64,000 nt of DNA, from NCBI GenBank assembly GCA_016647705.1, contig CM028335.1, positions 1,550,001 to 1,614,000 on the forward strand, given 5' to 3'. This DNA comes from Eucommia ulmoides. Lineage: Eukaryota; Streptophyta; Magnoliopsida; Garryales; Eucommiaceae. A program made the translations under genes and the position numbers. The number at the start of each line of letters is the position of its first letter. Position 1 is the stretch's first letter. This document shows, in pieces, positions 1 through 64,000 of the stretch. The notes beneath the pieces are model-generated. The model saw only the letters and a program-made list of their open reading frames with translations, was not told the origin of the DNA and did not search any database.

Positions 1-444
1 TTCCGTCATTACGGAGGTTTGAGGAAGGTCAGATATACGTAATCTTACTCCTGCATACGTAAAGACTTTTTGTTTTCAAATAAAAATCAAAATAAATGTC
101 AATTTTGTTTATTTCAAGTAGAATCTCGATTATTAAAAAAATAAATTCACCCATTTTTTTTCATATATTGTTTAGTTAAACCAGAAAAAAAAGAAAAAAA
201 GTTTTCCAATATATTATTCGTAGAACGGGGTAAAATATAGGCTTTAAAAGTGGAGGGAACGAAATCGAAATAATATCAAAGTATAGGATATAAAAGGTAA
301 TTAATAAACCCTATCTCTCTCTCTCTCTCTCTATCTATATAGAGAGAGAGACACTGCCACCATTAATTGAAACTATATATTTCTTCATCATCTTCGCAAA
401 GAAGTACTAATTTCGTTGGGGGGAAAAAGAAAAGAGCAAGGAAA
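1..444. promoter_or_regulatory. 5' flank of the Ole e 1-like gene
   Basis: AT-rich upstream sequence ending in a CT/GA microsatellite (about 314-352) and a TATA-like tatctatatag just before the first exon. It probably holds the promoter and 5' leader of the plus-strand gene starting at 445. No other gene is seen. Confidence 0.4.
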
Positions 445-855
445 ATGGAGAGAATGGTTAATTTAGTGATGTTGGGAGGTTGTGTTCTTCTGATGATCAT
501 CAATGGTGGTGTTGAAGCTTGGAAGGAAGGTGAGGTCTTCCATGTCGGTGGCAAAGTATTGTGCCAAGACTGCACCCAAGGCTGGAATGAATGGGTCAAT
601 GGTGCCAAGCCTATCAAAGGTAAACCAATGGATAACCAAGAAAAACCGAACTAAATGATCCGGTTTTAAAATCGATTAAATGGTTTAGTTGTGGTTTTAA
701 CTTTGAAATTAGCAACTAAAACGATTTTAGTTTTAGTTTTAGTTTTGGGATAGTAACCGCATAACCGAATCACTAAATTGAATAACGAAACTAATATTTT
801 AAATATATTTTCATGACATATATACCTTATTTTTTTATATATTTATATTTTAACC

Positions 856-912
<57 letters not shown>

Positions 913-1668
913 TTTATTTTAATTATCGTTATATTTTAATTATAGTAAAAATGTTTATTGTAACAATTAATAGTTTTTGTAGTTTTGTTTAGGTTTTTGA
1001 AATTTATATTTTATATTTTAATTATGTTTTTGTTTTATATATACAAAACAACGATATGTGGTTTTGTGGTTCTGTTTTTGGTTTTTTATAAAATTGAAAA
1101 ATCTTAAATGGTTTCGCGCTGTTTTGGTTTTGTATATATTTAAATAGTTCGGTTTTAAAAACTATTTTTTTTTTAAAAAAAAAGGCAATTTTGGTTGTGA
1201 TTTTGATTTAATATATGTCTTAACGGTTTTTATTTTAGTTTTATATGAAACCGGATAGAGACCGAACCATTACATCCCTTCTCACTGTCTAATCACATTT
1301 TTGTTGGGTGTTATACAGGTTGTAAGGTATCCGTCACTTGCATGGATGACCGGAGCAGAGTGGTTTACTACGGCAGCGACGAGACCGACGATGCCGGCGA
1401 TTTCGAGATGATCGTCAACAGGTACGTCAACGGGAAGAAACTCAACACCAACAGCTGCTTTTTCCGGCTAGTTTCGTCGCCGGACCCAGTCTGCAACATA
1501 GCCACCGACTTCGCCGGAGGACTGAAGGGGGTGAAGCTCAGCCGGCCGGCGGTGGTGTACAGGGATATGGTAAAACATGTGCTGGGTCCTTTCTACTACA
1601 CCACTCCCATGTGCGATGAACCAGATACCACTGATTCTACTCATGATGGAAAACAAAGCAACTACTGA
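445..1668 (+). CDS. Pollen Ole e 1-like (extensin-family) secreted protein, unit A
   Basis: Two exons, 445-619 and 1319-1668, joined in frame across a phase-1 GT...AG intron (620-1318), giving 174 residues. The chosen ATG starts a hydrophobic signal peptide (about residues 1-25, ending GGVEAW); an upstream in-frame ATG at 367 would put charged residues ahead of it. The mature part has the Ole e 1 domain cysteines: CQDC in exon 1, then CKVSVTC, SCFF, PVCN and TPMC in exon 2. It also has the YYGSDETD and GPFYYTTPMC segments typical of the plant Ole e 1/extensin group. Such proteins are secreted to the wall or apoplast; the exact role is unknown. A partial copy lies at 20,074-20,411. The intron carries an (AT)n tract. 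This is the only complete copy in the window. Confidence 0.85.
858..908. repeat. (AT)n microsatellite in the Ole e 1 intron
   Basis: About 50 bp of pure AT dinucleotide inside the intron of the Ole e 1-like gene. A counterpart is at about 19,632-19,671 in unit C, which shows the introns are duplicated copies. Confidence 0.9.
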
Positions 1669-3183
1669 TTTTTACCTTTTTTTTTTTAATGTTTAATTGA
1701 TGTATTTGTTTTATCGGGTGTTGAAACTACCAATTAAACCTAACTGTTTTGTTAACCGATCAGTCTTATTGCCAATTCGCAGACTAATTTACTCGTATTA
1801 AATGAATTGTTACCTTTCATATACGTATTGTTACCTAAAAACGCGGAACAAATATAGTATTATACGAAGGATGAAACTGAAAACGAAACCTGCTAATTTC
1901 TGCTACTTGTGATTAATTGTTGTTCAATGATCTGTTTTTACACAACAATGATGTATAAATCATCATTTTCAGGATGAGATCTTATTAATATTTTTTTTAA
2001 TTTTAATTCTGGATTTGGATGCATGTGAATGTTATATGTAACATCATTACAATATGTGTGTCTCGTGAGTGTTAAATATAACATTCAATGCAATAACACA
2101 AATTATATGAATGTAACGTGACTATATGATAACACTCAATTGTGTTTAGGTTAATGTATAGGACTGTGTTGAATGTAACACGAATGTGAAAAATGAAAAT
2201 TCTGAAAGTACCATTTTGAATGTAATACAAATCTGAAAACTAATAAAAAAATAGTGAATGTGATCTCATTTTGAAGATCTTATTTAGATCGTAACAAAAT
2301 GTGTACAATAATAGTTATTTTGATTTTAATAAAATGATTTTGTTGTGAAAATCGTTACATATGGGAATAAAGATTAAATATGGAAAATCTCCAGCTCGCG
2401 GATCTCGAAATGACAGATTTGTCATGTAAATTTCGGGATTTTTTAAATTTGGAATTGGATGGTTCGAAAAATCTGTAATCTGAGATTATTTGGTTCCTTT
2501 TCAAACAGTTAGAATCAATTGATAATATCATATTTAAATTGGGATAACCCAATCATTTTTCCAAATTTTTATCCATGAAATAAAATTTAATTATCATTAA
2601 ATAATGGTGTGTGAAAAATAATTATTTAATTTAATGGAAAAATAACTCTATAATTTCTAAAAATTATATTAAAAAAAGGGTGTTTAATTACTCGGTCTCT
2701 TTGGACCCAAATTGTTTTTTTCCATAAATTGAGCAGTCATTTTAGAATATATAGACATATCTGTCTCTCTAAACAACAATTATATTTTATATTTACGGTC
2801 TCAATAATTTTTACAAATATATATTCCAAAATTTGATGGTAGTTACCATAATTAATCAATTAAAACATTTTTTTTGTAAAATCATCCAATTAATCATTAT
2901 GTAATTTTTTTCATCAACACATTATACTGAAATAATCATCTTTTTTTTTTTTTTTTTTAATCTTTAAAATGATACTTGATCGTGTGTTTTGGATCGAAGA
3001 AAAAAAATCACGTTCATGTAAAAAAAAATGATACTCTCTCTCTCTTGTTCATGTAAAAAAAAATGATACTTTCTCTCTCTTATTTTTTGATCTATACATA
3101 CCTAAAACATAAATAGTGGAGGTTGTAAGATAGAAGTAAATTCTATCTTTTTAATTTTTCCAACTTAGTTGAAAGCCTAATAG
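1669..3183. other. Intergenic spacer between Ole e 1 and PR-1, unit A
   Basis: No gene seen. AT-rich DNA with short scattered palindromes of the type GTTANATGTAAC. From about 2,300 it matches 12,958-13,854 (unit B) and 25,320-26,213 (unit C). The stretch 2,040-2,110 is the empty-site counterpart of the LTR retrotransposon insertion at 20,977-25,103. Confidence 0.7.
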
Positions 3184-3789
3184 TAGGGATGGTCATGGGC
3201 CGTGCCGGGTCAGGCTTAGATTAGTGTATTACAAAAAACGTTGGGCCCTAGTCCAGCCCGGCCCGGTGATCGAGCCTTAATTCTATGCCCAAGCCCGGCC
3301 CTATAAGAAAATTTTAAGCCCAAAGCCCGGCTCACGGGCCCTTGGCCCTATTTTTTTTTTTTCAAATTTCAAAAATAAATACAAAATATTCAACACCAAA
3401 CCAATAAGAAATATTAAAATTACAATTTCTAAAGGTAAACCAATATTTCAAACAGACCAAACCAACAAGAAATATTAAAATTACAATTTCTAAAGGTAAA
3501 CCAATATTTCAAAAAGATCAAACCAATAAGAAATATTAAAATTACAATTTCTAAAGGAAACCAATATTCCAAATATTAGGGTTGTATATATATATATTTT
3601 TAAATATCCTTCAGGCCGGGCAGGGCAGACCCTAAAATTTTTGGGTCTTGCCCAAGCCCCGGCCCTAATTTTGATCTGGTTAGGCTCAGGCCCGGTCCGT
3701 GGACACAAACCCTAAGCCCAAGTCCTAAAAAAATAGGGTCGGGCCGTTCAGGCTGGGCGGGCCCCCAAGCCGATGACCAAAACTATTAG
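3184..3789. mobile_element. hAT-type MITE at the PR-1a 3' end
   Basis: A 606-bp element rich in gggccgggcc/ggcccaagccc motifs. It starts TAGGGATGGTCATGGGC and ends in a degraded inverse of this. Flanking 8-bp duplications are CCTAATAG (3176-3183) and ACTAATAG (3790-3797). The 8-bp duplication and TAGGGATG terminus fit the hAT superfamily. No transposase frame is present. The same insertion occurs in units B and C, so it predates the triplication. The right duplication contains the PR-1a stop codon. Confidence 0.75.
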
Positions 3790-3790
3790 A

Positions 3791-4261
3791 CTAATAGGGG
3801 CGCTCCCCGACGTAATTGCCCGAGGGATAGTAGCTGCAGATAATGAAATACATGCCATTGCGGCACTTAACCCTAGCACAACCCAGATGCTTTGTGTCAC
3901 GCCAGACAACCTGGGTGTAGTGGAGGCACTCTCCGCCAACGCAAGAATTGGAGCGGTGATCGTAATAGGCCTTCTCTCCCGCCCACATGTTGACTGCATC
4001 TGCCGCTGAGAATTCACCACCGCCCATTGCAAGGTTTTCGCCGTAGGGTCCCATAGAGTGCTCCATCTCGCATGACCTGCTACTCTTAATAGCGTATCTT
4101 GTGGCGTAGGCGGCCAACGTGCGGTTCCACCTTAGAGGCGGAACCCCGATTTGTGCACGAAACTTGTTGTGTGAATTAACAAAGTTTTGGGCAAGAGAGT
4201 AATGAGCCATGGACAATGCCACAATAGAAATAATGGCTAGTGAAAGGTTTGGGAGGCCCAT
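3791..4261 (-). CDS. PR1: Pathogenesis-related protein 1 (CAP superfamily), copy a
   Basis: Single-exon 156-residue PR-1. The start is the ATG at 4261-4259 (MGLPNLSLAI); the frame extends upstream only through a non-ATG codon. Residues 1 to about 24 form a signal peptide ending HYSLAQ. CAP features: NSHNKFRAQIGVPPLRW, YGENLA, then CLHYTQVVWR, with the family's His-Glu-His residues and all six disulfide cysteines (SC, SC, GEC, LGC, VKC, IIC). The C-terminus CSYYPSGNYVGERPY fits the CAPE1 pattern PxGNxxxxxPY, a defence peptide released from PR-1 in tomato. The protein is probably apoplastic and defence-linked. A TATA box lies about 60 bp upstream. A hAT element is inserted at the stop codon, so the 3' UTR is transposon-derived. 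It differs from copies b and c at only a few residues (for example NGMYF and PSGN here). Confidence 0.92.
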   Translation of the reverse strand: MGLPNLSLAIISIVALSMAHYSLAQNFVNSHNKFRAQIGVPPLRWNRTLAAYATRYAIKSSRSCEMEHSMGPYGENLAMGGGEFSAADAVNMWAGEKAYYDHRSNSCVGGECLHYTQVVWRDTKHLGCARVKCRNGMYFIICSYYPSGNYVGERPY

Positions 4262-4320
4262 TCTTAACTCTTTTATGGAGTATTTGAACAAGTGTGATTA
4301 GGACAAAGATTAATGTGGGT

Positions 4321-4327
4321 ATTTATA
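4321..4327 (-). promoter_or_regulatory. TATA box of PR-1a
   Basis: TATAAAT on the minus strand, about 60 bp upstream of the PR-1a ATG, and conserved in the other two copies. Confidence 0.7.
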
Positions 4328-4559
4328 GTGGAACATGTTAGAGAAAATAGGATTGCCTTTTCTAAGATTACAGTTGTGTTTGTTTATTTCAGGATGTTAA
4401 AGTATTTTAAACAAAGACTATTAGAGTTGTCATTGTTTATTTTAGAACACTCCATTCCCTGTTTGATGAGATTAGAGATAACCTAGAGATTTAATATTAT
4501 TTTACTATTAAAAGGGGTTAAATATAGGGTATGCACCATTAACTCCCAAAATATGAAAG

Positions 4560-4920
4560 AAATTACTGATTTAGTTTATCACATTTTTTTTTGCACCAAT
4601 AACTTTTTTTTGTCTTTTTTTGACCAAAATACTCCTTATATAGATGTTGAATATAACATTTAACACACGTGGATGTTGAATGTAATATCAATCGTTTTTT
4701 TTTTTCTTTTTTTCTTTTTATGTTATATTGTTCTAACCAAAAGAGCCTTCACGTGAATATTGAATGTAACATTCAACACTTGTAGATGTTAAATGTAACA
4801 TCAATTATTATTATTATTATTATTATTATTATTTTTTACGATATTACATTTAACATCTGTAAATGTTGAATGTAACATCAATCGTTCTCATATTTTTATA
4901 AATCGTATTATGTGTTGATG
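4560..4920. repeat. Imperfect array of GATGTT-AATGTAACATC units, unit A
   Basis: Repeated short segments such as gatgttgaatgtaacatcaat, each partly palindromic (GATGTT...AACATC), interleaved with poly-T and an ATT trinucleotide run. Related arrays are at about 15,250-15,520 and 27,600-27,860. It lies in the distal PR-1 promoter region. Function unknown. Confidence 0.6.
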
Positions 4921-4924
4921 TTAC

Positions 4925-5270
4925 TGATGTTGCCAAAAAATTCCCGGCACATATAACAGCTCCGCATGTGCCGGAAATCTCCACAACCTACATCTCTAAC
5001 CTGACAACCTACAAAGCCGATTAGTTCTAAAGGGATACCGATGAGATGTCAACCAAAGAACCTCCGACGTGAAAATAAATTAGTTTGCTTTAGGACGTGC
5101 CAGAAATCTCCACAACTTACATCTCTAACTTAACAACCTACAAAGCCGATTAGTTCTAAGGGGACACCGATGTGGTGTCAACCAAAGAACCTCCGACGTG
5201 AGAATAAATTAGTTTGCTTTAGGATATCAAGCAAAAGATTGCATTGTAAAAATAATGTGATATATTTATC
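4925..5270. repeat. Tandem duplicate of about 160 bp upstream of PR-1a, LTR-like
   Basis: Two successive copies of a block with cgtgccagaaatctccacaac, caacctacaaagccgattagttctaa and gaacctccgacgtgaaaataaattag. The wording resembles decayed LTR sequence of plant retrotransposons, but no clear ends are visible. Unit C has the same duplicate (about 27,880-28,170); unit B has one copy (about 15,530-15,690). Confidence 0.5.
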
Positions 5271-6429
5271 TTTTTTATAGACTGAGCAGATTACGACTGT
5301 TGGAGATGGGTGATCTAGTCTTTGATGACTTGGTTTTCCTTTATTATGTTGTTATTCGATAGAGATTTAATGAGGAGTTACACCATTAGTGAGGAGTTAT
5401 GCCCTTTTGGCTCCTCCATTTAAGTGTGAATTAAATTATTTGACCTTCCACTTGATGGATCCGTATATGGATCATCGGTTTGGACCAACGTTCACGACTC
5501 GACTCCTTTGGAGCATTGAGCTTATTGTGATGGACTTTATATGAATTTTATTTTTTAAATAAAAATATATTTAAAATGATTAATCAATTGGAGGTCCTAT
5601 GTTAAACACTTTAATGTCAATAGTAGCTGTTTTCGGCGGACTTAAAAAGAAATTATAATAAAATTATAATATTATAATTTGTTTATTTTGATTGCAATAT
5701 TAAAAAACGGATGCATAAATTTTAATAAGAAATGACGTTTTATAAATAGCGAATATTAAAATATTATTAAAAATTACATAAAAATCATAAAAGTGAAAAA
5801 ATATTTCTATAAATTAACTTTTACTAATATACTATAAAATAGCAAATAAATAATCATAAATGTTAATTAATTTTATCAATTTTTGCAAGTCAACAAATTC
5901 TAATTTATATTGTATTTGCTTTTTTTTTGGGGGGTAAAAATATTTTTTGAATCACATTAATTTTTTCAAATAATTTAAAAATATGGACAAAAAAATAATA
6001 ATTATATATTTGTGCATTAATTAGGAAAAAATTAAATTAACCAAAACAAAAAAGAGACAATTGAGTAGTGCAACTCAATATATAAAAAAAATAAAAAAAT
6101 AAAAATATGTAAGGACTCACCAAAAAGTCTAAAAAATATATTCTCTAATCTCATTAAAACCTTCTATCTCTTTCCAATTATTTGGGTAAGAATTTTTCTC
6201 CCGAGATTTTAACAAAACAATTTTAACCCTCTATCTTTCATAAAAATCGATCTCAACCGTTACATAATAGATATTTTCAAATGTCGTCCTAATTTATAGT
6301 ATAGACTTGGGGTTTTTTATGCCTAAAGACATTATCTTAATTTTTTAATTTATAAATATAAAAAAAAATCGGGATAATCGACGGGAAGTCTCAAATAATA
6401 GATTTAATTTAAAAAAAATCTCGCTTAAG
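5271..6429. other. AT-rich spacer, unit A
   Basis: No gene seen. Very AT-rich sequence collinear with 15,700-16,795 and 28,200-29,329. Confidence 0.6.
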
Positions 6430-7389
6430 ATATAAGTTTGGGATAAAGACCTTTTTGGTTCCTGACAAATACCTCGGGTGTCCAATTAGCCCCTAACTTT
6501 TGCAACTCAACAATTTGACTCTTGACATTTCAAAATCGTTCCAAATTGGCCCCTGAGGCAGATTTCGTTAAGTCAATTAACGGTCAACGTTTCATTAAGG
6601 GTATTTTAGTCTTTTTATTCAATGAGGTTAATTTGAAAAGTCATCTAAACTTAAGGGGTCAAAATATTTTTTCTTCTTCCTATTTTCCCTACATGGTTGC
6701 ATGGCTTTCTTTCTCAATTGAGTGAGAGAGAGAGAAAATCTTATACAAATCTGGGAACAAATCTGAAACACAAATAGAACCCTCCCATATTGAAACAAAA
6801 ATCTGGGAACAAATTTTGAAGCTGACGAATAGGACCCTGCCATATTCAAACAAACAAATTTCGTTGTCGTCTTCTTCGTCGGCAAATGTAAATGTTGCTA
6901 AATTTGAACGTGTAATTTCAACAACAAATTTATGGGAACGGAACAGAATTTATGGGAACAAAACAACATTTTTTTTTTGGAAATATTATTTGATTTTTTT
7001 TTCATTAAAAGGGGAATTAAAAACCCCAAGGAATACAAAAGGAATGACAGATCCAACCAAACCAAATATAAACCTCTACGAAATAGGAAATCGGAGCAAA
7101 ATTAAGGGATAATTCCATTATATTCTAAAACTTTTGTGCTAAAAATAAGGAAGAAGAACATAATCATATTTTTTTTTCCGCTTCCATATTAAAACACAAA
7201 TCTGAGAACAAAAATATTAAACAAATAGGGCCTTAAACATCAACACCGCTGAACAGCACCACCAAAACGAACATCAACATCAAAACGAACACCATCACCA
7301 ATAACATCAACACCAACGAACACCACCACCAAAACGAATAACAATACCGACGAACACCGAAATTACGAAGAACACCGCCGAAATTGAAC

Positions 7390-7880
7390 CTTAGGGTTTC
7401 GATTTCGATTTCGAAATCGAAACTGAAGAACATGGCACGAAGAACACCGCCGAACACCACCACCAAAATGACGAACACCGCCAAAATTGAACCTTAGGGT
7501 TTCGATTTCTATTTCGAAATCAAAACAGGAAATCGATTTTGAAATTGAAATCGAAATCGAATAACACCGCCGAACATCGTCACCAAAACGACGAACACCA
7601 TCGGAATCGAACTAGGGGTTTTGATTTTGAAATCGAAATAGGGTTTCGATTTAGGTTTTGATTTCGATTTCGAAATTAATTTCGAAATCGAAATCGAAAT
7701 AGAGAAAAAGACGAAGACGACGTAGGTGAATGAACCACAGTTTCGATTTCGAAATCGATTTTGAAGCCCTGTTTTGATTTGGGTTTTGATTTCAAAATCG
7801 AAACCCAAATCGATTTTGATTTTGAACAGGGTTTCGATTTAGGTTTCGATTTCGATTTTGAAATCAAAATCGAAATGGAA
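7390..7880. repeat. GATTTCGAAATC palindrome array in MULE-A
   Basis: Dense runs of gatttcgatttcgaaatcgaaatcg, in which GATTTCGAAATC is a perfect 12-bp palindrome. Long open frames on both strands here, rich in FRNR/SKSKPKSKP, are by-products of this repeat and are not called as genes. Confidence 0.8.
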
Positions 7881-8074
7881 ATAGAGAAGAAGACGAAGAC
7901 GACGAACGTGATGGAGAAGACGACGATGAAGTCGACGTAGGTGATGGCAAAGAAGACGAAGACGACACTGGTGAACGAAGGATCGGAGCACGTGTCGCCG
8001 ACGTGGCAGAGGGATCGGAGGTGCCGTTGGCGAGGAAAGAAGAGGAGGTGTTGGCGGCGGTGAGGGAGAGTAGC

Positions 8075-10699
8075 TGTCACAACCCGTCCCGGACACCCGT
8101 CATCCCGAGGCTAGCGTGACTATAACATGACATTACCAAAATTCCAAATAAACTAATGAAATAAACTATACATACACTTAATAATACAAACATCTATTAT
8201 GGGGGACACGCCCGTCCCATTATTTATGAACTGAAAGTATTTATCCATGAACCTTTTATAGGTTCGCCTTTGACAGCTTCTATCGATCGCCTATATGACT
8301 TCATCACATAGTTCTACCTAGTGCCAGTAGGGGACCGACTCCTAGCTGTTGTACCTGCGAGTGTACTGCCTTCTTAGTAAAATATTTTTAAAATAATGAC
8401 ACATTCTAAATATTACCATAATTAAATATGAATCAAGCATAAGTATATAAGCAGTGAAAATAAGCGATATAGATAAGTTTCATCTAGTATAAATCATACC
8501 GATCACCATAATAAATAATAAATCATCAAATATAAGAAAAATACCACATCTCAAACACACACCTCAAACACACATCTCAAACACCTCACTCCACCACAAC
8601 ACACACACTGGCTAGCCATAGTGATCATTTTAACCTCACGATCGGGAGTTGCAACGGTACCGTACCATTCGTAGGATATGCCTTCCTACGAACACCCATC
8701 ACTCCGCCGAAGCAGATAATCACTACGCAGTATAAACGTCTAACATCACTCTGTCAAAGCAGATAAACATCACTCCGCTGTAGCGGATAACATCACTCCG
8801 CCGAAGCAGATAACATCACTCCGCCGAAGCGGATAATATCATTCTACCAAAACAGATGAATACTATGACATCGTTAAATCAAATACAGCATCATCAAATC
8901 ACAACCCAATAAATATCGTCTATTCAACATCGTCAAATCACCACGTCTATCCCTTTTCTTCAAAACCAACTTTTAAATCCAAAAATCATATTTCACACTT
9001 TCTTTTAAAGAAAACGTCCGATTTTATTAAAACTACTTTTCCCCCCTTTATTTTTAGGAAACCAGGCATTTTTAGAAAAATAGATGTTTCTTATTCTCTT
9101 TTTAAAAACACAATCTAATTCCACCAAATCCAGCGGAAATTCATTTTCAATTTCCTTTTTGAAAACTATCGAAATCCAATTTACCAACTCATTCAAATCC
9201 TGCTTGATCCATATCATTTATTCATACAGTTTAAATAATCACATATTTCATCATATATATTCATAGAAAAATAGTTTGGCAAGAAGGCAGTACACTCACC
9301 TCGATATCCGTTTTGCAAAACTAACACTGACCGCACTCTATCTGGACGTCAGTGCCTACGAACCTAATAGTGGTAGAGTCTAAATTAATATATTATCTAA
9401 AACATCTTAATCATGCAATGCAGACCCTATATCCCGAATCTTTACTAATTTTATGTACCACGTACTTAAAATTAATTAATCGTCACGAAATTATTATGAT
9501 TTTAGGATTTGTAATACTAACTAAAATTTAATTTAACGAGAATTAATAATCAATTGAAGTTTCACCTATTTTCGAAACGTTTGGTGACCACGAAATGAGT
9601 TTTGGATTTTTCTGGGGTGGTTTCTGCAATTTCCCCCCCCCTTTTTTTTTTTCCTGTTTCCCGTCCTGTCTCAGCCCATTTCTCTCTCTCTCTCTCTCTC
9701 TCCCCTGTTTCTGTTCTTCTTCCTTCTTCCGACCACGTCTGTCGCTGACCCCTCTCTCACTCCTCCTTCACTGACCGCCGGCGACCACCTCCTGTCCACC
9801 CACGCCCACACACACATTCACCGGCCAAACCGATGGTCACCCACACAAACCCATGTCAGTTGAATAGTATACACACACACACACACGGTTGGATCACAAA
9901 CACACACACCCAGAACACATAAACGCACAGCCACCGCCGGCCAACCTACACCAACGATCACCCCCACCCATGCACACACGCCGTTCCTGTTTCTGTTTTG
10001 TTGGGTTCTCGCCGACACAACACACACAACGTCGCTGACGATTGACAACCCACATACGCCGGTGACGACGGAACAGCACCGACCGAAGGGACACCTAACG
10101 ACCTCACTCACCAACCGCTCCTTGCCGACTGCCGAACTTTCTCCCCTCTCTTTTTTTTTTTTTTTTTTTTTTTTCTGTTTTCTGGTTTTGGTCCAACCGA
10201 CATACTCACACACCCACACGGTCACTATCGACGACGGGCATACTGCCGACGATACACTGACCAACAAACAAAACACACACCCACGCTTGCACATACCCAC
10301 TCCATCCGCACATTCCCTCACCGGCGGCGACACCGACAACGGACAACCGGAACCCACACCTGCGAACCCCTCTCTCTCTTCCCTTCTCAATTCTTCTCCC
10401 ATTTTTCTCTATATTTCTGCGTGTATATATATGTGTGTATGCATGTCCTAGAAGCCGGCCACCTGGCCTTTCTCCTCACCGCCATTTCCACAGCTTCTCT
10501 CTCTAAAAGTGTATAATTGCACTTAAGCCCCTTTATTTTAATTAAACATCAAGTTTTATTTAAATGTTTTAAACATTTGCAATTTGGTCCCCTAACTTTT
10601 AAATCACATCTTAATTTTTGAAACCCGCCCCGCTATTTTCGAAATATTATAAAAATGCAACAAAAATTATTTGCATTTTAAAAAAATCGGGGTCTCACA
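8075..10699. mobile_element. Probable solo LTR nested in MULE-A
   Basis: Begins TGTCACAACCCG and ends GGGGTCTCACA (TG...CA), flanked by the 5-bp duplication GTAGC (8070-8074, 10700-10704). Unit B at about 18,405 has the uninterrupted site gagagtagcggtag. No gag-pol frame is inside, so a solo LTR of 2,625 bp is the simplest reading. Because the following bases also happen to match, a 9-bp duplication of a MULE-type insert cannot be fully excluded. It contains about 23-bp repeats of catcactccgccgaagcagataa (8,700-8,850) and CA-rich sequence (9,800-10,350). Confidence 0.65.
8700..8850. repeat. Short tandem repeat inside the solo LTR
   Basis: Several imperfect units of about 23 bp reading catcactccgccgaagcggataa. 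Confidence 0.6.
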
Positions 10700-11139
10700 G
10701 TAGCTGTGGAGAAGGCGGCGATGGAGTGGTGGAGTTTGGGGGCAGTAGTGCAAAGATAGAAGAATACCTAAAAAAAAAATTAAAGAATTTTTTTTAACCC
10801 CTTAAATTTAACAAAATATGTAAATAGGTCTCATTCTATTAGTAAGAATGAAATGACGCATGCACCCGTAGCCAAACGTCATGTGCTTGTCATGTGACTT
10901 TTTTCATCTAATTTCCCCAAATTTTACTAACGGAACCTAACCCAAGGGCCAATTTGGAATGATTTTGAAATGTCAAGGGCCAAATTATTGAGTTGAAAAA
11001 GTTAGGGGCCAATTGGACACTCGAGGCATTTGTCAGGGACCAAAAAGGTCTTTATCCCATATAAGTTTTGATTTAGTCACTTAAGTTGAATTTCGCTTGA
11101 GTTTAATCCCGCAATGCAATGATTGTAGCGAGAACTTGG

Positions 11140-11500
11140 TGAGTAAATTCATATTATAGTTAATATTAGTTACATGCAACGCATATTAGTTATAATTTAA
11201 TAATTGTTATATTTTTATATATATCTGTACATTTTTTGTTACATATACTTACGTAATATTAATTACATGTTACAATTATGTATCTTTGTGATATATAACA
11301 AATATTATATACAAAAATTAATTTAATGTTAATTACATGTATTTGTGTACATTTAGTTATGTGTAACTAATTACATGTATTTTGTGTAATTTTTATTACA
11401 TCTAACAAATTTTTACACACAAATTAGTTACATGTTACAAAATACAGTAATATTTGTTATATCTAATAAAATTTTAAACACAAAATTGTTACATGTAACC
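11140..11500. repeat. TTACATGTAA palindrome-rich tract, unit A
   Basis: Many spaced copies of ttacatgtaac or close variants in AT-rich DNA. The equivalent tract in unit B is 18,860-19,215. In unit C most of it has been deleted (joined at about 30,467). Confidence 0.65.
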
Positions 11501-11670
11501 ACATATGTACAAGCGCGTGTAGTAGGCTTCCGTTTTTTTAAATAGGTGAGACTAAAATACAAATTGTTTTCGTCTCTAAGATTATAATCCTTTAATTATA
11601 TGAGATTTAGTATAACAATTGTTAATCAAGTTCATTAATTGCTATTCTTAATATATGTATATACCCATAA

Positions 11671-11871
11671 GTGTTAGTCCGGTTGGCAAGAAGAGGCGCT
11701 CTCTCTCCTTGTCAATCAGGGTTCGATTCTTCTGATGCTCCAGCACTCCAGAATTAAATTTTGAATTCAGCAGACCAATGTAGGACAATGTGCCCTTAAG
11801 ATCGTCCGGAGAGATGATTAGTTAAGGTGCGCGTAATTTGTCCGAACATACCTTACTGTAAAATAAAATAA
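11671..11871 (+). mobile_element. tRNA-derived SINE-like element, DNAJC28 intron 1, unit A
   Basis: Box A-like ttagtccggttggcaagaag and box B-like gggttcgattc lie about 40 bp apart, followed by a body ending in an A-rich tail (taaaataaaata). The same element is at 36,202-36,403, so it predates the duplication. Confidence 0.6.
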
Positions 11872-12313
11872 TATATATCTATATGAGCATGATCCACTAG
11901 GTTAAACCCTAATGTCACTGGGAAAACTAAACCCTAATGCCACTGGCCTATAGTGAATGTCTATATATAGGCCTTTTGTATATCTTTGTAACATCGTACC
12001 TCTCACATATATTAATACGATTGATTCATATTTTTTCTTAATATTCCGTCTCTGAAATGTTTTAACAACTATTAATCATGAAAATTTTATATAAAATTTA
12101 ATAATCTAATTGCATGTTACATTTGTATACAAAAAGACTTAACAATGCAAACAATGCAGTTTCATCTGCATTGTTACGTACAAATGTATAGTTGAATATA
12201 ACTTTTTTTTGCTAATGCGATATATTTATGTAGAATGTAACTGTACTGATTGTAAAAAATTATTATTCGAAACATGGAATCAAAAAAAGATTAATGTACT
12301 TCTAATTGAACAG

Positions 12314-12818
12314 GTCAGAAACTGACATAATCAATTTTGTGGAGCAAAGAATATGGCATTCAATGGAGGAAGGCCAGTTCGAGAATTTACCAGGGAAAGA
12401 CAAACCGTTGGATCTAAGTACAAACCCTCATGCGGATCCTGCTGAGGATACACTGTATAGAATTCTCTCGAGAAATAATTGTGCTCCGGAATGGGTTGAA
12501 CTTAACAAAGAGATTAGAGTTAAGATTAAGGAATGGAGATCGGTGTTGAAGAAAGCATGGACGTGCAAATGCAATGGAGATGAATCAAAATGGATTGAGT
12601 TATCGGAGGGTTTGAAGAATCAGTTGCAAGAAATTAATGACAAGGTTAGATGATTGATTAAATCGAACAATATGGGTTTTTTTATTGCAAATTTTGTTCT
12701 TGATGGAATTATGTTTTATTTGCAGGTTTTTAGGTATAATCTTATTGTTCCGTTTATTCGGCAGATGTTTGGATTGAAATGGGAGAAGGAAATCGATCGA
12801 TTGAACGAGGATAATTAG
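12314..12818 (+). pseudogene. DNAJC28-like (DUF1992) exons 2-3, exon 1 missing, unit A
   Basis: Exon 2 (12314-12644) and exon 3 (12726-12818) are open and splice correctly. They read SETDIINFVEQRIWHSMEEG through FGLKWEKEIDRLNEDN, nearly identical to the intact gene at 35,681-37,350. Exon 1 and the start of intron 1 are gone: at about 11,585 the upstream spacer jumps straight into mid-intron 1 sequence (ataatcctttaattatatgag). Without the start codon and targeting segment this copy is probably non-functional. Differences include GKDKP for GKGKP and PFIRQ for PFGRQ. Confidence 0.85.
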
Positions 12819-13854
12819 CCTCTCTCTCTATATATATGTATGTGTGTGTGTTTAGAATAAGAACATGTAGTGAAATTCAAATGGTTGAAGAACAACTTCT
12901 TCAGCATTGTATATTTTTGTTATAATAGTTCCGGTTTGGGAACAAAGCAATGTTTGATAATGTGTGCAACAATAGTTATTTTGATTTTAATAAAATGATT
13001 TTGTTGTAAAAATCGTTACATATGGGAATAAAGATTAAATATGGAAAATCTCCAACTCGCCGATCTCGAAATGGCAGATTTGTCATATAAATTTCGGGAT
13101 TTTTTAAATTTGGAATTGGATGGTTTGGAAAATCTGTAATCTGGGATTATTTGGTTCTTTTTCAAACAGTTGGAATTAATTAATAATATTATATTTAAAT
13201 TGGGATAACCCAATCATTTTTCCAAATTTTTATCCATGAAATAAAATTTAATTATCATTAAATAATGGTGTGTGAAAAATAATTATTTAATTTAATGGAA
13301 AAATAACTCTATAATTTCTAAAAATTATATTAAAAAAAGGGTGTTTAATTACTCGGTCTCTTTGGACCCAAATTGTTTTTTTCCATAAACTGAGCAGTCA
13401 TTTTAGAATATATGGACATATCTGTCTCTCTAAACAACAATTATATTTTATATTTACGGTCTCAATAATTTTTACAAATATATATTCCAAAATTTGATGG
13501 CAGTTACCATAATTAATCAATTAAAACGTTTTTTTTTTTTGTAAAGTCATCCAATTAATCATTATGTAATTTTTTCATCAACACATTACACTGAAATAAT
13601 CATTTTTTTTAATTTTTTTTAAATCTTTAAAATGATATTTGATCGTATGTTTTGGATCGAAGAAAAAAAATCACGTTCTTGTAAAATTCAATTGTTTTTG
13701 GAAACTGCATGAGCCTGCAAATAATATATGTTTCTATCATATATCCGGCAAGATTTATCCACACTCTTTCTGTCTTATTTTTTTTATCTATACATACCTA
13801 AAACATAAATAGTGGCGCTTTTTAATTTTTCCAACTTAGTTGAAAGCCTAATAG
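12819..13854. other. Unit A/B junction and spacer
   Basis: At about 12,958 the DNAJC28 3' flank (caatgtttgataatg) changes to sequence matching position 2,300 (tgtgcaacaatagttattttg), so unit B starts inside the Ole e 1-PR-1 spacer and lacks Ole e 1. No gene seen. Confidence 0.75.
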
Positions 13855-14414
13855 TAGAGATGGTCATGGGCCGAGCCGGGTTCGGGACGGACTTAGACTA
13901 GTGTATTACAAAAAACGTTGGGCCCTAGCCCGGTGATCGGGCCTTAATTCTATGCCCAAGCCCGACCCTATAAGAAAATTTTAAGCCCAACGCCTGGCCC
14001 ACTGGCCCTATTTTTTTATTTTTTATTTTTAAATTTCAAAAATAAATACAAAATATTCAACACCAAACCAACAAGAAATATTAAAATTACAATTTTTAAA
14101 AGTAAACCAATATTCTAAACAAACCAAACCAACAAGAAATATTAAAATTACAATTTCTAAAGGAAATTGATATTCCAAATATTAGGGTTGTATGTATGTG
14201 TATATATATATATATATATATATTTGTAAATATCCTTCGAGCCGGGCCGGGCCTAAAAATTTTGGGTCTTGCCCCAGCTCAGCCCTAATTTTGATCGGGC
14301 CCTAATACTTAGGCTCAGGCCCGGCCCGTGAGCTCAAACCCTAAGTTCAAGCCCTTAAAAAATAGGGTCGGGCCGTTCGGACTGGGCGGGCCCCCAAGCC
14401 CATGACCATCCCTA
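13855..14414. mobile_element. hAT-type MITE at the PR-1b 3' end
   Basis: Orthologous copy of the unit A element, with better preserved ends: TAGAGATGGTCATGGGC and GCCCATGACCATCCCTA. It is flanked by CCTAATAG and TCTAATAG (14415-14422). Confidence 0.8.
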
Positions 14415-14415
14415 T

Positions 14416-14886
14416 CTAATAGGGGCGCTCCCCGACGTAATTGCCCGGGGGATAGTAGCTGCAGATTATGAAATACACGTCATTGCGGCACTTAACCCTA
14501 GCACAACCCAGATGCTTTGTGTCACGCCAGACAACCTGGGTGTAGTGGAGGCACTCTCCACCAACGCAAGAATTGGAGCGGTGATCGTAATTGGCCTTCT
14601 CTCCCGCCCACATGTTGACCGCATCTGCCGCTGAGAATTCACCACCGCCCATTGCAAGGTTTTCGCCGTAGGGTCCCATGGAGTGCTCCATCTCACATGA
14701 TCTGCTACTCTTAATAGCGTATCTTGTGGCGTAGGCGGCCAAGGTGCGGTTCCACCTTAGAGGCGGAACCCCGATTTGTGCGCGAAACTTGTTGTGTGAA
14801 TTAACAAAGTTTTGGGCAAGAGAGTAATGAGCCATGGACAATGCCACAATAGAAATAATGGCTAGTGAAAGGTTTGGGAGGCCCAT
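14416..14886 (-). CDS. PR1: Pathogenesis-related protein 1, copy b
   Basis: Intact single-exon 156-residue PR-1 with the same signal peptide, CAP residues and six cysteines as copy a. Visible differences from copy a are EKANYDHR, CRNDVYF and a C-terminal PPGNYVGERPY, which is closer to the CAPE1 consensus. The TATA box is at about 14,946-14,952. The hAT element follows directly at the stop codon. Confidence 0.92.
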   Translation of the reverse strand: MGLPNLSLAIISIVALSMAHYSLAQNFVNSHNKFRAQIGVPPLRWNRTLAAYATRYAIKSSRSCEMEHSMGPYGENLAMGGGEFSAADAVNMWAGEKANYDHRSNSCVGGECLHYTQVVWRDTKHLGCARVKCRNDVYFIICSYYPPGNYVGERPY

Positions 14887-14945
14887 TCTTAACTCTTTTA
14901 TGGAGTATTTGAACAAGTGTGATTAAGACAAAGATTAATGTGGAT

Positions 14946-14952
14946 ATTTATA
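14946..14952 (-). promoter_or_regulatory. TATA box of PR-1b
   Basis: TATAAAT on the minus strand, about 60 bp upstream of the ATG. Confidence 0.7.
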
Positions 14953-15239
14953 GTGGAACATGTTAGAGAAAATAGGATTGCCTTTTCTAAGATTACAGTT
15001 GTGTTTGTTTATTTCAGGATGTAAAAGTATTTTAAACAAAGACTGTTAGAGTTGTCATTGTTTATTTTAGAACACTCAATTCCCTGTTTGATGAGATTAG
15101 AGATAACCTAGAGATTTAATATTATTTTACTATTAAAAGGGGTTAAACATAGGGTATGCACCATTAACTCCCAAAATGTGAAAGAAATTACTGATTTAGT
15201 TTATCACTTTTTTTTTTGCACCAATAATTTTTTTTTGTG

Positions 15240-16795
15240 TTTTTTTGACCAAAATACTCCTCATATGGATGTTGAATGTAACATTTAACACATGTAAGTG
15301 TTGAATGTTACATCAATTGTTTTTTTTTTTTTTTTTTATATTATCTTTTTCTGACCAAAATACCCTTCACGTGGATGTTGAATGTAATATTCAACACTTG
15401 TGGATGTTAAATGTAACATCAATTGTTCTTTATTTTTTTTTTACGATGTTACATTTAACATTTGTAGATGTTGAATGTAATATCAATCGTTCTCATGTTT
15501 TTATACATCATATTATGAGTTGATGTTGCCAAAAAATTCCTGGCACATATAACAGCTTCGCACGTGCCGGAAATCTCTACAACCTACATCTCTACCCTGA
15601 CAACCTACAAAGTCGATTAGTTCTAAGCGGACACCGATGTGGTGTCAGCCAAAAAACATCCGACGTGAGAATAAATTAGTTTGGTTTAGGATATCAAGTA
15701 AAAGACTGCATTGTAAAAATAATGTGATATATTTCTTTTATTTATAGACTGAGCATATTACGACCGTTGGAGATAGATGACCTAGTTTTTTATAACTTGG
15801 AGTTCCCTCATTATGTTGCTATTCGATAGGGATTGAATGAGGAGTTACGCCCTTTTGGCTCTCCCATTTAAGTGTAAATTAAGTTATTTGGCCTTCCACT
15901 TGATAGATCCGTATATGGATCATCAGTTTGGACCAACGTCTACGACCCGACTAGCATTGAGTTTATTGTGATGGGCTTAATATGAATTTTATTTTTTAAA
16001 TAAATATATATATTTAAAAGGATTAATCAATTGGAGGTCCTATGTTAAACACTTTAATGTCAAAAGCAGCCGTTTTCGGAGAACTTAAAAAAAAAATTAA
16101 TATTATAATTTGTTTATTTTGATTGCAATATTCAAGAACGGATGCATCAATTTTAATGAGTAATGACGTTTTATAAATAACGAATATAAAAATATTATTA
16201 AAAATTACATAAAAATCATAAAAGTGAAAAAATATATCTGCAAATTAACTTTTATCAATATACTATAAAATAGCATATTGATTAATTTTATAAATTTTTG
16301 CAAGTGAAGAAATTCTAATTTATATTGTATTTACTTCTTTTTTTGGGGTAAAAATATTTTTCGAATCACATTAATTTTTTCAAATAATTTAAAAATATGG
16401 ACAATTTTGTTTTTTATATATTTGTGAATTAATTAGGAAAAAATTAAATTAACCAAAATCAAAAAGAGACAATTGAGTAGGATTAAATATATATATAAAA
16501 AAAAATGTAAGGATTAAAACCTTCTATCTCCTTCCAATTATTTGGGTAGGAATTTTTCTCCCGAGATTTTAACAAAACAATTTTAACCCTCTATCTTTCA
16601 TAAAAATTGATCTCAACCGTTACACAATAGATATTTTCAAATGTCGTCGTAATTTATAGTATAGACTTGGGGTTTTTTTATGCCTAAAGACATTATCTTA
16701 ATTTTTTAATTTATAAATATAAAAAAAAAAAAATCGGGATAATCGACAAGAAGTCTCAAATAATAGACCTAATTTTAAAAAAAATCCCGCTTAAG
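15240..16795. other. Spacer upstream of PR-1b
   Basis: No gene seen. It contains the GATGTT-AATGTAACATC units (15,250-15,520), one copy of the LTR-like block (15,530-15,690) and AT-rich spacer collinear with unit A. Confidence 0.65.
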
Positions 16796-16805
16796 ATATA
16801 AGTTT

Positions 16806-18770
16806 GGGATAAAGACCTTTTTGGTCCCTGACAAATGCCTCGGGTGTCCAATTAGCTCCTAACTTTTGCAACTCAACAATTTGACTCTTGACATTTCAAA
16901 ATCGTTCCAAATTGGCCCTTAAGGCAGATTTCGTTAAGTCAACTAACGGTCAACGTTTCATTAAGGGTATTTTAGTCTTTTTATTCAATGAAGTTAATTT
17001 GAAAAGTCATCTAAACTTAAGGGATGGAAATATTTTTTTCTTCCTATTTTCCCTACATGGTTGCATGGCTTTCTTTCTCAATTCAGTGAGAGAGAGAGAA
17101 AATCTTATCCAAATCTGAAACACAAATAAGACCCTCCCATATTGAAACAAAAATCAGGGAACAAATTTTGAAGCTGACGAATAGGACCCTCCCATATTCA
17201 AACAAACAAATTTCGTTGTCGTCTTCTTCGTTAGCAAATGTAAATATTGCTAAATTTGAACGTGTAATTTCAACAACAAATTTATGGGAACGAAACAGAA
17301 TTTATGAGAACAAAACAGAATTTATGGGAACAAAACAATATTTTTTTTTTGGAAATATTATTTGATTTTTTTTTTATTAAAAGGGGAATTAAAAACCCCA
17401 AGGAATATAAAAGGAATGACCTATCCAACCAAACCAAATATAAATCTCTACGAAATAGGAAATCGGAGCAAAACTAAGGGATAATTCCATTATATTCTAA
17501 AAAATTTGTGCTAAAAATAAGGAAGAAGAACATAATCATATTTTTTTTTTCACTCCCATATTAAAACACAAATCTGAGAACAAAAATATTAAACAAACAG
17601 GGCCTTAAACATCAACACCGCTGAACAGCACCACCAAAACGAACATCAACATCAAAACGAACACCATCACCAATAATATCAACACCAACGAACACCCCCA
17701 CCAAAACGAATAATAATACCGACGAACACCGAAATCGAAAACGAAGAACACTGCCGAAATTGAACCTTAGGGTTTCGATTTCAATTTCGAAATCGAAATC
17801 GAAGAACATGGCACGAAGAACACCGCCGAACAAAACGATGAACACCGCCGAAATCGAACCTTAGGGTTTCGATTTCTATTTCAAAATCGAAACAGGAAAT
17901 CGATTTTTCGAAATCGAAATCGAATAACACCGCTGAACATCGCCACCAAAATGACGAACACCATCGAAATCGAACTAGGGGTTTTGATTTCGAAATCGAA
18001 ATAGGGTTTCGATTTAGGTTTCGATTTCGATTTCAAAATTGATTCTGAAATCGAAATCGAAATAGAGAAAAAGACGAAGACGACGTAGGTGAACGAACCA
18101 CGGTTTCGATTTCGAAATCGATTCAATTTCGATTTCAAAACTCTGATTTGTTTTGGGTTTTGATTTCGAAATTGAAACCAAAATTGATTTCGATTTTGAA
18201 CAGGGTTTCGATTTAGGTTTCGATTTCGAAATCGAAATCGAAATGGAAATATAGAAGAAGACGAAGACGACGAACGGGATGGCGAAGAAGACGAAGACGA
18301 CACAGGTGAACGAAGAATCAGAGCACGTGTCGCCGACGTGGCAGAGGGATCGGAGGTGCCGTTGGCGAGGAAAGAAGATAAGGTGTTGGCAGCGGTGGGG
18401 GAGAGTAGCGGTAGAGAAAGCGGCGGTGGAGTGGTGGAGTTTGGGGGTGGTAGTGCAGAGGAAGAAGACAACCTAAAAAAAAAAAATTAAAGAAAAAAAA
18501 TATTTTTTACCCCTTAAGTTTAACAAAATATGTAAATAGGTCTCATTCTATTAGTAAGAATGAAATGACGCATGTACCCATGGTCAAACGTCATGTGCTT
18601 GTCATGTGACTTTTTCCATCTAATTTTTCCAAATTTTACTAACGGAACCCGATCCAAGGGCAAATTTGGAATGATTTTGAAATGTCAAGGGCCAAATTGT
18701 CGAGTTGAAAAAGTTAGGGGCCAATTAGATACTCGAGGCATTTGTCAGGTACAAAAAAGGTCTTTATCCC
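16806..18770. mobile_element. Mutator-like element, unit B, uninterrupted
   Basis: 1,965-bp element with long inverted repeats starting GGGATAAAGACC and the same 10-bp flanking duplication ATATAAGTTT (16796-16805, 18771-18780). It has the same interior as unit A without the solo LTR. No transposase is present. The interior has the GATTTCGAAATC array (17,770-18,250). A 196-residue minus-strand open frame over it is serine/proline- and FRNR-rich and looks like repeat translation. Confidence 0.85.
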
Positions 18771-18859
18771 ATATAAGTTTTGATTTAGTCACTTAAGTTG
18801 AATTTCGTTTGAATTTTAGTCCCGCAATGCAGAGATTGTAGCAAGAACTTGGTGAGTAA

Positions 18860-19215
18860 ATTCATATTATAGTAAATATTAGTTACATGTAACGCATATT
18901 AGTTACAATTTAATAATTGTTATATTTTTATATATATCTGTATATTTTTTGTTACATATACTTACGTAATATTAGTTACATGTTACAATTATATATATTT
19001 GTGATATTTAACAAATATTATACACATAAATTAATTTAACGTTAGTTACATGTATTTGTGTACATTTAGTTATGTGTAACTAATTACATGTATTTTGTAT
19101 GATTTTTATTACATCTAACAAATTTTTACACACAAATTAGCTACATGTTACAAAATACAGTAATATTTGTTATATTTAACAAAATTTTATACACAAAATT
19201 ATTACATGTAACCGC
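18860..19215. repeat. TTACATGTAA palindrome-rich tract, unit B
   Basis: Copy of the 11,140-11,500 tract: gttacatgtaac variants spaced by AT-rich sequence upstream of the DNAJC28 exon 1 remnant. Confidence 0.65.
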
Positions 19216-19493
19216 GTCTGTGCAAGCGCGTGAAGTAAACTTCTGTTTTTTTTTTTAAATAGGTGAGACTAATATACAAATTATTTTCGTCTCTGAGATT
19301 TTTTTAAAATTAAAAGTGAAATAAGAGTCTATAGGGATAGACCAATCAGAAGCCGCCTTCGTGGCATTTGATAAGCGATGTAGAATCCGCCACGTGGACA
19401 CTAAAATCGGGTCGGTGATGCGAGAAAACCCTCAGGCCCAAGCCCCGACTTATTGGAGCTGCTCTCCGACGAGGCTTGATCGATTCCTCTGCC

Positions 19494-19574
19494 ATGGCAG
19501 CTCGCGTCGCGAGAAAAATCGCAGCGGCGTCGCCGTTGCCGTCTCCGTCCCCGTCAATTTGAAGATCTCCGGTA
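19494..19574 (+). pseudogene. DNAJC28 exon 1 remnant, unit B
   Basis: About 215 bp of leader (from about 19,350) and the start of exon 1 match 35,510-35,762. The frame reads MAARVARKIAAASPLP and then hits TGA at 19560-19562, where the intact gene has CGA (Arg). The match ends at ggtaaagt (about 19,575), after which sequence of the Ole e 1 intron follows. The remnant is therefore broken twice: a nonsense change and loss of all downstream exons. Confidence 0.85.
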
Positions 19575-19623
19575 AAGTTTACAGTTTATACTCTCACTTT
19601 TTTATATATTTACAGTTTAATCC

Positions 19624-19673
<50 letters not shown>

Positions 19674-20073
19674 CATTTATTTTATTTATCGTTATACTTT
19701 AATTATGGTTAAAAATGCTTATTATAATAATTAATAATTTTTGTGGTTTTGTTTGAGTTTTTTGGAATTTATGTTTTATATTTTAGTTATATTTTTGTTT
19801 ATATATACAAAACAATGATACGTGGTTTCGTGGTTCTGTTTTTGGTTTTTTTATAAAATTGAAAAATATGGTTTCGTGTAATTTTGGTTTTGTATATATT
19901 TAAATAGTTCAATTTTAAAAACTATTTAAAAAAAAAAAAGAATTTTGGTTATGGTTTTGATTTGATATATGTCTTAACGGTTTTAATTTTGATTTTATAT
20001 GGAACCGGATAGAGACCGAACCATTGACATCTCTTCTCACTGTCTAATCACATTTTGGTTGGGTGTTATCCAG

Positions 20074-20411
20074 GTTGTAAGGTATCTGTCACTTGCATGG
20101 ATGACCGGAGCAGAGTGGTTTACTACGGCAGCGACGAGACCGACGATGCCGGCTATTTCGAGATGATCGTCAACGGGAAGAAACTCAACACCAACAGCTG
20201 CTTTTTCCGGCTAGTTTCGTCGCCGGACCCAGTCTGCAACATAGCCACCGACTTCGCCGGAGGACTGAAGGGGGTGAAGCTCAGCCGGCCGGCGGTGGTG
20301 TACAGGGATATGGTAAAACATGTCCTGGGTCCTTTCTACTACACGACTCCCATGTGCGATGAACCAGATACCACTGATTCTACTCACGATGGAAAACAAA
20401 GCAACTACTGA
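20074..20411 (+). pseudogene. Ole e 1-like exon 2 only, unit C
   Basis: Nearly identical to exon 2 of the unit A gene and preceded by its intron, including the AT microsatellite (19,632-19,671) and a good acceptor at 20071-20073. Exon 1 with the signal peptide is absent, replaced by DNAJC28 exon 1. An in-frame 12-bp deletion removes four residues (RYVN) between short gtcaac repeats. The reading frame is open to TGA at 20409. A fusion transcript is possible, but no signal peptide is encoded in frame. Confidence 0.85.
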
Positions 20412-20445
20412 TTTTTTCCTTTTTTATTTTTTAATGTTTAATTGA

Positions 20446-20542
20446 AACGGTAAAACTGCATACAATAGACCTTAGACCTAAGTGGTCCGACTCTTCTTCA
20501 GACTTTGCGCATAACGGGAGCTTTGTGACACCGGACTGCCAT
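20446..20542 (+). mobile_element. Truncated Au-type SINE fragment
   Basis: A 97-bp insert absent from unit A, flanked by TTTAATTGA repeats (20437-20445, 20543-20551). It contains gtacaatagacc-like and gcgcataacgggagctt...caccgg-ctgcc sequence, which resembles the 3' half of the plant Au SINE family as I recall it. Confidence 0.55.
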
Positions 20543-20976
20543 TTTAATTGATATATTTGTTTTATCACTTTATGTTATATGGATGAAAATTTGTAGCGGC
20601 ACTTACCTTGAAATTACCAATGAAACCCAATTATTTTGTTAACTGATCATTCTTATTGCCAATTCGCAGACTAATTTACTTGTATTAAATGTATTGTTAC
20701 CTTTCATATACGTATCGTTACCTAAAAACGCGAAACAAATATAGTATTATGCGAAGGATGAAACTGAAAACAAACTCTGTTAATTTCTCGTACTTGTGAT
20801 TAATTGTTGTTCAATGATCTGTTTTTACACCACAATTATATATAAATCATCATTTTCAGGATGAGATCTTATCAACCATTTTTTTTTTTAATGCTGAATT
20901 AGGATGCATGTGAATGTTATATATAACATCATTACAATATGTGTGTTTCGTTAGTGTTAAATATAACATTCAATGT

Positions 20977-21774
20977 TGATGAGCGTATTTTTGGGCACCT
21001 CTGAGTCAGCACTTGAGACTCAGCCACGTATCAACCCTCGCACATGACAAGGACGAATCCCAGAATCCACAACGCCACGCTGGAGCATACACTGACTACG
21101 GCTCCTCCCTGGAATCTCATTTGCATCCAAGGAGGAGCGAGGAGCCCTGCTGGGACGTGTCGCTCTGAGCTCTGCACCGTGCCCTGGGTAGTTAGTTTCA
21201 GGGACTCAGCCGTTCACCTCGATCGACTTCCCTTTTCACCTTGTTTCTTCTCCAAGACTCCACGGATCTCCACTCTCCTCTACCACCTTACCGCCGCAGG
21301 CCTGACAAAGGCCCGCGGGCTTCGCCAAATGGGCCCAAAAGCCCAAGCCCAACGATTATCTCCTAAACGCCTCGGATTATCGGCTAAACACAGGGTTTCG
21401 ACTACTTAACCGTGTTTAGAATCGACTAATCATCTCCAACACCTATATATATCGGGGGCTATGTAAGCCCGAGGTACGCTTTAATGACTGACATTACGTG
21501 CGAGTTCATTTGTTTCCTTACTATATTCTGTACCTTTTCTCTCTGAGCACTGATTACCACGCCGGAGGGGCTTCACCGGGATAAACCCCGGTCTGAGCCT
21601 TCTGCAGGTACATTCCCTGAGGAGCAGGACTCTGGACACAGTAGGTCAGTCCTCCCAGGACCCAGCACAGCTCGCTCGAGGACTTTTCAATCGACAACTC
21701 CACCTCAGCAAGAGGACCTACCTGTCATCTGACTGGACCATACTCGAGGTGTGTACCAGTTTTATGCACCAACA
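20977..21774 (+). repeat. 5' LTR
   Basis: 798 bp, TG...CA, with a TATA-like cctatatatat near 21,440. Its pair is at 24,306. Confidence 0.88.
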
Positions 21775-22509
21775 GTTCAGCGCCGTCTGTGGGAATCGAA
21801 CAAAAAGCCTTCCCCTGATCATTTCTCTCTGCTCAGATAAGCTTGAGTGATCACAAGGTCCAGTTAGATAGACACAAAACAAAATAACGAGAAGACATGT
21901 CAAACAATCTAAGCGCATACCCCCCAGCTCCCACCAACGAGGATAACTGCCCCCCCATGGTCAGGCAAGACCGTCAACTCTGCCACCTAGGGCTGCGGGA
22001 CAGACCTCAAGAGCTATGGAGGCATTTCGGATTGATCTCCTTGAACGCCAAATGCAAGAGTTCAAGTCGAATGTACAACTCATTCTCGCGTGCCTACTGC
22101 TAACCCCCCGTCCAGGGGGAACCGTCTCTCCAGACTGCAGGGCCCGAGGAGTGACCCCAAGATCACGATGCTTGTGTGGAATCTTCAAATGGACTTGTGC
22201 CCGAGGGCCGCCTTCCACCTTGCCATATTGGGGCTACCGGCCTGGAGAGCTCCCCTGACCACGTCAAGACCCCGTTCTCCATGAAAACATGGTGCCAGGG
22301 ACTGACCAAGGCTACCCTCGGGCTCAGCTTCCTAGCCACGCAGTAAGATCCGACCTGAGGGCCCATCGTGGGCAGGACCAAGCGCCTACCCGCCACCCTC
22401 TCACCACCACGGCGTTCGAGCAGTGGCCAACTGTGAGCATGCAACTCAAAGACAAAGACGAGTAGCCCTCCATCCTACTAAAGATGGAGACGAGCGCCTT
22501 CCAGCCTGT

Positions 22510-23030
22510 CTCCTACAACGACGCTCCAACCCCCTGAGTCGTGGATGATTCTCCATATCCGCATCCCGGCTCTCGGTGTTGCGAGTGATTCTCCACGGCT
22601 GCATTCCGACCCCCTAGGCCGTATCCCGGCTCTCGACGTCGCAAGTGATTCTCCACGGTTACATTTCGACCCCCTGAGTCGTATCCCGACTCTCGGCGTC
22701 GCGAATGATTCTCCTCAGTGGTACTCCGACCCCTTGAGTCGTGGATGATTCTCCAGATCTGCATCCCGGCTCTTGGCATTGCGAGTGATTCTCCACGGCT
22801 GTATTCCGACCCCCTGGGTCGTATCCCGGCTCTCGGCGTTGCGAGTGATTCTCTACGATTACATTCTAACCCCTTGAGTCGTATCCCGGCTCTCGGCGTC
22901 GCGAATGATTCTCCTCAGTGGTACTCTGACCTCCTGAGTCACGGATAATTCTCCAAATCAACATCCTGACTCTCAGCGTCACGAGTAACTCTCCACAAGT
23001 CTCATCCCGGCGCTCAGCGTCGAGGGTGAC
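22510..23030. repeat. 60-bp tandem array in the retrotransposon interior
   Basis: Roughly eight to nine units of about 60 bp, each with ccctgagtcgtatcccggctctcggcgt and gattctccacggct. The period is a multiple of three, so several frames stay open on both strands; these are not called as genes. Confidence 0.75.
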
Positions 23031-23719
23031 AACCAGACCCTCTCCGGAAGTCAATAGTCCGTACCCGGGGACAGACTTAGGTCATCCACCAAGGGAGGGG
23101 CATTGATTGGGTCTGAGGGCCTGCAGCTAAGTACCTCTCCCTACTAGTCGACTATGAGTCCGGCGTTCTAAAAGGGAAGGTGCTCCTGCATGGACTAAAT
23201 GGAGATAACCTGAAAGGATTCTTGAATGAGCCTGACTACGAAGAACTCCCCAATGACCGGCCACAGGGGTCCAACCACCGTGTTGCGCTCCTGTGGACCG
23301 AGAGGATCAGCTACCCTGGGAAACACTCCTCCTAAGTCCACGACACGATTTCCTTGCAATCAGCTCGTGTCCCGGACTGGGGGGCTAGTGGTCCATGGCC
23401 CTGGGCAGAGGTGAGAAATTTGTTTGGCAGAGACGGTAACAAATTTCAACAAAATTTTTAAAATTTTACAACTCTGAAAACAAGACCAAGCAGAAATCGA
23501 CTTGGCAAAAAACATCAGGAGAAAAGAGTCTACACAATCTTAAGTCTTGAAAAAGCGATGGTCCGAGCTCAGTCCTTTTCGCCTTCGTTGTGAGGGGCGT
23601 CCGTGCGAGGAGGGGTGGAGTCAATCTCGCCCTTCTCGGGAGCCCCCTCGTCAGCACTGTCTGCCTCGGCATCCTTGTGCATGGCACAGTCTAGGGGTTC
23701 AACCTCAAAGCCCCGTAGC

Positions 23720-24130
23720 TGGAACCATCGGGTTTGATAAGCACCACCCTGCCCGCGCTACCCCAAGTTGGCAGGGTCCAGGTGGCGATCGACACCTCCC
23801 TGTCGCGCTACTCCCGACTAGCATGGTCTAAATAACAACAAGGACCTCCTTGCCGCTCTACTCCTAGTCGGTAGGGTCCAAGTAGCGACAGGCACCGCCC
23901 TGTCGTGCTACTCTTAGCCGTCAGGGTCCAGGGGACGACCTTCTTCAAGAACGTCATCCAGGAGTGTCGTTTAAAAATTTCGCCACATCACCTCGGGCCA
24001 GCGTCATCTTATCCTGCCCCCTGCCCTGCCGTGCTACCTCAAGCTGGTAGGGCGCAGATACTACCTTCTCCAAATGTATGGGCCACGGGTTCGAGCCAAC
24101 AGCGCCCTGCCGTGCTATTTGACCCCGGAC
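23720..24130. repeat. About 62-bp tandem array in the retrotransposon interior
   Basis: Imperfect units reading ccctgccgcgctactcc-agtcggtagggtccaagtagcgacaggcac. This array is distinct from the upstream 60-bp one. Confidence 0.65.
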
Positions 24131-24305
24131 CCCGACCATGTGGAGGCCTATTTCGAATAAGCTCCTCGAGAAAAAATTAACTCTTGAAAAAGTGTCGATC
24201 AGAGGTGTTTCTTGCAATCCAAAGTCTTCAGGACGCCCGTTTCATCCAGGAATTGATATCCCTGACCGTCTCGCTTCCCTCGTCGCACAGGGCTAGGGGG
24301 GCTAC

Positions 24306-25103
24306 TGATGAGGGTATTTTTGGGCACCTCTGAGTCAGCACTTGAGACCCAGCCACGTATCAACCCTCGCACATGACAGGGACGAATCTCAGAATCCACA
24401 ACGCCACGCTGGAGCATACACCGACTACGGCTCCTCCCTGGAATCTCATTTGCATCCAAGGAGAAGCGAGGAGCCCTGCTAGGACGTGTCGCTCTGAGCT
24501 CTGCGCCGTACCCTGGGTAGTCAGTTTCAGGGACTCAGCCGTTCACCTCGACCGGCTTCCCTTTTCACCTTGTTTCTTCTCCAAGACTCCACGGATCTCC
24601 ATTCTCCTCCACTACCTTACCGCCGCAGGCCTGACAAAGGCCCGCGGGCTTCGCCAAATGGGCCCAAAAGCCCAAGCCCAACGATTATCTCCTAAACGCC
24701 TCGGATTATCGGCTAAACACAGGGTTTCGACTACTTAACCGTGTTTAGATTCGACTAATCATCTCCAACGCCTATATATATCGGGGGCAATGTAAGCCCA
24801 AGGTACGCTTTAATGACTGACATTACGTGTGAGTTCATTTATTTCCTTACTATATTCTGTACCTTTTCTCTCTGAGCACTGATTACCACACCGGAGGGGC
24901 TTCACCGGGATAAACCCCGGTCTGAGTCTTCTGCAGGTACACTCCCTGAGGAGCAGGACTCTGGACACAGCAGGTCAGTCCTCCCAGGACCCAGCACAGC
25001 TCGCTCGAGGACTTTTCAATCAACGACTCCACCTCAGCAAGATGACCCACCTGTCATCCGACTGGACCATACTCGAGGTGTGTACCAGTTTTATGCACCA
25101 ACA
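24306..25103 (+). repeat. 3' LTR
   Basis: Same length as the 5' LTR and about 96% identical by hand count, followed by the AATGT duplication. Confidence 0.88.
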
Positions 25104-26213
25104 AATGTAATAACACAAATTATATGAATGTGTTGAATTATGAATGTAACGTGACAATATGATAACACTCAATTGTGTTTAGGTTAATGTATAAGACTGT
25201 GTTGAATGTAACACGAATGTGAAAAATGAAATTTCTGAAAGTACCATGTTAAATGTAACACGAATCTGAAAACTAATGAAAAAAAATAGTGAATGTAATC
25301 CCATTTTGAATATCTTATTTAGATCGTGACAAAAATGTGTACAATAGTAGTTATTTTGATTTTAATAAAATAATTTTGTTGTGAAAACCGTTACATATGA
25401 AAATAAAGATTAAATATGAAAAATCTCCAAGCCCGAATCTCGAAATGGTAGATTTGTCATGTAAATTTTGGCGTTTTTTAAATTTAGAATTGGATGGTTC
25501 GGAAAATCTGTAATCTGAGATTATTTGGTTCTTTTTCAAACAGTTGGAATCAATTGATAATAGCATATTTAAATTGGGATAACCCAATCATTTTTCCAAA
25601 TTTTTATCCATGAAATAAAATTTAATTATCATTAAATAATGGTGTATGAAAAATAATTATTTAATTTAATTGAAAAAAAAAAACTCTATAATTTCAAAAA
25701 ATTATATTAAAAAAAACGGTGTTTAATTACTCAGTCCTCTTTGGACCCAAAACTACTAAACCAACCTTAAGTGTTTTTTTTCATAAACTGCGCAGTCATT
25801 TTTTTAGAATATATGGACATATCTGTCACTTTAAACAACAATTATATTTCATATTTACAGTCTCAATAATTTTTACAAATATATATTTCAAAATTTGATG
25901 ACAGTTACCATAATTAATCAATTAAAATGTTTTTTGTAAAATCACCAAATTAATCATTATGTAATTTTTTTCATCAACACATTATACTGAAATAATCATC
26001 TTTTTTTTTTTTAATCTTTAAAATGATACTTGATCGTGTGTTTTGGATCGAAGAAAAAAAATCACGTTCATGTAAAAAAAATGATACTCTCTCTCTCTTA
26101 TTTTTTTGATCTATACATACCTAAAATATAAATAGTGGAGGTTGTAAGACAGAAGTAAATTCTATTCTCACCTACGCTTTTTAATTTTTCCAACTTAGTT
26201 GAAAGCCTAATAG

Positions 26214-26772
26214 TAGGGATGGTCATGGGCCGGACTGGGTTCGGGCCCAGTTTAGACTAGTGTATTACCAAAAATGTTGGGACCTAGTCCGTCCCGGCCC
26301 GGTGATCGGGCCTTAATTCTATGCCCAAGCCCGGCCCTATAAGAAAATTTTAAGCCCAAAGCCCAGGCCACAGGCCCCCGGTCCTATTTTTTTTTTTTTT
26401 AAATTTCAAAAATAAATATAAAATATTCTACATCAAACCAACAAGAAATATTAAAATTATAATTTCTAAAGGTAAACCGATATTCCAAACAAATCAAATT
26501 AATAAGAAATATTAAAATTACAATTTCTAAAGGAAATCAATATTCCAAATATTAGGGTTGTATATCTATATATATATTTTTAAATATCCTTTGGGCCGGG
26601 CCGACCTTAACATTTTTAGGTCTTGCCCAAGCTTGGCCCTAATTTTGATAAGGCCCTAATACCTAGGCCCAGGCCCGGTCCGTGGACACAAACCCTAAGC
26701 CCAAGCTCTAAAAAAATAGGGTCGGGCCGTTCAGGCTGGGTGGGCCCCCAAGCCCATGACCAAAACTATTAG
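26214..26772. mobile_element. hAT-type MITE at the PR-1c 3' end
   Basis: Third copy of the same ancestral insertion. The left end is TAGGGATGGTCATGGGC; the right end is modified exactly as in unit A (gaccaaaactattag). The flanking duplication ACTAATAG is at 26773-26780. Confidence 0.78.
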
Positions 26773-26773
26773 A

Positions 26774-27244
26774 CTAATAGGGGCGCTCCCCGACGTAATT
26801 GCCCGGGGGATAGTAGCTGCAGATAATGAAATACATGTCATTGCGGCACTTAACCCTAGCACAACCCAGATGCTTTGTGTCACGCCAGACAACCTGGGTG
26901 TAGTGGAGGCACTCTCCGCCAACGCAAGAATTGGAGCGGTGATCGTAATAGGCCTTCTCTCCCGCCCACATGTTGACCGCATCTGCCACTGAGAATTCAC
27001 CACCGCCCATTGCAAGGTTTTCGCCGTAGGGTCCCATGGAGTGCTCCATCTCGCATGATTTGCTACTCTTAATAGCGTATCTTGTGGCGTAGGCGGCCAA
27101 GGTGCGGTTCCACCTTAGAGGCGGAACCCCGATTTGTGCGCGAAACTTGTTGTGTGAATTAACAAAGTTTTGGGCAAGAGAGTAATGAGCCATGGACAAT
27201 GCCACAATAGAAATAATGGCTAGTGAAAGGTTTGGGAGGCCCAT
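26774..27244 (-). CDS. PR1: Pathogenesis-related protein 1, copy c
   Basis: Intact 156-residue PR-1 with signal peptide, CAP motifs, six cysteines and a CAPE1-like end PPGNYVGERPY. Distinguishing residues are SKSC, EFSVADAV and CRNDMYF. The TATA box is at 27304-27310. As in the other units, the stop codon lies inside the hAT target duplication. Confidence 0.92.
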   Translation of the reverse strand: MGLPNLSLAIISIVALSMAHYSLAQNFVNSHNKFRAQIGVPPLRWNRTLAAYATRYAIKSSKSCEMEHSMGPYGENLAMGGGEFSVADAVNMWAGEKAYYDHRSNSCVGGECLHYTQVVWRDTKHLGCARVKCRNDMYFIICSYYPPGNYVGERPY

Positions 27245-27303
27245 TCTTAACTCTTTTATGGAGTATTTGAACAAGTGTGATTAGGACAAAGATTAATGTG
27301 GGT

Positions 27304-27310
27304 ATTTATA
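27304..27310 (-). promoter_or_regulatory. TATA box of PR-1c
   Basis: TATAAAT on the minus strand, about 60 bp upstream of the ATG. Confidence 0.7.
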
Positions 27311-27599
27311 GTGGAAGATGTTAGAGAAAATAAGATTGCCTTTTCTAAGATTACAGTTGTGTTTGTTTATTTCAGGATGTAAAAGTATTTTAAACAAAGA
27401 CTATTAGAGTTGTCATTGTTTATTTTAGAACACTCCATTCACATGAGATTAGAGATAACCTAGAGATTTAATATTATTTTACTATTAAAAGGGATTAAAT
27501 ATAGGGTATGCACCATTAACTCCCAAAATGTGAAAGAAATTACTGATTTAGTCTATCATATTTTTTTTTTGCACCAATAACTTTTTTTGTCTTTTTTTA

Positions 27600-29329
27600 C
27601 CAAAATACTCCTCATATGGATGTTGAATGTTACATCAATTGATTTTTTTTTATTTTTTTATTTTTTATTTTTTATTTTTTTTTATCTTTTTCTGACCAAA
27701 ATACCATTCACGTGGATGTTAAATGTAACATTCAACACTTATGGATATTAAATGTAACATCAATTGTTCTTTATTTTTTTTACGATATTATATTTAACAT
27801 CTGTGGATATTGAATGTAATATTAATCATTCTCATGTTTTTATAGATCGTATTATGTGTTGATGTTACTGATGTTGCCAAAAAATTCCCGGCACATATAA
27901 CAACTCCGCACGTGCCAGAAATATCCACAACCTACATCTCTAACCTGACAACCTACAAAGCCGATTAGTTCTAAGAGGGCACTGATGTGATGTCGGCCAA
28001 AGAACCTCCGACGTGAAAATAAATTAGTTTGCTTTAGAACGTGCCAGAAATCTCCACAACCTACATCTGTAACTTAACAACCTACAAAGCCGATTAGTTC
28101 TAAGGGGACACCGATATGGTGTCAGTCAAAGAACCTCCGACGTGAGAATAAGTTAGTTTGTTTTAGGATATCAAGCAAAAGACTGCATTGTAAAAATAAT
28201 GTGATATATTTCCCTTATTTATAGACTGAGCAGATTACGACCGTTGGAGATGGGTGATCTAGTCTTTGATGACTTGGTTTTCCTTCATTATGTTGCTATT
28301 CGGTAGGGATTCAATGAGAAGTTACACCATTAGTGAGGAGTTACGCCCTTTTGGCTCCCCCATTTAAGTGTGAATTAAGTTTTTTGGCCTTCCACTTGAT
28401 GGATCTGTATATGGATCATCGGTTTGGACTAACGTCCACGACCCGGCTAGCATTGAGCTTATTGTGATGGGCTTAATATGAATTTTATTTTTTAAATAAA
28501 ATTGGAGGTCCTATGTTAAACACTTTAATGTCAATAGCAGCCGTTTTCGGCGGACTTAAAAAGAAATTATAATAAAATTTTAATATTATAATTTCTTTAT
28601 TTTGATTGCAATATTAAAAAACGGATGTATAAATTTTAATGAATAATGACGTTTTATAAATAGCGAATATAAAAATATTATTAAAAATTACATAAAAATC
28701 ATAAAAGTAAAAAAATATTTTTACAAATTAACTTTTATCAATATACTATAAAATAGCAAATAAATAATCATAAATGTTGATGAATTTTATTAATTTTTGC
28801 AAGTCAACAAATTTTAATTTATATTGCATTTACTTCTTTTTTTTTGGGTAAAAATATTTTTTGAATCACATTAATTTTTTCAAATAATTTAAAAATATGG
28901 ACAAAAATAAAATAATTATATATTTGTGCATTAATTAGAAAAAAAAATAAATTATTGAGTAGTGCAACTCAATATGTAAAAAAAAATAAAAATAAAAAAA
29001 TATGTAAGGACTCACAAAAAGGTTTGAAAAATATATTCTTTAATCTCATTAAAACTTTCTATCTCCTTCCAATTATTTGGGTAGGAATTTTTCTCCCGAG
29101 ATTTTAACAAAACAATTTTAACCCTCTATTTTTCATAAAGATCGATCTCAATCGTTACACAATAGATATTTTCAAATACCGTCCTAATTTATAGTATAGA
29201 CTTGGGGTTTTTTATGCCTAAAGACATTATCTTAATTTTTTAATTTATAAATATAAAAAAAAAAAAAATAGGGATAATCGACCGGAAGTCCCAAATAATA
29301 GACCTAATTTTTAAAAAGTCTCGTTTAAG
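27600..29329. other. Spacer upstream of PR-1c
   Basis: No gene seen. GATGTT-AATGTAACATC units, the duplicated LTR-like block (27,880-28,170) and AT-rich spacer, collinear with unit A. Confidence 0.65.
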
Positions 29330-29339
29330 ATATAAGTTT

Positions 29340-30250
29340 ATGATAAATATCTTTTTTGTCTCTAACAAATGCCTCGGGTGTCTAATTGGCCCATAACTTT
29401 TGCAACTCAACAATTTGACTCTTGACATTTCAAAATCGTTCCAAATTGGCTCCTGAGACAGATCTCGTTAAGTCAATTAACAGTCAACGTTTTGTTAAGG
29501 ATATTTTAGTCTTTTTATTCAATGGGATTAATTTGAAAAGTCATCTAAACTTAAGGGGTCAAAATATTTTTTTTTCCTATTTTCCCTAAATGGTTGCATG
29601 GCTTTCTTTCTCAATTGAGTGAGAGAGAGAAAATCTTATACAAATCTGGGAACAAATCTGAAACACAAATAAGACTCTCTCATATTGAAACAAAAATTTG
29701 GAAACAAATTTTGAAGCCGACGAATAGGACCCTCTCATATTCAAATAAACAAATTTCGTCGTCGTCTTCTTCGTCGGCAAATGTAAATATTGCTAAATTT
29801 GAACGTGTAATTTCAACAACAAATTTATGGGAACGAAACAAAATTTATGAGAACAAAAATGAATTCATGGGAACAAAACAACAATTTTTTTTTGGAAATA
29901 TTATTTGATTTTTTTTCGTTAAAAGGGGAATTAAAAATCCCAAAGAATACAAAAGGAATGACCGATCCAACCAAACCAAATACAAACCTCTATGGAAGAG
30001 GAAATAGGAGTAAAACTAAGAGATAATTCCATTATATTCTAAAAATTTTGTACTAAAAATAAGGGAGAAGAACATAATCATATTTTTTTTTCACTCCCAT
30101 ATTAAAACACAAATCTGAGAACAAAAATACTAAACAAACAGGGTCTTAAACATCAACACCGCCGAACACCACCACCCAAACAAACATCAACATCAAAACG
30201 AACACCACCACCAATAACATCAACACCAAAGAGCACCACCACCAAAACAA
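29340..30250. mobile_element. Truncated Mutator-like element, unit C
   Basis: The left end is degraded (atgataaatatcttttttgtc after ATATAAGTTT). Sequence then matches units A and B until about 30,250, where it switches to unrelated DNA. The right inverted repeat is absent. Confidence 0.75.
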
Positions 30251-30467
30251 TAGTAGTTTTAATTAAATTAATTAAAAATGATTAAAAAATTAAAAAAACG
30301 TGAATAGACCATTTTGTCCCTAAATTCCGTTAGTTTTAACTGATTTTTTAACGGAATGACCAATTTGAAACGTTATGATATGTAGAGGGTTTGAAATGAA
30401 ACGTTTAAATTTAAAGGGATCACTTAGAAATATGTCAATAGTTAGAGGGTCTAAATTGTACTTTTTC
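30251..30467. other. Unrelated insert replacing the right half of the unit C MULE
   Basis: About 215 bp resembling the end of another transposon (phrases such as ttgtccctaaattccgttag and tagagggtctaaattgtact), then collinearity with unit B resumes at tttgttatatataacaaaattttat. No gene. Confidence 0.5.
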
Positions 30468-31435
30468 CTTTGTTATATATAACAAAATTTTATACACAAA
30501 ATTGTTTTATGTAACCGCGTCTGTGCAAGCACGTGTAGTAGGCTTCCGTTTTTTTTAAATAGGCAAGATTAAAAGTGAAATAAGAAGGTGACGTTTGGTA
30601 ACCGTTTCTGTTTCCATTCCAGCAGTGGGATGGGAATGGAATAGAATGGGATGGGATGAGAATTCTGTTTTCTTTTTGGGAGCAGAATCGCGTTTGGTAA
30701 CGAATAATTCTATTTTGATTTGGGAACAGAATCGTGTTTGGTAACGACAGAATCTATTTTGTTTTGGGAACAGAATAGCATTTGGTAAAGACATTTTTGT
30801 TTCTTTCTGAGAATAGAATTACGTTTAATAACAAATTTTTTTTTTTTTTTTTTTTTAAGTGTAGAATTGTTAGTGTAAAATCATTTTTTTTTCCTTTTTT
30901 TTTTTTATATTATTATTTTATTTTATGTGTATGATAATAAATATAAAATTACACTTAATTCAGGCAAATCATACGCAATGTAATTAAACATAGATGTTAA
31001 AATTATGTACGTACATACAAATTGTTTTGTTCTACAATATATGTTCATTTTCACATTTTCACATACTTAGATACAACAATTAGCTCAATGATGAGATGCA
31101 CAAGTAACATCATCAAAATTAGAATCGTATTACATCCCAAAAAAAAATGAAAACAAAATTCTTGTCAAATTTTAATGTCGAGGAGGGTCATAGTTGTTGA
31201 TCGCACTCATCTCTGCAAATAAAAAATAATTGAAATAGTTAGTGAAAAATTGATATATTATTGGTGTGATATTTATATAGAAAATATTAAAACTTATTTA
31301 ATTTATACAAATCGCATTTGAACTGTCCCAAATTGCTCGGGCAAGATTATCTCTAAAACGTCCCATTTCTCGTACACTTTGATTAGTAATCACGGGAGCT
31401 TCATCAGGTTCACGTCATTGTCTCAACGTACTCCC

Positions 31436-32698
31436 CTATTCCTCTTCTGCATACCCTTCCCTACTCCATATTTCAAATAAATTATCATTCATATCATACA
31501 TTTTTATAAAATTGTGAAGTGTACAACATGCAATTGGAATATACTTTTGTACGTCCATCTCATAGGAAGACATGCTCTTAAGGATTTTAAATCTCGCTTT
31601 AAGCACACCGAAACACCGCTCTACGACATTTCGAAGAGAAGAATGGCACTGATTGAATTTTTCTTCAAATCTCGTTGGCCGTTTATCTCGAAAATCTCGT
31701 AAGTGATATCTTTCCCCCCTGTACGGTGCCAAAAAGCCATGGGTATTTGTATACCCTGAATCCACAAGATAATATTTTTCTGTATTGTGTAATATCAGAG
31801 AGGCGTAATTCAATACATATAAAATCATTCTATATTTACACACATACCTTGAGGAGGTGTTGGAAAAATAGTTATCGGGTTATTCATACATTCTGAAATA
31901 ACCCTAGAGTCGTTGGCAGTTCCTTCCCAACCTGCATATGCATATGTAAACATCATATTGAAACTACATATACATATAACGTTTTGAGTAGTATCCACTT
32001 TACATCCTCGAAATGGAATTTGATCTTCTCGAGGAATTGATGCGGCAACGTGGGTGCCATCTATCGCCCCTACATAGTCCTATAAATATTCTTAAAAAGA
32101 TTAGTTCCAATATATATATTTTTTAATTCTAAGTACTATTTTTTTTTTTTGTAATAAAAAAAAATACGTTTACCTTAAAAAATGGGTAGAATCTCGAATT
32201 GTGCAGTATTTCCAGAGGGACTTTATTGAAATTTGGAGGCGCAATCAACTCTACACCTAATTTGCATATGGCCTTCAACACTTTCCGAAAATACACCGAT
32301 ACAGTTTGCGTTGAATGTTGAAAACGATCGGCAGTAAGTTGCATAGATTCACTATGTGATAAAATATATAAACAAATTCCTAATTGTTCTTGAACACTAA
32401 CATATCTACTCTGGTGAAGGTAACCTTTGGACACTAATAATTCACACAATAACTTAAATGTATCTTGGTGCATCCTAAACGTATCGTAACAACGTGCATC
32501 GTGTCCTTCTAATATTTCTTTAATATAATTACCACCCTGTAATACAGACGTCCGACAAGGTTGTTTCTCTACACGCTGAATGCATTGTGCCTTATCACCT
32601 AGATTTGAAACATTTTCTATGTCGTCCGCATCGTAAGCGTCAAACACGTTTTCAAGATCGGTTGTGTGTTCCCAATCAATTTCGTCTTCCGAATCCAT
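31436..32698 (-). CDS. PIF/Harbinger DDE transposase
   Basis: Three exons, 32174-32698, 31848-32079 and 31436-31779, join in frame to 366 residues. The N-terminal part is acidic, followed by a helical region (HQDTFKLLCELL, LTADRFQHSTQTVS). The DDE_4-type nuclease follows: AIDGTHVAASIP (first Asp), GTANDSRV (second Asp) and VERCFGVLKARFKIL (Glu). KYYLVDSGYTN, GFLAPYRGERYH and ACCTLHNFI are typical of the family. The protein should cut and rejoin the element ends with its Myb/SANT partner. All three catalytic positions and splice sites look usable. Confidence 0.9.
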
Positions 32699-33183
32699 TC
32701 TACAATATAGACAAACAAAAAATGAAACATAACCAACTACACACTAACTGCACACTTGCACACATAAAAAAACTGCACACTTGCACCCAAAAAAAAAACT
32801 CGCACAAATGAGGAAAATGAAACTGCACAAATTGAGGAAAAAAAACTGCACAGAAATGGCCAAAAGCCTGCACACATATGGAAGAAAAACTGCACATATA
32901 CACACAAATAAACCTGCACACATACACATAAACAGAAAAACCTGCACATCTCTTTAACATCAACATAAGTAGTAGAAATTTAAACACAATAATCGTCATC
33001 ATACTCGCACAAATTCAAACGCATATTCAACATAACTAGCAAACCATAATTGTCTTACACAGAACTAAATTCAAACACAACAGTCGTCTTGAACATAAAC
33101 ATAACTAAAAACAAAAGATGACCATTGTCCGACTTCAAATAAAACAAACACACTGAAATCATTGTATTACAACGCAAATGAAA

Positions 33184-34222
33184 TTAATTCTTTTCTTTCA
33201 TCACCCATGCAATTCGCGCTTCCGGAGGCATGCCCACTAACATAGTCCTATATGACACATTGTTAACCAATCGTTCGGCTGCATGTAGATATTTATCCAT
33301 GTCCTTAATACCCATAGCATTGAGGATTTCCATACATGAACCCAATTTCTCCTGAGCTTCACTAGCTGGGTTCGTAATTTTGGTTACGTTAGCAACTGAA
33401 GCATTTGATTTTGATGAGTATCGTGACAAATGTTCTTCAAGGATGTCACACCTTTTTTTCTGTCCTTCAGCAAACGACGTCGAGATAGATTCAAATGCCT
33501 CTCCCATACTATCCTTACGAACAAGTTTTTTTTTTCCCTTCACTTTTTTCTTTGAACTTTTTACACCTACCTCAACTACATCGTCATCACCCATCTCATC
33601 AGCCTTAGGCTCATACACAGGGTCAGTTTCATCCGATGAGGATGGGGGTTGGGTCGACGCATGCGCATATTTTCCCGTTGCAGTGGTATCCCCATAGATA
33701 ACGCACAACTTCGGGAATAAGGGACATCCATTTTTTTGAAAATGTTTTGCATACTTGTTGACCTATTATACATACAAGCAAAAATCAGTTTGTTAATCAT
33801 GTAATAAGCCAATAAGCATGACATATATAATTTCAAGATTAGAAGTACCAACATACCCCGGCCATTCGCTTCCACTGATCGTCGGAGGCGTATATCCTAC
33901 CAATCATCTTATCATATGTAAATCCTGCCCCTGTCTCCTTAAGTAATGAATTGAAACACCTATAGATAGTTCTCATCTTATTGAACTTGTTCTTAAGTTG
34001 TGCTAGGTCAAAAGTTAACCCCGTTCTTGTTTTCATTTCTTTCAAAATGGTGTTCCAACTGTCTTTGGTGAACGTTGTTGTTGTCCTATTACCCATAAGC
34101 ACTTCATTTTCCATTAATTCAACAAAAATATTAATATTATTGTCACTCCACAAATCTACCTTCGGTTTTGAGGTTCCCTCCGAAATAAGGACAACATTTT
34201 CTTCAGCATCAATGGTAGCCAT
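33184..34222 (-). CDS. Myb/SANT-like PIF/Harbinger ORF1 protein
   Basis: Two exons, 33857-34222 and 33184-33762, give 314 residues. Residues of about 24-120 form a Myb_DNA-bind_3-type domain (WSDNNINIFVELMENEV, TGLTFDLAQLKNKFNKM, IYASDDQWKRMAG). A lysine-rich linker (KSSKKKVKGKKK) that could be a nuclear signal follows, then a helical C-terminal part. In PIF/Harbinger systems this protein binds element ends and helps the transposase enter the nucleus. It resembles host L10-interacting MYB-domain proteins, but its location makes it a transposon gene. Confidence 0.85.
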
Positions 34223-34429
34223 CTACAATATAAGGTGTTTACTATGCAAAAAACTTAGAATATAAAATATATATGTAGTGCAGAACATAGAACAATTGAA
34301 ACAATAACCATCAAAAACCACTACCATTTGAAATTTTGACAACAGAACAGAAGCGTTCCCAAGAATCGCAACAGAACAGAACAGTAGATGTATGACAAAC
34401 ACATCTAGAATCGCAAACACAAACCCTAG

Positions 34430-34855
34430 AAATCGCAATCAGAGAAATCGCAAACAGAAACCCTAGAATCGCAACAGAACAGTAATGTATGATAAACACA
34501 AACCCTAGAAATCGCAAACAGAGAAATCGCGAACACGAACCCTAGAATCGCAACAGAACGGAACAGTTGTAATGTATGACAAACACAAACCCTAGAAATC
34601 GCAAACAGAGAAATCGCGAACTCAAACCCTAGAATCGCAAACCAATCTGACCCAAAACCCTCGCAAACAGAGAAATCGCGAACTCAAACCGTAGAATCGC
34701 AAACCACTCTGACCCAAAACCCTCGCAAACAGAGAAATCGCGAACTCAAACCCTAGAATCGCTAACCAATCTGACCCAAAACCCTTGCAAACAGAGAAAT
34801 CGCAAACTCAAACCCTAGAATCGTAAACCAATCTGACCCAAAACCCTAGATCTAG
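34430..34855. repeat. 62-bp tandem repeats with telomere-like AAACCCTA motifs
   Basis: At least four near-identical 62-bp units (about 34,599-34,846), each with cagagaaatcgcgaactcaaaccctagaatcgcaaacc and ctgacccaaaaccct. Shorter related units lie upstream. The array is between ORF1 and the right end of the Harbinger element, a position where such elements often carry protein-binding repeats. Confidence 0.8.
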
Positions 34856-35680
34856 GGGTTTGATTCTCATCAAACTCGGCAGACATTGCACACAAAAACA
34901 GGGAGAGAGAGAGAGAGATAGAGAGAGGGAGGGAGAGATAGAAGATTACCTGGTACTCGACGGATTGCAAAGCTTGAAATAGCGACAACGAGCGGCTTCA
35001 AGATAGCAACGACAAGCGAGGAACAAGGGAACAGGAGCCGACGAATAACGAGAGCAGCTTCGAAGAACGATGGGGAGTGAGGAGCTTCGAACGATCGATC
35101 GATCGTAGAAGTGAGAGGGAGAAGATCGCAGATCGAAGGAGGAGATCGATCGTAGAAGTGAGAGGGAGCAGATCGCAGAGAGCATATCGAAGGAGAAGAT
35201 CGCAAATCGCAGAGGTGAGGAGGACGATCGGGAATGAAAGAGAAAAGGAACTCATTAACAATTTTGATAATACCAAGCGTGTCCTTTGTTTTGGGATGGG
35301 AAGGGTTTTGAAGAAACGGTTTTTTTTTTGTTTTCAATTTTCTATACAATAAAATGGGCACAATTCCATATTGAAACGGAATGGAAACAAAAATAGCGGT
35401 TACCAAACACTATTTTCAACAGAAAATAGAAATGGGATGGGTTACCAAACGGGGCCGAAATCTCACACCGAATGTCACTAAAAAAATATTAATTAAATGC
35501 AAATGCAAAAATTGGTCAATAGGGATATCCTATCAGAAGCCGCCTTCGTGGCATTTGATGAGCGATGCAGAATCCGCCACGTGGACACTAAAATCGGGTC
35601 GGTGATGCGAGAAAACCCTCAGGCCCAAGCCCCGACTTATTGGAGCTGCTCTCCGACGAGGCCTGACCGATTCCTCCGCC

Positions 35681-37350
35681 ATGGCAGCTCGCGTCGCGAG
35701 AAAAATCGCAGCGGCGTCGCCGTTGCCGTTTCCGTCCTCGTCTATTCGAAGATCTCCGGTAAAGTACGCCTCTTCTCCGATCGCGATCGACGGCCATGGC
35801 GTCTCCAAACCGCGATGGTTCTCATCTTCTTCATCCTCATCATCGTCTTCGCCTCCTTCGTCTGCATCGCCGAAGCCGAATAAGAAGCTCACCGACCGTC
35901 TATCGTCCGTTATAGACGCCGTCAACGACCGGAAACTCCCGCCGGAACTTCGCGGTCAACGTAATGCCGTCAGGTATGTCGATGCTTCCATTTTTTATTT
36001 CCAAAATTGCCCTCCGTTTAATTGCCAGTTAAATTCCACAAAAAAGGTAGACGAAATCGATAATTCATGTTAATGCTCTTTTTACTATATGACTCTTCAT
36101 TATCATTTCATAATTAATCCTTTAATTATATGAGATTTAGTATAACAATTGTTAATCAATTTCATTAATTGCTATCCTTAATATATGTATATACCCCATA
36201 GGTGTTAGTCCAGTCGGCAAGAAGAGGCGCTCTCTCTCCTTGTCAATCAGGATTCAATTCTTCTGATACTCCAGCACTCCAGAATTAAATTTTGAATTCA
36301 GTAGACCAATGTGGGACAATGTGTCTTTAAGATCGCTCGGAGAGATGATTAGTTAAGGTGCGCGTAATTTGTCCGAACATGCTTTACTGTAAAATAAAAT
36401 AATATATATCTACATAGGCGTGGCCCACTAGATTAAACTCTAATGTTACTAGGAAAACTAAACCCTAATGCCACTGGCCTGTAGTGAATGTTTATATATA
36501 GGCCTTTTGTATATCTTTGTAACATCGTACCTTTCACATATATTAATACGATTGATTCATATTTTTTCTTAATATTCTGCCTCTAAAATGTTTTAACAAC
36601 TATTAATCATGAAAATATTATATAAAATTTTAATAATCTAATTGCATGTTACATTTGTATACAAAAAGACTTAACAATGCAAACAATGCAGTTTCATCTG
36701 CATTGTTACGTAAAAATGTATAGTTGAATATAACTTTTTTTTGCTAATGAGATATATTTACATAGAATGTAACTGTACTGATTGTAAAAAGTTATTATTC
36801 GAAACATGGAATCAAAAAAAGATTAATGTACATCTAACTGAACAGGTCAGAAACCGACATAATCAACGTTGTGGAGCAAAGAATATGGCATTCAATGGAG
36901 GAAGGCCAGTTCGAGAATTTACCAGGGAAAGGCAAACCGTTGGATCTGAGTACAAACCCTCATGCGGATCCTGCTGAGGATACACTGTATAGAATTCTCT
37001 CGAGAAATAATTGTGCTCCGGAATGGGTTGAACTTAACAAAGAGATTAGAGTTAAGATTAAGGAATGGAGATCGGTGTTGAAGAAAGCATGGACGTGCAA
37101 ATGCAATGGAGATGAATCAAAATGGATTGAGTTATCGGAGGGTTTGAAGAGTCAGTTGCCAGAGATTAATGACAAGGTTAGATGAGTGATTAAATCGAAC
37201 AATATTGTTTTTTTTTAAGCAAAGTTTGTTCTTGATGGAATTATGTTTTATTTGCAGGTTTTTAGGTATAATCTTATTGTTCCGTTTGGTCGGCAGATGT
37301 TTGGATTGAAATGGGAGAAAGAAATCGATCGATTGAACGAGGATAATTAG
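35681..37350 (+). CDS. DNAJC28-like DUF1992 protein, intact copy
   Basis: Three exons, 35681-35973, 36846-37176 and 37258-37350, join in frame to 238 residues. Residues of about 1-55 are Arg/Ser-rich with PRWFSSSSS, which looks like a mitochondrial (possibly plastid) presequence. The DUF1992 domain runs from about 60 to 170 (LTDRLSSVIDAV, ELRGQRNAVR, EQRIWHSMEEGQFENLPG, GKPLDLSTN, EDTLYRILS), followed by a conserved tail FGLKWEKEIDRLNEDN. The family is named after DnaJ homologue C28, but no J domain is present; the biochemical role is unknown. The Harbinger element ends about 220 bp upstream, so some promoter sequence may be transposon-derived. It is the only complete copy in the triplication. 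Confidence 0.88.
36202..36403 (+). mobile_element. tRNA-derived SINE-like element, DNAJC28 intron 1, unit C
   Basis: Counterpart of 11,671-11,871 with box A- and box B-like segments and an A-rich tail. Confidence 0.6.
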
Positions 37351-37489
37351 CCCCTCTGTCTCTCTCTCTCTATATATATGTATGCATGTGTGTTTAGAAT
37401 AAGAAGATGTAGAGAAATTCATATCGTTGAAGAACAACTTCAGCATTGTATATTTCCATTATAATAGTTCCGGTTCAGGAACAAAACAA

Positions 37490-38210
37490 TGTTTGATAAA
37501 TGTTTGTTAGTTGAAATGTTGAATTCAACTCAAGTCCTTGGTTTGTAGGCTTAAATTAGCTTTCTTTTCAGGGTAATAGACGAGACAAACAAAAGCAATA
37601 GTTGATAATGTTTTTTAGTTGAATTCAACTAGGGTAAATTATGGCATCTTTCCGAGATTGAAGACCCCAAACCAATGCAATGATTGAATATTTTTTAAGT
37701 TGAATTCAACTCGAGTCCTTGGTTTTTAGGCTTAAATTATGTGTTTTTTTCCAAGGGTAATAGACAACAAACAAAAGCAATAGTAAAAATGTTTTTTTCA
37801 TTTGATGTATCTCAAGCGGAAAAACACACTTGAACTAAAACAATACTCTTTTACAAGTATAGGAGTTCGAGTCTACGAAAAAACACTTGTTAAGAGGGGC
37901 AGCCACTCATTCCGAACGAGATAATCTTTCACGTGGGTAAAAGGACACTCATGGGTATACAAAAAAAAAAAAAAAAAAAACCCGAACAAAAGAAATAGTT
38001 GATAACGTTTTTCAGTTGAATTCAACTAAAGTCATTGATTGTTTACTTTTTAGGCCTAAATTATGGCTTATTTCCAAGATCAAAGACAACAAACCAAAGC
38101 AATAGTTGATCATGTTTTTTAGTTGAATTCAACTAAAGTTCATGTTAGCAATAGTTGATCATGTTTTTTAGTTGAATTCAACTAAAGTCCATGTTTTTCT
38201 TAGGCTCGAA
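37490..38210. repeat. Intergenic array with the palindrome AGTTGAATTCAACT
   Basis: Units of roughly 100-150 bp repeat caatagttgataatgttttttAGTTGAATTCAACT followed by aagtccttggttt-taggcttaaattatg. The 14-bp core is a perfect palindrome seen about six times. The array is interrupted by a SINE-like insert. It lies between the 3' ends of the DNAJC28 and VPS37 genes. Confidence 0.75.
37800..37981 (+). mobile_element. SINE-like retroposon with poly-A tail
   Basis: Contains ggagttcgagtctacgaaaaa (box B-like), a body ccactcattccgaacgagataatctttcacgtgggtaaaagg and about 22 A residues. It shares sequence with 61,888-62,059 and a fragment at 58,690-58,780. Confidence 0.55.
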
Positions 38211-38423
38211 CATGCAGCTTTCCAATGTAAAAAAAACCAATAGTAGTATTCAATATATGGAAATTTTATATTTATACACAATCTTGCTCAAAAATAAATT
38301 AAAAAAAAAAACAATCAATAAGATTGTTTTAAAGACAATTTTGAGGGTTCAAACATCAAAGAGAGAAGTAGTAACATTTCCTTAGCATTCAAAAATATAC
38401 GTACATTACCGATAAAACTGTGC

Positions 38424-41400
38424 TCAGCCGGCTAAAGATGTTTTGGCGGCGAGATGCGTGAGTGAACGTTTGTGATACGTGTGTCTTAGCTTTTTATATT
38501 TGGGAGCAAATGTTCCGAGATCGATCTCCTTCTCAAGGAGCTGTCGGTGGAGTGTTTCTGATTCCTCTTCCGTCTTCTCCATTGACTCTGCAAAATTGAG
38601 AGAACACCTCTTTTAGACAATCCAAAATAAAAATTTAAAAATAAAAATTAAGACACCATCTGGTATTATTTTATAAAGTTTTTTTTTTTTTGGCTTTTAA
38701 GCAAAAAAATAATAATTTTAAAAAAATACTTTTGAAATTTTAAAAAGTAAGAGAGTTAAATCACCTTTTACCCCCTTCTACTTTAATGTTGTTTCATTTT
38801 GTTTCCCTCTAATTTAAAAACCTACACTTTACTCCCTCTTACTTATAATAAATTGAAAATCTTTTTTTTTTTTTGCTTAACCTAACATATGCTGAAAAAT
38901 AGCGAAATTAATTTTTCATCTAAATTTTACATAAAATGAATAAAATTACTCTTTATTTTAATTTTTTACCTTATTTTTAAGAAAAATATAAAGAGAGAGA
39001 AAAAGAGAGAAAATGTTAGTTTTTTCCCCCTTTATTATCATTAAATATTGAATTTAAATTAAAAAAAAAAAAAAAAAAGTCAATTAAGTCATTTTTATAA
39101 TTTTTCCCGAATAAAGTATGACTTGGGTTATGTAGGGGGTTTTACACTAGGGGGGTTAAAATGAAACAAGACTTAGGAGTGGGTAAAAGGCAGTTAACCC
39201 AAAGTAAAACATATTTTAAATATTTTTTTTTTTACAAAAAGCAAAATATTGTTGATTTTTAATTTTTTTTCAATTTTTCTATTTTAAGAAATCAATGAAC
39301 TATGAGCTCTCCATCGACATTTTTTCAATCTTTTATGAATTGTTTTTTGGATTAAGAGATCGATTATAGATAACACTAATGTAGATAAAAAATAATCACG
39401 AATACTTGTATTAAAAGAACGATAATCTCGACACGATTATTACCTTGAAGGGCACGGAGAAGAGATTGGGGGGAGCAAAATTTCAAGGTCTCTTCTTTTT
39501 GCCGCTCGAGCTCATTCAGCTTTTCAAGCGCAGCAGCCAATTCGGTCGTTCTAATAATCCGACACTGTTAAAATTTTCATCAGCTCCGGCGATTATTGCA
39601 TAGATATAGATAGGTTATTTATCATTCTTCATAATAAAACGATACGCTAAAACACTTAAAAAGGGCCCATTTGGTTGTCCAAGTTATCCTACTTCATGAA
39701 TTACACCAATGATTTAATTAAATATGTAAATCATTAAATTTACATATTGTTTGTTCGAAAAAAAAAATGTTTTAGTTAAGGCACCGTTTTTGTAACGCTC
39801 TTTTTAAGTACATTTTAAAAGCAAACAAGTTAATTTAACAAAAAATCACTTTTACTTAAAAGCAAAAGTAAAAAATAAAATAAGCGTTTTGTAGTATAGA
39901 AATTATGTATTAGTGTAATCCCTATAAGGGATCTCTTAATAGAGAAAAAAAGTCATAGATGATTGAAAAAATTATGTGTGGGGAGATCCTAGTCTATCGA
40001 TTTCTTACACAACATATATATATATATATATATATTGTTTTTTGAAAAAGAAAATAAAAATCAAGGGGATGACCCTTGATCGATAACTATGGTTTAAACT
40101 TATTTATGTAGCCGACTCTACATAAGTAGGACAAAGACTTAATTGTTGTTGTATATTTTTTAACTGCAAAACCCACTACTTTTAGATAAAAATTGCGGAA
40201 AAACAAAAAACTTACTTCAAAAAAGTGTAAGAAAACGCGGTGCATTAGTCAAAATTTTAAACTATATTTTATATTTTACTCTACTTGCACTACTTGCACG
40301 ATAAAATAACATCTAAACTCAAACTAAAAAGTTAGCTAGTTAATGTGAGTGTTTTTAATTCTTACAATCAAATACTAAAGTTTAACAATTCATAAATTAC
40401 TGATTAAAAATAGTAGAATTCGGGATCTAACTGACCTGATTCCTTAGCTCCATTATTCGTGGTTCTTTTTCCAAATTTTCCCCTGCAAAAACAAACATTA
40501 AAAAGAGATTGTTTTGATTTTCAATCTGCAATTTTGCATAAGACCATTACTACTCTCCCTTAGCAATATACAATGTCTTATTTTGCCAAAAAAAAAAAAA
40601 GATGGAAAAAGAAGAGGAACCTACTGGCAAGCTGCATGGTTTCGTTCCGAAGTTCATCCCTCACCTGATTTTTATCATAGCCAACAAAAAGGAAGAAATA
40701 TCATAATGATTTATTTTTAAAAAAATGAGCAACATATCAATATATATGTATATATAATTGTATATATAGAGAGAGAGAGAGTGAGAGGGGACTTACACTA
40801 TTTTGAGTCTTGACGGGGTCAAGCGAAAGTAAGAGATTATGATAGGCATCCTTGTCGGTCAAAAGTTTCCGTAACTCATCAACGCTGAATGAACCAAATG
40901 ATAAGAAAATAATCTAAAGCTAAACAAACAAGAAGTTCATAGTTGACGGTTCCATGAACTTGAAGGAACAAAAATGAAGAGACAAGAAGAAAAGTGTTTT
41001 ACGTGCGCGTGTATGTGTGAAATAAAACTTTTATGGCCCGTTCTGTTGTCATTCAATTTGAAAATTAAACTGTTTTTCAATTAGTCAATTTTATGAATTG
41101 TTACAGTTTGGTATTTGTTTATGCTAAACTTAGCTAGCTAAACATTTTGGTTCTATTTAGATGTTATTTTCTTGTGTGATTGGAGTAAAAATATAGCTTA
41201 AAAATTTTAAAGGAACCCTAAACAATATATAAATTTGATTAAATATATATAAGATAATTCATAAAATAGGATAATTTAAACAACCAAACCGGCACTTATG
41301 AAACTCTTTTATTCTGGCAACTTTTAAAACAAAACCACAAAAAAAAAAAAACTATGGCTACATTTAGTTACTATTTATGTTCCCTGATTCCTGTTCCCAT

Positions 41401-44400
41401 TCCCAAAATTTTGAAATTGATGTAACAGAAATGCGTTTGGTAAACACATTTCTATTCCCAAATTTTTGGGAGTAATTTGAAACTATTTCCTGAATTCCTT
41501 AAGAATCTGCAAAACAAAAAAAAATGTTGATTCCTATTCACTCCCACAAAACTATTTCCACTACCATCCCACCAATCACCACCACCTCGCCAGCCACCGT
41601 ACATTTAAAGAAAAAAAAGAACAAATGTTGCAACCAAACATGTTTCTTGTTTCTATTCTCAAAAATTAAAAGAAACAATTTCAGGACAATGGTTGTTACC
41701 AAACATGTTTCTATTCGCGAAATACTCCAGAACGAAAACAACATTCCCATCCCATCCAATCCCATCCCAATTTATTGGAAGTAGAAACAGAAAAATAGAA
41801 ACACTAGCCAAACATCACCTTTGAGACTGACAACACATTCATTTATGAAGATAATATAAAATTCACTAACATTATGAGAATGCATTTGTCAATCAATTCA
41901 CTAACCTCTTGTCCTTCAATAGAGCTATGATGCCTGCAGCTTCAGCAGGCGAGACATGAGACAAAGAGTGTGGCCTATCTGCAGGCCGTTGAAAATTGAA
42001 GCCACTAGAAGCATTGCTACTAGGTGTTGAGGGACGAGAAGAGCTTGGTGTGCTGACAACAGATGGAGGATACCATGATTCTGTTGAAATTTCCTGAGGA
42101 CGTGGCGGAACTTCTTGTTCCTGAGAACCCCTGTGTAAAAAAACAAAGTTGGGTTATTTTAAGGTATTAAAGATAAAGGCAGATTATAAAACCATATAAC
42201 AGAATGTTCATGCTACAAGACAATAAGTGAAAAAAATGCAAGCAATAAAAGCTGAAGTAAACAAGCATAGTCCATTTTCAAGCACAAACAACTACCACCT
42301 ATTAATAAATCAAGAATCTTTTTCTGAAATGTCTTTCCTTCAGCGGCTTAGATTGATTTGAGGGGGATGGATGGTTGGGATTAGATTATATAATTTTTGC
42401 CGGGGAAAATTCCCACCCAAAAATTCCACACCCCCACATCCAAAACGGTTAAATGAAATTATATTTTTGTAACCTTTAAGTTTTACATTTGTACTTAATT
42501 GGTCGTTTTTTTTATTACTTATTATTATTTTTTTATAATTGTAAATTAGAAAATCAATATGGTGCCTTTAGGCACGATGAATACCTAGTCTATTAATAAA
42601 TTAGGTTAATTTTTTAAAAATGTCTTTTTATTAAGGGATGAGATGGTTTTGAGAGAAATTGATGGATGAGGTTGGATTATGCAAATTTTTTTGGGAGAAA
42701 ATTTATGTTCAAAAAATTCACTCCCCTGCTTAAAAAATGGTTAAAATTCAATTATATTCATACCCTTTAATTTACATATATGTATTTTATTAGCCAATTT
42801 TTCATTATCTTCTATTTTTTTACACTTACAAATTTGAAAATCGATATAGCGTCTTTAGGCACGGGGAATCCCTACTGTCTAGACATAATATGAATCAAGC
42901 CAAAATTAACAGAAAACAGCACTGTTTATTAGACGCTTCAAAGGGGTAGTCACTAATCAGCAGTATTGAGATCCACTGGCTAAATTTTTTTACCACAACC
43001 AATTATTATCACGAGAAAGCGCTTATCATATAACTTCTCATTTACAAATGATTGAATAACTGTGACTCCTGAGAACGTAAAGAAATAAAATATCCCATTG
43101 TGCCTGTATATTCATGTCAGGCTAACAGAGTTTCTCCACATGAATTTTCGATTGTTTATAAAAATCTAAATTTCATAGAAAAAAATATGTATGAGTGAAA
43201 AAAATAAGAAGGGATATAGTGGAATATCAAGTAAATTGTGCATCTGTGCTCCTAAATTTAATGCAGGAGGAAATATAATTGGGAAAGATAATAGGCATAA
43301 ACATGAATTAAGCAAAAAAAAAAAATAGCAGAAGGGCCATAATTTTCCAATCAATGTCCAAGAAATGGAGAGACTATATACAGTCCTCCTCTAGCACATA
43401 AGTTGGCAGGCAAAGTATAAAATCTGCAGCTAAACCCCCCCAAAACATGTATGCAGCTTAAATATCCAGTTGATCACCACACAGTCACAGGTAGATTCAA
43501 TAATCTAACCTAGAAAATTGTTAATTTAGAACCCTAATCCAATTCGCCAAGCATATAATCAATCAATTAGTAAATCAAACGAAAAAATAATGAAATTGAC
43601 TAGAATTGCTTCAAAATAAACTTCATCAACCATACATGCATTCAATGAAACACATCATTAAAGTTTTAACGGCAAGTCAAAGACAATTCACAAAAAAGTT
43701 TTAGGTCTTGAATTCAAAAGCATATTAGATACAATAATAAAAAATCAAAACATTGGATTCTACGATAATGGTTAGGTTACCGGAAGGAATTGAACATGGC
43801 TTGAAAGAGGTCGTCGAGCTATGGTTAATCGGGAAAGAGGTAGCTGGATTGAAACCCTAAGCCGATTGCTGAAGGAACTTACAAATTATAAAATTGCACA
43901 TAATAAAAAAATTGGCATAAAATACTGGAACGGAGAGGAAATATGCGCGCAGAGAATTAACCAAAAAGGCAAAAACATAAATGTATAGAAACTACAAGAA
44001 TAGGACGACGGAGAGGAGATCTGCGGTAGAAGCAGCAAGGAGAAGTGCGAACGAGCCACGGTTCGACGGCGAGTCAGCGACGAGGTCGGGAAGGTAGACG
44101 GGCGTGAACGAACCACGGCGAAGTGCGGACAAACCTCAGGTCCACGGCGAGTTGACGACAAGATCTAGACGGTCGACGAGCGTGAACAACGGCCGTCTGA
44201 ACCTAGGGCTACTGTATGAAACTAGGAATCTAAACTCTAACGCTAGGGATTGAATTTATCAATTACTTCTTCATATTTAGATTGGATAATCTAACCTAGA
44301 AAAATGTTCATTTACATCACTTATCCAATTCGCAATTCAATCACAAATCACAAATCGATCAATTCGTAAATCAAACAAAATAGATGAAATCGACTAAAAT

Positions 44401-44552
44401 TTCATCAACCGCACACGCTTTCAACCAAAAAAACGACGAAAATTCAAATGGAATTTTCAGTTTCAAATTGAAACACGTAGTGGATTCAACAATTGAAAAT
44501 CGAAACATCAAATTCCACGATAGTAGATAACTTACCAGAAGGACTTGAACAT
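38424..44552 (-). CDS. VPS37: VPS37 homologue, ESCRT-I subunit
   Basis: Seven exons (44536-44552, 41906-42130, 40797-40884, 40625-40664, 40436-40482, 39444-39564, 38424-38587) join in frame to 233 residues. The protein starts MFKSFWGSQEQEVPPRPQ and has a Ser/Pro-rich linker. The Mod(r)/VPS37 domain follows: SHVSPAEAAGIIALLKDK, SVDELRKLLTDKDAYHNLL, LARENLEKEPRIMELRNQ, CRIIRTTELAAALEKLNELE. The coiled-coil tail ends YHKRSLTHLAAKTSLAG. VPS37 works with VPS23 and VPS28 in sorting ubiquitinated membrane proteins at endosomes. Length and order fit plant VPS37 proteins. A second possible first exon (MFNSFR) is at 43,781-43,797. Intron 1 of the long form holds two Helitron-like fragments, and intron 2 a MITE. 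Confidence 0.93.
41356..41819. mobile_element. PIF/Harbinger-type MITE in VPS37 intron 2
   Basis: Imperfect inverted ends ggctacatttagttactatttatg and the inverse of ggtgatgtttggctagtgtttcta. The interior shares cccaaaattttgggag and aatcagggaatggaaat-type phrases with 54,739-55,069. No coding capacity. Confidence 0.6.
42340..42880. mobile_element. Two related non-autonomous Helitron-like fragments
   Basis: Two adjacent, diverged copies. One ends ggtgcctttaggcacgatgaatacCTAG|T at 42,588; the other ends gcgtctttaggcacggggaatccCTAC at about 42,874. A short hairpin (GTGCC-TTTA-GGCAC) about 10 nt before CTAG is the Helitron 3'-end pattern. Further related sequence is at 62,570-62,815. They lie in the first VPS37 intron. 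Confidence 0.5.
43499..43870. repeat. Tandem duplicate of the VPS37 promoter and first exon (proximal copy)
   Basis: Matches 44,283-44,600 in order: aatctaacctagaaaa, tccaattcgc, gatcaatt-gtaaatcaaac, ttcatcaacc-cacatgc and the first-exon/donor block. Spacing of the duplicates is about 760-790 bp. Confidence 0.75.
43781..43797 (-). other. Alternative VPS37 first exon
   Basis: ATGTTCAATTCCTTCCG followed by GTAACC. It joins the same exon 2 in the same phase as the exon at 44,536-44,552, giving MFNSFRGSQ instead of MFKSFWGSQ. The surrounding 43,499-43,870 is a diverged duplicate of 44,283-44,600. Other plant VPS37 proteins have Trp at this place, so the upstream exon looks ancestral. Confidence 0.7.
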
Positions 44553-44949
44553 GACTTTCAACAGCAGATCGTTGATCGTCTTGATTAATCAGAAAAGAAC
44601 GGAAAACTTTTGGCGTTTGAATTTTTGTTGCGAGAAGCGTGTTTTTTATTGGCGAAGAAGCTTAACAGCGTAGACAGAGAAATTGAAGGTGATTTTCCAT
44701 TATTTCAAAGAAAATTACACTTTGTACCCCTTTACGTTTAGAAGTTTTCAATAGATCCCTCTTACTTCTAAATTATATAGCCCACAATTTTCCTTATACC
44801 TAATACACCCCTTGCCATTTCGACAAATATCAAGATCACTCTCTATAATTTTTATAATATTTGAAACACCCTTTATTACATTTTATTAACAAAAAAACCG
44901 TTATTATTATTATTATTGTTATTATTATTATTATTATTTTAATATATAT

Positions 44950-45665
44950 ATATAGTGTGTGGATGAAGCCCAAAAATGGTTCACCGGACGAGTCTCTCTA
45001 GGATCCAGAGTATTGAATGTCTCCAAGCTTCGTTTTACTCTCTCAATTTAGATTCCTGTAAATGCATCGCAGGTGGGTCTGCTGGTGTTGCACCTCCAGT
45101 ATGAGAATAAGTCGATTGTTCTGAGTGAAGTTTGGCGAAGTGTTATTTAGGAAAAAGTATGCATACCTGGGCAGACCCACTTGCAAGTATTTATAGGTGC
45201 GGGAGGACTTGTTCAGCAAGTCTTCCCGTAATCTCAGCCAGTCACTAGTATCACGGCGTAAATGGCGGGATATAGGAGGAAAGAGCTTTCCTAAACGAGC
45301 GGCATTCGCTGTAACTGTCTCTCTAGTGATGGCAGTAGTCATGTCATGCCCTGAGGTCGTGGGGCCAATCCTCATTAACGCGGCGATGATCACGGAGTCG
45401 AGAGGTGAGACGTCGTTACTTAGGGAAGGTAACGGTGCTTTCCATTGTGGATGAAGGGCCTCTCGACCGCCCTCGATTAGCAGTCCTAGCACAGCGGGTC
45501 GAGGTCGCAGCCCCAATCAAGGCGCAACGTTGACGCCGAGAGGTCAGCCTTCCCCTAATCAGGTTGATGTTGTAGCTGGCTTGTTCGTGACGAAGGGTTC
45601 CTCGTGTCTGGCACATGTTTAGGACATAGGGCTGAGGATTAATTCATGTCCGATTTCCTCTCCAT
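44950..45665 (-). mobile_element. Possible LTR fragment upstream of VPS37
   Basis: A GC-richer block (about 45% GC) with sharp edges in AT-rich DNA, running from gtgtggatgaagccc to cctctccatcaagtg. The minus-strand open frame of 157 codons in it shows no known domain. The look (TG...CA-like ends, non-coding) suggests a solo or fragmentary LTR, but no convincing target duplication was found. Confidence 0.35.
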
Positions 45666-45959
45666 CAAGTGTTTATAGAAAAAAATAAAGTAAAAAATTA
45701 GAAAAACAAAAAACATGAAGTAAAACAAGAACAAAACTTTAACTTTTTTTATTTATCACATCTTATTTTTCTTTATATACATCTATATAATAAATCAGGA
45801 CGGGTATATTTACATCCATCGGATGAGAGACAAACCTTTAAATATTTTTTGACCGTCGGATTAATTTTAACCGTGTAGGGAAACTAATTTGCGAAAAAGG
45901 AAAAATATTTATGTAAATAGAAATTAAATTAATATAATATTGTTAATATAAAGGATATT

Positions 45960-46620
45960 GTTAATGTAAATGGAGAATCCCCTCTTCATCTCTCTCATCT
46001 CCTTTGCTCGGTCTTCTCTCCCGCGATCAATGCTCCGCCTCTTTCCGAACCCTAATACTCTCAATCTCACTCACTCTGTAGCCCTCCCTCTTCTTCTCCC
46101 CCGATCATCGCCGCTTTCTTCTCTCACCATCACCCACCGAAAATCAAGCTATTTCCTTGCCTAACATTCACCGCTCCGTCATCTCCCCCGATCATCGTCT
46201 CCTCCTTCATCTTCGCGACCGTTGGATAGGTTTCATTTACACCGTTCCTCATCGTCACCCACCGAAAATCAAGTTGCTTCCTTCCCTACTGCACTCGTGC
46301 CCTAATTGTTCGTCTAATTGCAGATCATCAAATCATGCCCTGATCTTTGCCCTAATCCCTTTTCTTTGCCTTAATTTCTTAATGGAATCCCTCTCATCTC
46401 TCATCTCTTTATCAATCGCTTATAAAACCCTCATGTCATCCCTTCATCTCACAATCGATCCACGCAATAGAAGATCAGAGGTCACCGCAATACATGATCA
46501 GCTGCTGCTACGGTCAGTTTCGATTTTGCTACCGTGTCTACTTTCTGTTTTCTATTGTTTGCTATTCTTCTTTTTGAAATTGGTTCCTGTAATCAAATAG
46601 TATAAAACTCTTGATTAGTG
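45960..46620. other. Helitron 5' segment with open frames of unknown meaning
   Basis: C/T-rich sequence with two overlapping plus-strand open frames (64 and 147 codons) and a repeated phrase catcacccaccgaaaatcaag. No recognisable domain; not called as a gene. Confidence 0.4.
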
Positions 46621-46849
46621 TTTGATTGCTCTATAATCATATAATCATACCCATGTTGTACAGGTGTTAGGTTTTTTGATTTCTCATTGAATTTGTTCTG
46701 TTGTTTGATTCTCTATTTTTCTATTTTGAGACCCTTAAAATTGAAACCACTCATCAACTGAGGCGGAACTAGAAAGAGTTATGTAACTTTGAATTTGTTC
46801 GATCTCCTTTTTGTGCTCTTAATTTGTTGATATATCGAGTGTCTTTATC

Positions 46850-49800
46850 TCAATTAAGTTTTTTGTGCTCAAGATTGTTTGCTATTCTGTTTCTGTTTTT
46901 AGTTCCGGATAAAACAATTTTAGAATTTTTCTATGGGTACTTTTTTTCCTTCTGAATATTTTGTTCCCAAATTTGTGTCTGTTCCCTGATTTCTGTGTCT
47001 ATTCCCATATTTCTGTATTTTTTTTTCCTAATTTTTAATGAATCGGTGTTGTAATGTGGATTGGGAGCGATAAGTATTAAATACAAGAGTCGGGAACTAC
47101 CGTGTCCAAAGACCCTAAACAATAAGTTCATGAAAAAATCACTTTATATTTTCTATGGGTGCTGGTTTTTTTAGTGTTTCTGTTTTTTTTTTTTGCATTC
47201 CTATTCCTGTTCCTATTTTTGTTCTGTTTCCGTTTTGTTTTTATTTCCTGATTCTTTCAATGTGAAACAAGATAATAAAATTTGCTTGGGATTGCCCGTT
47301 TTGTTGTTGTTGTTAGCTAATAACAACGCATTTAGAAAAAATCACTTAATCACTGGGAGTATTAAAAGTTAACGACTTTTTCCACTTTTTCATTTCACGT
47401 TTCTCTCTTTAATTTCCAATACACTAAGCATCGGTGTAATATCATTATTTCATCCTTGATTAATTGTTTTAACTAGTGATCATGATATTAGTGATCCAAT
47501 TGTCAGTTAAACACTACATATGCCAAACGATAGGAGGACCTAAACACAAGATAGAGTCAAGCCTCTCTTTAAACCCAAATGGCACTTCACAAATTTTGAG
47601 TGATTGACATCTTTCAAGTTCAAATAGTCTTTACTTGATTTTTTGTTATACTTTTTCTTGCAGGGTTCAATTACTGTAATTATACTTGCATTACATGTAT
47701 GTTTGAAATCAATGTTCAATTGTGGCAATTTTGTTATGAATATTGTATGAAAAAATGATCTATCATTTTTTTTTTCAAAAAAATTGTTATATTTATGTTA
47801 TTGTTTTTTGCTTTGTTGCTATGAAAATGAGAGTATTGAACTTGAGAATGTTGTCTAAATAATTTATATTAGGCTAATTTTATCCATATAATAAGTTCAA
47901 AAAGACTACCATTGGATTTAAAAATTAAGTTATATTATGTACTGTCAGATCAAACTAACTCACTTATAAAATGAGAATTAGGATCACTCTAAAAGAAAAT
48001 TAGGGTTATACGCTAGCATAATATCAAATTAGGTATAATTTTTTAATAGTTTGATACCAGTATTGTGATTGTTATTGTCGATATTTTTGTTTTAATTGGT
48101 TGGAGTTCACTGTTTCCGTTCCTTTTTCTGTTTCTGTTTGCGTTCCTGTTTCTGTTCTGTTCCATAACATATAGGCCACTTCTATTTACATCTGTTTCTA
48201 TTCCTGTTCTGTTTCTGTTTCGTTTCCTTTTTTTTTATTCCCAAAATTTCTATATTTTGGAACAGAAACACTAAAAGTTAGGGATATACTATTTCTGTTC
48301 TGTTTCCTGTTCCTATTTATGTCCTATTCCTGTTCCTGCTTCTGTTTCTGTCCTTTTCCAATGGTTTGCTAATTTGATGCTATCTAGAAAAATTGTGGGA
48401 TGAGGTTCAAACAGCCTTTGCTTAGATTTTAGTTTTACTTTTGTAACGTTTGCTTAGATTTTAGTTTTACTTTTTCTTGCAGGATCCGGTTATTGTAATT
48501 ATGTTTGCATTACATGTTTGTTTGAATTTGAAGGACATGGGCATAAATATGATTTATAATATCATTTTATCATTATAGAATAAATATGACTAGGACAAAG
48601 GTAAGCTGACCAGGACGAACAAAGTGATGACTAGGACAAACATAAAAAAATTAATTCAATTTTCCTTAATTAAAAATTAATTACTTGGGTTTAGTCTTCA
48701 GACTTTCCTGCTTCTGTTTCTGTCCTGTACATGTTTATGTTCTCCTTGAAAGGATGCATCTATTTCTGTTTTTGTTCTGTTTCATGTTCTTATTCCTGTT
48801 TCTGTTTCTGTCCTGTTCATGTTTATATGTTCTGTTTTCAATGAAAATACCAGTGGCGCATTCATTTTGTGTTTTTGTTTCTATTTGTTCCAATAGTGGC
48901 ATTTGTTTTGTGTTTTTGTTCCCGTATGTTCTGAAATGTTAAGACCAGAACATAAACATGATTTTTTGTTTCTGTTTTATTCCTGTTTTTGTTTCTGTTT
49001 GCGTTCCTGTTTCTGTTTCTGTTCTGTTCCTGCATTCCTGTTTCTGTTTTTTAAAATTTGTGCACGTATTATTAATTTATGTTTTGTTCCCTCCAACATA
49101 GAAAATGGAATAAGTTTTTTGTGCTCAAGATTTGTTAGTTAGCTTTTGGTCTGTTTGTTTCTGTTTCGAATTTGTTTGTTGGGATTTATTAGTTACATGA
49201 ACTTTTATTGTTATTGTATAACATGGGAATAAATATAATCTTTTACCAAACTAAGTTTTAATTTCAATACTAGAAATATTAAATGAAATTGATTGTTTGC
49301 CTGTTTCTGTTCTGTCGTGTTACTGTTTCTGTTCCTGTTCCTGTAACGGTTTCGGCTTAATAATAGATTATTACTTAAAATAATTAGGCTTAAGTTCCGT
49401 TCCTGTTTTTGTTTCTATTCTATTTTCAATAATTTTTTAGATTGTGTATGTGTTTTTTTGTTATATTTATACTTTTTAAAGATTAGAAATGTTTATATTT
49501 GTGTTTCTTAGAAATTACAAACTTTTTTAGTTATATTTATACTTTTGGGGATTATTTTTTAGAGAAATATACATGTCCCTATTTTTTGTTTCTCTTTCTG
49601 TTTTCTGTTCTGTTTCCGTTATGTTTCTGTTCCTGTTACTGTTTCTGTTCCTGTTCTTTTTTTCTGTTCCTGTTCCTGTTTCTGTTCTCTGTTTATGTTA
49701 TGTTCATTTCTAAATTCTATTTTGATTTTAATATATGTTTATGTTTATATTTGGGCTAACAGAAATTGGAAATGTTTTTAGTTTGTGTTTATGTTTTTTT

Positions 49801-50060
49801 GATTATATTTATACTTTTTAAGAAATTAGAAATGTTTATATTTGTGTTTTTTAGAAATTAGAAATGTTTATATTTGTGTTTTTTAGAAATTAGAAATGTT
49901 TTTAGTTATATTTATATTTTTTTGGATTATTTTTTCAAGAAATATACATGTTCCTATTTTCAGTTTTGTTTATGTTCTTGTTCCTAATCTGTTCCACACA
50001 ATAGTCTGTTTCTGCCATGTTCCTATTTTTGTTTTTGTTCTGTTCCTGTTGTGTTCATTT
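46850..50060. repeat. TTCTG/TTCCTG pyrimidine-rich dispersed repeat
   Basis: About 3 kb with hundreds of bases of tttctgttcctgtttctgttctgttcc-type runs separated by AT-rich sequence and near-repeats such as agaaatgtttatatttgtgtttttt. Open frames here translate to Phe/Leu/Cys strings and are artefacts of composition. Confidence 0.75.
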
Positions 50061-50162
50061 CTAAATTCTATTTCTATTTTAATTTTTATTTATTTTTATA
50101 TTTGAGCTAACAGAAATTAAAAATATTTTTAGTTTGTGCTTGTATTTTTAGACGAAAGCACA

Positions 50163-50408
50163 ATGGATGAAAAAGGATATCCTACATATCGTCATTGCAA
50201 TAATGGAAAAATTTACAAAGTGAGGGGATAAGATATTGACAATAGAGATATCGTTTCTTACGATGCAGACATTTCAAAGAAGTTCAATTGCCGTATTAAT
50301 GTTGAAATTTGTGCTGGATTTCGATGTGTTAAATATGTTAACATGTATATCTACAAAGGAGTTGATCGAACAACATTGACATTGGAAGGAGTAGATGAGA
50401 TATTTTGA
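50163..50408 (+). pseudogene. Decayed Helitron RepHel fragment
   Basis: 82 codons reading MDEKGYPTYRHCNNGKIYK, an internal TAA after VRG, then DIDNRDIVSYDADISKKFNC, INVEICAGFRCVKYVNMYI and YKGVDR. This matches the stretch in Helitron helicase-like proteins where the Rep domain leads to the helicase (INVEVC...KYLYKYVYKGHD in typical members). One internal stop and lack of flanking domains show it is a relic. Confidence 0.8.
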
Positions 50409-51529
50409 CAACACATGTTAACAATTAAAATTTATTACCTTTTTTTATGTTTGTGGTTGTGGGTCCTTATAATATATTCGATAATGATATTTTGGTGATG
50501 AGTTTGTTAAAACACATGTTAACAATAAAATTTCATGATTGGTTTGATGTTTGTTTTTATGGATACTTACGGTATATTCTGTAATGTTATTTTTGGTGTT
50601 AAGTTTGCTGATTTTTTTTTTTTTTTTGCTTAGTCGTTTAAATATTAAGGTTATTTTTTTCTATTCGTGTCTTATTTTTTTCTAACCGAAGGAGTGAAAC
50701 CAATCAAATAGAATGGATGGTGTACATTTTGTAAATCCCAGTCCACTTTTTTTTTTTTTTATTCTTTTTTTTGTGCAAAGGGTTAGGTCAAGATTTTGTA
50801 GTGTGCACTTTTAGCAATTAATCTAATTAATTATTTTGGAGTATACATCTAACAATTTTGTACATTTTAAAAAAAAGTGTGTAGGTATAAAGGTCCAAAA
50901 ATCTCGGAACTTTTTTATTTTGGCCCTTTGTCTTTTACGCTTTTTCCCTCTCTCTTTTTACATTTGAATTTCGACTTATTTATAATCATATGGTCAAAAT
51001 AGACAATAAAATTATGACTTTTACCCTTTTGATGCTAAACAACCTTTTTCATTCCATCACTGTTTTTTGCTTTTATAAGAAAGTTGTATGTCAAAGAAGT
51101 CACCTAATGATTTTTCTTTTAAAAAAAATTAGTAAATTTTATTTTATTAATTATTATTATGTTGGTTTAAAAACGGGAGTATTTGGGAATGTTATATATA
51201 TAAAACAAGTTATGTTATTTTTTTGGGTTTTTTATTATTTAGTCCTGATTTAAAAGATCATGTAGGAAAAAGGTCTTTTGGTACATTCAATTAAGTTTTT
51301 AGTCTTTTTAGTAGACAAAATAAAAGGTGAAAAGACACATGTAACCCTGAATAAAAATTATATGTTAACATCCTTTGTTGGACCTCACTCTCACTCTATT
51401 GTCTCTTTCTCTAAAAATTTGGACCGTACTCTCACTCTATCGTGTCTCTCTCTAACACACTAAAAAATGAACCTATTAGGCTATTACCCTCTCTCTCTAT
51501 CTAAAGCTCTCTCTCTCTCTCTCTCTAAA

Positions 51530-51649
51530 TCCAGAGCCGGCGTTGTAAAGCCTACGAAACTTCTGAGCAAGGCTTACGTCACGTCTTTGGCCGGCAATGG
51601 GGACTACCTGAAAGGCGTCGTTGGGTTGGCGAAAGGCTTAAGGAAGGCC
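51530..51649 (+). pseudogene. Captured galactinol synthase exon 1 fragment
   Basis: In the frame from 51467 the residues SKAYVTSLAGNGDYLKGVVG followed by LAKGLRKA match the highly conserved start of plant galactinol synthases (AYVTFLAGNGDYVKGVVGLAKGLRK). The upstream SRAGVVKPTK is like their variable N-terminus. After RKA the match ends abruptly, well before the glycosyltransferase active site. The fragment lies between Helitron ends and has no partner exons, so it looks like a transduplicated gene piece. Confidence 0.8.
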
Positions 51650-51879
51650 ACCGCCATCCAAATCGGAACCTCATTGATGCTCCACCGAACGCCACCGCCA
51701 CTAGATCCTACCACCGAAGCTTGGTTTTCGAAATTTTGGAAACAGTTTTTGTATTTGAGAATAGAGAATTGTTTTGGAAACGAAACCAAACAAATGGGGC
51801 CTTGTTTTTGTCATTAATCAGTGGGTTTGATCTGTAAGTGAGTCTTGAAAACAGGGCTTACTTGTTACAGGTGAAATTT

Positions 51880-51975
51880 GAACCTTGGTAGGTACCATTC
51901 CACTTAGAAGGTGGAGGGGGAAGTCTTTGTCACTGAAGCTATCGGCTTCTGGCCATACGCCTGCAAATAAAACGG
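51880..51975 (-). other. Possible captured exon on the minus strand in the Helitron
   Basis: ttttatttgcag at the high end would be a good acceptor, followed by an open stretch reading VWPEADSFSDKDFPLHLLSG in one frame. The source protein is not recognised; it may be another captured piece. Confidence 0.25.
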
Positions 51976-52209
51976 TTTCTTATTATTTTCTGATTTCTCT
52001 CCTTGTTCACTGTAGAGATCTGGGTATTTGCGATTTTCAATTTTTTGTTGTTTTTGTTTGTTGAATGTTTTTTTGATTGCGATTCGGTGGTATTGTTCGT
52101 TTTGGTGGTGTTCTTTGGCGGTGTTAATGTCCGTTGTCGGCGGTGGTGATGTTCATTTTCGATTCGGACAACCATCAGCCACCACTAGCTAGATCCCGCC
52201 GACCACCAA

Positions 52210-53170
52210 CTAGATTAACGTTAACGTTAGTGGTTATACGATTTTTGTTCGCTTTAAGTGGAAGTGGATAAGGTGTTCATTTTTTCACAAAATGGTTTCT
52301 GGGACAATGTAAGTATGTTAACGTTAACACAGAAAAGACTCCCAAAATGTGCATTAACGTTAACACAAGTGTTGATATTCGATTCGGTTGTGAAGTGAAA
52401 ATGTTTATTAACGTTAACGCACAACATTTTTCATTTTTGCACACGTGTTTTTTCTGAACAATATTTAACGTGTTAACATTAACACAGACGAGACTAAAAA
52501 AATGTGTATTTTTTAACGTTAACATTAATATTTTTGTTTTTGATTTATCACATATAGATTTTTAGACAACGTAAATGTGTTAACGTTAACACAAGAGATT
52601 CTAAAAAAATGTGTATTAACGCTAATGCAAAGTAATAAAATGTGTATTTACGTTAACGTTAGTGTTTTGTATGATTTTTTCACATATGTTTTCTGGACAA
52701 TATGAATGTGTTAACGTTAACACAGAAAATAACTCCAAAAAATGTGCATTAATGTTACCGTCAATGTTTGCTTTTGATTTTCTCACATATGAATTTTCTG
52801 ACAACTTGAATGTGTTAACGTTAATACAGCAGACCCCCAGAAAAAATGTATATTATCGTTAACACAAATCCAATCCAATCACACATTCAACCCAAAAGGA
52901 TAAAATACCACATATAGTAGTTAACGTTAACGCGTACAAGACAAAAATATATGGTAGAATGTTAATGTAAATATTCAATTAAAATATGTTAACACAGAAC
53001 CCCTAAAAAATGAAATACGTTAACGTTAAAACTCACAACCTGATAATAAAAAATGCGTTAACGTTAACGCATACAAAAAGTGAGTTAACGTTAACACACA
53101 CCAAAAAAATAAAATAAAAAATACAAGGGCGAGTGTATTGCTAAAAATGAAGACTGAGTTAACGTTAATG
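52210..53170. repeat. GTTAACGTTAAC palindrome array
   Basis: About 19 perfect or near-perfect copies of TTAACGTTAAC, often GTTAACGTTAACAC, spaced 30-100 bp apart, with related contexts (acaca-aaaatgtgcatt; tttttgatttttcacatatg). The core GTTAACGTTAAC is a perfect 12-bp palindrome. No gene is seen. Confidence 0.85.
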
Positions 53171-53619
53171 TTATGTGTACATATTTTTGTTTTCTTACAT
53201 AAGACAAAATGACAGAAATCATAAATAAATGTTATCAAAGAGGTTAGAATGAATGATTTTTTCCTAAAAAATTAGTGGGGTCTGAATTCTCAATAGGGTC
53301 TCTATAGAGGACTAAATAATAAAATCTCCTATTTTTTTCTTAAATGTCAATTATTATTGTGTTCACTTGAAAAACTAGAGTTGAAAACTTAGGAAACGAA
53401 AGTTGTTTTTATAAATTTTTACTTGTATCATTAATTTGTGTATTATAAATTTGTGTAATTGTGATTTATTGGAATTATTTGACATGAAAGAAAACTTTAA
53501 CAAAAATAGTAACTTTAACTTTGACAAGGGGAGAGGAAGATGATTTTTTTTTTTTTTTTAAAATAAAAGGGTAATTTTTTTTAATTTTTTTTTTAAAAAA
53601 AGATGAAAATATAATAGAC

Positions 53620-53830
53620 GGTGGAGGTGGAGGGGGGCGGTTATGGTTGCAGTGGCGATGGGAGGGTATGGTGGCAATAGGCAGTTACGATGGCGGTGGG
53701 CAGTGGAAGTGAAGATGACAGTGGAGGTGGGCATGGGCGGTGACGATTGGAGGAGGTGGTGGCGGTGAGCGGTGGGTGGTGGACGGCAACGGGGGGCGGT
53801 GAGAGAGTATGGTAGGGTAGGAGGTAAATA
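53620..53830. repeat. GGTGG/GGCGG-rich purine tract
   Basis: Imperfect repeats of ggcggtgggcagtggaagtg type, G-rich on the plus strand. No gene called. Confidence 0.6.
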
Positions 53831-54100
53831 TAATTATTTAAAAAATTTAAAGGTAAAAATTGTAATTTTAAAAAATAGGGGGTTTTAATGATTTTTTTTT
53901 AAAAAAAATATAGAAGTGCATTTATGTCATAGAGGTAATAATTGGTTGTATTTGTCAAATTACATGGGGGATTGATATTTGTCAAATAAAGTTGGAGGTT
54001 TTTGGTATAAGGTCTTTTAGGGGAGGTCTTGGGTATAAACCCTTCGTTATTTTGTTTTTGTTATTTTACACCCGTGTCTTCAGGCACGGGTTATACGCTA

Positions 54101-54142
<42 letters not shown>

Positions 54143-54401
54143 TTTTTGTATGTTAAATTGTTATTTCATAAAAGTTCGATGAACTAAAAACTCTTCACCT
54201 GTTATTTTTAAATCATCTACATTTATTAAAAGATTATATGAAATTTAAGAAAAATAATAATAATTCTAACCAAATAAAATTTGCAAATCATCATCTTTAT
54301 TCTTCATAAATCAAATATATAGAATAATACAACAAATCCTTCATTATTTCACTAAAAAATAAGAAATAAATAATTGAAAATCATGAATTTGGCCTTTGGC
54401 T

Positions 54402-54433
<32 letters not shown>

Positions 54434-54449
54434 AAAAAAAACAAAGAAT

Positions 54450-57400
54450 TTAGGACCCATTATTTGGTGATCTAGTGATGCTTCCCACCATCTGCAGTGA
54501 AATGCAGGGTTGTTCTACAGGTACCTGCACATATTATTAAAAATTAAATTAAATTAAATAATTCTAATGAATTTTCGATCGAAAACGAGATATGTACGTT
54601 TAAATAGGGTTGTTCATGGTCTAGGCCTGAACCCGCGCGCTCAGTCAATTGCTCATTTTTTAAGGTTTGCGCTCATAGTTTACATTCAAGGTCTCGAATT
54701 TTAGGGCCGCCAATATTTAGGGTTGACATGGACTCTAAGGCGGCGTTTGGTTAATGTTTTTGCTTTTTTGTTTCTACTTCCAATAAACTGAAATGGTAAT
54801 TCTGTTTTCGTTTTACAGTATTACGCGAACATAAACATGTTTCGTAACGACCATTGTCCTGAATTTTTTTTTAACATGTTTGTTGATTGCAACATTTGTT
54901 TGTTTGTTTTTTCGTTAAATGTATGAAAATAAATATTGCGAACATTTAAAATATTCCCAAAAATTTTGGGACAAAAACGTGTTTACGGGACCTGTTTTTG
55001 TACATTAATCCCAAAATTTTGGGAGTGCGAACAGAAATCAGGGAATGGAAATAGTAACCGAAAGGGGCCTAAGATTTTATATATCGTTTCAGCCCGATCC
55101 GAACACCGAATATGAATTAAAATAAATCATATAATAATAATAATTTAATTACATTTAATTAATAGAAATGGATATATTTTGGCATGGAATTAAAGTGATT
55201 AACAAAGATGTTTAATTAATATGAATATTTGTTTTTGTTTTTTTAATAAAAAACATGTAATTTGGTATGAGAATGATTTTTTTTCCCAAATTCTTGGTGA
55301 AAAGTCCATGAATTTAAAAATTTTGTCCATGCAACTCCACGCGCTAAAATATTTTTTTTCATAAGTTCAAAGTTACTGTACTACATGAAAGTCGCTATAA
55401 TTTTTTTAATGTAAAAATTACACTAACTTTATGACGTGTAATGACTTTAGACTTTTGACAGAAATATTGGACTTCTTAAAAAAAATTTGTACCAAGTGAA
55501 TTGGATTAATAGCGAGTTGCAAAATCTGGAGTTATGACAAAAATAAATAAATAAATTATAGGGTCGGGTTGGTCACGGGGTCGAGTTTGGGCATTGTTTT
55601 TAAATAGCGAGAGGGTTTCGACTGAGAAGTGTGGTCTAAAGATTGGACCGTGCTGAGCTTAAGCAACAATCTTATAATTTTCTATGTAAAACCCGGTCTG
55701 ACTGAGTCCACGAACACGCTTAGATTTAATGATATTAGCATATAATGAAGAAGAAGAAGAAGAATAGAAAATACTTACAAAGTGTCCAGCCCCAAGAATC
55801 CAATAGAAGAACAAGTTCTTGTAGGATTGTAAAAACCCTTTTGTACCCTCATAGTTTTCTCCACAATATAGTGGAATTCTACTTGAACTCAAATATTCTC
55901 CCAATCCATCCCACCTATTAGTTTCCATAAAAATAAACGAAACCGGTAAGATTTTTTTATTTTTTTTATTTTTGTTCCTTGAAATTTACTCGGAAAAACT
56001 AGGAAAAAAAATAGTTGAATGTTACTGAGGGAAAAAAATAGTTGAATGTTACTAAGGGAAAAAACTAGTTGAAGGTTACAAGGGCAAAATAGTTGAACGT
56101 TACTAGGGGAAAAAATAGTTGAAGGTTACTGGGGGGGGGAAAATAGTTGGATGTTATTGGGAGAAAATAGTTGAATGTTACTAGAAAACAAAATAGTTGG
56201 ATGTTGCTGGGAAAAAAATAGTTGAATGTTACTAGGGGGGAAAATAGTTGAAGGTTACTGGGGGGAAAAATAGTTGGATGTTACTGGGAGAAAATAGTTG
56301 AATGTTACTAGATGACAAACTAGTTGGATGTTGCTGGGAAAAAAATAGTTGAATGTTAATTGGAAAAAAAACTAGTTGAAGGTTACAAGGGCAAAATAGT
56401 TGAATGTTACTTGGGGAAAAAATAGTTGAAGGTTACTAGGGGAAAAATAGTTGGATGTTACTGGGAAAAAAATAGTTGAATGTTACTAGAGAACAAAATA
56501 GTTGAAATAGTTGGATGTTACTGGGGAAAAAGTAGTTGAATGTTACTAGGAAAAAAAATAGTTGAACGTTACTTGAGTTTATTGAGCCACGCTTCTACTC
56601 CCTTTGTTGAGCAGATAAGATCAACCTGTCGTAATAGTTTTTATGAGAAAAAAAATTTGGTTAAAATTTAATTTTGATTTAAATTTTTTAATATTTTTAT
56701 TACCTGTCCATTGTATATGGTTACGTTTGTACCCTTAGCCAGTAGTTCATCGACCTAGGAAAAAAATAAAAAAATAAATTAAATTTGCAAATTGAACTAT
56801 GTAAATAAATTTTATTCTAAAAATTAAAAATAATTAAATTAATTTTTTTTTTTTTGTAAATTCGATTAAATCATAGATAAATAAATAAAAAATATACAAA
56901 TTAATTAGGGGTGTGCAGCGGGTTAGGTCAACCTCCAAACCCGTTCAAACCGCAACACCCGCACCGAAATACAAACCGCACAGAGTGAACTGCGTATTAT
57001 TGAGCGGTCCACTGTTCAAATCAGCCCAACCCACATAGAATTTGTTTGGTTCTCGATTTTGGCCCAAACCACCCCCATCCGCCTGATACCCACCCCAACG
57101 ATTTATTGAGTTTATTTTATTTTTTGATAATTTACAAATTACATTGTGATTTTTTCTTCTTTTTGTGTTATTGTAATTTTGAGGCAATTTTTCTGCAAAT
57201 TTTAGTAATAGAATAATTTTTATTTTTGCAATATTTATTATATTTCAAGATCCAACTCGAAAATACTTAAGCAACCCACAGTTCTCATTAGCCCAACCCG
57301 AAAATAGGTCTAACCCGCACACAATAGCAATCTATGTTTAAACTAGTTAATCCGCACACTCCAACCCCTCAACCCGCATAGTATTGATTTGGTCCGCGAT

Positions 57401-60400
57401 TTTTGTTCATCCCGCCCCACCCGTCTGCTGCCCACCCCTAAAATTAATTCATTAAACAAGATAATTTAGACAACCAAACAACCCCTAATTAACCTCTTCA
57501 ATTCTTGGCTTCATGAAATCACCAATCAATGCATGAGACACCATCTCTTCCTGTGCACCCCATCTGCAATACATCAAAAATTTTAAAAAATATATATATA
57601 TACATATACATATACATATATATATATATGAAGAACACTTACCTGACATTGTCAGGGATGATGTTTAGCTTCTTCCTGATGAATCCGTTCATCAAACTAT
57701 CGAGATCAGCGGCGGCGGCGGTGCTAGTTTCCGGCGAAAATTTGTTGGCTAAGTACCGAGAATACCCTTCTGCCGCCGTTCCTTTCATAACCTTTGATAC
57801 TGAAATCACAGGATCATCTTCATAATCCAACATGAAGTTGTAAAAATCCTGCAAATCTCCATTCGAAACCCCAACTCAATTTTCTAATTCTTCGGTTCGA
57901 TAATAGTTCGTTCGAAGCGCATTCATTAAATAAATGAACCAAGTTTAAGCTTTTAATTAAGTTCGTTTATTAGATAAATAAACATCATATGTTCGAGCTC
58001 GACTCGTTAACGTTCGTGATCAACAAGTCGAATAATGTAAAATTAATTTTTTTTTTATATATTTTTAGTATAAAAAATAGTAAAATAGTAAGAATACAAT
58101 CTTACATATGCAATCGTTCTAAAGGTTTATTCAATTAAATTTTTAATTTTAAAAATACCCGTTTAATCTATTTAATTAATAATCATTTTTAAATTTACAT
58201 TAATCATTTATAATTCTTATATTTTGATTTGCTCGTAAATTAAATATTTAAATTTTGTATATACATTTTCAAGAAAGAATTATAAATAATTAATTTTATT
58301 AAAAATATATATATTATTTATATAGTTATTAAGTATTAAAATTTTATTTTTTTTGAAAGAAAAAAAATAAAAAAACTCGTGAACAGTTCGATTATCAAAC
58401 GAACTAAACTTGAACATAACCTTTCAGTTTTAGCTCAAAGTAGACTCAAATTCGAATAGTATGAAAAATAAACGAACCAAACTTAAAACACTTAATACTC
58501 AGCTCAGCTTGAATCGTTTACAGATAAGTTATGGAGACTACAGTGTGTGTGAGAGAGAGAGAGACCACATTGTTGCTATTGGCAGAGATAAGGTTTTCAA
58601 GTTCATCAATAGTCTGTGAAGCTTCCACATACATTCCTCCTGCTATCTGCTGCTGAATCTTTACTGCTAAACTGTTCTTTTTCGAAAATATTAATATTAG
58701 TTCGAACCTGCGAAAAAATACTTATTGCAATTTGCAAGGGACAACCACGCGCCCCGGACAAGATTAATCTCAATCATTATCCCTATAATTAAAGCATCAT
58801 TTTTCAAACCTGTTTGAACCATTCAAAGCACTGCCGTCTAACCGTGACATGTCCTTCAGAAGAGGTCCCCATGAAAACTATATATAATAAATATAAGTTA
58901 GTAGAATGTCTTGTCATTAATAATTTTTTAATTTTTTGCTATCATTAATTACATATATTTTTTCTCAGATCGCACAGTTGATCCCTCAAATTTCATATTT
59001 TTTTTAAATCTTACAAGATTAAAAACGTTGTTATAATTTTGGACAAAAAATGAGTTGTGATCGGTAAATTTAATATTTTAATATTATTACTAAAATACTA
59101 AATATAAGACAGACATGTTCATTTAATCACTCCACTAAGTACTAAATGTAAGACAAACTTCTTTTAATATTTTCCTAAAAACGATTAATCACTCTACTAA
59201 ATACAACAATTTCTTTTTCACATTTTTTTTAACAGCGATTAAGGCTCATCTTTTTCTTATTTTTCAGACGAACTGTTGTTTTAGGTTTAATGGAGTGATG
59301 AAATAACGAAAAATATCTCATTAGAAGACCACGTGCTGAGCACAACTCATTTTTCATCCAAAATTATTGAAGTTTTTAATTTTGTAGGATTGAAATAAAT
59401 ATAAAACTTGAGGGACTTAATGTGTAATTAGCCTCATGGTCCATACAGACACTCATCCCATACTTTAGGTTGCGTTTGGGTAAGGAATTTTGTACATGAT
59501 GGGACTTCAAAATTCTGGATTTTGAAATCCCTTCATTTAGAAATTTCATTATTTGGATATGTAATACATTATAAATTGATGAGAATCACACAAAATACAC
59601 AAATCCAGCAACCAAAATGGACAAAAATACGCAAATTCAACTACTAAAATGGACAAAAATACACAAAAAACGGTGCCTGATTTACCTTTAAGCTCGTGAA
59701 TAATAGATTGAATGAAGGATAATAGATCGACGACGGCAAGGGCTGAGCAGCGTACGAACGATCAATAACAAAGAACCCTAGACGATTGACGACGAACGAC
59801 CCTAGTCAACGATTAAAGATCGACGACGAAGAACCCTAGCCAATCGACGACGAAGAACCCTAGACGACGACGAAAGATCGACTATGGCAAGGCGGTTCCA
59901 ATGAAGAAGAAGAAGAAGAAGAAGAAAGATTTTGAAATTCCTTACCCAACGTATTTGTTAAGGAGCAAAAATATAATATTTTATTTTTTATTTTTTTGAA
60001 TTTAATATTTATGCATGAACATAAATAATACTTACAGCAAAATCTTCAGGTGAAATCCAACCATCTCCCAAGGCAACTCCTACACTCAGAAGAAAACACT
60101 TATAGTTGTGTTCCCAGATTTATGTTTCTATTCTGGGAACATAAACAGAAATCAGTACAGTACCTCCAAGTTGGAGTTTTAGTTCTCCTGCTTCTATTGC
60201 TTTTAGGGTTGATACGCCAAGAGTGGCTGCAAATTTTCCTCCATAAGACTCTGAAAAAATATGGAGAGGACTCTTTTGAAGGCTCTGATTTCCATTAAAG
60301 AGTTCCTTTAAAAGGGTAGTTAAATCAGTTGCAGCTTCTTCATCTGTCGTTACCGCCAAATTCTCGTCCTCCACGTAACTAAAACCCGCCCCAACCGGGC

Positions 60401-61520
60401 TATCCTAAAAAAATAAAAAAATCATCGGTCAAAACAAACAAACAAACAAACAAAAAAGAACGGAAAATTGTAATGTTTTTTATGTTTTTGAAATTTACCA
60501 CAAATAAGAGATCGGCTTTCTTGAGCCACGTTGAGTTTCTGGGCTTCAAATTGGCGTCCAACGGTCCGATTTCCAAGAAATTTCCAAACCCAACTCCGGA
60601 ACCACCCTAGATTCAAAAATTCATTCAATGATTATTAGGGTTAATTACAATTTGTCGTAATCTGACTGAATTACACTTTACATCTATGATCTATGTAATA
60701 TTTTTATCATCACAATTATCCCCATGGTTCAGACTAAAGTATGACAGACAAACATTTAATAGAATCGCGTAAAATGACAAATTTATCTTTATACCTGACC
60801 TGACCTGACCTGACGCGGGTGTATAAGGGTGTAAAGTATAATTCAATTAAACCACGGGGACAAACCACAATTTAATTTTCTTAAACTTTATTACTTACAG
60901 GACCTCCTTGGAGCCATAGAATTACTGGCCATGGATTTAATGGATCCTCAACTCTATAAGGACTTCTGTATAGCCACCAGAACATATGTGCTTCTACATA
61001 AAAATAATAATAATAAAAAAAAATTAATTAATATAACACGGATAAACAAAAAAAAATGATAAATAGTTTACGGAAATTTCACTTTTAACTCCAGTCCTTT
61101 TAATTTGAACATATTAAATCTTGAAGTAAACAAATTGTGTCAAGTTAGTCTTTCTGTCATTTTTATCACAATATTAACCCACGTGGGTGATTGCATGTTT
61201 GATACGTGACTAATTTTCGTCTTAAAAAAAATGACAGAGTTACCAATTTAGAGTGACTTGCCACGATTTGGATACTTTAAGGTTTGATGTGTTCAAATTG
61301 GAAGTAGAGGGATTAAAGTTGGATTTCTCTAAAACTTCATGGGTGTAAAATGCAAAAACTTTTTTTCATGCAAAATTACAGTAACTTTTACGGTTTATAG
61401 TAATTTTTTGGAGTTTTGATAATAATTTTGAATTTTTAGAAAAATTATTATAGCGCGTGAACTAAATAGATTAAAATTTCAATTTCATGGACGGTTTACC
61501 AAAAAAAACACTAAAAACAA

Positions 61521-61552
<32 letters not shown>

Positions 61553-61695
61553 AATAAAAATAAGAACATACTAGGGCGAACTTCAACATATCCCCATTGT
61601 TCAGACCCATCAGCAGTTCCTCCAACAACGTTAGATTTTGCATGAACCAAGGAGATTAAAGCTATTAAAACCAGAGAAAGTAATAGATTTTCCAT
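54450..61695 (-). CDS. SCPL51: Serine carboxypeptidase-like protein, SCPL51 type
   Basis: Thirteen exons join in frame to 458 residues: 61572-61695, 60899-60993, 60499-60606, 60164-60404, 60036-60079, 58810-58877, 58566-58671, 57643-57848, 57494-57563, 56704-56754, 56573-56625, 55779-55914, 54450-54524. Residues 1-19 form a signal peptide (MENLLLSLVLIALISLVHA). S10 peptidase features: VILWLQGGPGGSGVG (oxyanion region), DSPVGAGFSYV, the nucleophile in ESYGGK (Ser162), Asp373 in NGQVDLICSTKG and His433 in GAGHFVPVEQP. All three catalytic residues are present. The ATG was chosen to start the signal peptide; the upstream frame is not family-like. Length and intron-rich structure fit plant SCPL50/51 proteins, probably secreted or vacuolar; the substrate is unknown. 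Introns carry three MITEs and a minisatellite. Confidence 0.93.
54739..55069. mobile_element. Tourist-like (PIF/Harbinger) MITE in the last SCPL intron
   Basis: Inverted ends GGCGGCGTTTGGTTA and inverse of GGCCCCTTTCGGTTA, flanked by the 3-bp duplication TAA (54736-54738, 55070-55072). 331 bp, non-coding. It resembles the VPS37 intron MITE and the ends of the full element at 30,587-35,456. Confidence 0.8.
56010..56572. repeat. 25-27 bp minisatellite in SCPL intron 11
   Basis: About 22 units of aaaatagttgaatgttactagggga type. On the coding strand each reads AGTAACATTCAACTATTTT, so most begin with a GTAAC like the real 5' splice site (CTCAA|GTAACG) with which the array begins. Confidence 0.88.
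56906..57440. mobile_element. hAT-type MITE in SCPL intron 9
   Basis: Ends TAGGGGTGTGCAGCGGGT and GCTGCCCACCCCTA, flanked by a perfect 8-bp duplication AAATTAAT (56898-56905, 57441-57448). 535 bp, non-coding, rich in aacccgc/gcgggtt. Confidence 0.85.
57849..58565. other. SCPL intron 7
   Basis: AT-rich intron with a ttcgaacga/tcgttcg-rich portion (57,890-58,030 and 58,380-58,510) that may be a decayed inverted-repeat element. No gene. Confidence 0.4.
59468..59957. mobile_element. Tourist-like MITE in SCPL intron 5
   Basis: Ends GGTTGCGTTTGGGTAAGG and inverse of CAAATACGTTGGGTAAGG, continuing with AATTT on both sides, flanked by TTA (59465-59467, 59958-59960). The interior has repeats of cgacgacgaagaaccctag. 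Non-coding. Confidence 0.7.
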
Positions 61696-61872
61696 TATTA
61701 TTTTTTTGGTAATAAATGAGGTGTTGTTCAAACATTCACATATAAATGAAACACATGACATAAGAATCATCAATTATTTGACATTATTAATCACAAATTA
61801 ATCCAAAAAGATGATAAATTCAAGAATAAAAGGCTGTAAATTTCTTGATTTTAATTAATTTGAGACAAATGG
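61696..61872 (-). promoter_or_regulatory. 5' flank of SCPL
   Basis: AT-rich upstream sequence of the minus-strand SCPL gene; no clear core element was pinned down. Confidence 0.3.
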
Positions 61873-61887
61873 TTAAGACAAAAGAAC

Positions 61888-62059
61888 CAACATAGTATGG
61901 CTAAACTGGTAAGACCAGCTTGAGTTAAAGCAGTTAAAAGACCTCTGAACATATGGAAAAACATTTGTTGAGAGGGACAGCCACGTATCCTGAACAAAAT
62001 TAGTCTCACATCTTGTGTGGGTGTGGGAACACTCGTAGGTATACCGAAAAAAAAAAAAA
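61888..62059 (+). mobile_element. SINE with poly-A tail and 15-bp target duplication
   Basis: 172-bp insert with tRNA-like start tatggctaaactggtaagacc and a poly-A tail (about 13 A). It is flanked by TTAAGACAAAAGAAC (61873-61887) and TTAAAACAAAAGAAC (62060-62074), one mismatch. It shares the segment cacttgttgagagggacagccac with the insert at 37,800-37,981. Confidence 0.75.
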
Positions 62060-62074
62060 TTAAAACAAAAGAAC

Positions 62075-62806
62075 TCAATTTGTCATTTGGGCCCCCAAAT
62101 TTTAGAGGCCATTCAAATTGACCACTATATCTTTTCATTTCAGAATATTTTTATTAATATATTGCGTCAAATTAAAAAAAAAATCAATTTTGATTTGGTC
62201 ACTATATAAATTAGTTATCTTTTCTTTTGATATTTTAATTTTATAAAATTTATGAACATTTAAAAAAAAAACATTAAAAGTTCCGTTTTTAAATTTCGTT
62301 TTGAGCCTCTAATTTATTTGGGCCGATAGAATTAGGGCCGATAGGCACACCACCACATGATCCACTCTTATGATTAATTGATTTGATCACAAGATAATAT
62401 ATATATATATATATATATATGAAGACATAATTTATGATTGAATTATTGAGATAACATGCAAAAGTTGCTTAACTTAAAGCTAAAGTAAGTGCTTTATGAT
62501 GCATGTTCTCATGTTATCCAGCCTTGCACACCTTCTTAATCACTTAAAGCCATTTTAGTGTATGTCTATATATGATGGGTTTTTTTAAAGTATTTTTTCG
62601 CTCGGATTGATATGAGAAAAATTGTATGGATGAGATTGAATTACAAAAGATTTTCAAGACAAAAATTTTCGCCAAATAATTTCATACCCTTAATTCTAAT
62701 ATGAATTATATTTTATACTCTTTAAATGTTTTATTTAATTTAATTGATATTTTTATTACGATTTTTTTAACTTAATCAATATAGCGCTTTTAAGAACGAG
62801 GAATGC

Positions 62807-62856
<50 letters not shown>

Positions 62857-64000
62857 AGTAATGCTAATTATATTCATAGCATAACAAGAATGTGAAGCAA
62901 AGCATTCCTTAATCGTGGAGTCTCCTTTAAAATGTGTTTATTCTATCTTTGTTTCTTGTTCTTGTTTCTATCATCTTTCTATGGTTTTGGTATATCAAAA
63001 GCTAGAGAGAGAGTAGAGAGAGAGAGATAATTTAAGGCACGATTGGCATCCCTTTCATGACAATTATTTGTACCAACCTTTTCATTTTCTTCCTCCTTAT
63101 ATCAAAGATTTAGAAGAAAGAAGAAGAAAAAAAAAGTTAATTGCACCTTCCCCCCCTCCTACTTCGATCTTATGTCATTTTGTTCTCTTTGTTTTAAAAG
63201 AGATAATTGGTCAATGGTCCCAAGGGAGGATAATTCTCCAGTGTGGCTGGATAGGGGATGTGGTAGAGGATGTATAGTTCCGGGGGGGGGGAGGGGGTTG
63301 ATGGTTTTGTCCCATAGCCGCCATCCTTTATCGGTGGCTTCTTGGGTCCTCGGTGTGAGGCAATTTGTGTTGTATTTTGGAGGTTGGAGTTTTACAGGCT
63401 ACACGGTAGTTCTCGTTGTATAGTAAGGGAGACACTTCCGTTTATTAATATAATCAAGTTGGTTACTAAAAAAAAGGATAATTATTCTTCATTATATCTC
63501 TAATCAAATGTTTCTAATTAAGGTTTGCATTGTCTAACGCCGACACCACCGTCTGTCGCCATCCACCGTCGTACCTTAAAACTCCCGTCACCAAAGTTTG
63601 GTCACCGACTGACAATTTTTTTTAGTTACATGTAACTGTTTTTTATTGTATTTTTAAGTTAAATGTAATTATTTTTTATAGTATTTTTTTATAATTGTAT
63701 TTTTAATTATATTTTAGTATATTTTTATTTACATTGACGTAATTTTTTTATGACTGACAATAAAAAATTTAGTTAAATGTGACTTAAAAAATTGTAACTA
63801 AAATACATATTAAAAAAATTAATGTTATTAAAACGTAGTTGAATATAACTAAAAATAATTTTGGCGATCTAAGTTTCGGCGACCAGTATTGGTCGAAATT
63901 CGGTGGTACAAAGCGATGGGGCGGCCGTTGGTAATGCGACCATAATTAAAACATTAGCGTTTCCATAAACTCTAATAGATAGAACTAAAATTTTAATAGC
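62075..64000. other. Right-end intergenic region
   Basis: No gene supported. It holds (AT)n runs (62,398-62,420; 62,811-62,852), a degraded Helitron-like fragment (62,570-62,815), a block at about 63,200-63,473 with tttattaatataatcaagttgg and a short A run that resembles the 3' end of a plant LINE, and AT-rich sequence with gttacatgtaac motifs. Confidence 0.5.
62398..62420. repeat. (AT)n microsatellite
   Basis: Pure AT dinucleotide run; a longer one is at 62,811-62,852. Confidence 0.85.

What the first reader, a model, noticed from the sequence alone, without database searches (positions are those of the whole stretch)
1..37350. Segmental triplication of an Ole e 1 - PR-1 - DNAJC28 unit with complementary gene losses
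Three units share order, transposons and spacers, yet each kept a different subset: A has Ole e 1 + PR-1 + DNAJC28 exons 2-3, B has PR-1 + DNAJC28 exon 1, C has Ole e 1 exon 2 + PR-1 + complete DNAJC28. PR-1 is the only gene intact in all three, which suggests selection for PR-1 dosage while the passengers decayed.
Basis: partly seen in the sequence, partly recalled or inferred. Interest (0 to 1): 0.75.

Follow-up and report, generated by a model that had tools for sequence, protein, structure and literature searches.

The report
Tandem triplication around a PR-1 gene
A stretch of a plant chromosome holding a defence-protein gene (PR-1) was duplicated in tandem until three whole copies of that gene stood side by side, while the two neighbouring genes were mostly cut by the duplication break points; this is an ordinary kind of gene-family growth, with one odd, well-preserved leftover exon.

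Summary
The triplication is in the assembly. Three direct, adjacent units (A about 821-12,958; B 12,959-19,578; C about 19,587-37,497) differ by 7-9% in non-coding DNA. PR-1 is open and complete in all three. The only whole Ole e 1-like gene found lies at the left end (A), the only whole DNAJC28 at the right end (C). B's 'DNAJC28 exon 1' is an 85-bp stub with a stop codon.

'Complementary losses' is largely explained by break-point geometry: a tandem duplication cut inside two flanking genes leaves one whole copy of each at the outer ends and stubs at the junction. A's missing DNAJC28 exon 1 needs a deletion.

PR-1 is under purifying selection overall (6 of 365 non-synonymous against 8 of 103 synonymous sites, P = 0.004). 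For C alone low mutation or gene conversion is not excluded (no synonymous change of its own). Dosage selection is untested.

'Passengers decayed' fits DNAJC28 in A, but not Ole e 1: C's headless exon 2 has 1 change in 260 non-synonymous sites against 9% in flanking DNA. That is the one surprising point. Overall: a known process, low to moderate interest.

The parts
445..619 (+). Ole e 1-like gene, exon 1 (unit A side; not duplicated)
   Evidence: tblastn, splice donor read; PF01190 on the spliced protein
1319..1668 (+). Ole e 1-like gene, exon 2, unit A
821..12958 (.). Unit A
   Evidence: self-BLAST
3184..3790 (.). hAT-like insertion beside the PR-1 stop codon, unit A (counterparts in B about 13,862-14,415 and C 26,214-26,773)
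   Evidence: alignment with the C7 copies, target duplication CTATTAG(A/G); element name recalled
3791..4261 (-). PR-1 gene, unit A
8075..10699 (.). LTR-like insertion in A (TG...CA, target duplication GTAGC), empty site in B
   Evidence: class inferred from its ends only
11583..11585 (.). Deletion junction in A removing DNAJC28 exon 1
12314..12644 (+). DNAJC28 exon 2 in A (no exon 1)
12726..12818 (+). DNAJC28 exon 3 in A
12955..12960 (.). Junction J1 (A|B): DNAJC28 3' flank joined to the spacer after Ole e 1; 2-5 bp microhomology
12959..19578 (.). Unit B
   Evidence: self-BLAST
14416..14886 (-). PR-1 gene, unit B
19494..19578 (+). DNAJC28 exon 1 stub in B, 85 bp, TGA at codon 23 (19,560-19,562)
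19578..19587 (.). Junction J2 (B|C): inside DNAJC28 exon 1 joined to inside the Ole e 1 intron, about 8 bp unassigned
19587..37497 (.). Unit C
   Evidence: self-BLAST
20074..20411 (+). Ole e 1 exon 2 in C (no exon 1), conserved
20976..25103 (.). LTR retrotransposon in C (LTRs of about 798 bp, target duplication AATGT), empty site in A
26774..27244 (-). PR-1 gene, unit C
30588..35402 (.). PIF/Harbinger-like element in C (DDE_Tnp_4 / Plant_tran nuclease pieces, Myb/SANT protein); approximate ends
   Evidence: element name recalled
35681..35973 (+). DNAJC28 exon 1 in C
36846..37176 (+). DNAJC28 exon 2 in C
37258..37350 (+). DNAJC28 exon 3 in C

Best explanation
A tandem duplication cut inside the two genes that flanked PR-1 (the Ole e 1 intron and DNAJC28 exon 1) made a pair whose inner junction is J2. 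It left Ole e 1 whole only on the left and DNAJC28 whole only on the right, with PR-1 whole in both (the junction is shown; that it is a duplication junction is inferred). A second duplication, of the pair, from the spacer after Ole e 1 to the 3' flank of DNAJC28, made J1. One deletion, from upstream of DNAJC28 exon 1 in the first copy to DNAJC28 intron 1 in the next, then reduced four PR-1 genes to three and gave A its headless DNAJC28 (inferred; three events in all). The joined ends share few or no bases, so end-joining or template switching is likelier than crossing-over between repeats. The PR-1 proteins have since been kept by purifying selection (shown for the three copies pooled and for A alone; for C alone not separable from low mutation or gene conversion). 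Selection for more PR-1 product is plausible but untested.
For: Unit map and junctions. DNAJC28 and this Ole e 1 were each found whole once, at the native outer ends. B-C is the most diverged pair (non-coding p 0.091; AB 0.068, AC 0.076; block bootstrap BC>AB 1.00, BC>AC 0.993), and A changes affinity along its length (266 switches against 295 in shuffles, P = 0.002), as a later composite would. A-C non-coding divergence is lower in the DNAJC28 part (56/901) than in the Ole e 1 part (76/846), P = 0.03. PR-1: 6 of 365 non-synonymous against 8 of 103 synonymous sites changed over the three copies (P = 0.004); 2 amino-acid changes per copy against 8.1, 12.9 and 15.3 in a neutral simulation; all three frames intact in 0.0002 of 5000 runs; pairwise dN/dS 0.14, 0.22, 0.37.
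Against: If C's Ole e 1 was cut at the oldest event its exon 2 should have drifted; instead it has 1 of 260 non-synonymous and 4 of 73 synonymous changes against 76 of 846 flanking sites. The mosaic could be gene conversion. The four-copy intermediate left no direct trace, and AB<AC has only 0.85 bootstrap support. For PR-1, B against C alone gives Fisher 0.18; C has no synonymous change of its own against 4.9 expected (P = 0.007), and the 213 bp upstream of the gene are also low (8 changes, P = 1e-4), so conversion or a cold tract may add to the low divergence.
Confidence: 0.5

Rival explanations
1. One reading: whole units were duplicated twice, and separate later deletions at the unit boundaries removed Ole e 1 from B, its exon 1 from C, most of DNAJC28 from B and exon 1 from A.
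For: Explains why C's Ole e 1 exon 2 carries the mark of long purifying selection: it would have been a whole gene until lately.
Against: Needs more events (two duplications and three deletions by my count). Under random loss the whole copies need not lie at the two outer ends. No trace of an original unit junction was seen. B's DNAJC28 stub already holds a stop.
Confidence: 0.3
2. Assembly artefact: allelic or repeated sequence was wrongly joined in tandem.
For: No reads were available to check it.
Against: The units differ by 7-9% in non-coding DNA with different insertions; DNAJC28 has no second whole copy as a retained haplotype would give; the locus lies inside a 43.8-Mb contig.
Confidence: 0.06
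3. PR-1 copies look alike through gene conversion rather than through selection.
For: C has no synonymous change of its own (P = 0.007) and the proximal upstream 213 bp are also low (P = 1e-4); unit affinities are mosaic.
Against: Pooled synonymous sites (8/103) do not differ from non-coding DNA (P = 0.34), whereas non-synonymous sites are far lower (P = 9e-12), and N<S pooled P = 0.004 and for A alone P = 0.007.
Confidence: 0.12

Closest known systems
Tandem PR-1 gene clusters of plants, e.g. CAPE-producing PR1 genes of tobacco (PMC13306947; passages seen)
   Same: Local clusters ascribed to tandem duplication, with dispersal to other chromosomes; Ka/Ks 0.089-0.278 for WGD/segmental pairs there, 0.14-0.37 between copies here.
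   Different: Its tandem pairs were too alike for Ka/Ks. Here parts of two unrelated flanking genes were duplicated too and the junctions are readable; the cleavage site reads CSYY, not CNYx.
[quoted passage not shown] passages seen)
   Same: Whole middle gene plus truncated flanking genes at the junction.
   Different: A plant, two rounds, and copies 7-9% diverged instead of young polymorphisms.
The same assembly's PR-1 arrays on C7 (17.54-17.58 Mb and 8.85-8.90 Mb)
   Same: PR-1 in small local arrays; the 17.5-Mb copies are 92-95% identical to those of the window over about 700 bp.
   Different: At 17.5 Mb one of three copies is frame-shifted with a stop and one lacks its ATG; they lack the hAT-like insertion.

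Membership tests
Tandem segmental duplication | Adjacent direct copies sharing order and spacers beyond one gene | tested here: met
Tandem segmental duplication | Present in reads or in other accessions | not testable with these tools
   No reads; one search states that this genome has no relatives held
PR-1 (CAP superfamily) | CAP domain above the curated cut-off | tested here: met
   PF00188, 80.7 bits against cut-off 21.1; 80.6-81.5 bits at the three places; best solved relative a basic PR-1, 9lyt, E 7e-46
PR-1 (CAP superfamily) | Six cysteines and a hydrophobic N-terminal leader | tested here: met
   Read from the translation; no signal-peptide predictor was run; feature recalled
CAPE-producing PR-1 | CNYx cleavage motif | tested here: not met
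   Site reads CSYY; motif as in PMC13306947 passages
CAPE-producing PR-1 | C-terminal PxGNxxxxxPY | tested here: met
   PPGNYVGERPY in B and C, PSGNYVGERPY in A; consensus recalled
Dosage-selected amplification | Every copy constrained at the protein level | tested here: inconclusive
   Pooled N<S P = 0.004; A alone 0.007, B alone 0.07, C alone 1.0; against non-coding DNA all three are low
Dosage-selected amplification | Higher PR-1 output with a fitness effect | not testable with these tools
   No expression or population data
Complementary loss after duplication | Partner genes were whole in each unit and then lost | tested here: inconclusive
   Geometry and divergence order argue against; conserved exon 2 of C argues for

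The most novel reading that the evidence does not exclude
The headless Ole e 1 exon 2 in unit C is still used: either a splice from exon 1 of unit A, about 19.5 kb away, reads it as an alternative last exon, or an unrecognised new first exon drives it. A duplicate broken at birth would thus have been kept as an alternative exon or a new gene.
Probability: 0.1. Interest if true: 0.55.

Novelty: new member of a known kind. Interest (0 to 1): 0.3.

Why it matters
The locus is a readable example of how duplication break points, more than later decay, can decide which neighbours of an amplified gene stay whole. Its insertions order the events: hAT-like insertion first, then the duplications (p 0.07-0.09), then the LTR element in C (K2P 0.039). 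The preserved headless Ole e 1 exon is a specific oddity that one transcript data set could settle.

Tried and rejected
A single-unit ancestor in related species could not be sought: states that this genome has no relatives held. The other collections are described as bacterial, archaeal, viral, phage, plasmid and metagenomic; I did not search them. A homologous whole unit on C7 was considered: only PR-1 with its near flanks and repeats matched there; DNAJC28 and Ole e 1 had no match in the two 70-kb C7 stretches and no DNAJC28 match outside this locus.

Crossing-over between repeats was considered for J1 and J2 and set aside: the joined ends show 2-5 bp (J1) and no clear (J2) microhomology by eye.

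A chimeric gene at J2 (DNAJC28 stub spliced to Ole e 1 exon 2) was considered: a TGA stands at codon 23 and the stub ends in the wrong phase. A crude scan of 17,500-20,072 found no first exon of 15 or more residues in the right phase with a donor matching 7 of 9 consensus positions; its printed acceptor was one base off, which does not alter the phase rule.

Gene conversion as the cause of the conserved Ole e 1 exon 2 was judged unlikely: differences resume 4 bp before and 6 bp after the exon, and synonymous sites (4/73) do not differ from non-coding DNA (P = 0.39). It is not excluded.

The order of A, B and C is not settled (AB<AC 0.85); a tree of the PR-1 module did not resolve them (support 45 and 56). 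One search counted changes by codon (A-C: 4 synonymous, 5 non-synonymous), by mutational paths, gives 5 and 4; I use.

Paper searches. No listed title or abstract start describes an Ole e 1 - PR-1 - DNAJC28 block; I opened only PMC13306947 and PMC5460883, and saw passages of each.
Full report
WHERE. The window is C11:1,550,001-1,614,000 of a 947-Mb assembly in 391 contigs.

OBSERVATION. Self-BLAST shows three direct, adjacent units. A runs from about 821 to 12,958, B from 12,959 to 19,578, C from about 19,587 to 37,497. B starts at the spacer after Ole e 1 (A 2298, C 25,334). C starts inside the Ole e 1 intron (A 821). A ends in the 3' flank of DNAJC28 (C 37,499). B ends inside DNAJC28 exon 1 (C 35,765). 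The 50 kb upstream gave no match at E <= 1e-3 to the three proteins. A 1.2-kb spacer query matched over its full length at these three places only, among the 40 of 3063 first-look candidates that were scored; about 500 bp of it is a dispersed repeat.

GENES. PR-1: 156 aa, intronless, minus strand, complete in A, B and C. Ole e 1-like: two exons in A (445-619, 1319-1668), exon 2 alone in C (20,074-20,411). DNAJC28: three exons in C (35,681-35,973, 36,846-37,176, 37,258-37,350), exons 2-3 in A, and in B an 85-bp stub with TGA at codon 23. Pfam confirms the families. In the assembly the DNAJC28 query has 6 exon-level matches, all at this locus. The Ole e 1 query has 4: three here and one 36%-identical on C4. 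CAP has 14 matches, a lower bound: three here, three on C7 at 17.54-17.58 Mb (one with a stop inside), three on C7 at 8.85-8.90 Mb, five elsewhere.

MARKERS OF TIME. A hAT-like element with an 8-bp target duplication sits beside the PR-1 stop codon in A, B and C and is absent from the three C7 copies aligned, so it predates the triplication. The three C11 copies also lack about 95 bp of proximal upstream sequence that the three C7 copies have. An LTR retrotransposon is in C, with target duplication AATGT and an empty site in A; B lacks the site. Its LTRs differ by K2P 0.039 +/- 0.007. Non-coding distances between units over 3792 three-way sites are AB 0.068, AC 0.076, BC 0.091. At assumed rates of 6.5e-9 to 1.3e-8 per site per year (recalled), B-C split 3.5-7 My ago and the LTR element inserted 1.5-3 My ago. 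Element class names are recalled, except that Pfam finds DDE_Tnp_4, Plant_tran and Myb/SANT domains in the element at about 30.59-35.40 kb.

HOW IT AROSE. A duplication with break points inside Ole e 1 and DNAJC28 leaves one whole copy of each at the outer native ends and a stub fusion at the junction. That is what J2 shows, so most of the 'complementary losses' need no loss. J1 has other break points and is a separate event. If the pair was then duplicated from the spacer after Ole e 1 to the DNAJC28 3' flank, and one deletion joined the left part of the first copy to the right part of the second, the order of units and A's missing exon 1 follow from three events. Consistent with this, B-C is the most distant pair (block bootstrap 1.00 and 0.993), A switches affinity along its length (P = 0.002), and A-C is closer in the DNAJC28 part than in the Ole e 1 part (56/901 against 76/846, P = 0.03). 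Gene conversion could also make the mosaic. The joined ends share at most a few bases.

SELECTION ON PR-1. Pairwise, 4 non-synonymous changes per pair lie in about 365 sites and 8 (AB), 5 (AC), 3 (BC) synonymous in about 103; dN/dS 0.14, 0.22, 0.37; Fisher P 0.001, 0.028, 0.18. Counted by copy, A has 2 non-synonymous and 5 synonymous changes of its own, B 2 and 3, C 2 and 0. Pooled, 6/365 against 8/103, P = 0.004; pooled synonymous sites do not differ from non-coding DNA (426/3792, P = 0.34). A neutral simulation scaled to the non-coding branches expects 8.1, 12.9 and 15.3 amino-acid changes, and all three frames stayed intact in 0.0002 of 5000 runs. Against a simple reading: by copy, N below S is significant only for A (0.007; B 0.07; C 1.0), C has no synonymous change where 4.9 were expected (P = 0.007), and the proximal upstream 213 bp are also low (8 changes, P = 1e-4). 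Conserved promoter, gene conversion, or both may contribute. On C7 at 17.5 Mb, of three copies one is frame-shifted with a stop and one lacks its ATG. Dosage selection is one possible reason for keeping three; it was not tested. In Drosophila yakuba whole-gene tandem duplicates rarely changed expression (PMC5460883, passages).

SELECTION ON THE PASSENGERS. DNAJC28 exons 2-3, A against C: 6 non-synonymous changes (5 residues) in 344 sites and 5 synonymous in 82. This is below non-coding DNA (56/901, P = 0.0004), as expected if C is constrained, and compatible with a neutral A (10.7 expected, P = 0.09). A has changed GKG to GKD and FGR to FIR, residues that I recall as conserved. Ole e 1 exon 2, A against C: 1 non-synonymous in 260 sites, 4 synonymous in 73, against 76 in 846 flanking sites; if C had drifted, 11.7 changes were expected in C alone (P = 1e-4). 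C also differs by a 12-bp in-frame gap. The low-divergence block ends at the exon edges. So C's exon 2 looks constrained for most of the time since the copies split, although it now lacks exon 1. This is the main result against my preferred history.

VERDICT. The triplication is in the assembly and ordinary in kind. The conserved orphan exon deserves a transcript check.

Noticed in passing
window 20074-20411: Headless Ole e 1 exon 2 with strong non-synonymous conservation; see report.
   Followed up: partly
window 30588-35402: A PIF/Harbinger-like element ends about 280 bp upstream of the start codon of the only whole DNAJC28 found.
   Followed up: partly
C7:17,538,535-17,584,704 (L016-L021): A local array of the same PR-1 subtype, 92-95% identical over about 700 bp; one copy frame-shifted with a stop, one without its ATG, one intact.
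   Followed up: partly
C7:8,850,000-8,901,000 (L023-L028): A further PR-1 array of another subtype (65-69% protein identity), three complete copies and one fragment.
   Followed up: no
window 3184-3790, 26214-26773 and counterpart in B: A hAT-like insertion displaces the PR-1 3' flank in the three C11 copies while its target duplication keeps the stop codon.
   Followed up: partly
window 4262-4761 and counterparts: C11 copies lack about 95 bp of upstream sequence present on C7; a W-box-like TTGAC[CT] at about -364 is in A and B but not in C.
   Followed up: no
window 63004-64000 and L015: A unit of about 1 kb recurs three times (86-94%) in the next 10 kb downstream of the window.
   Followed up: no
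window 22524-22996: Short tandem repeats inside the LTR element of C.
   Followed up: no
window 55998-56576: Short-period tandem repeat array.
   Followed up: no
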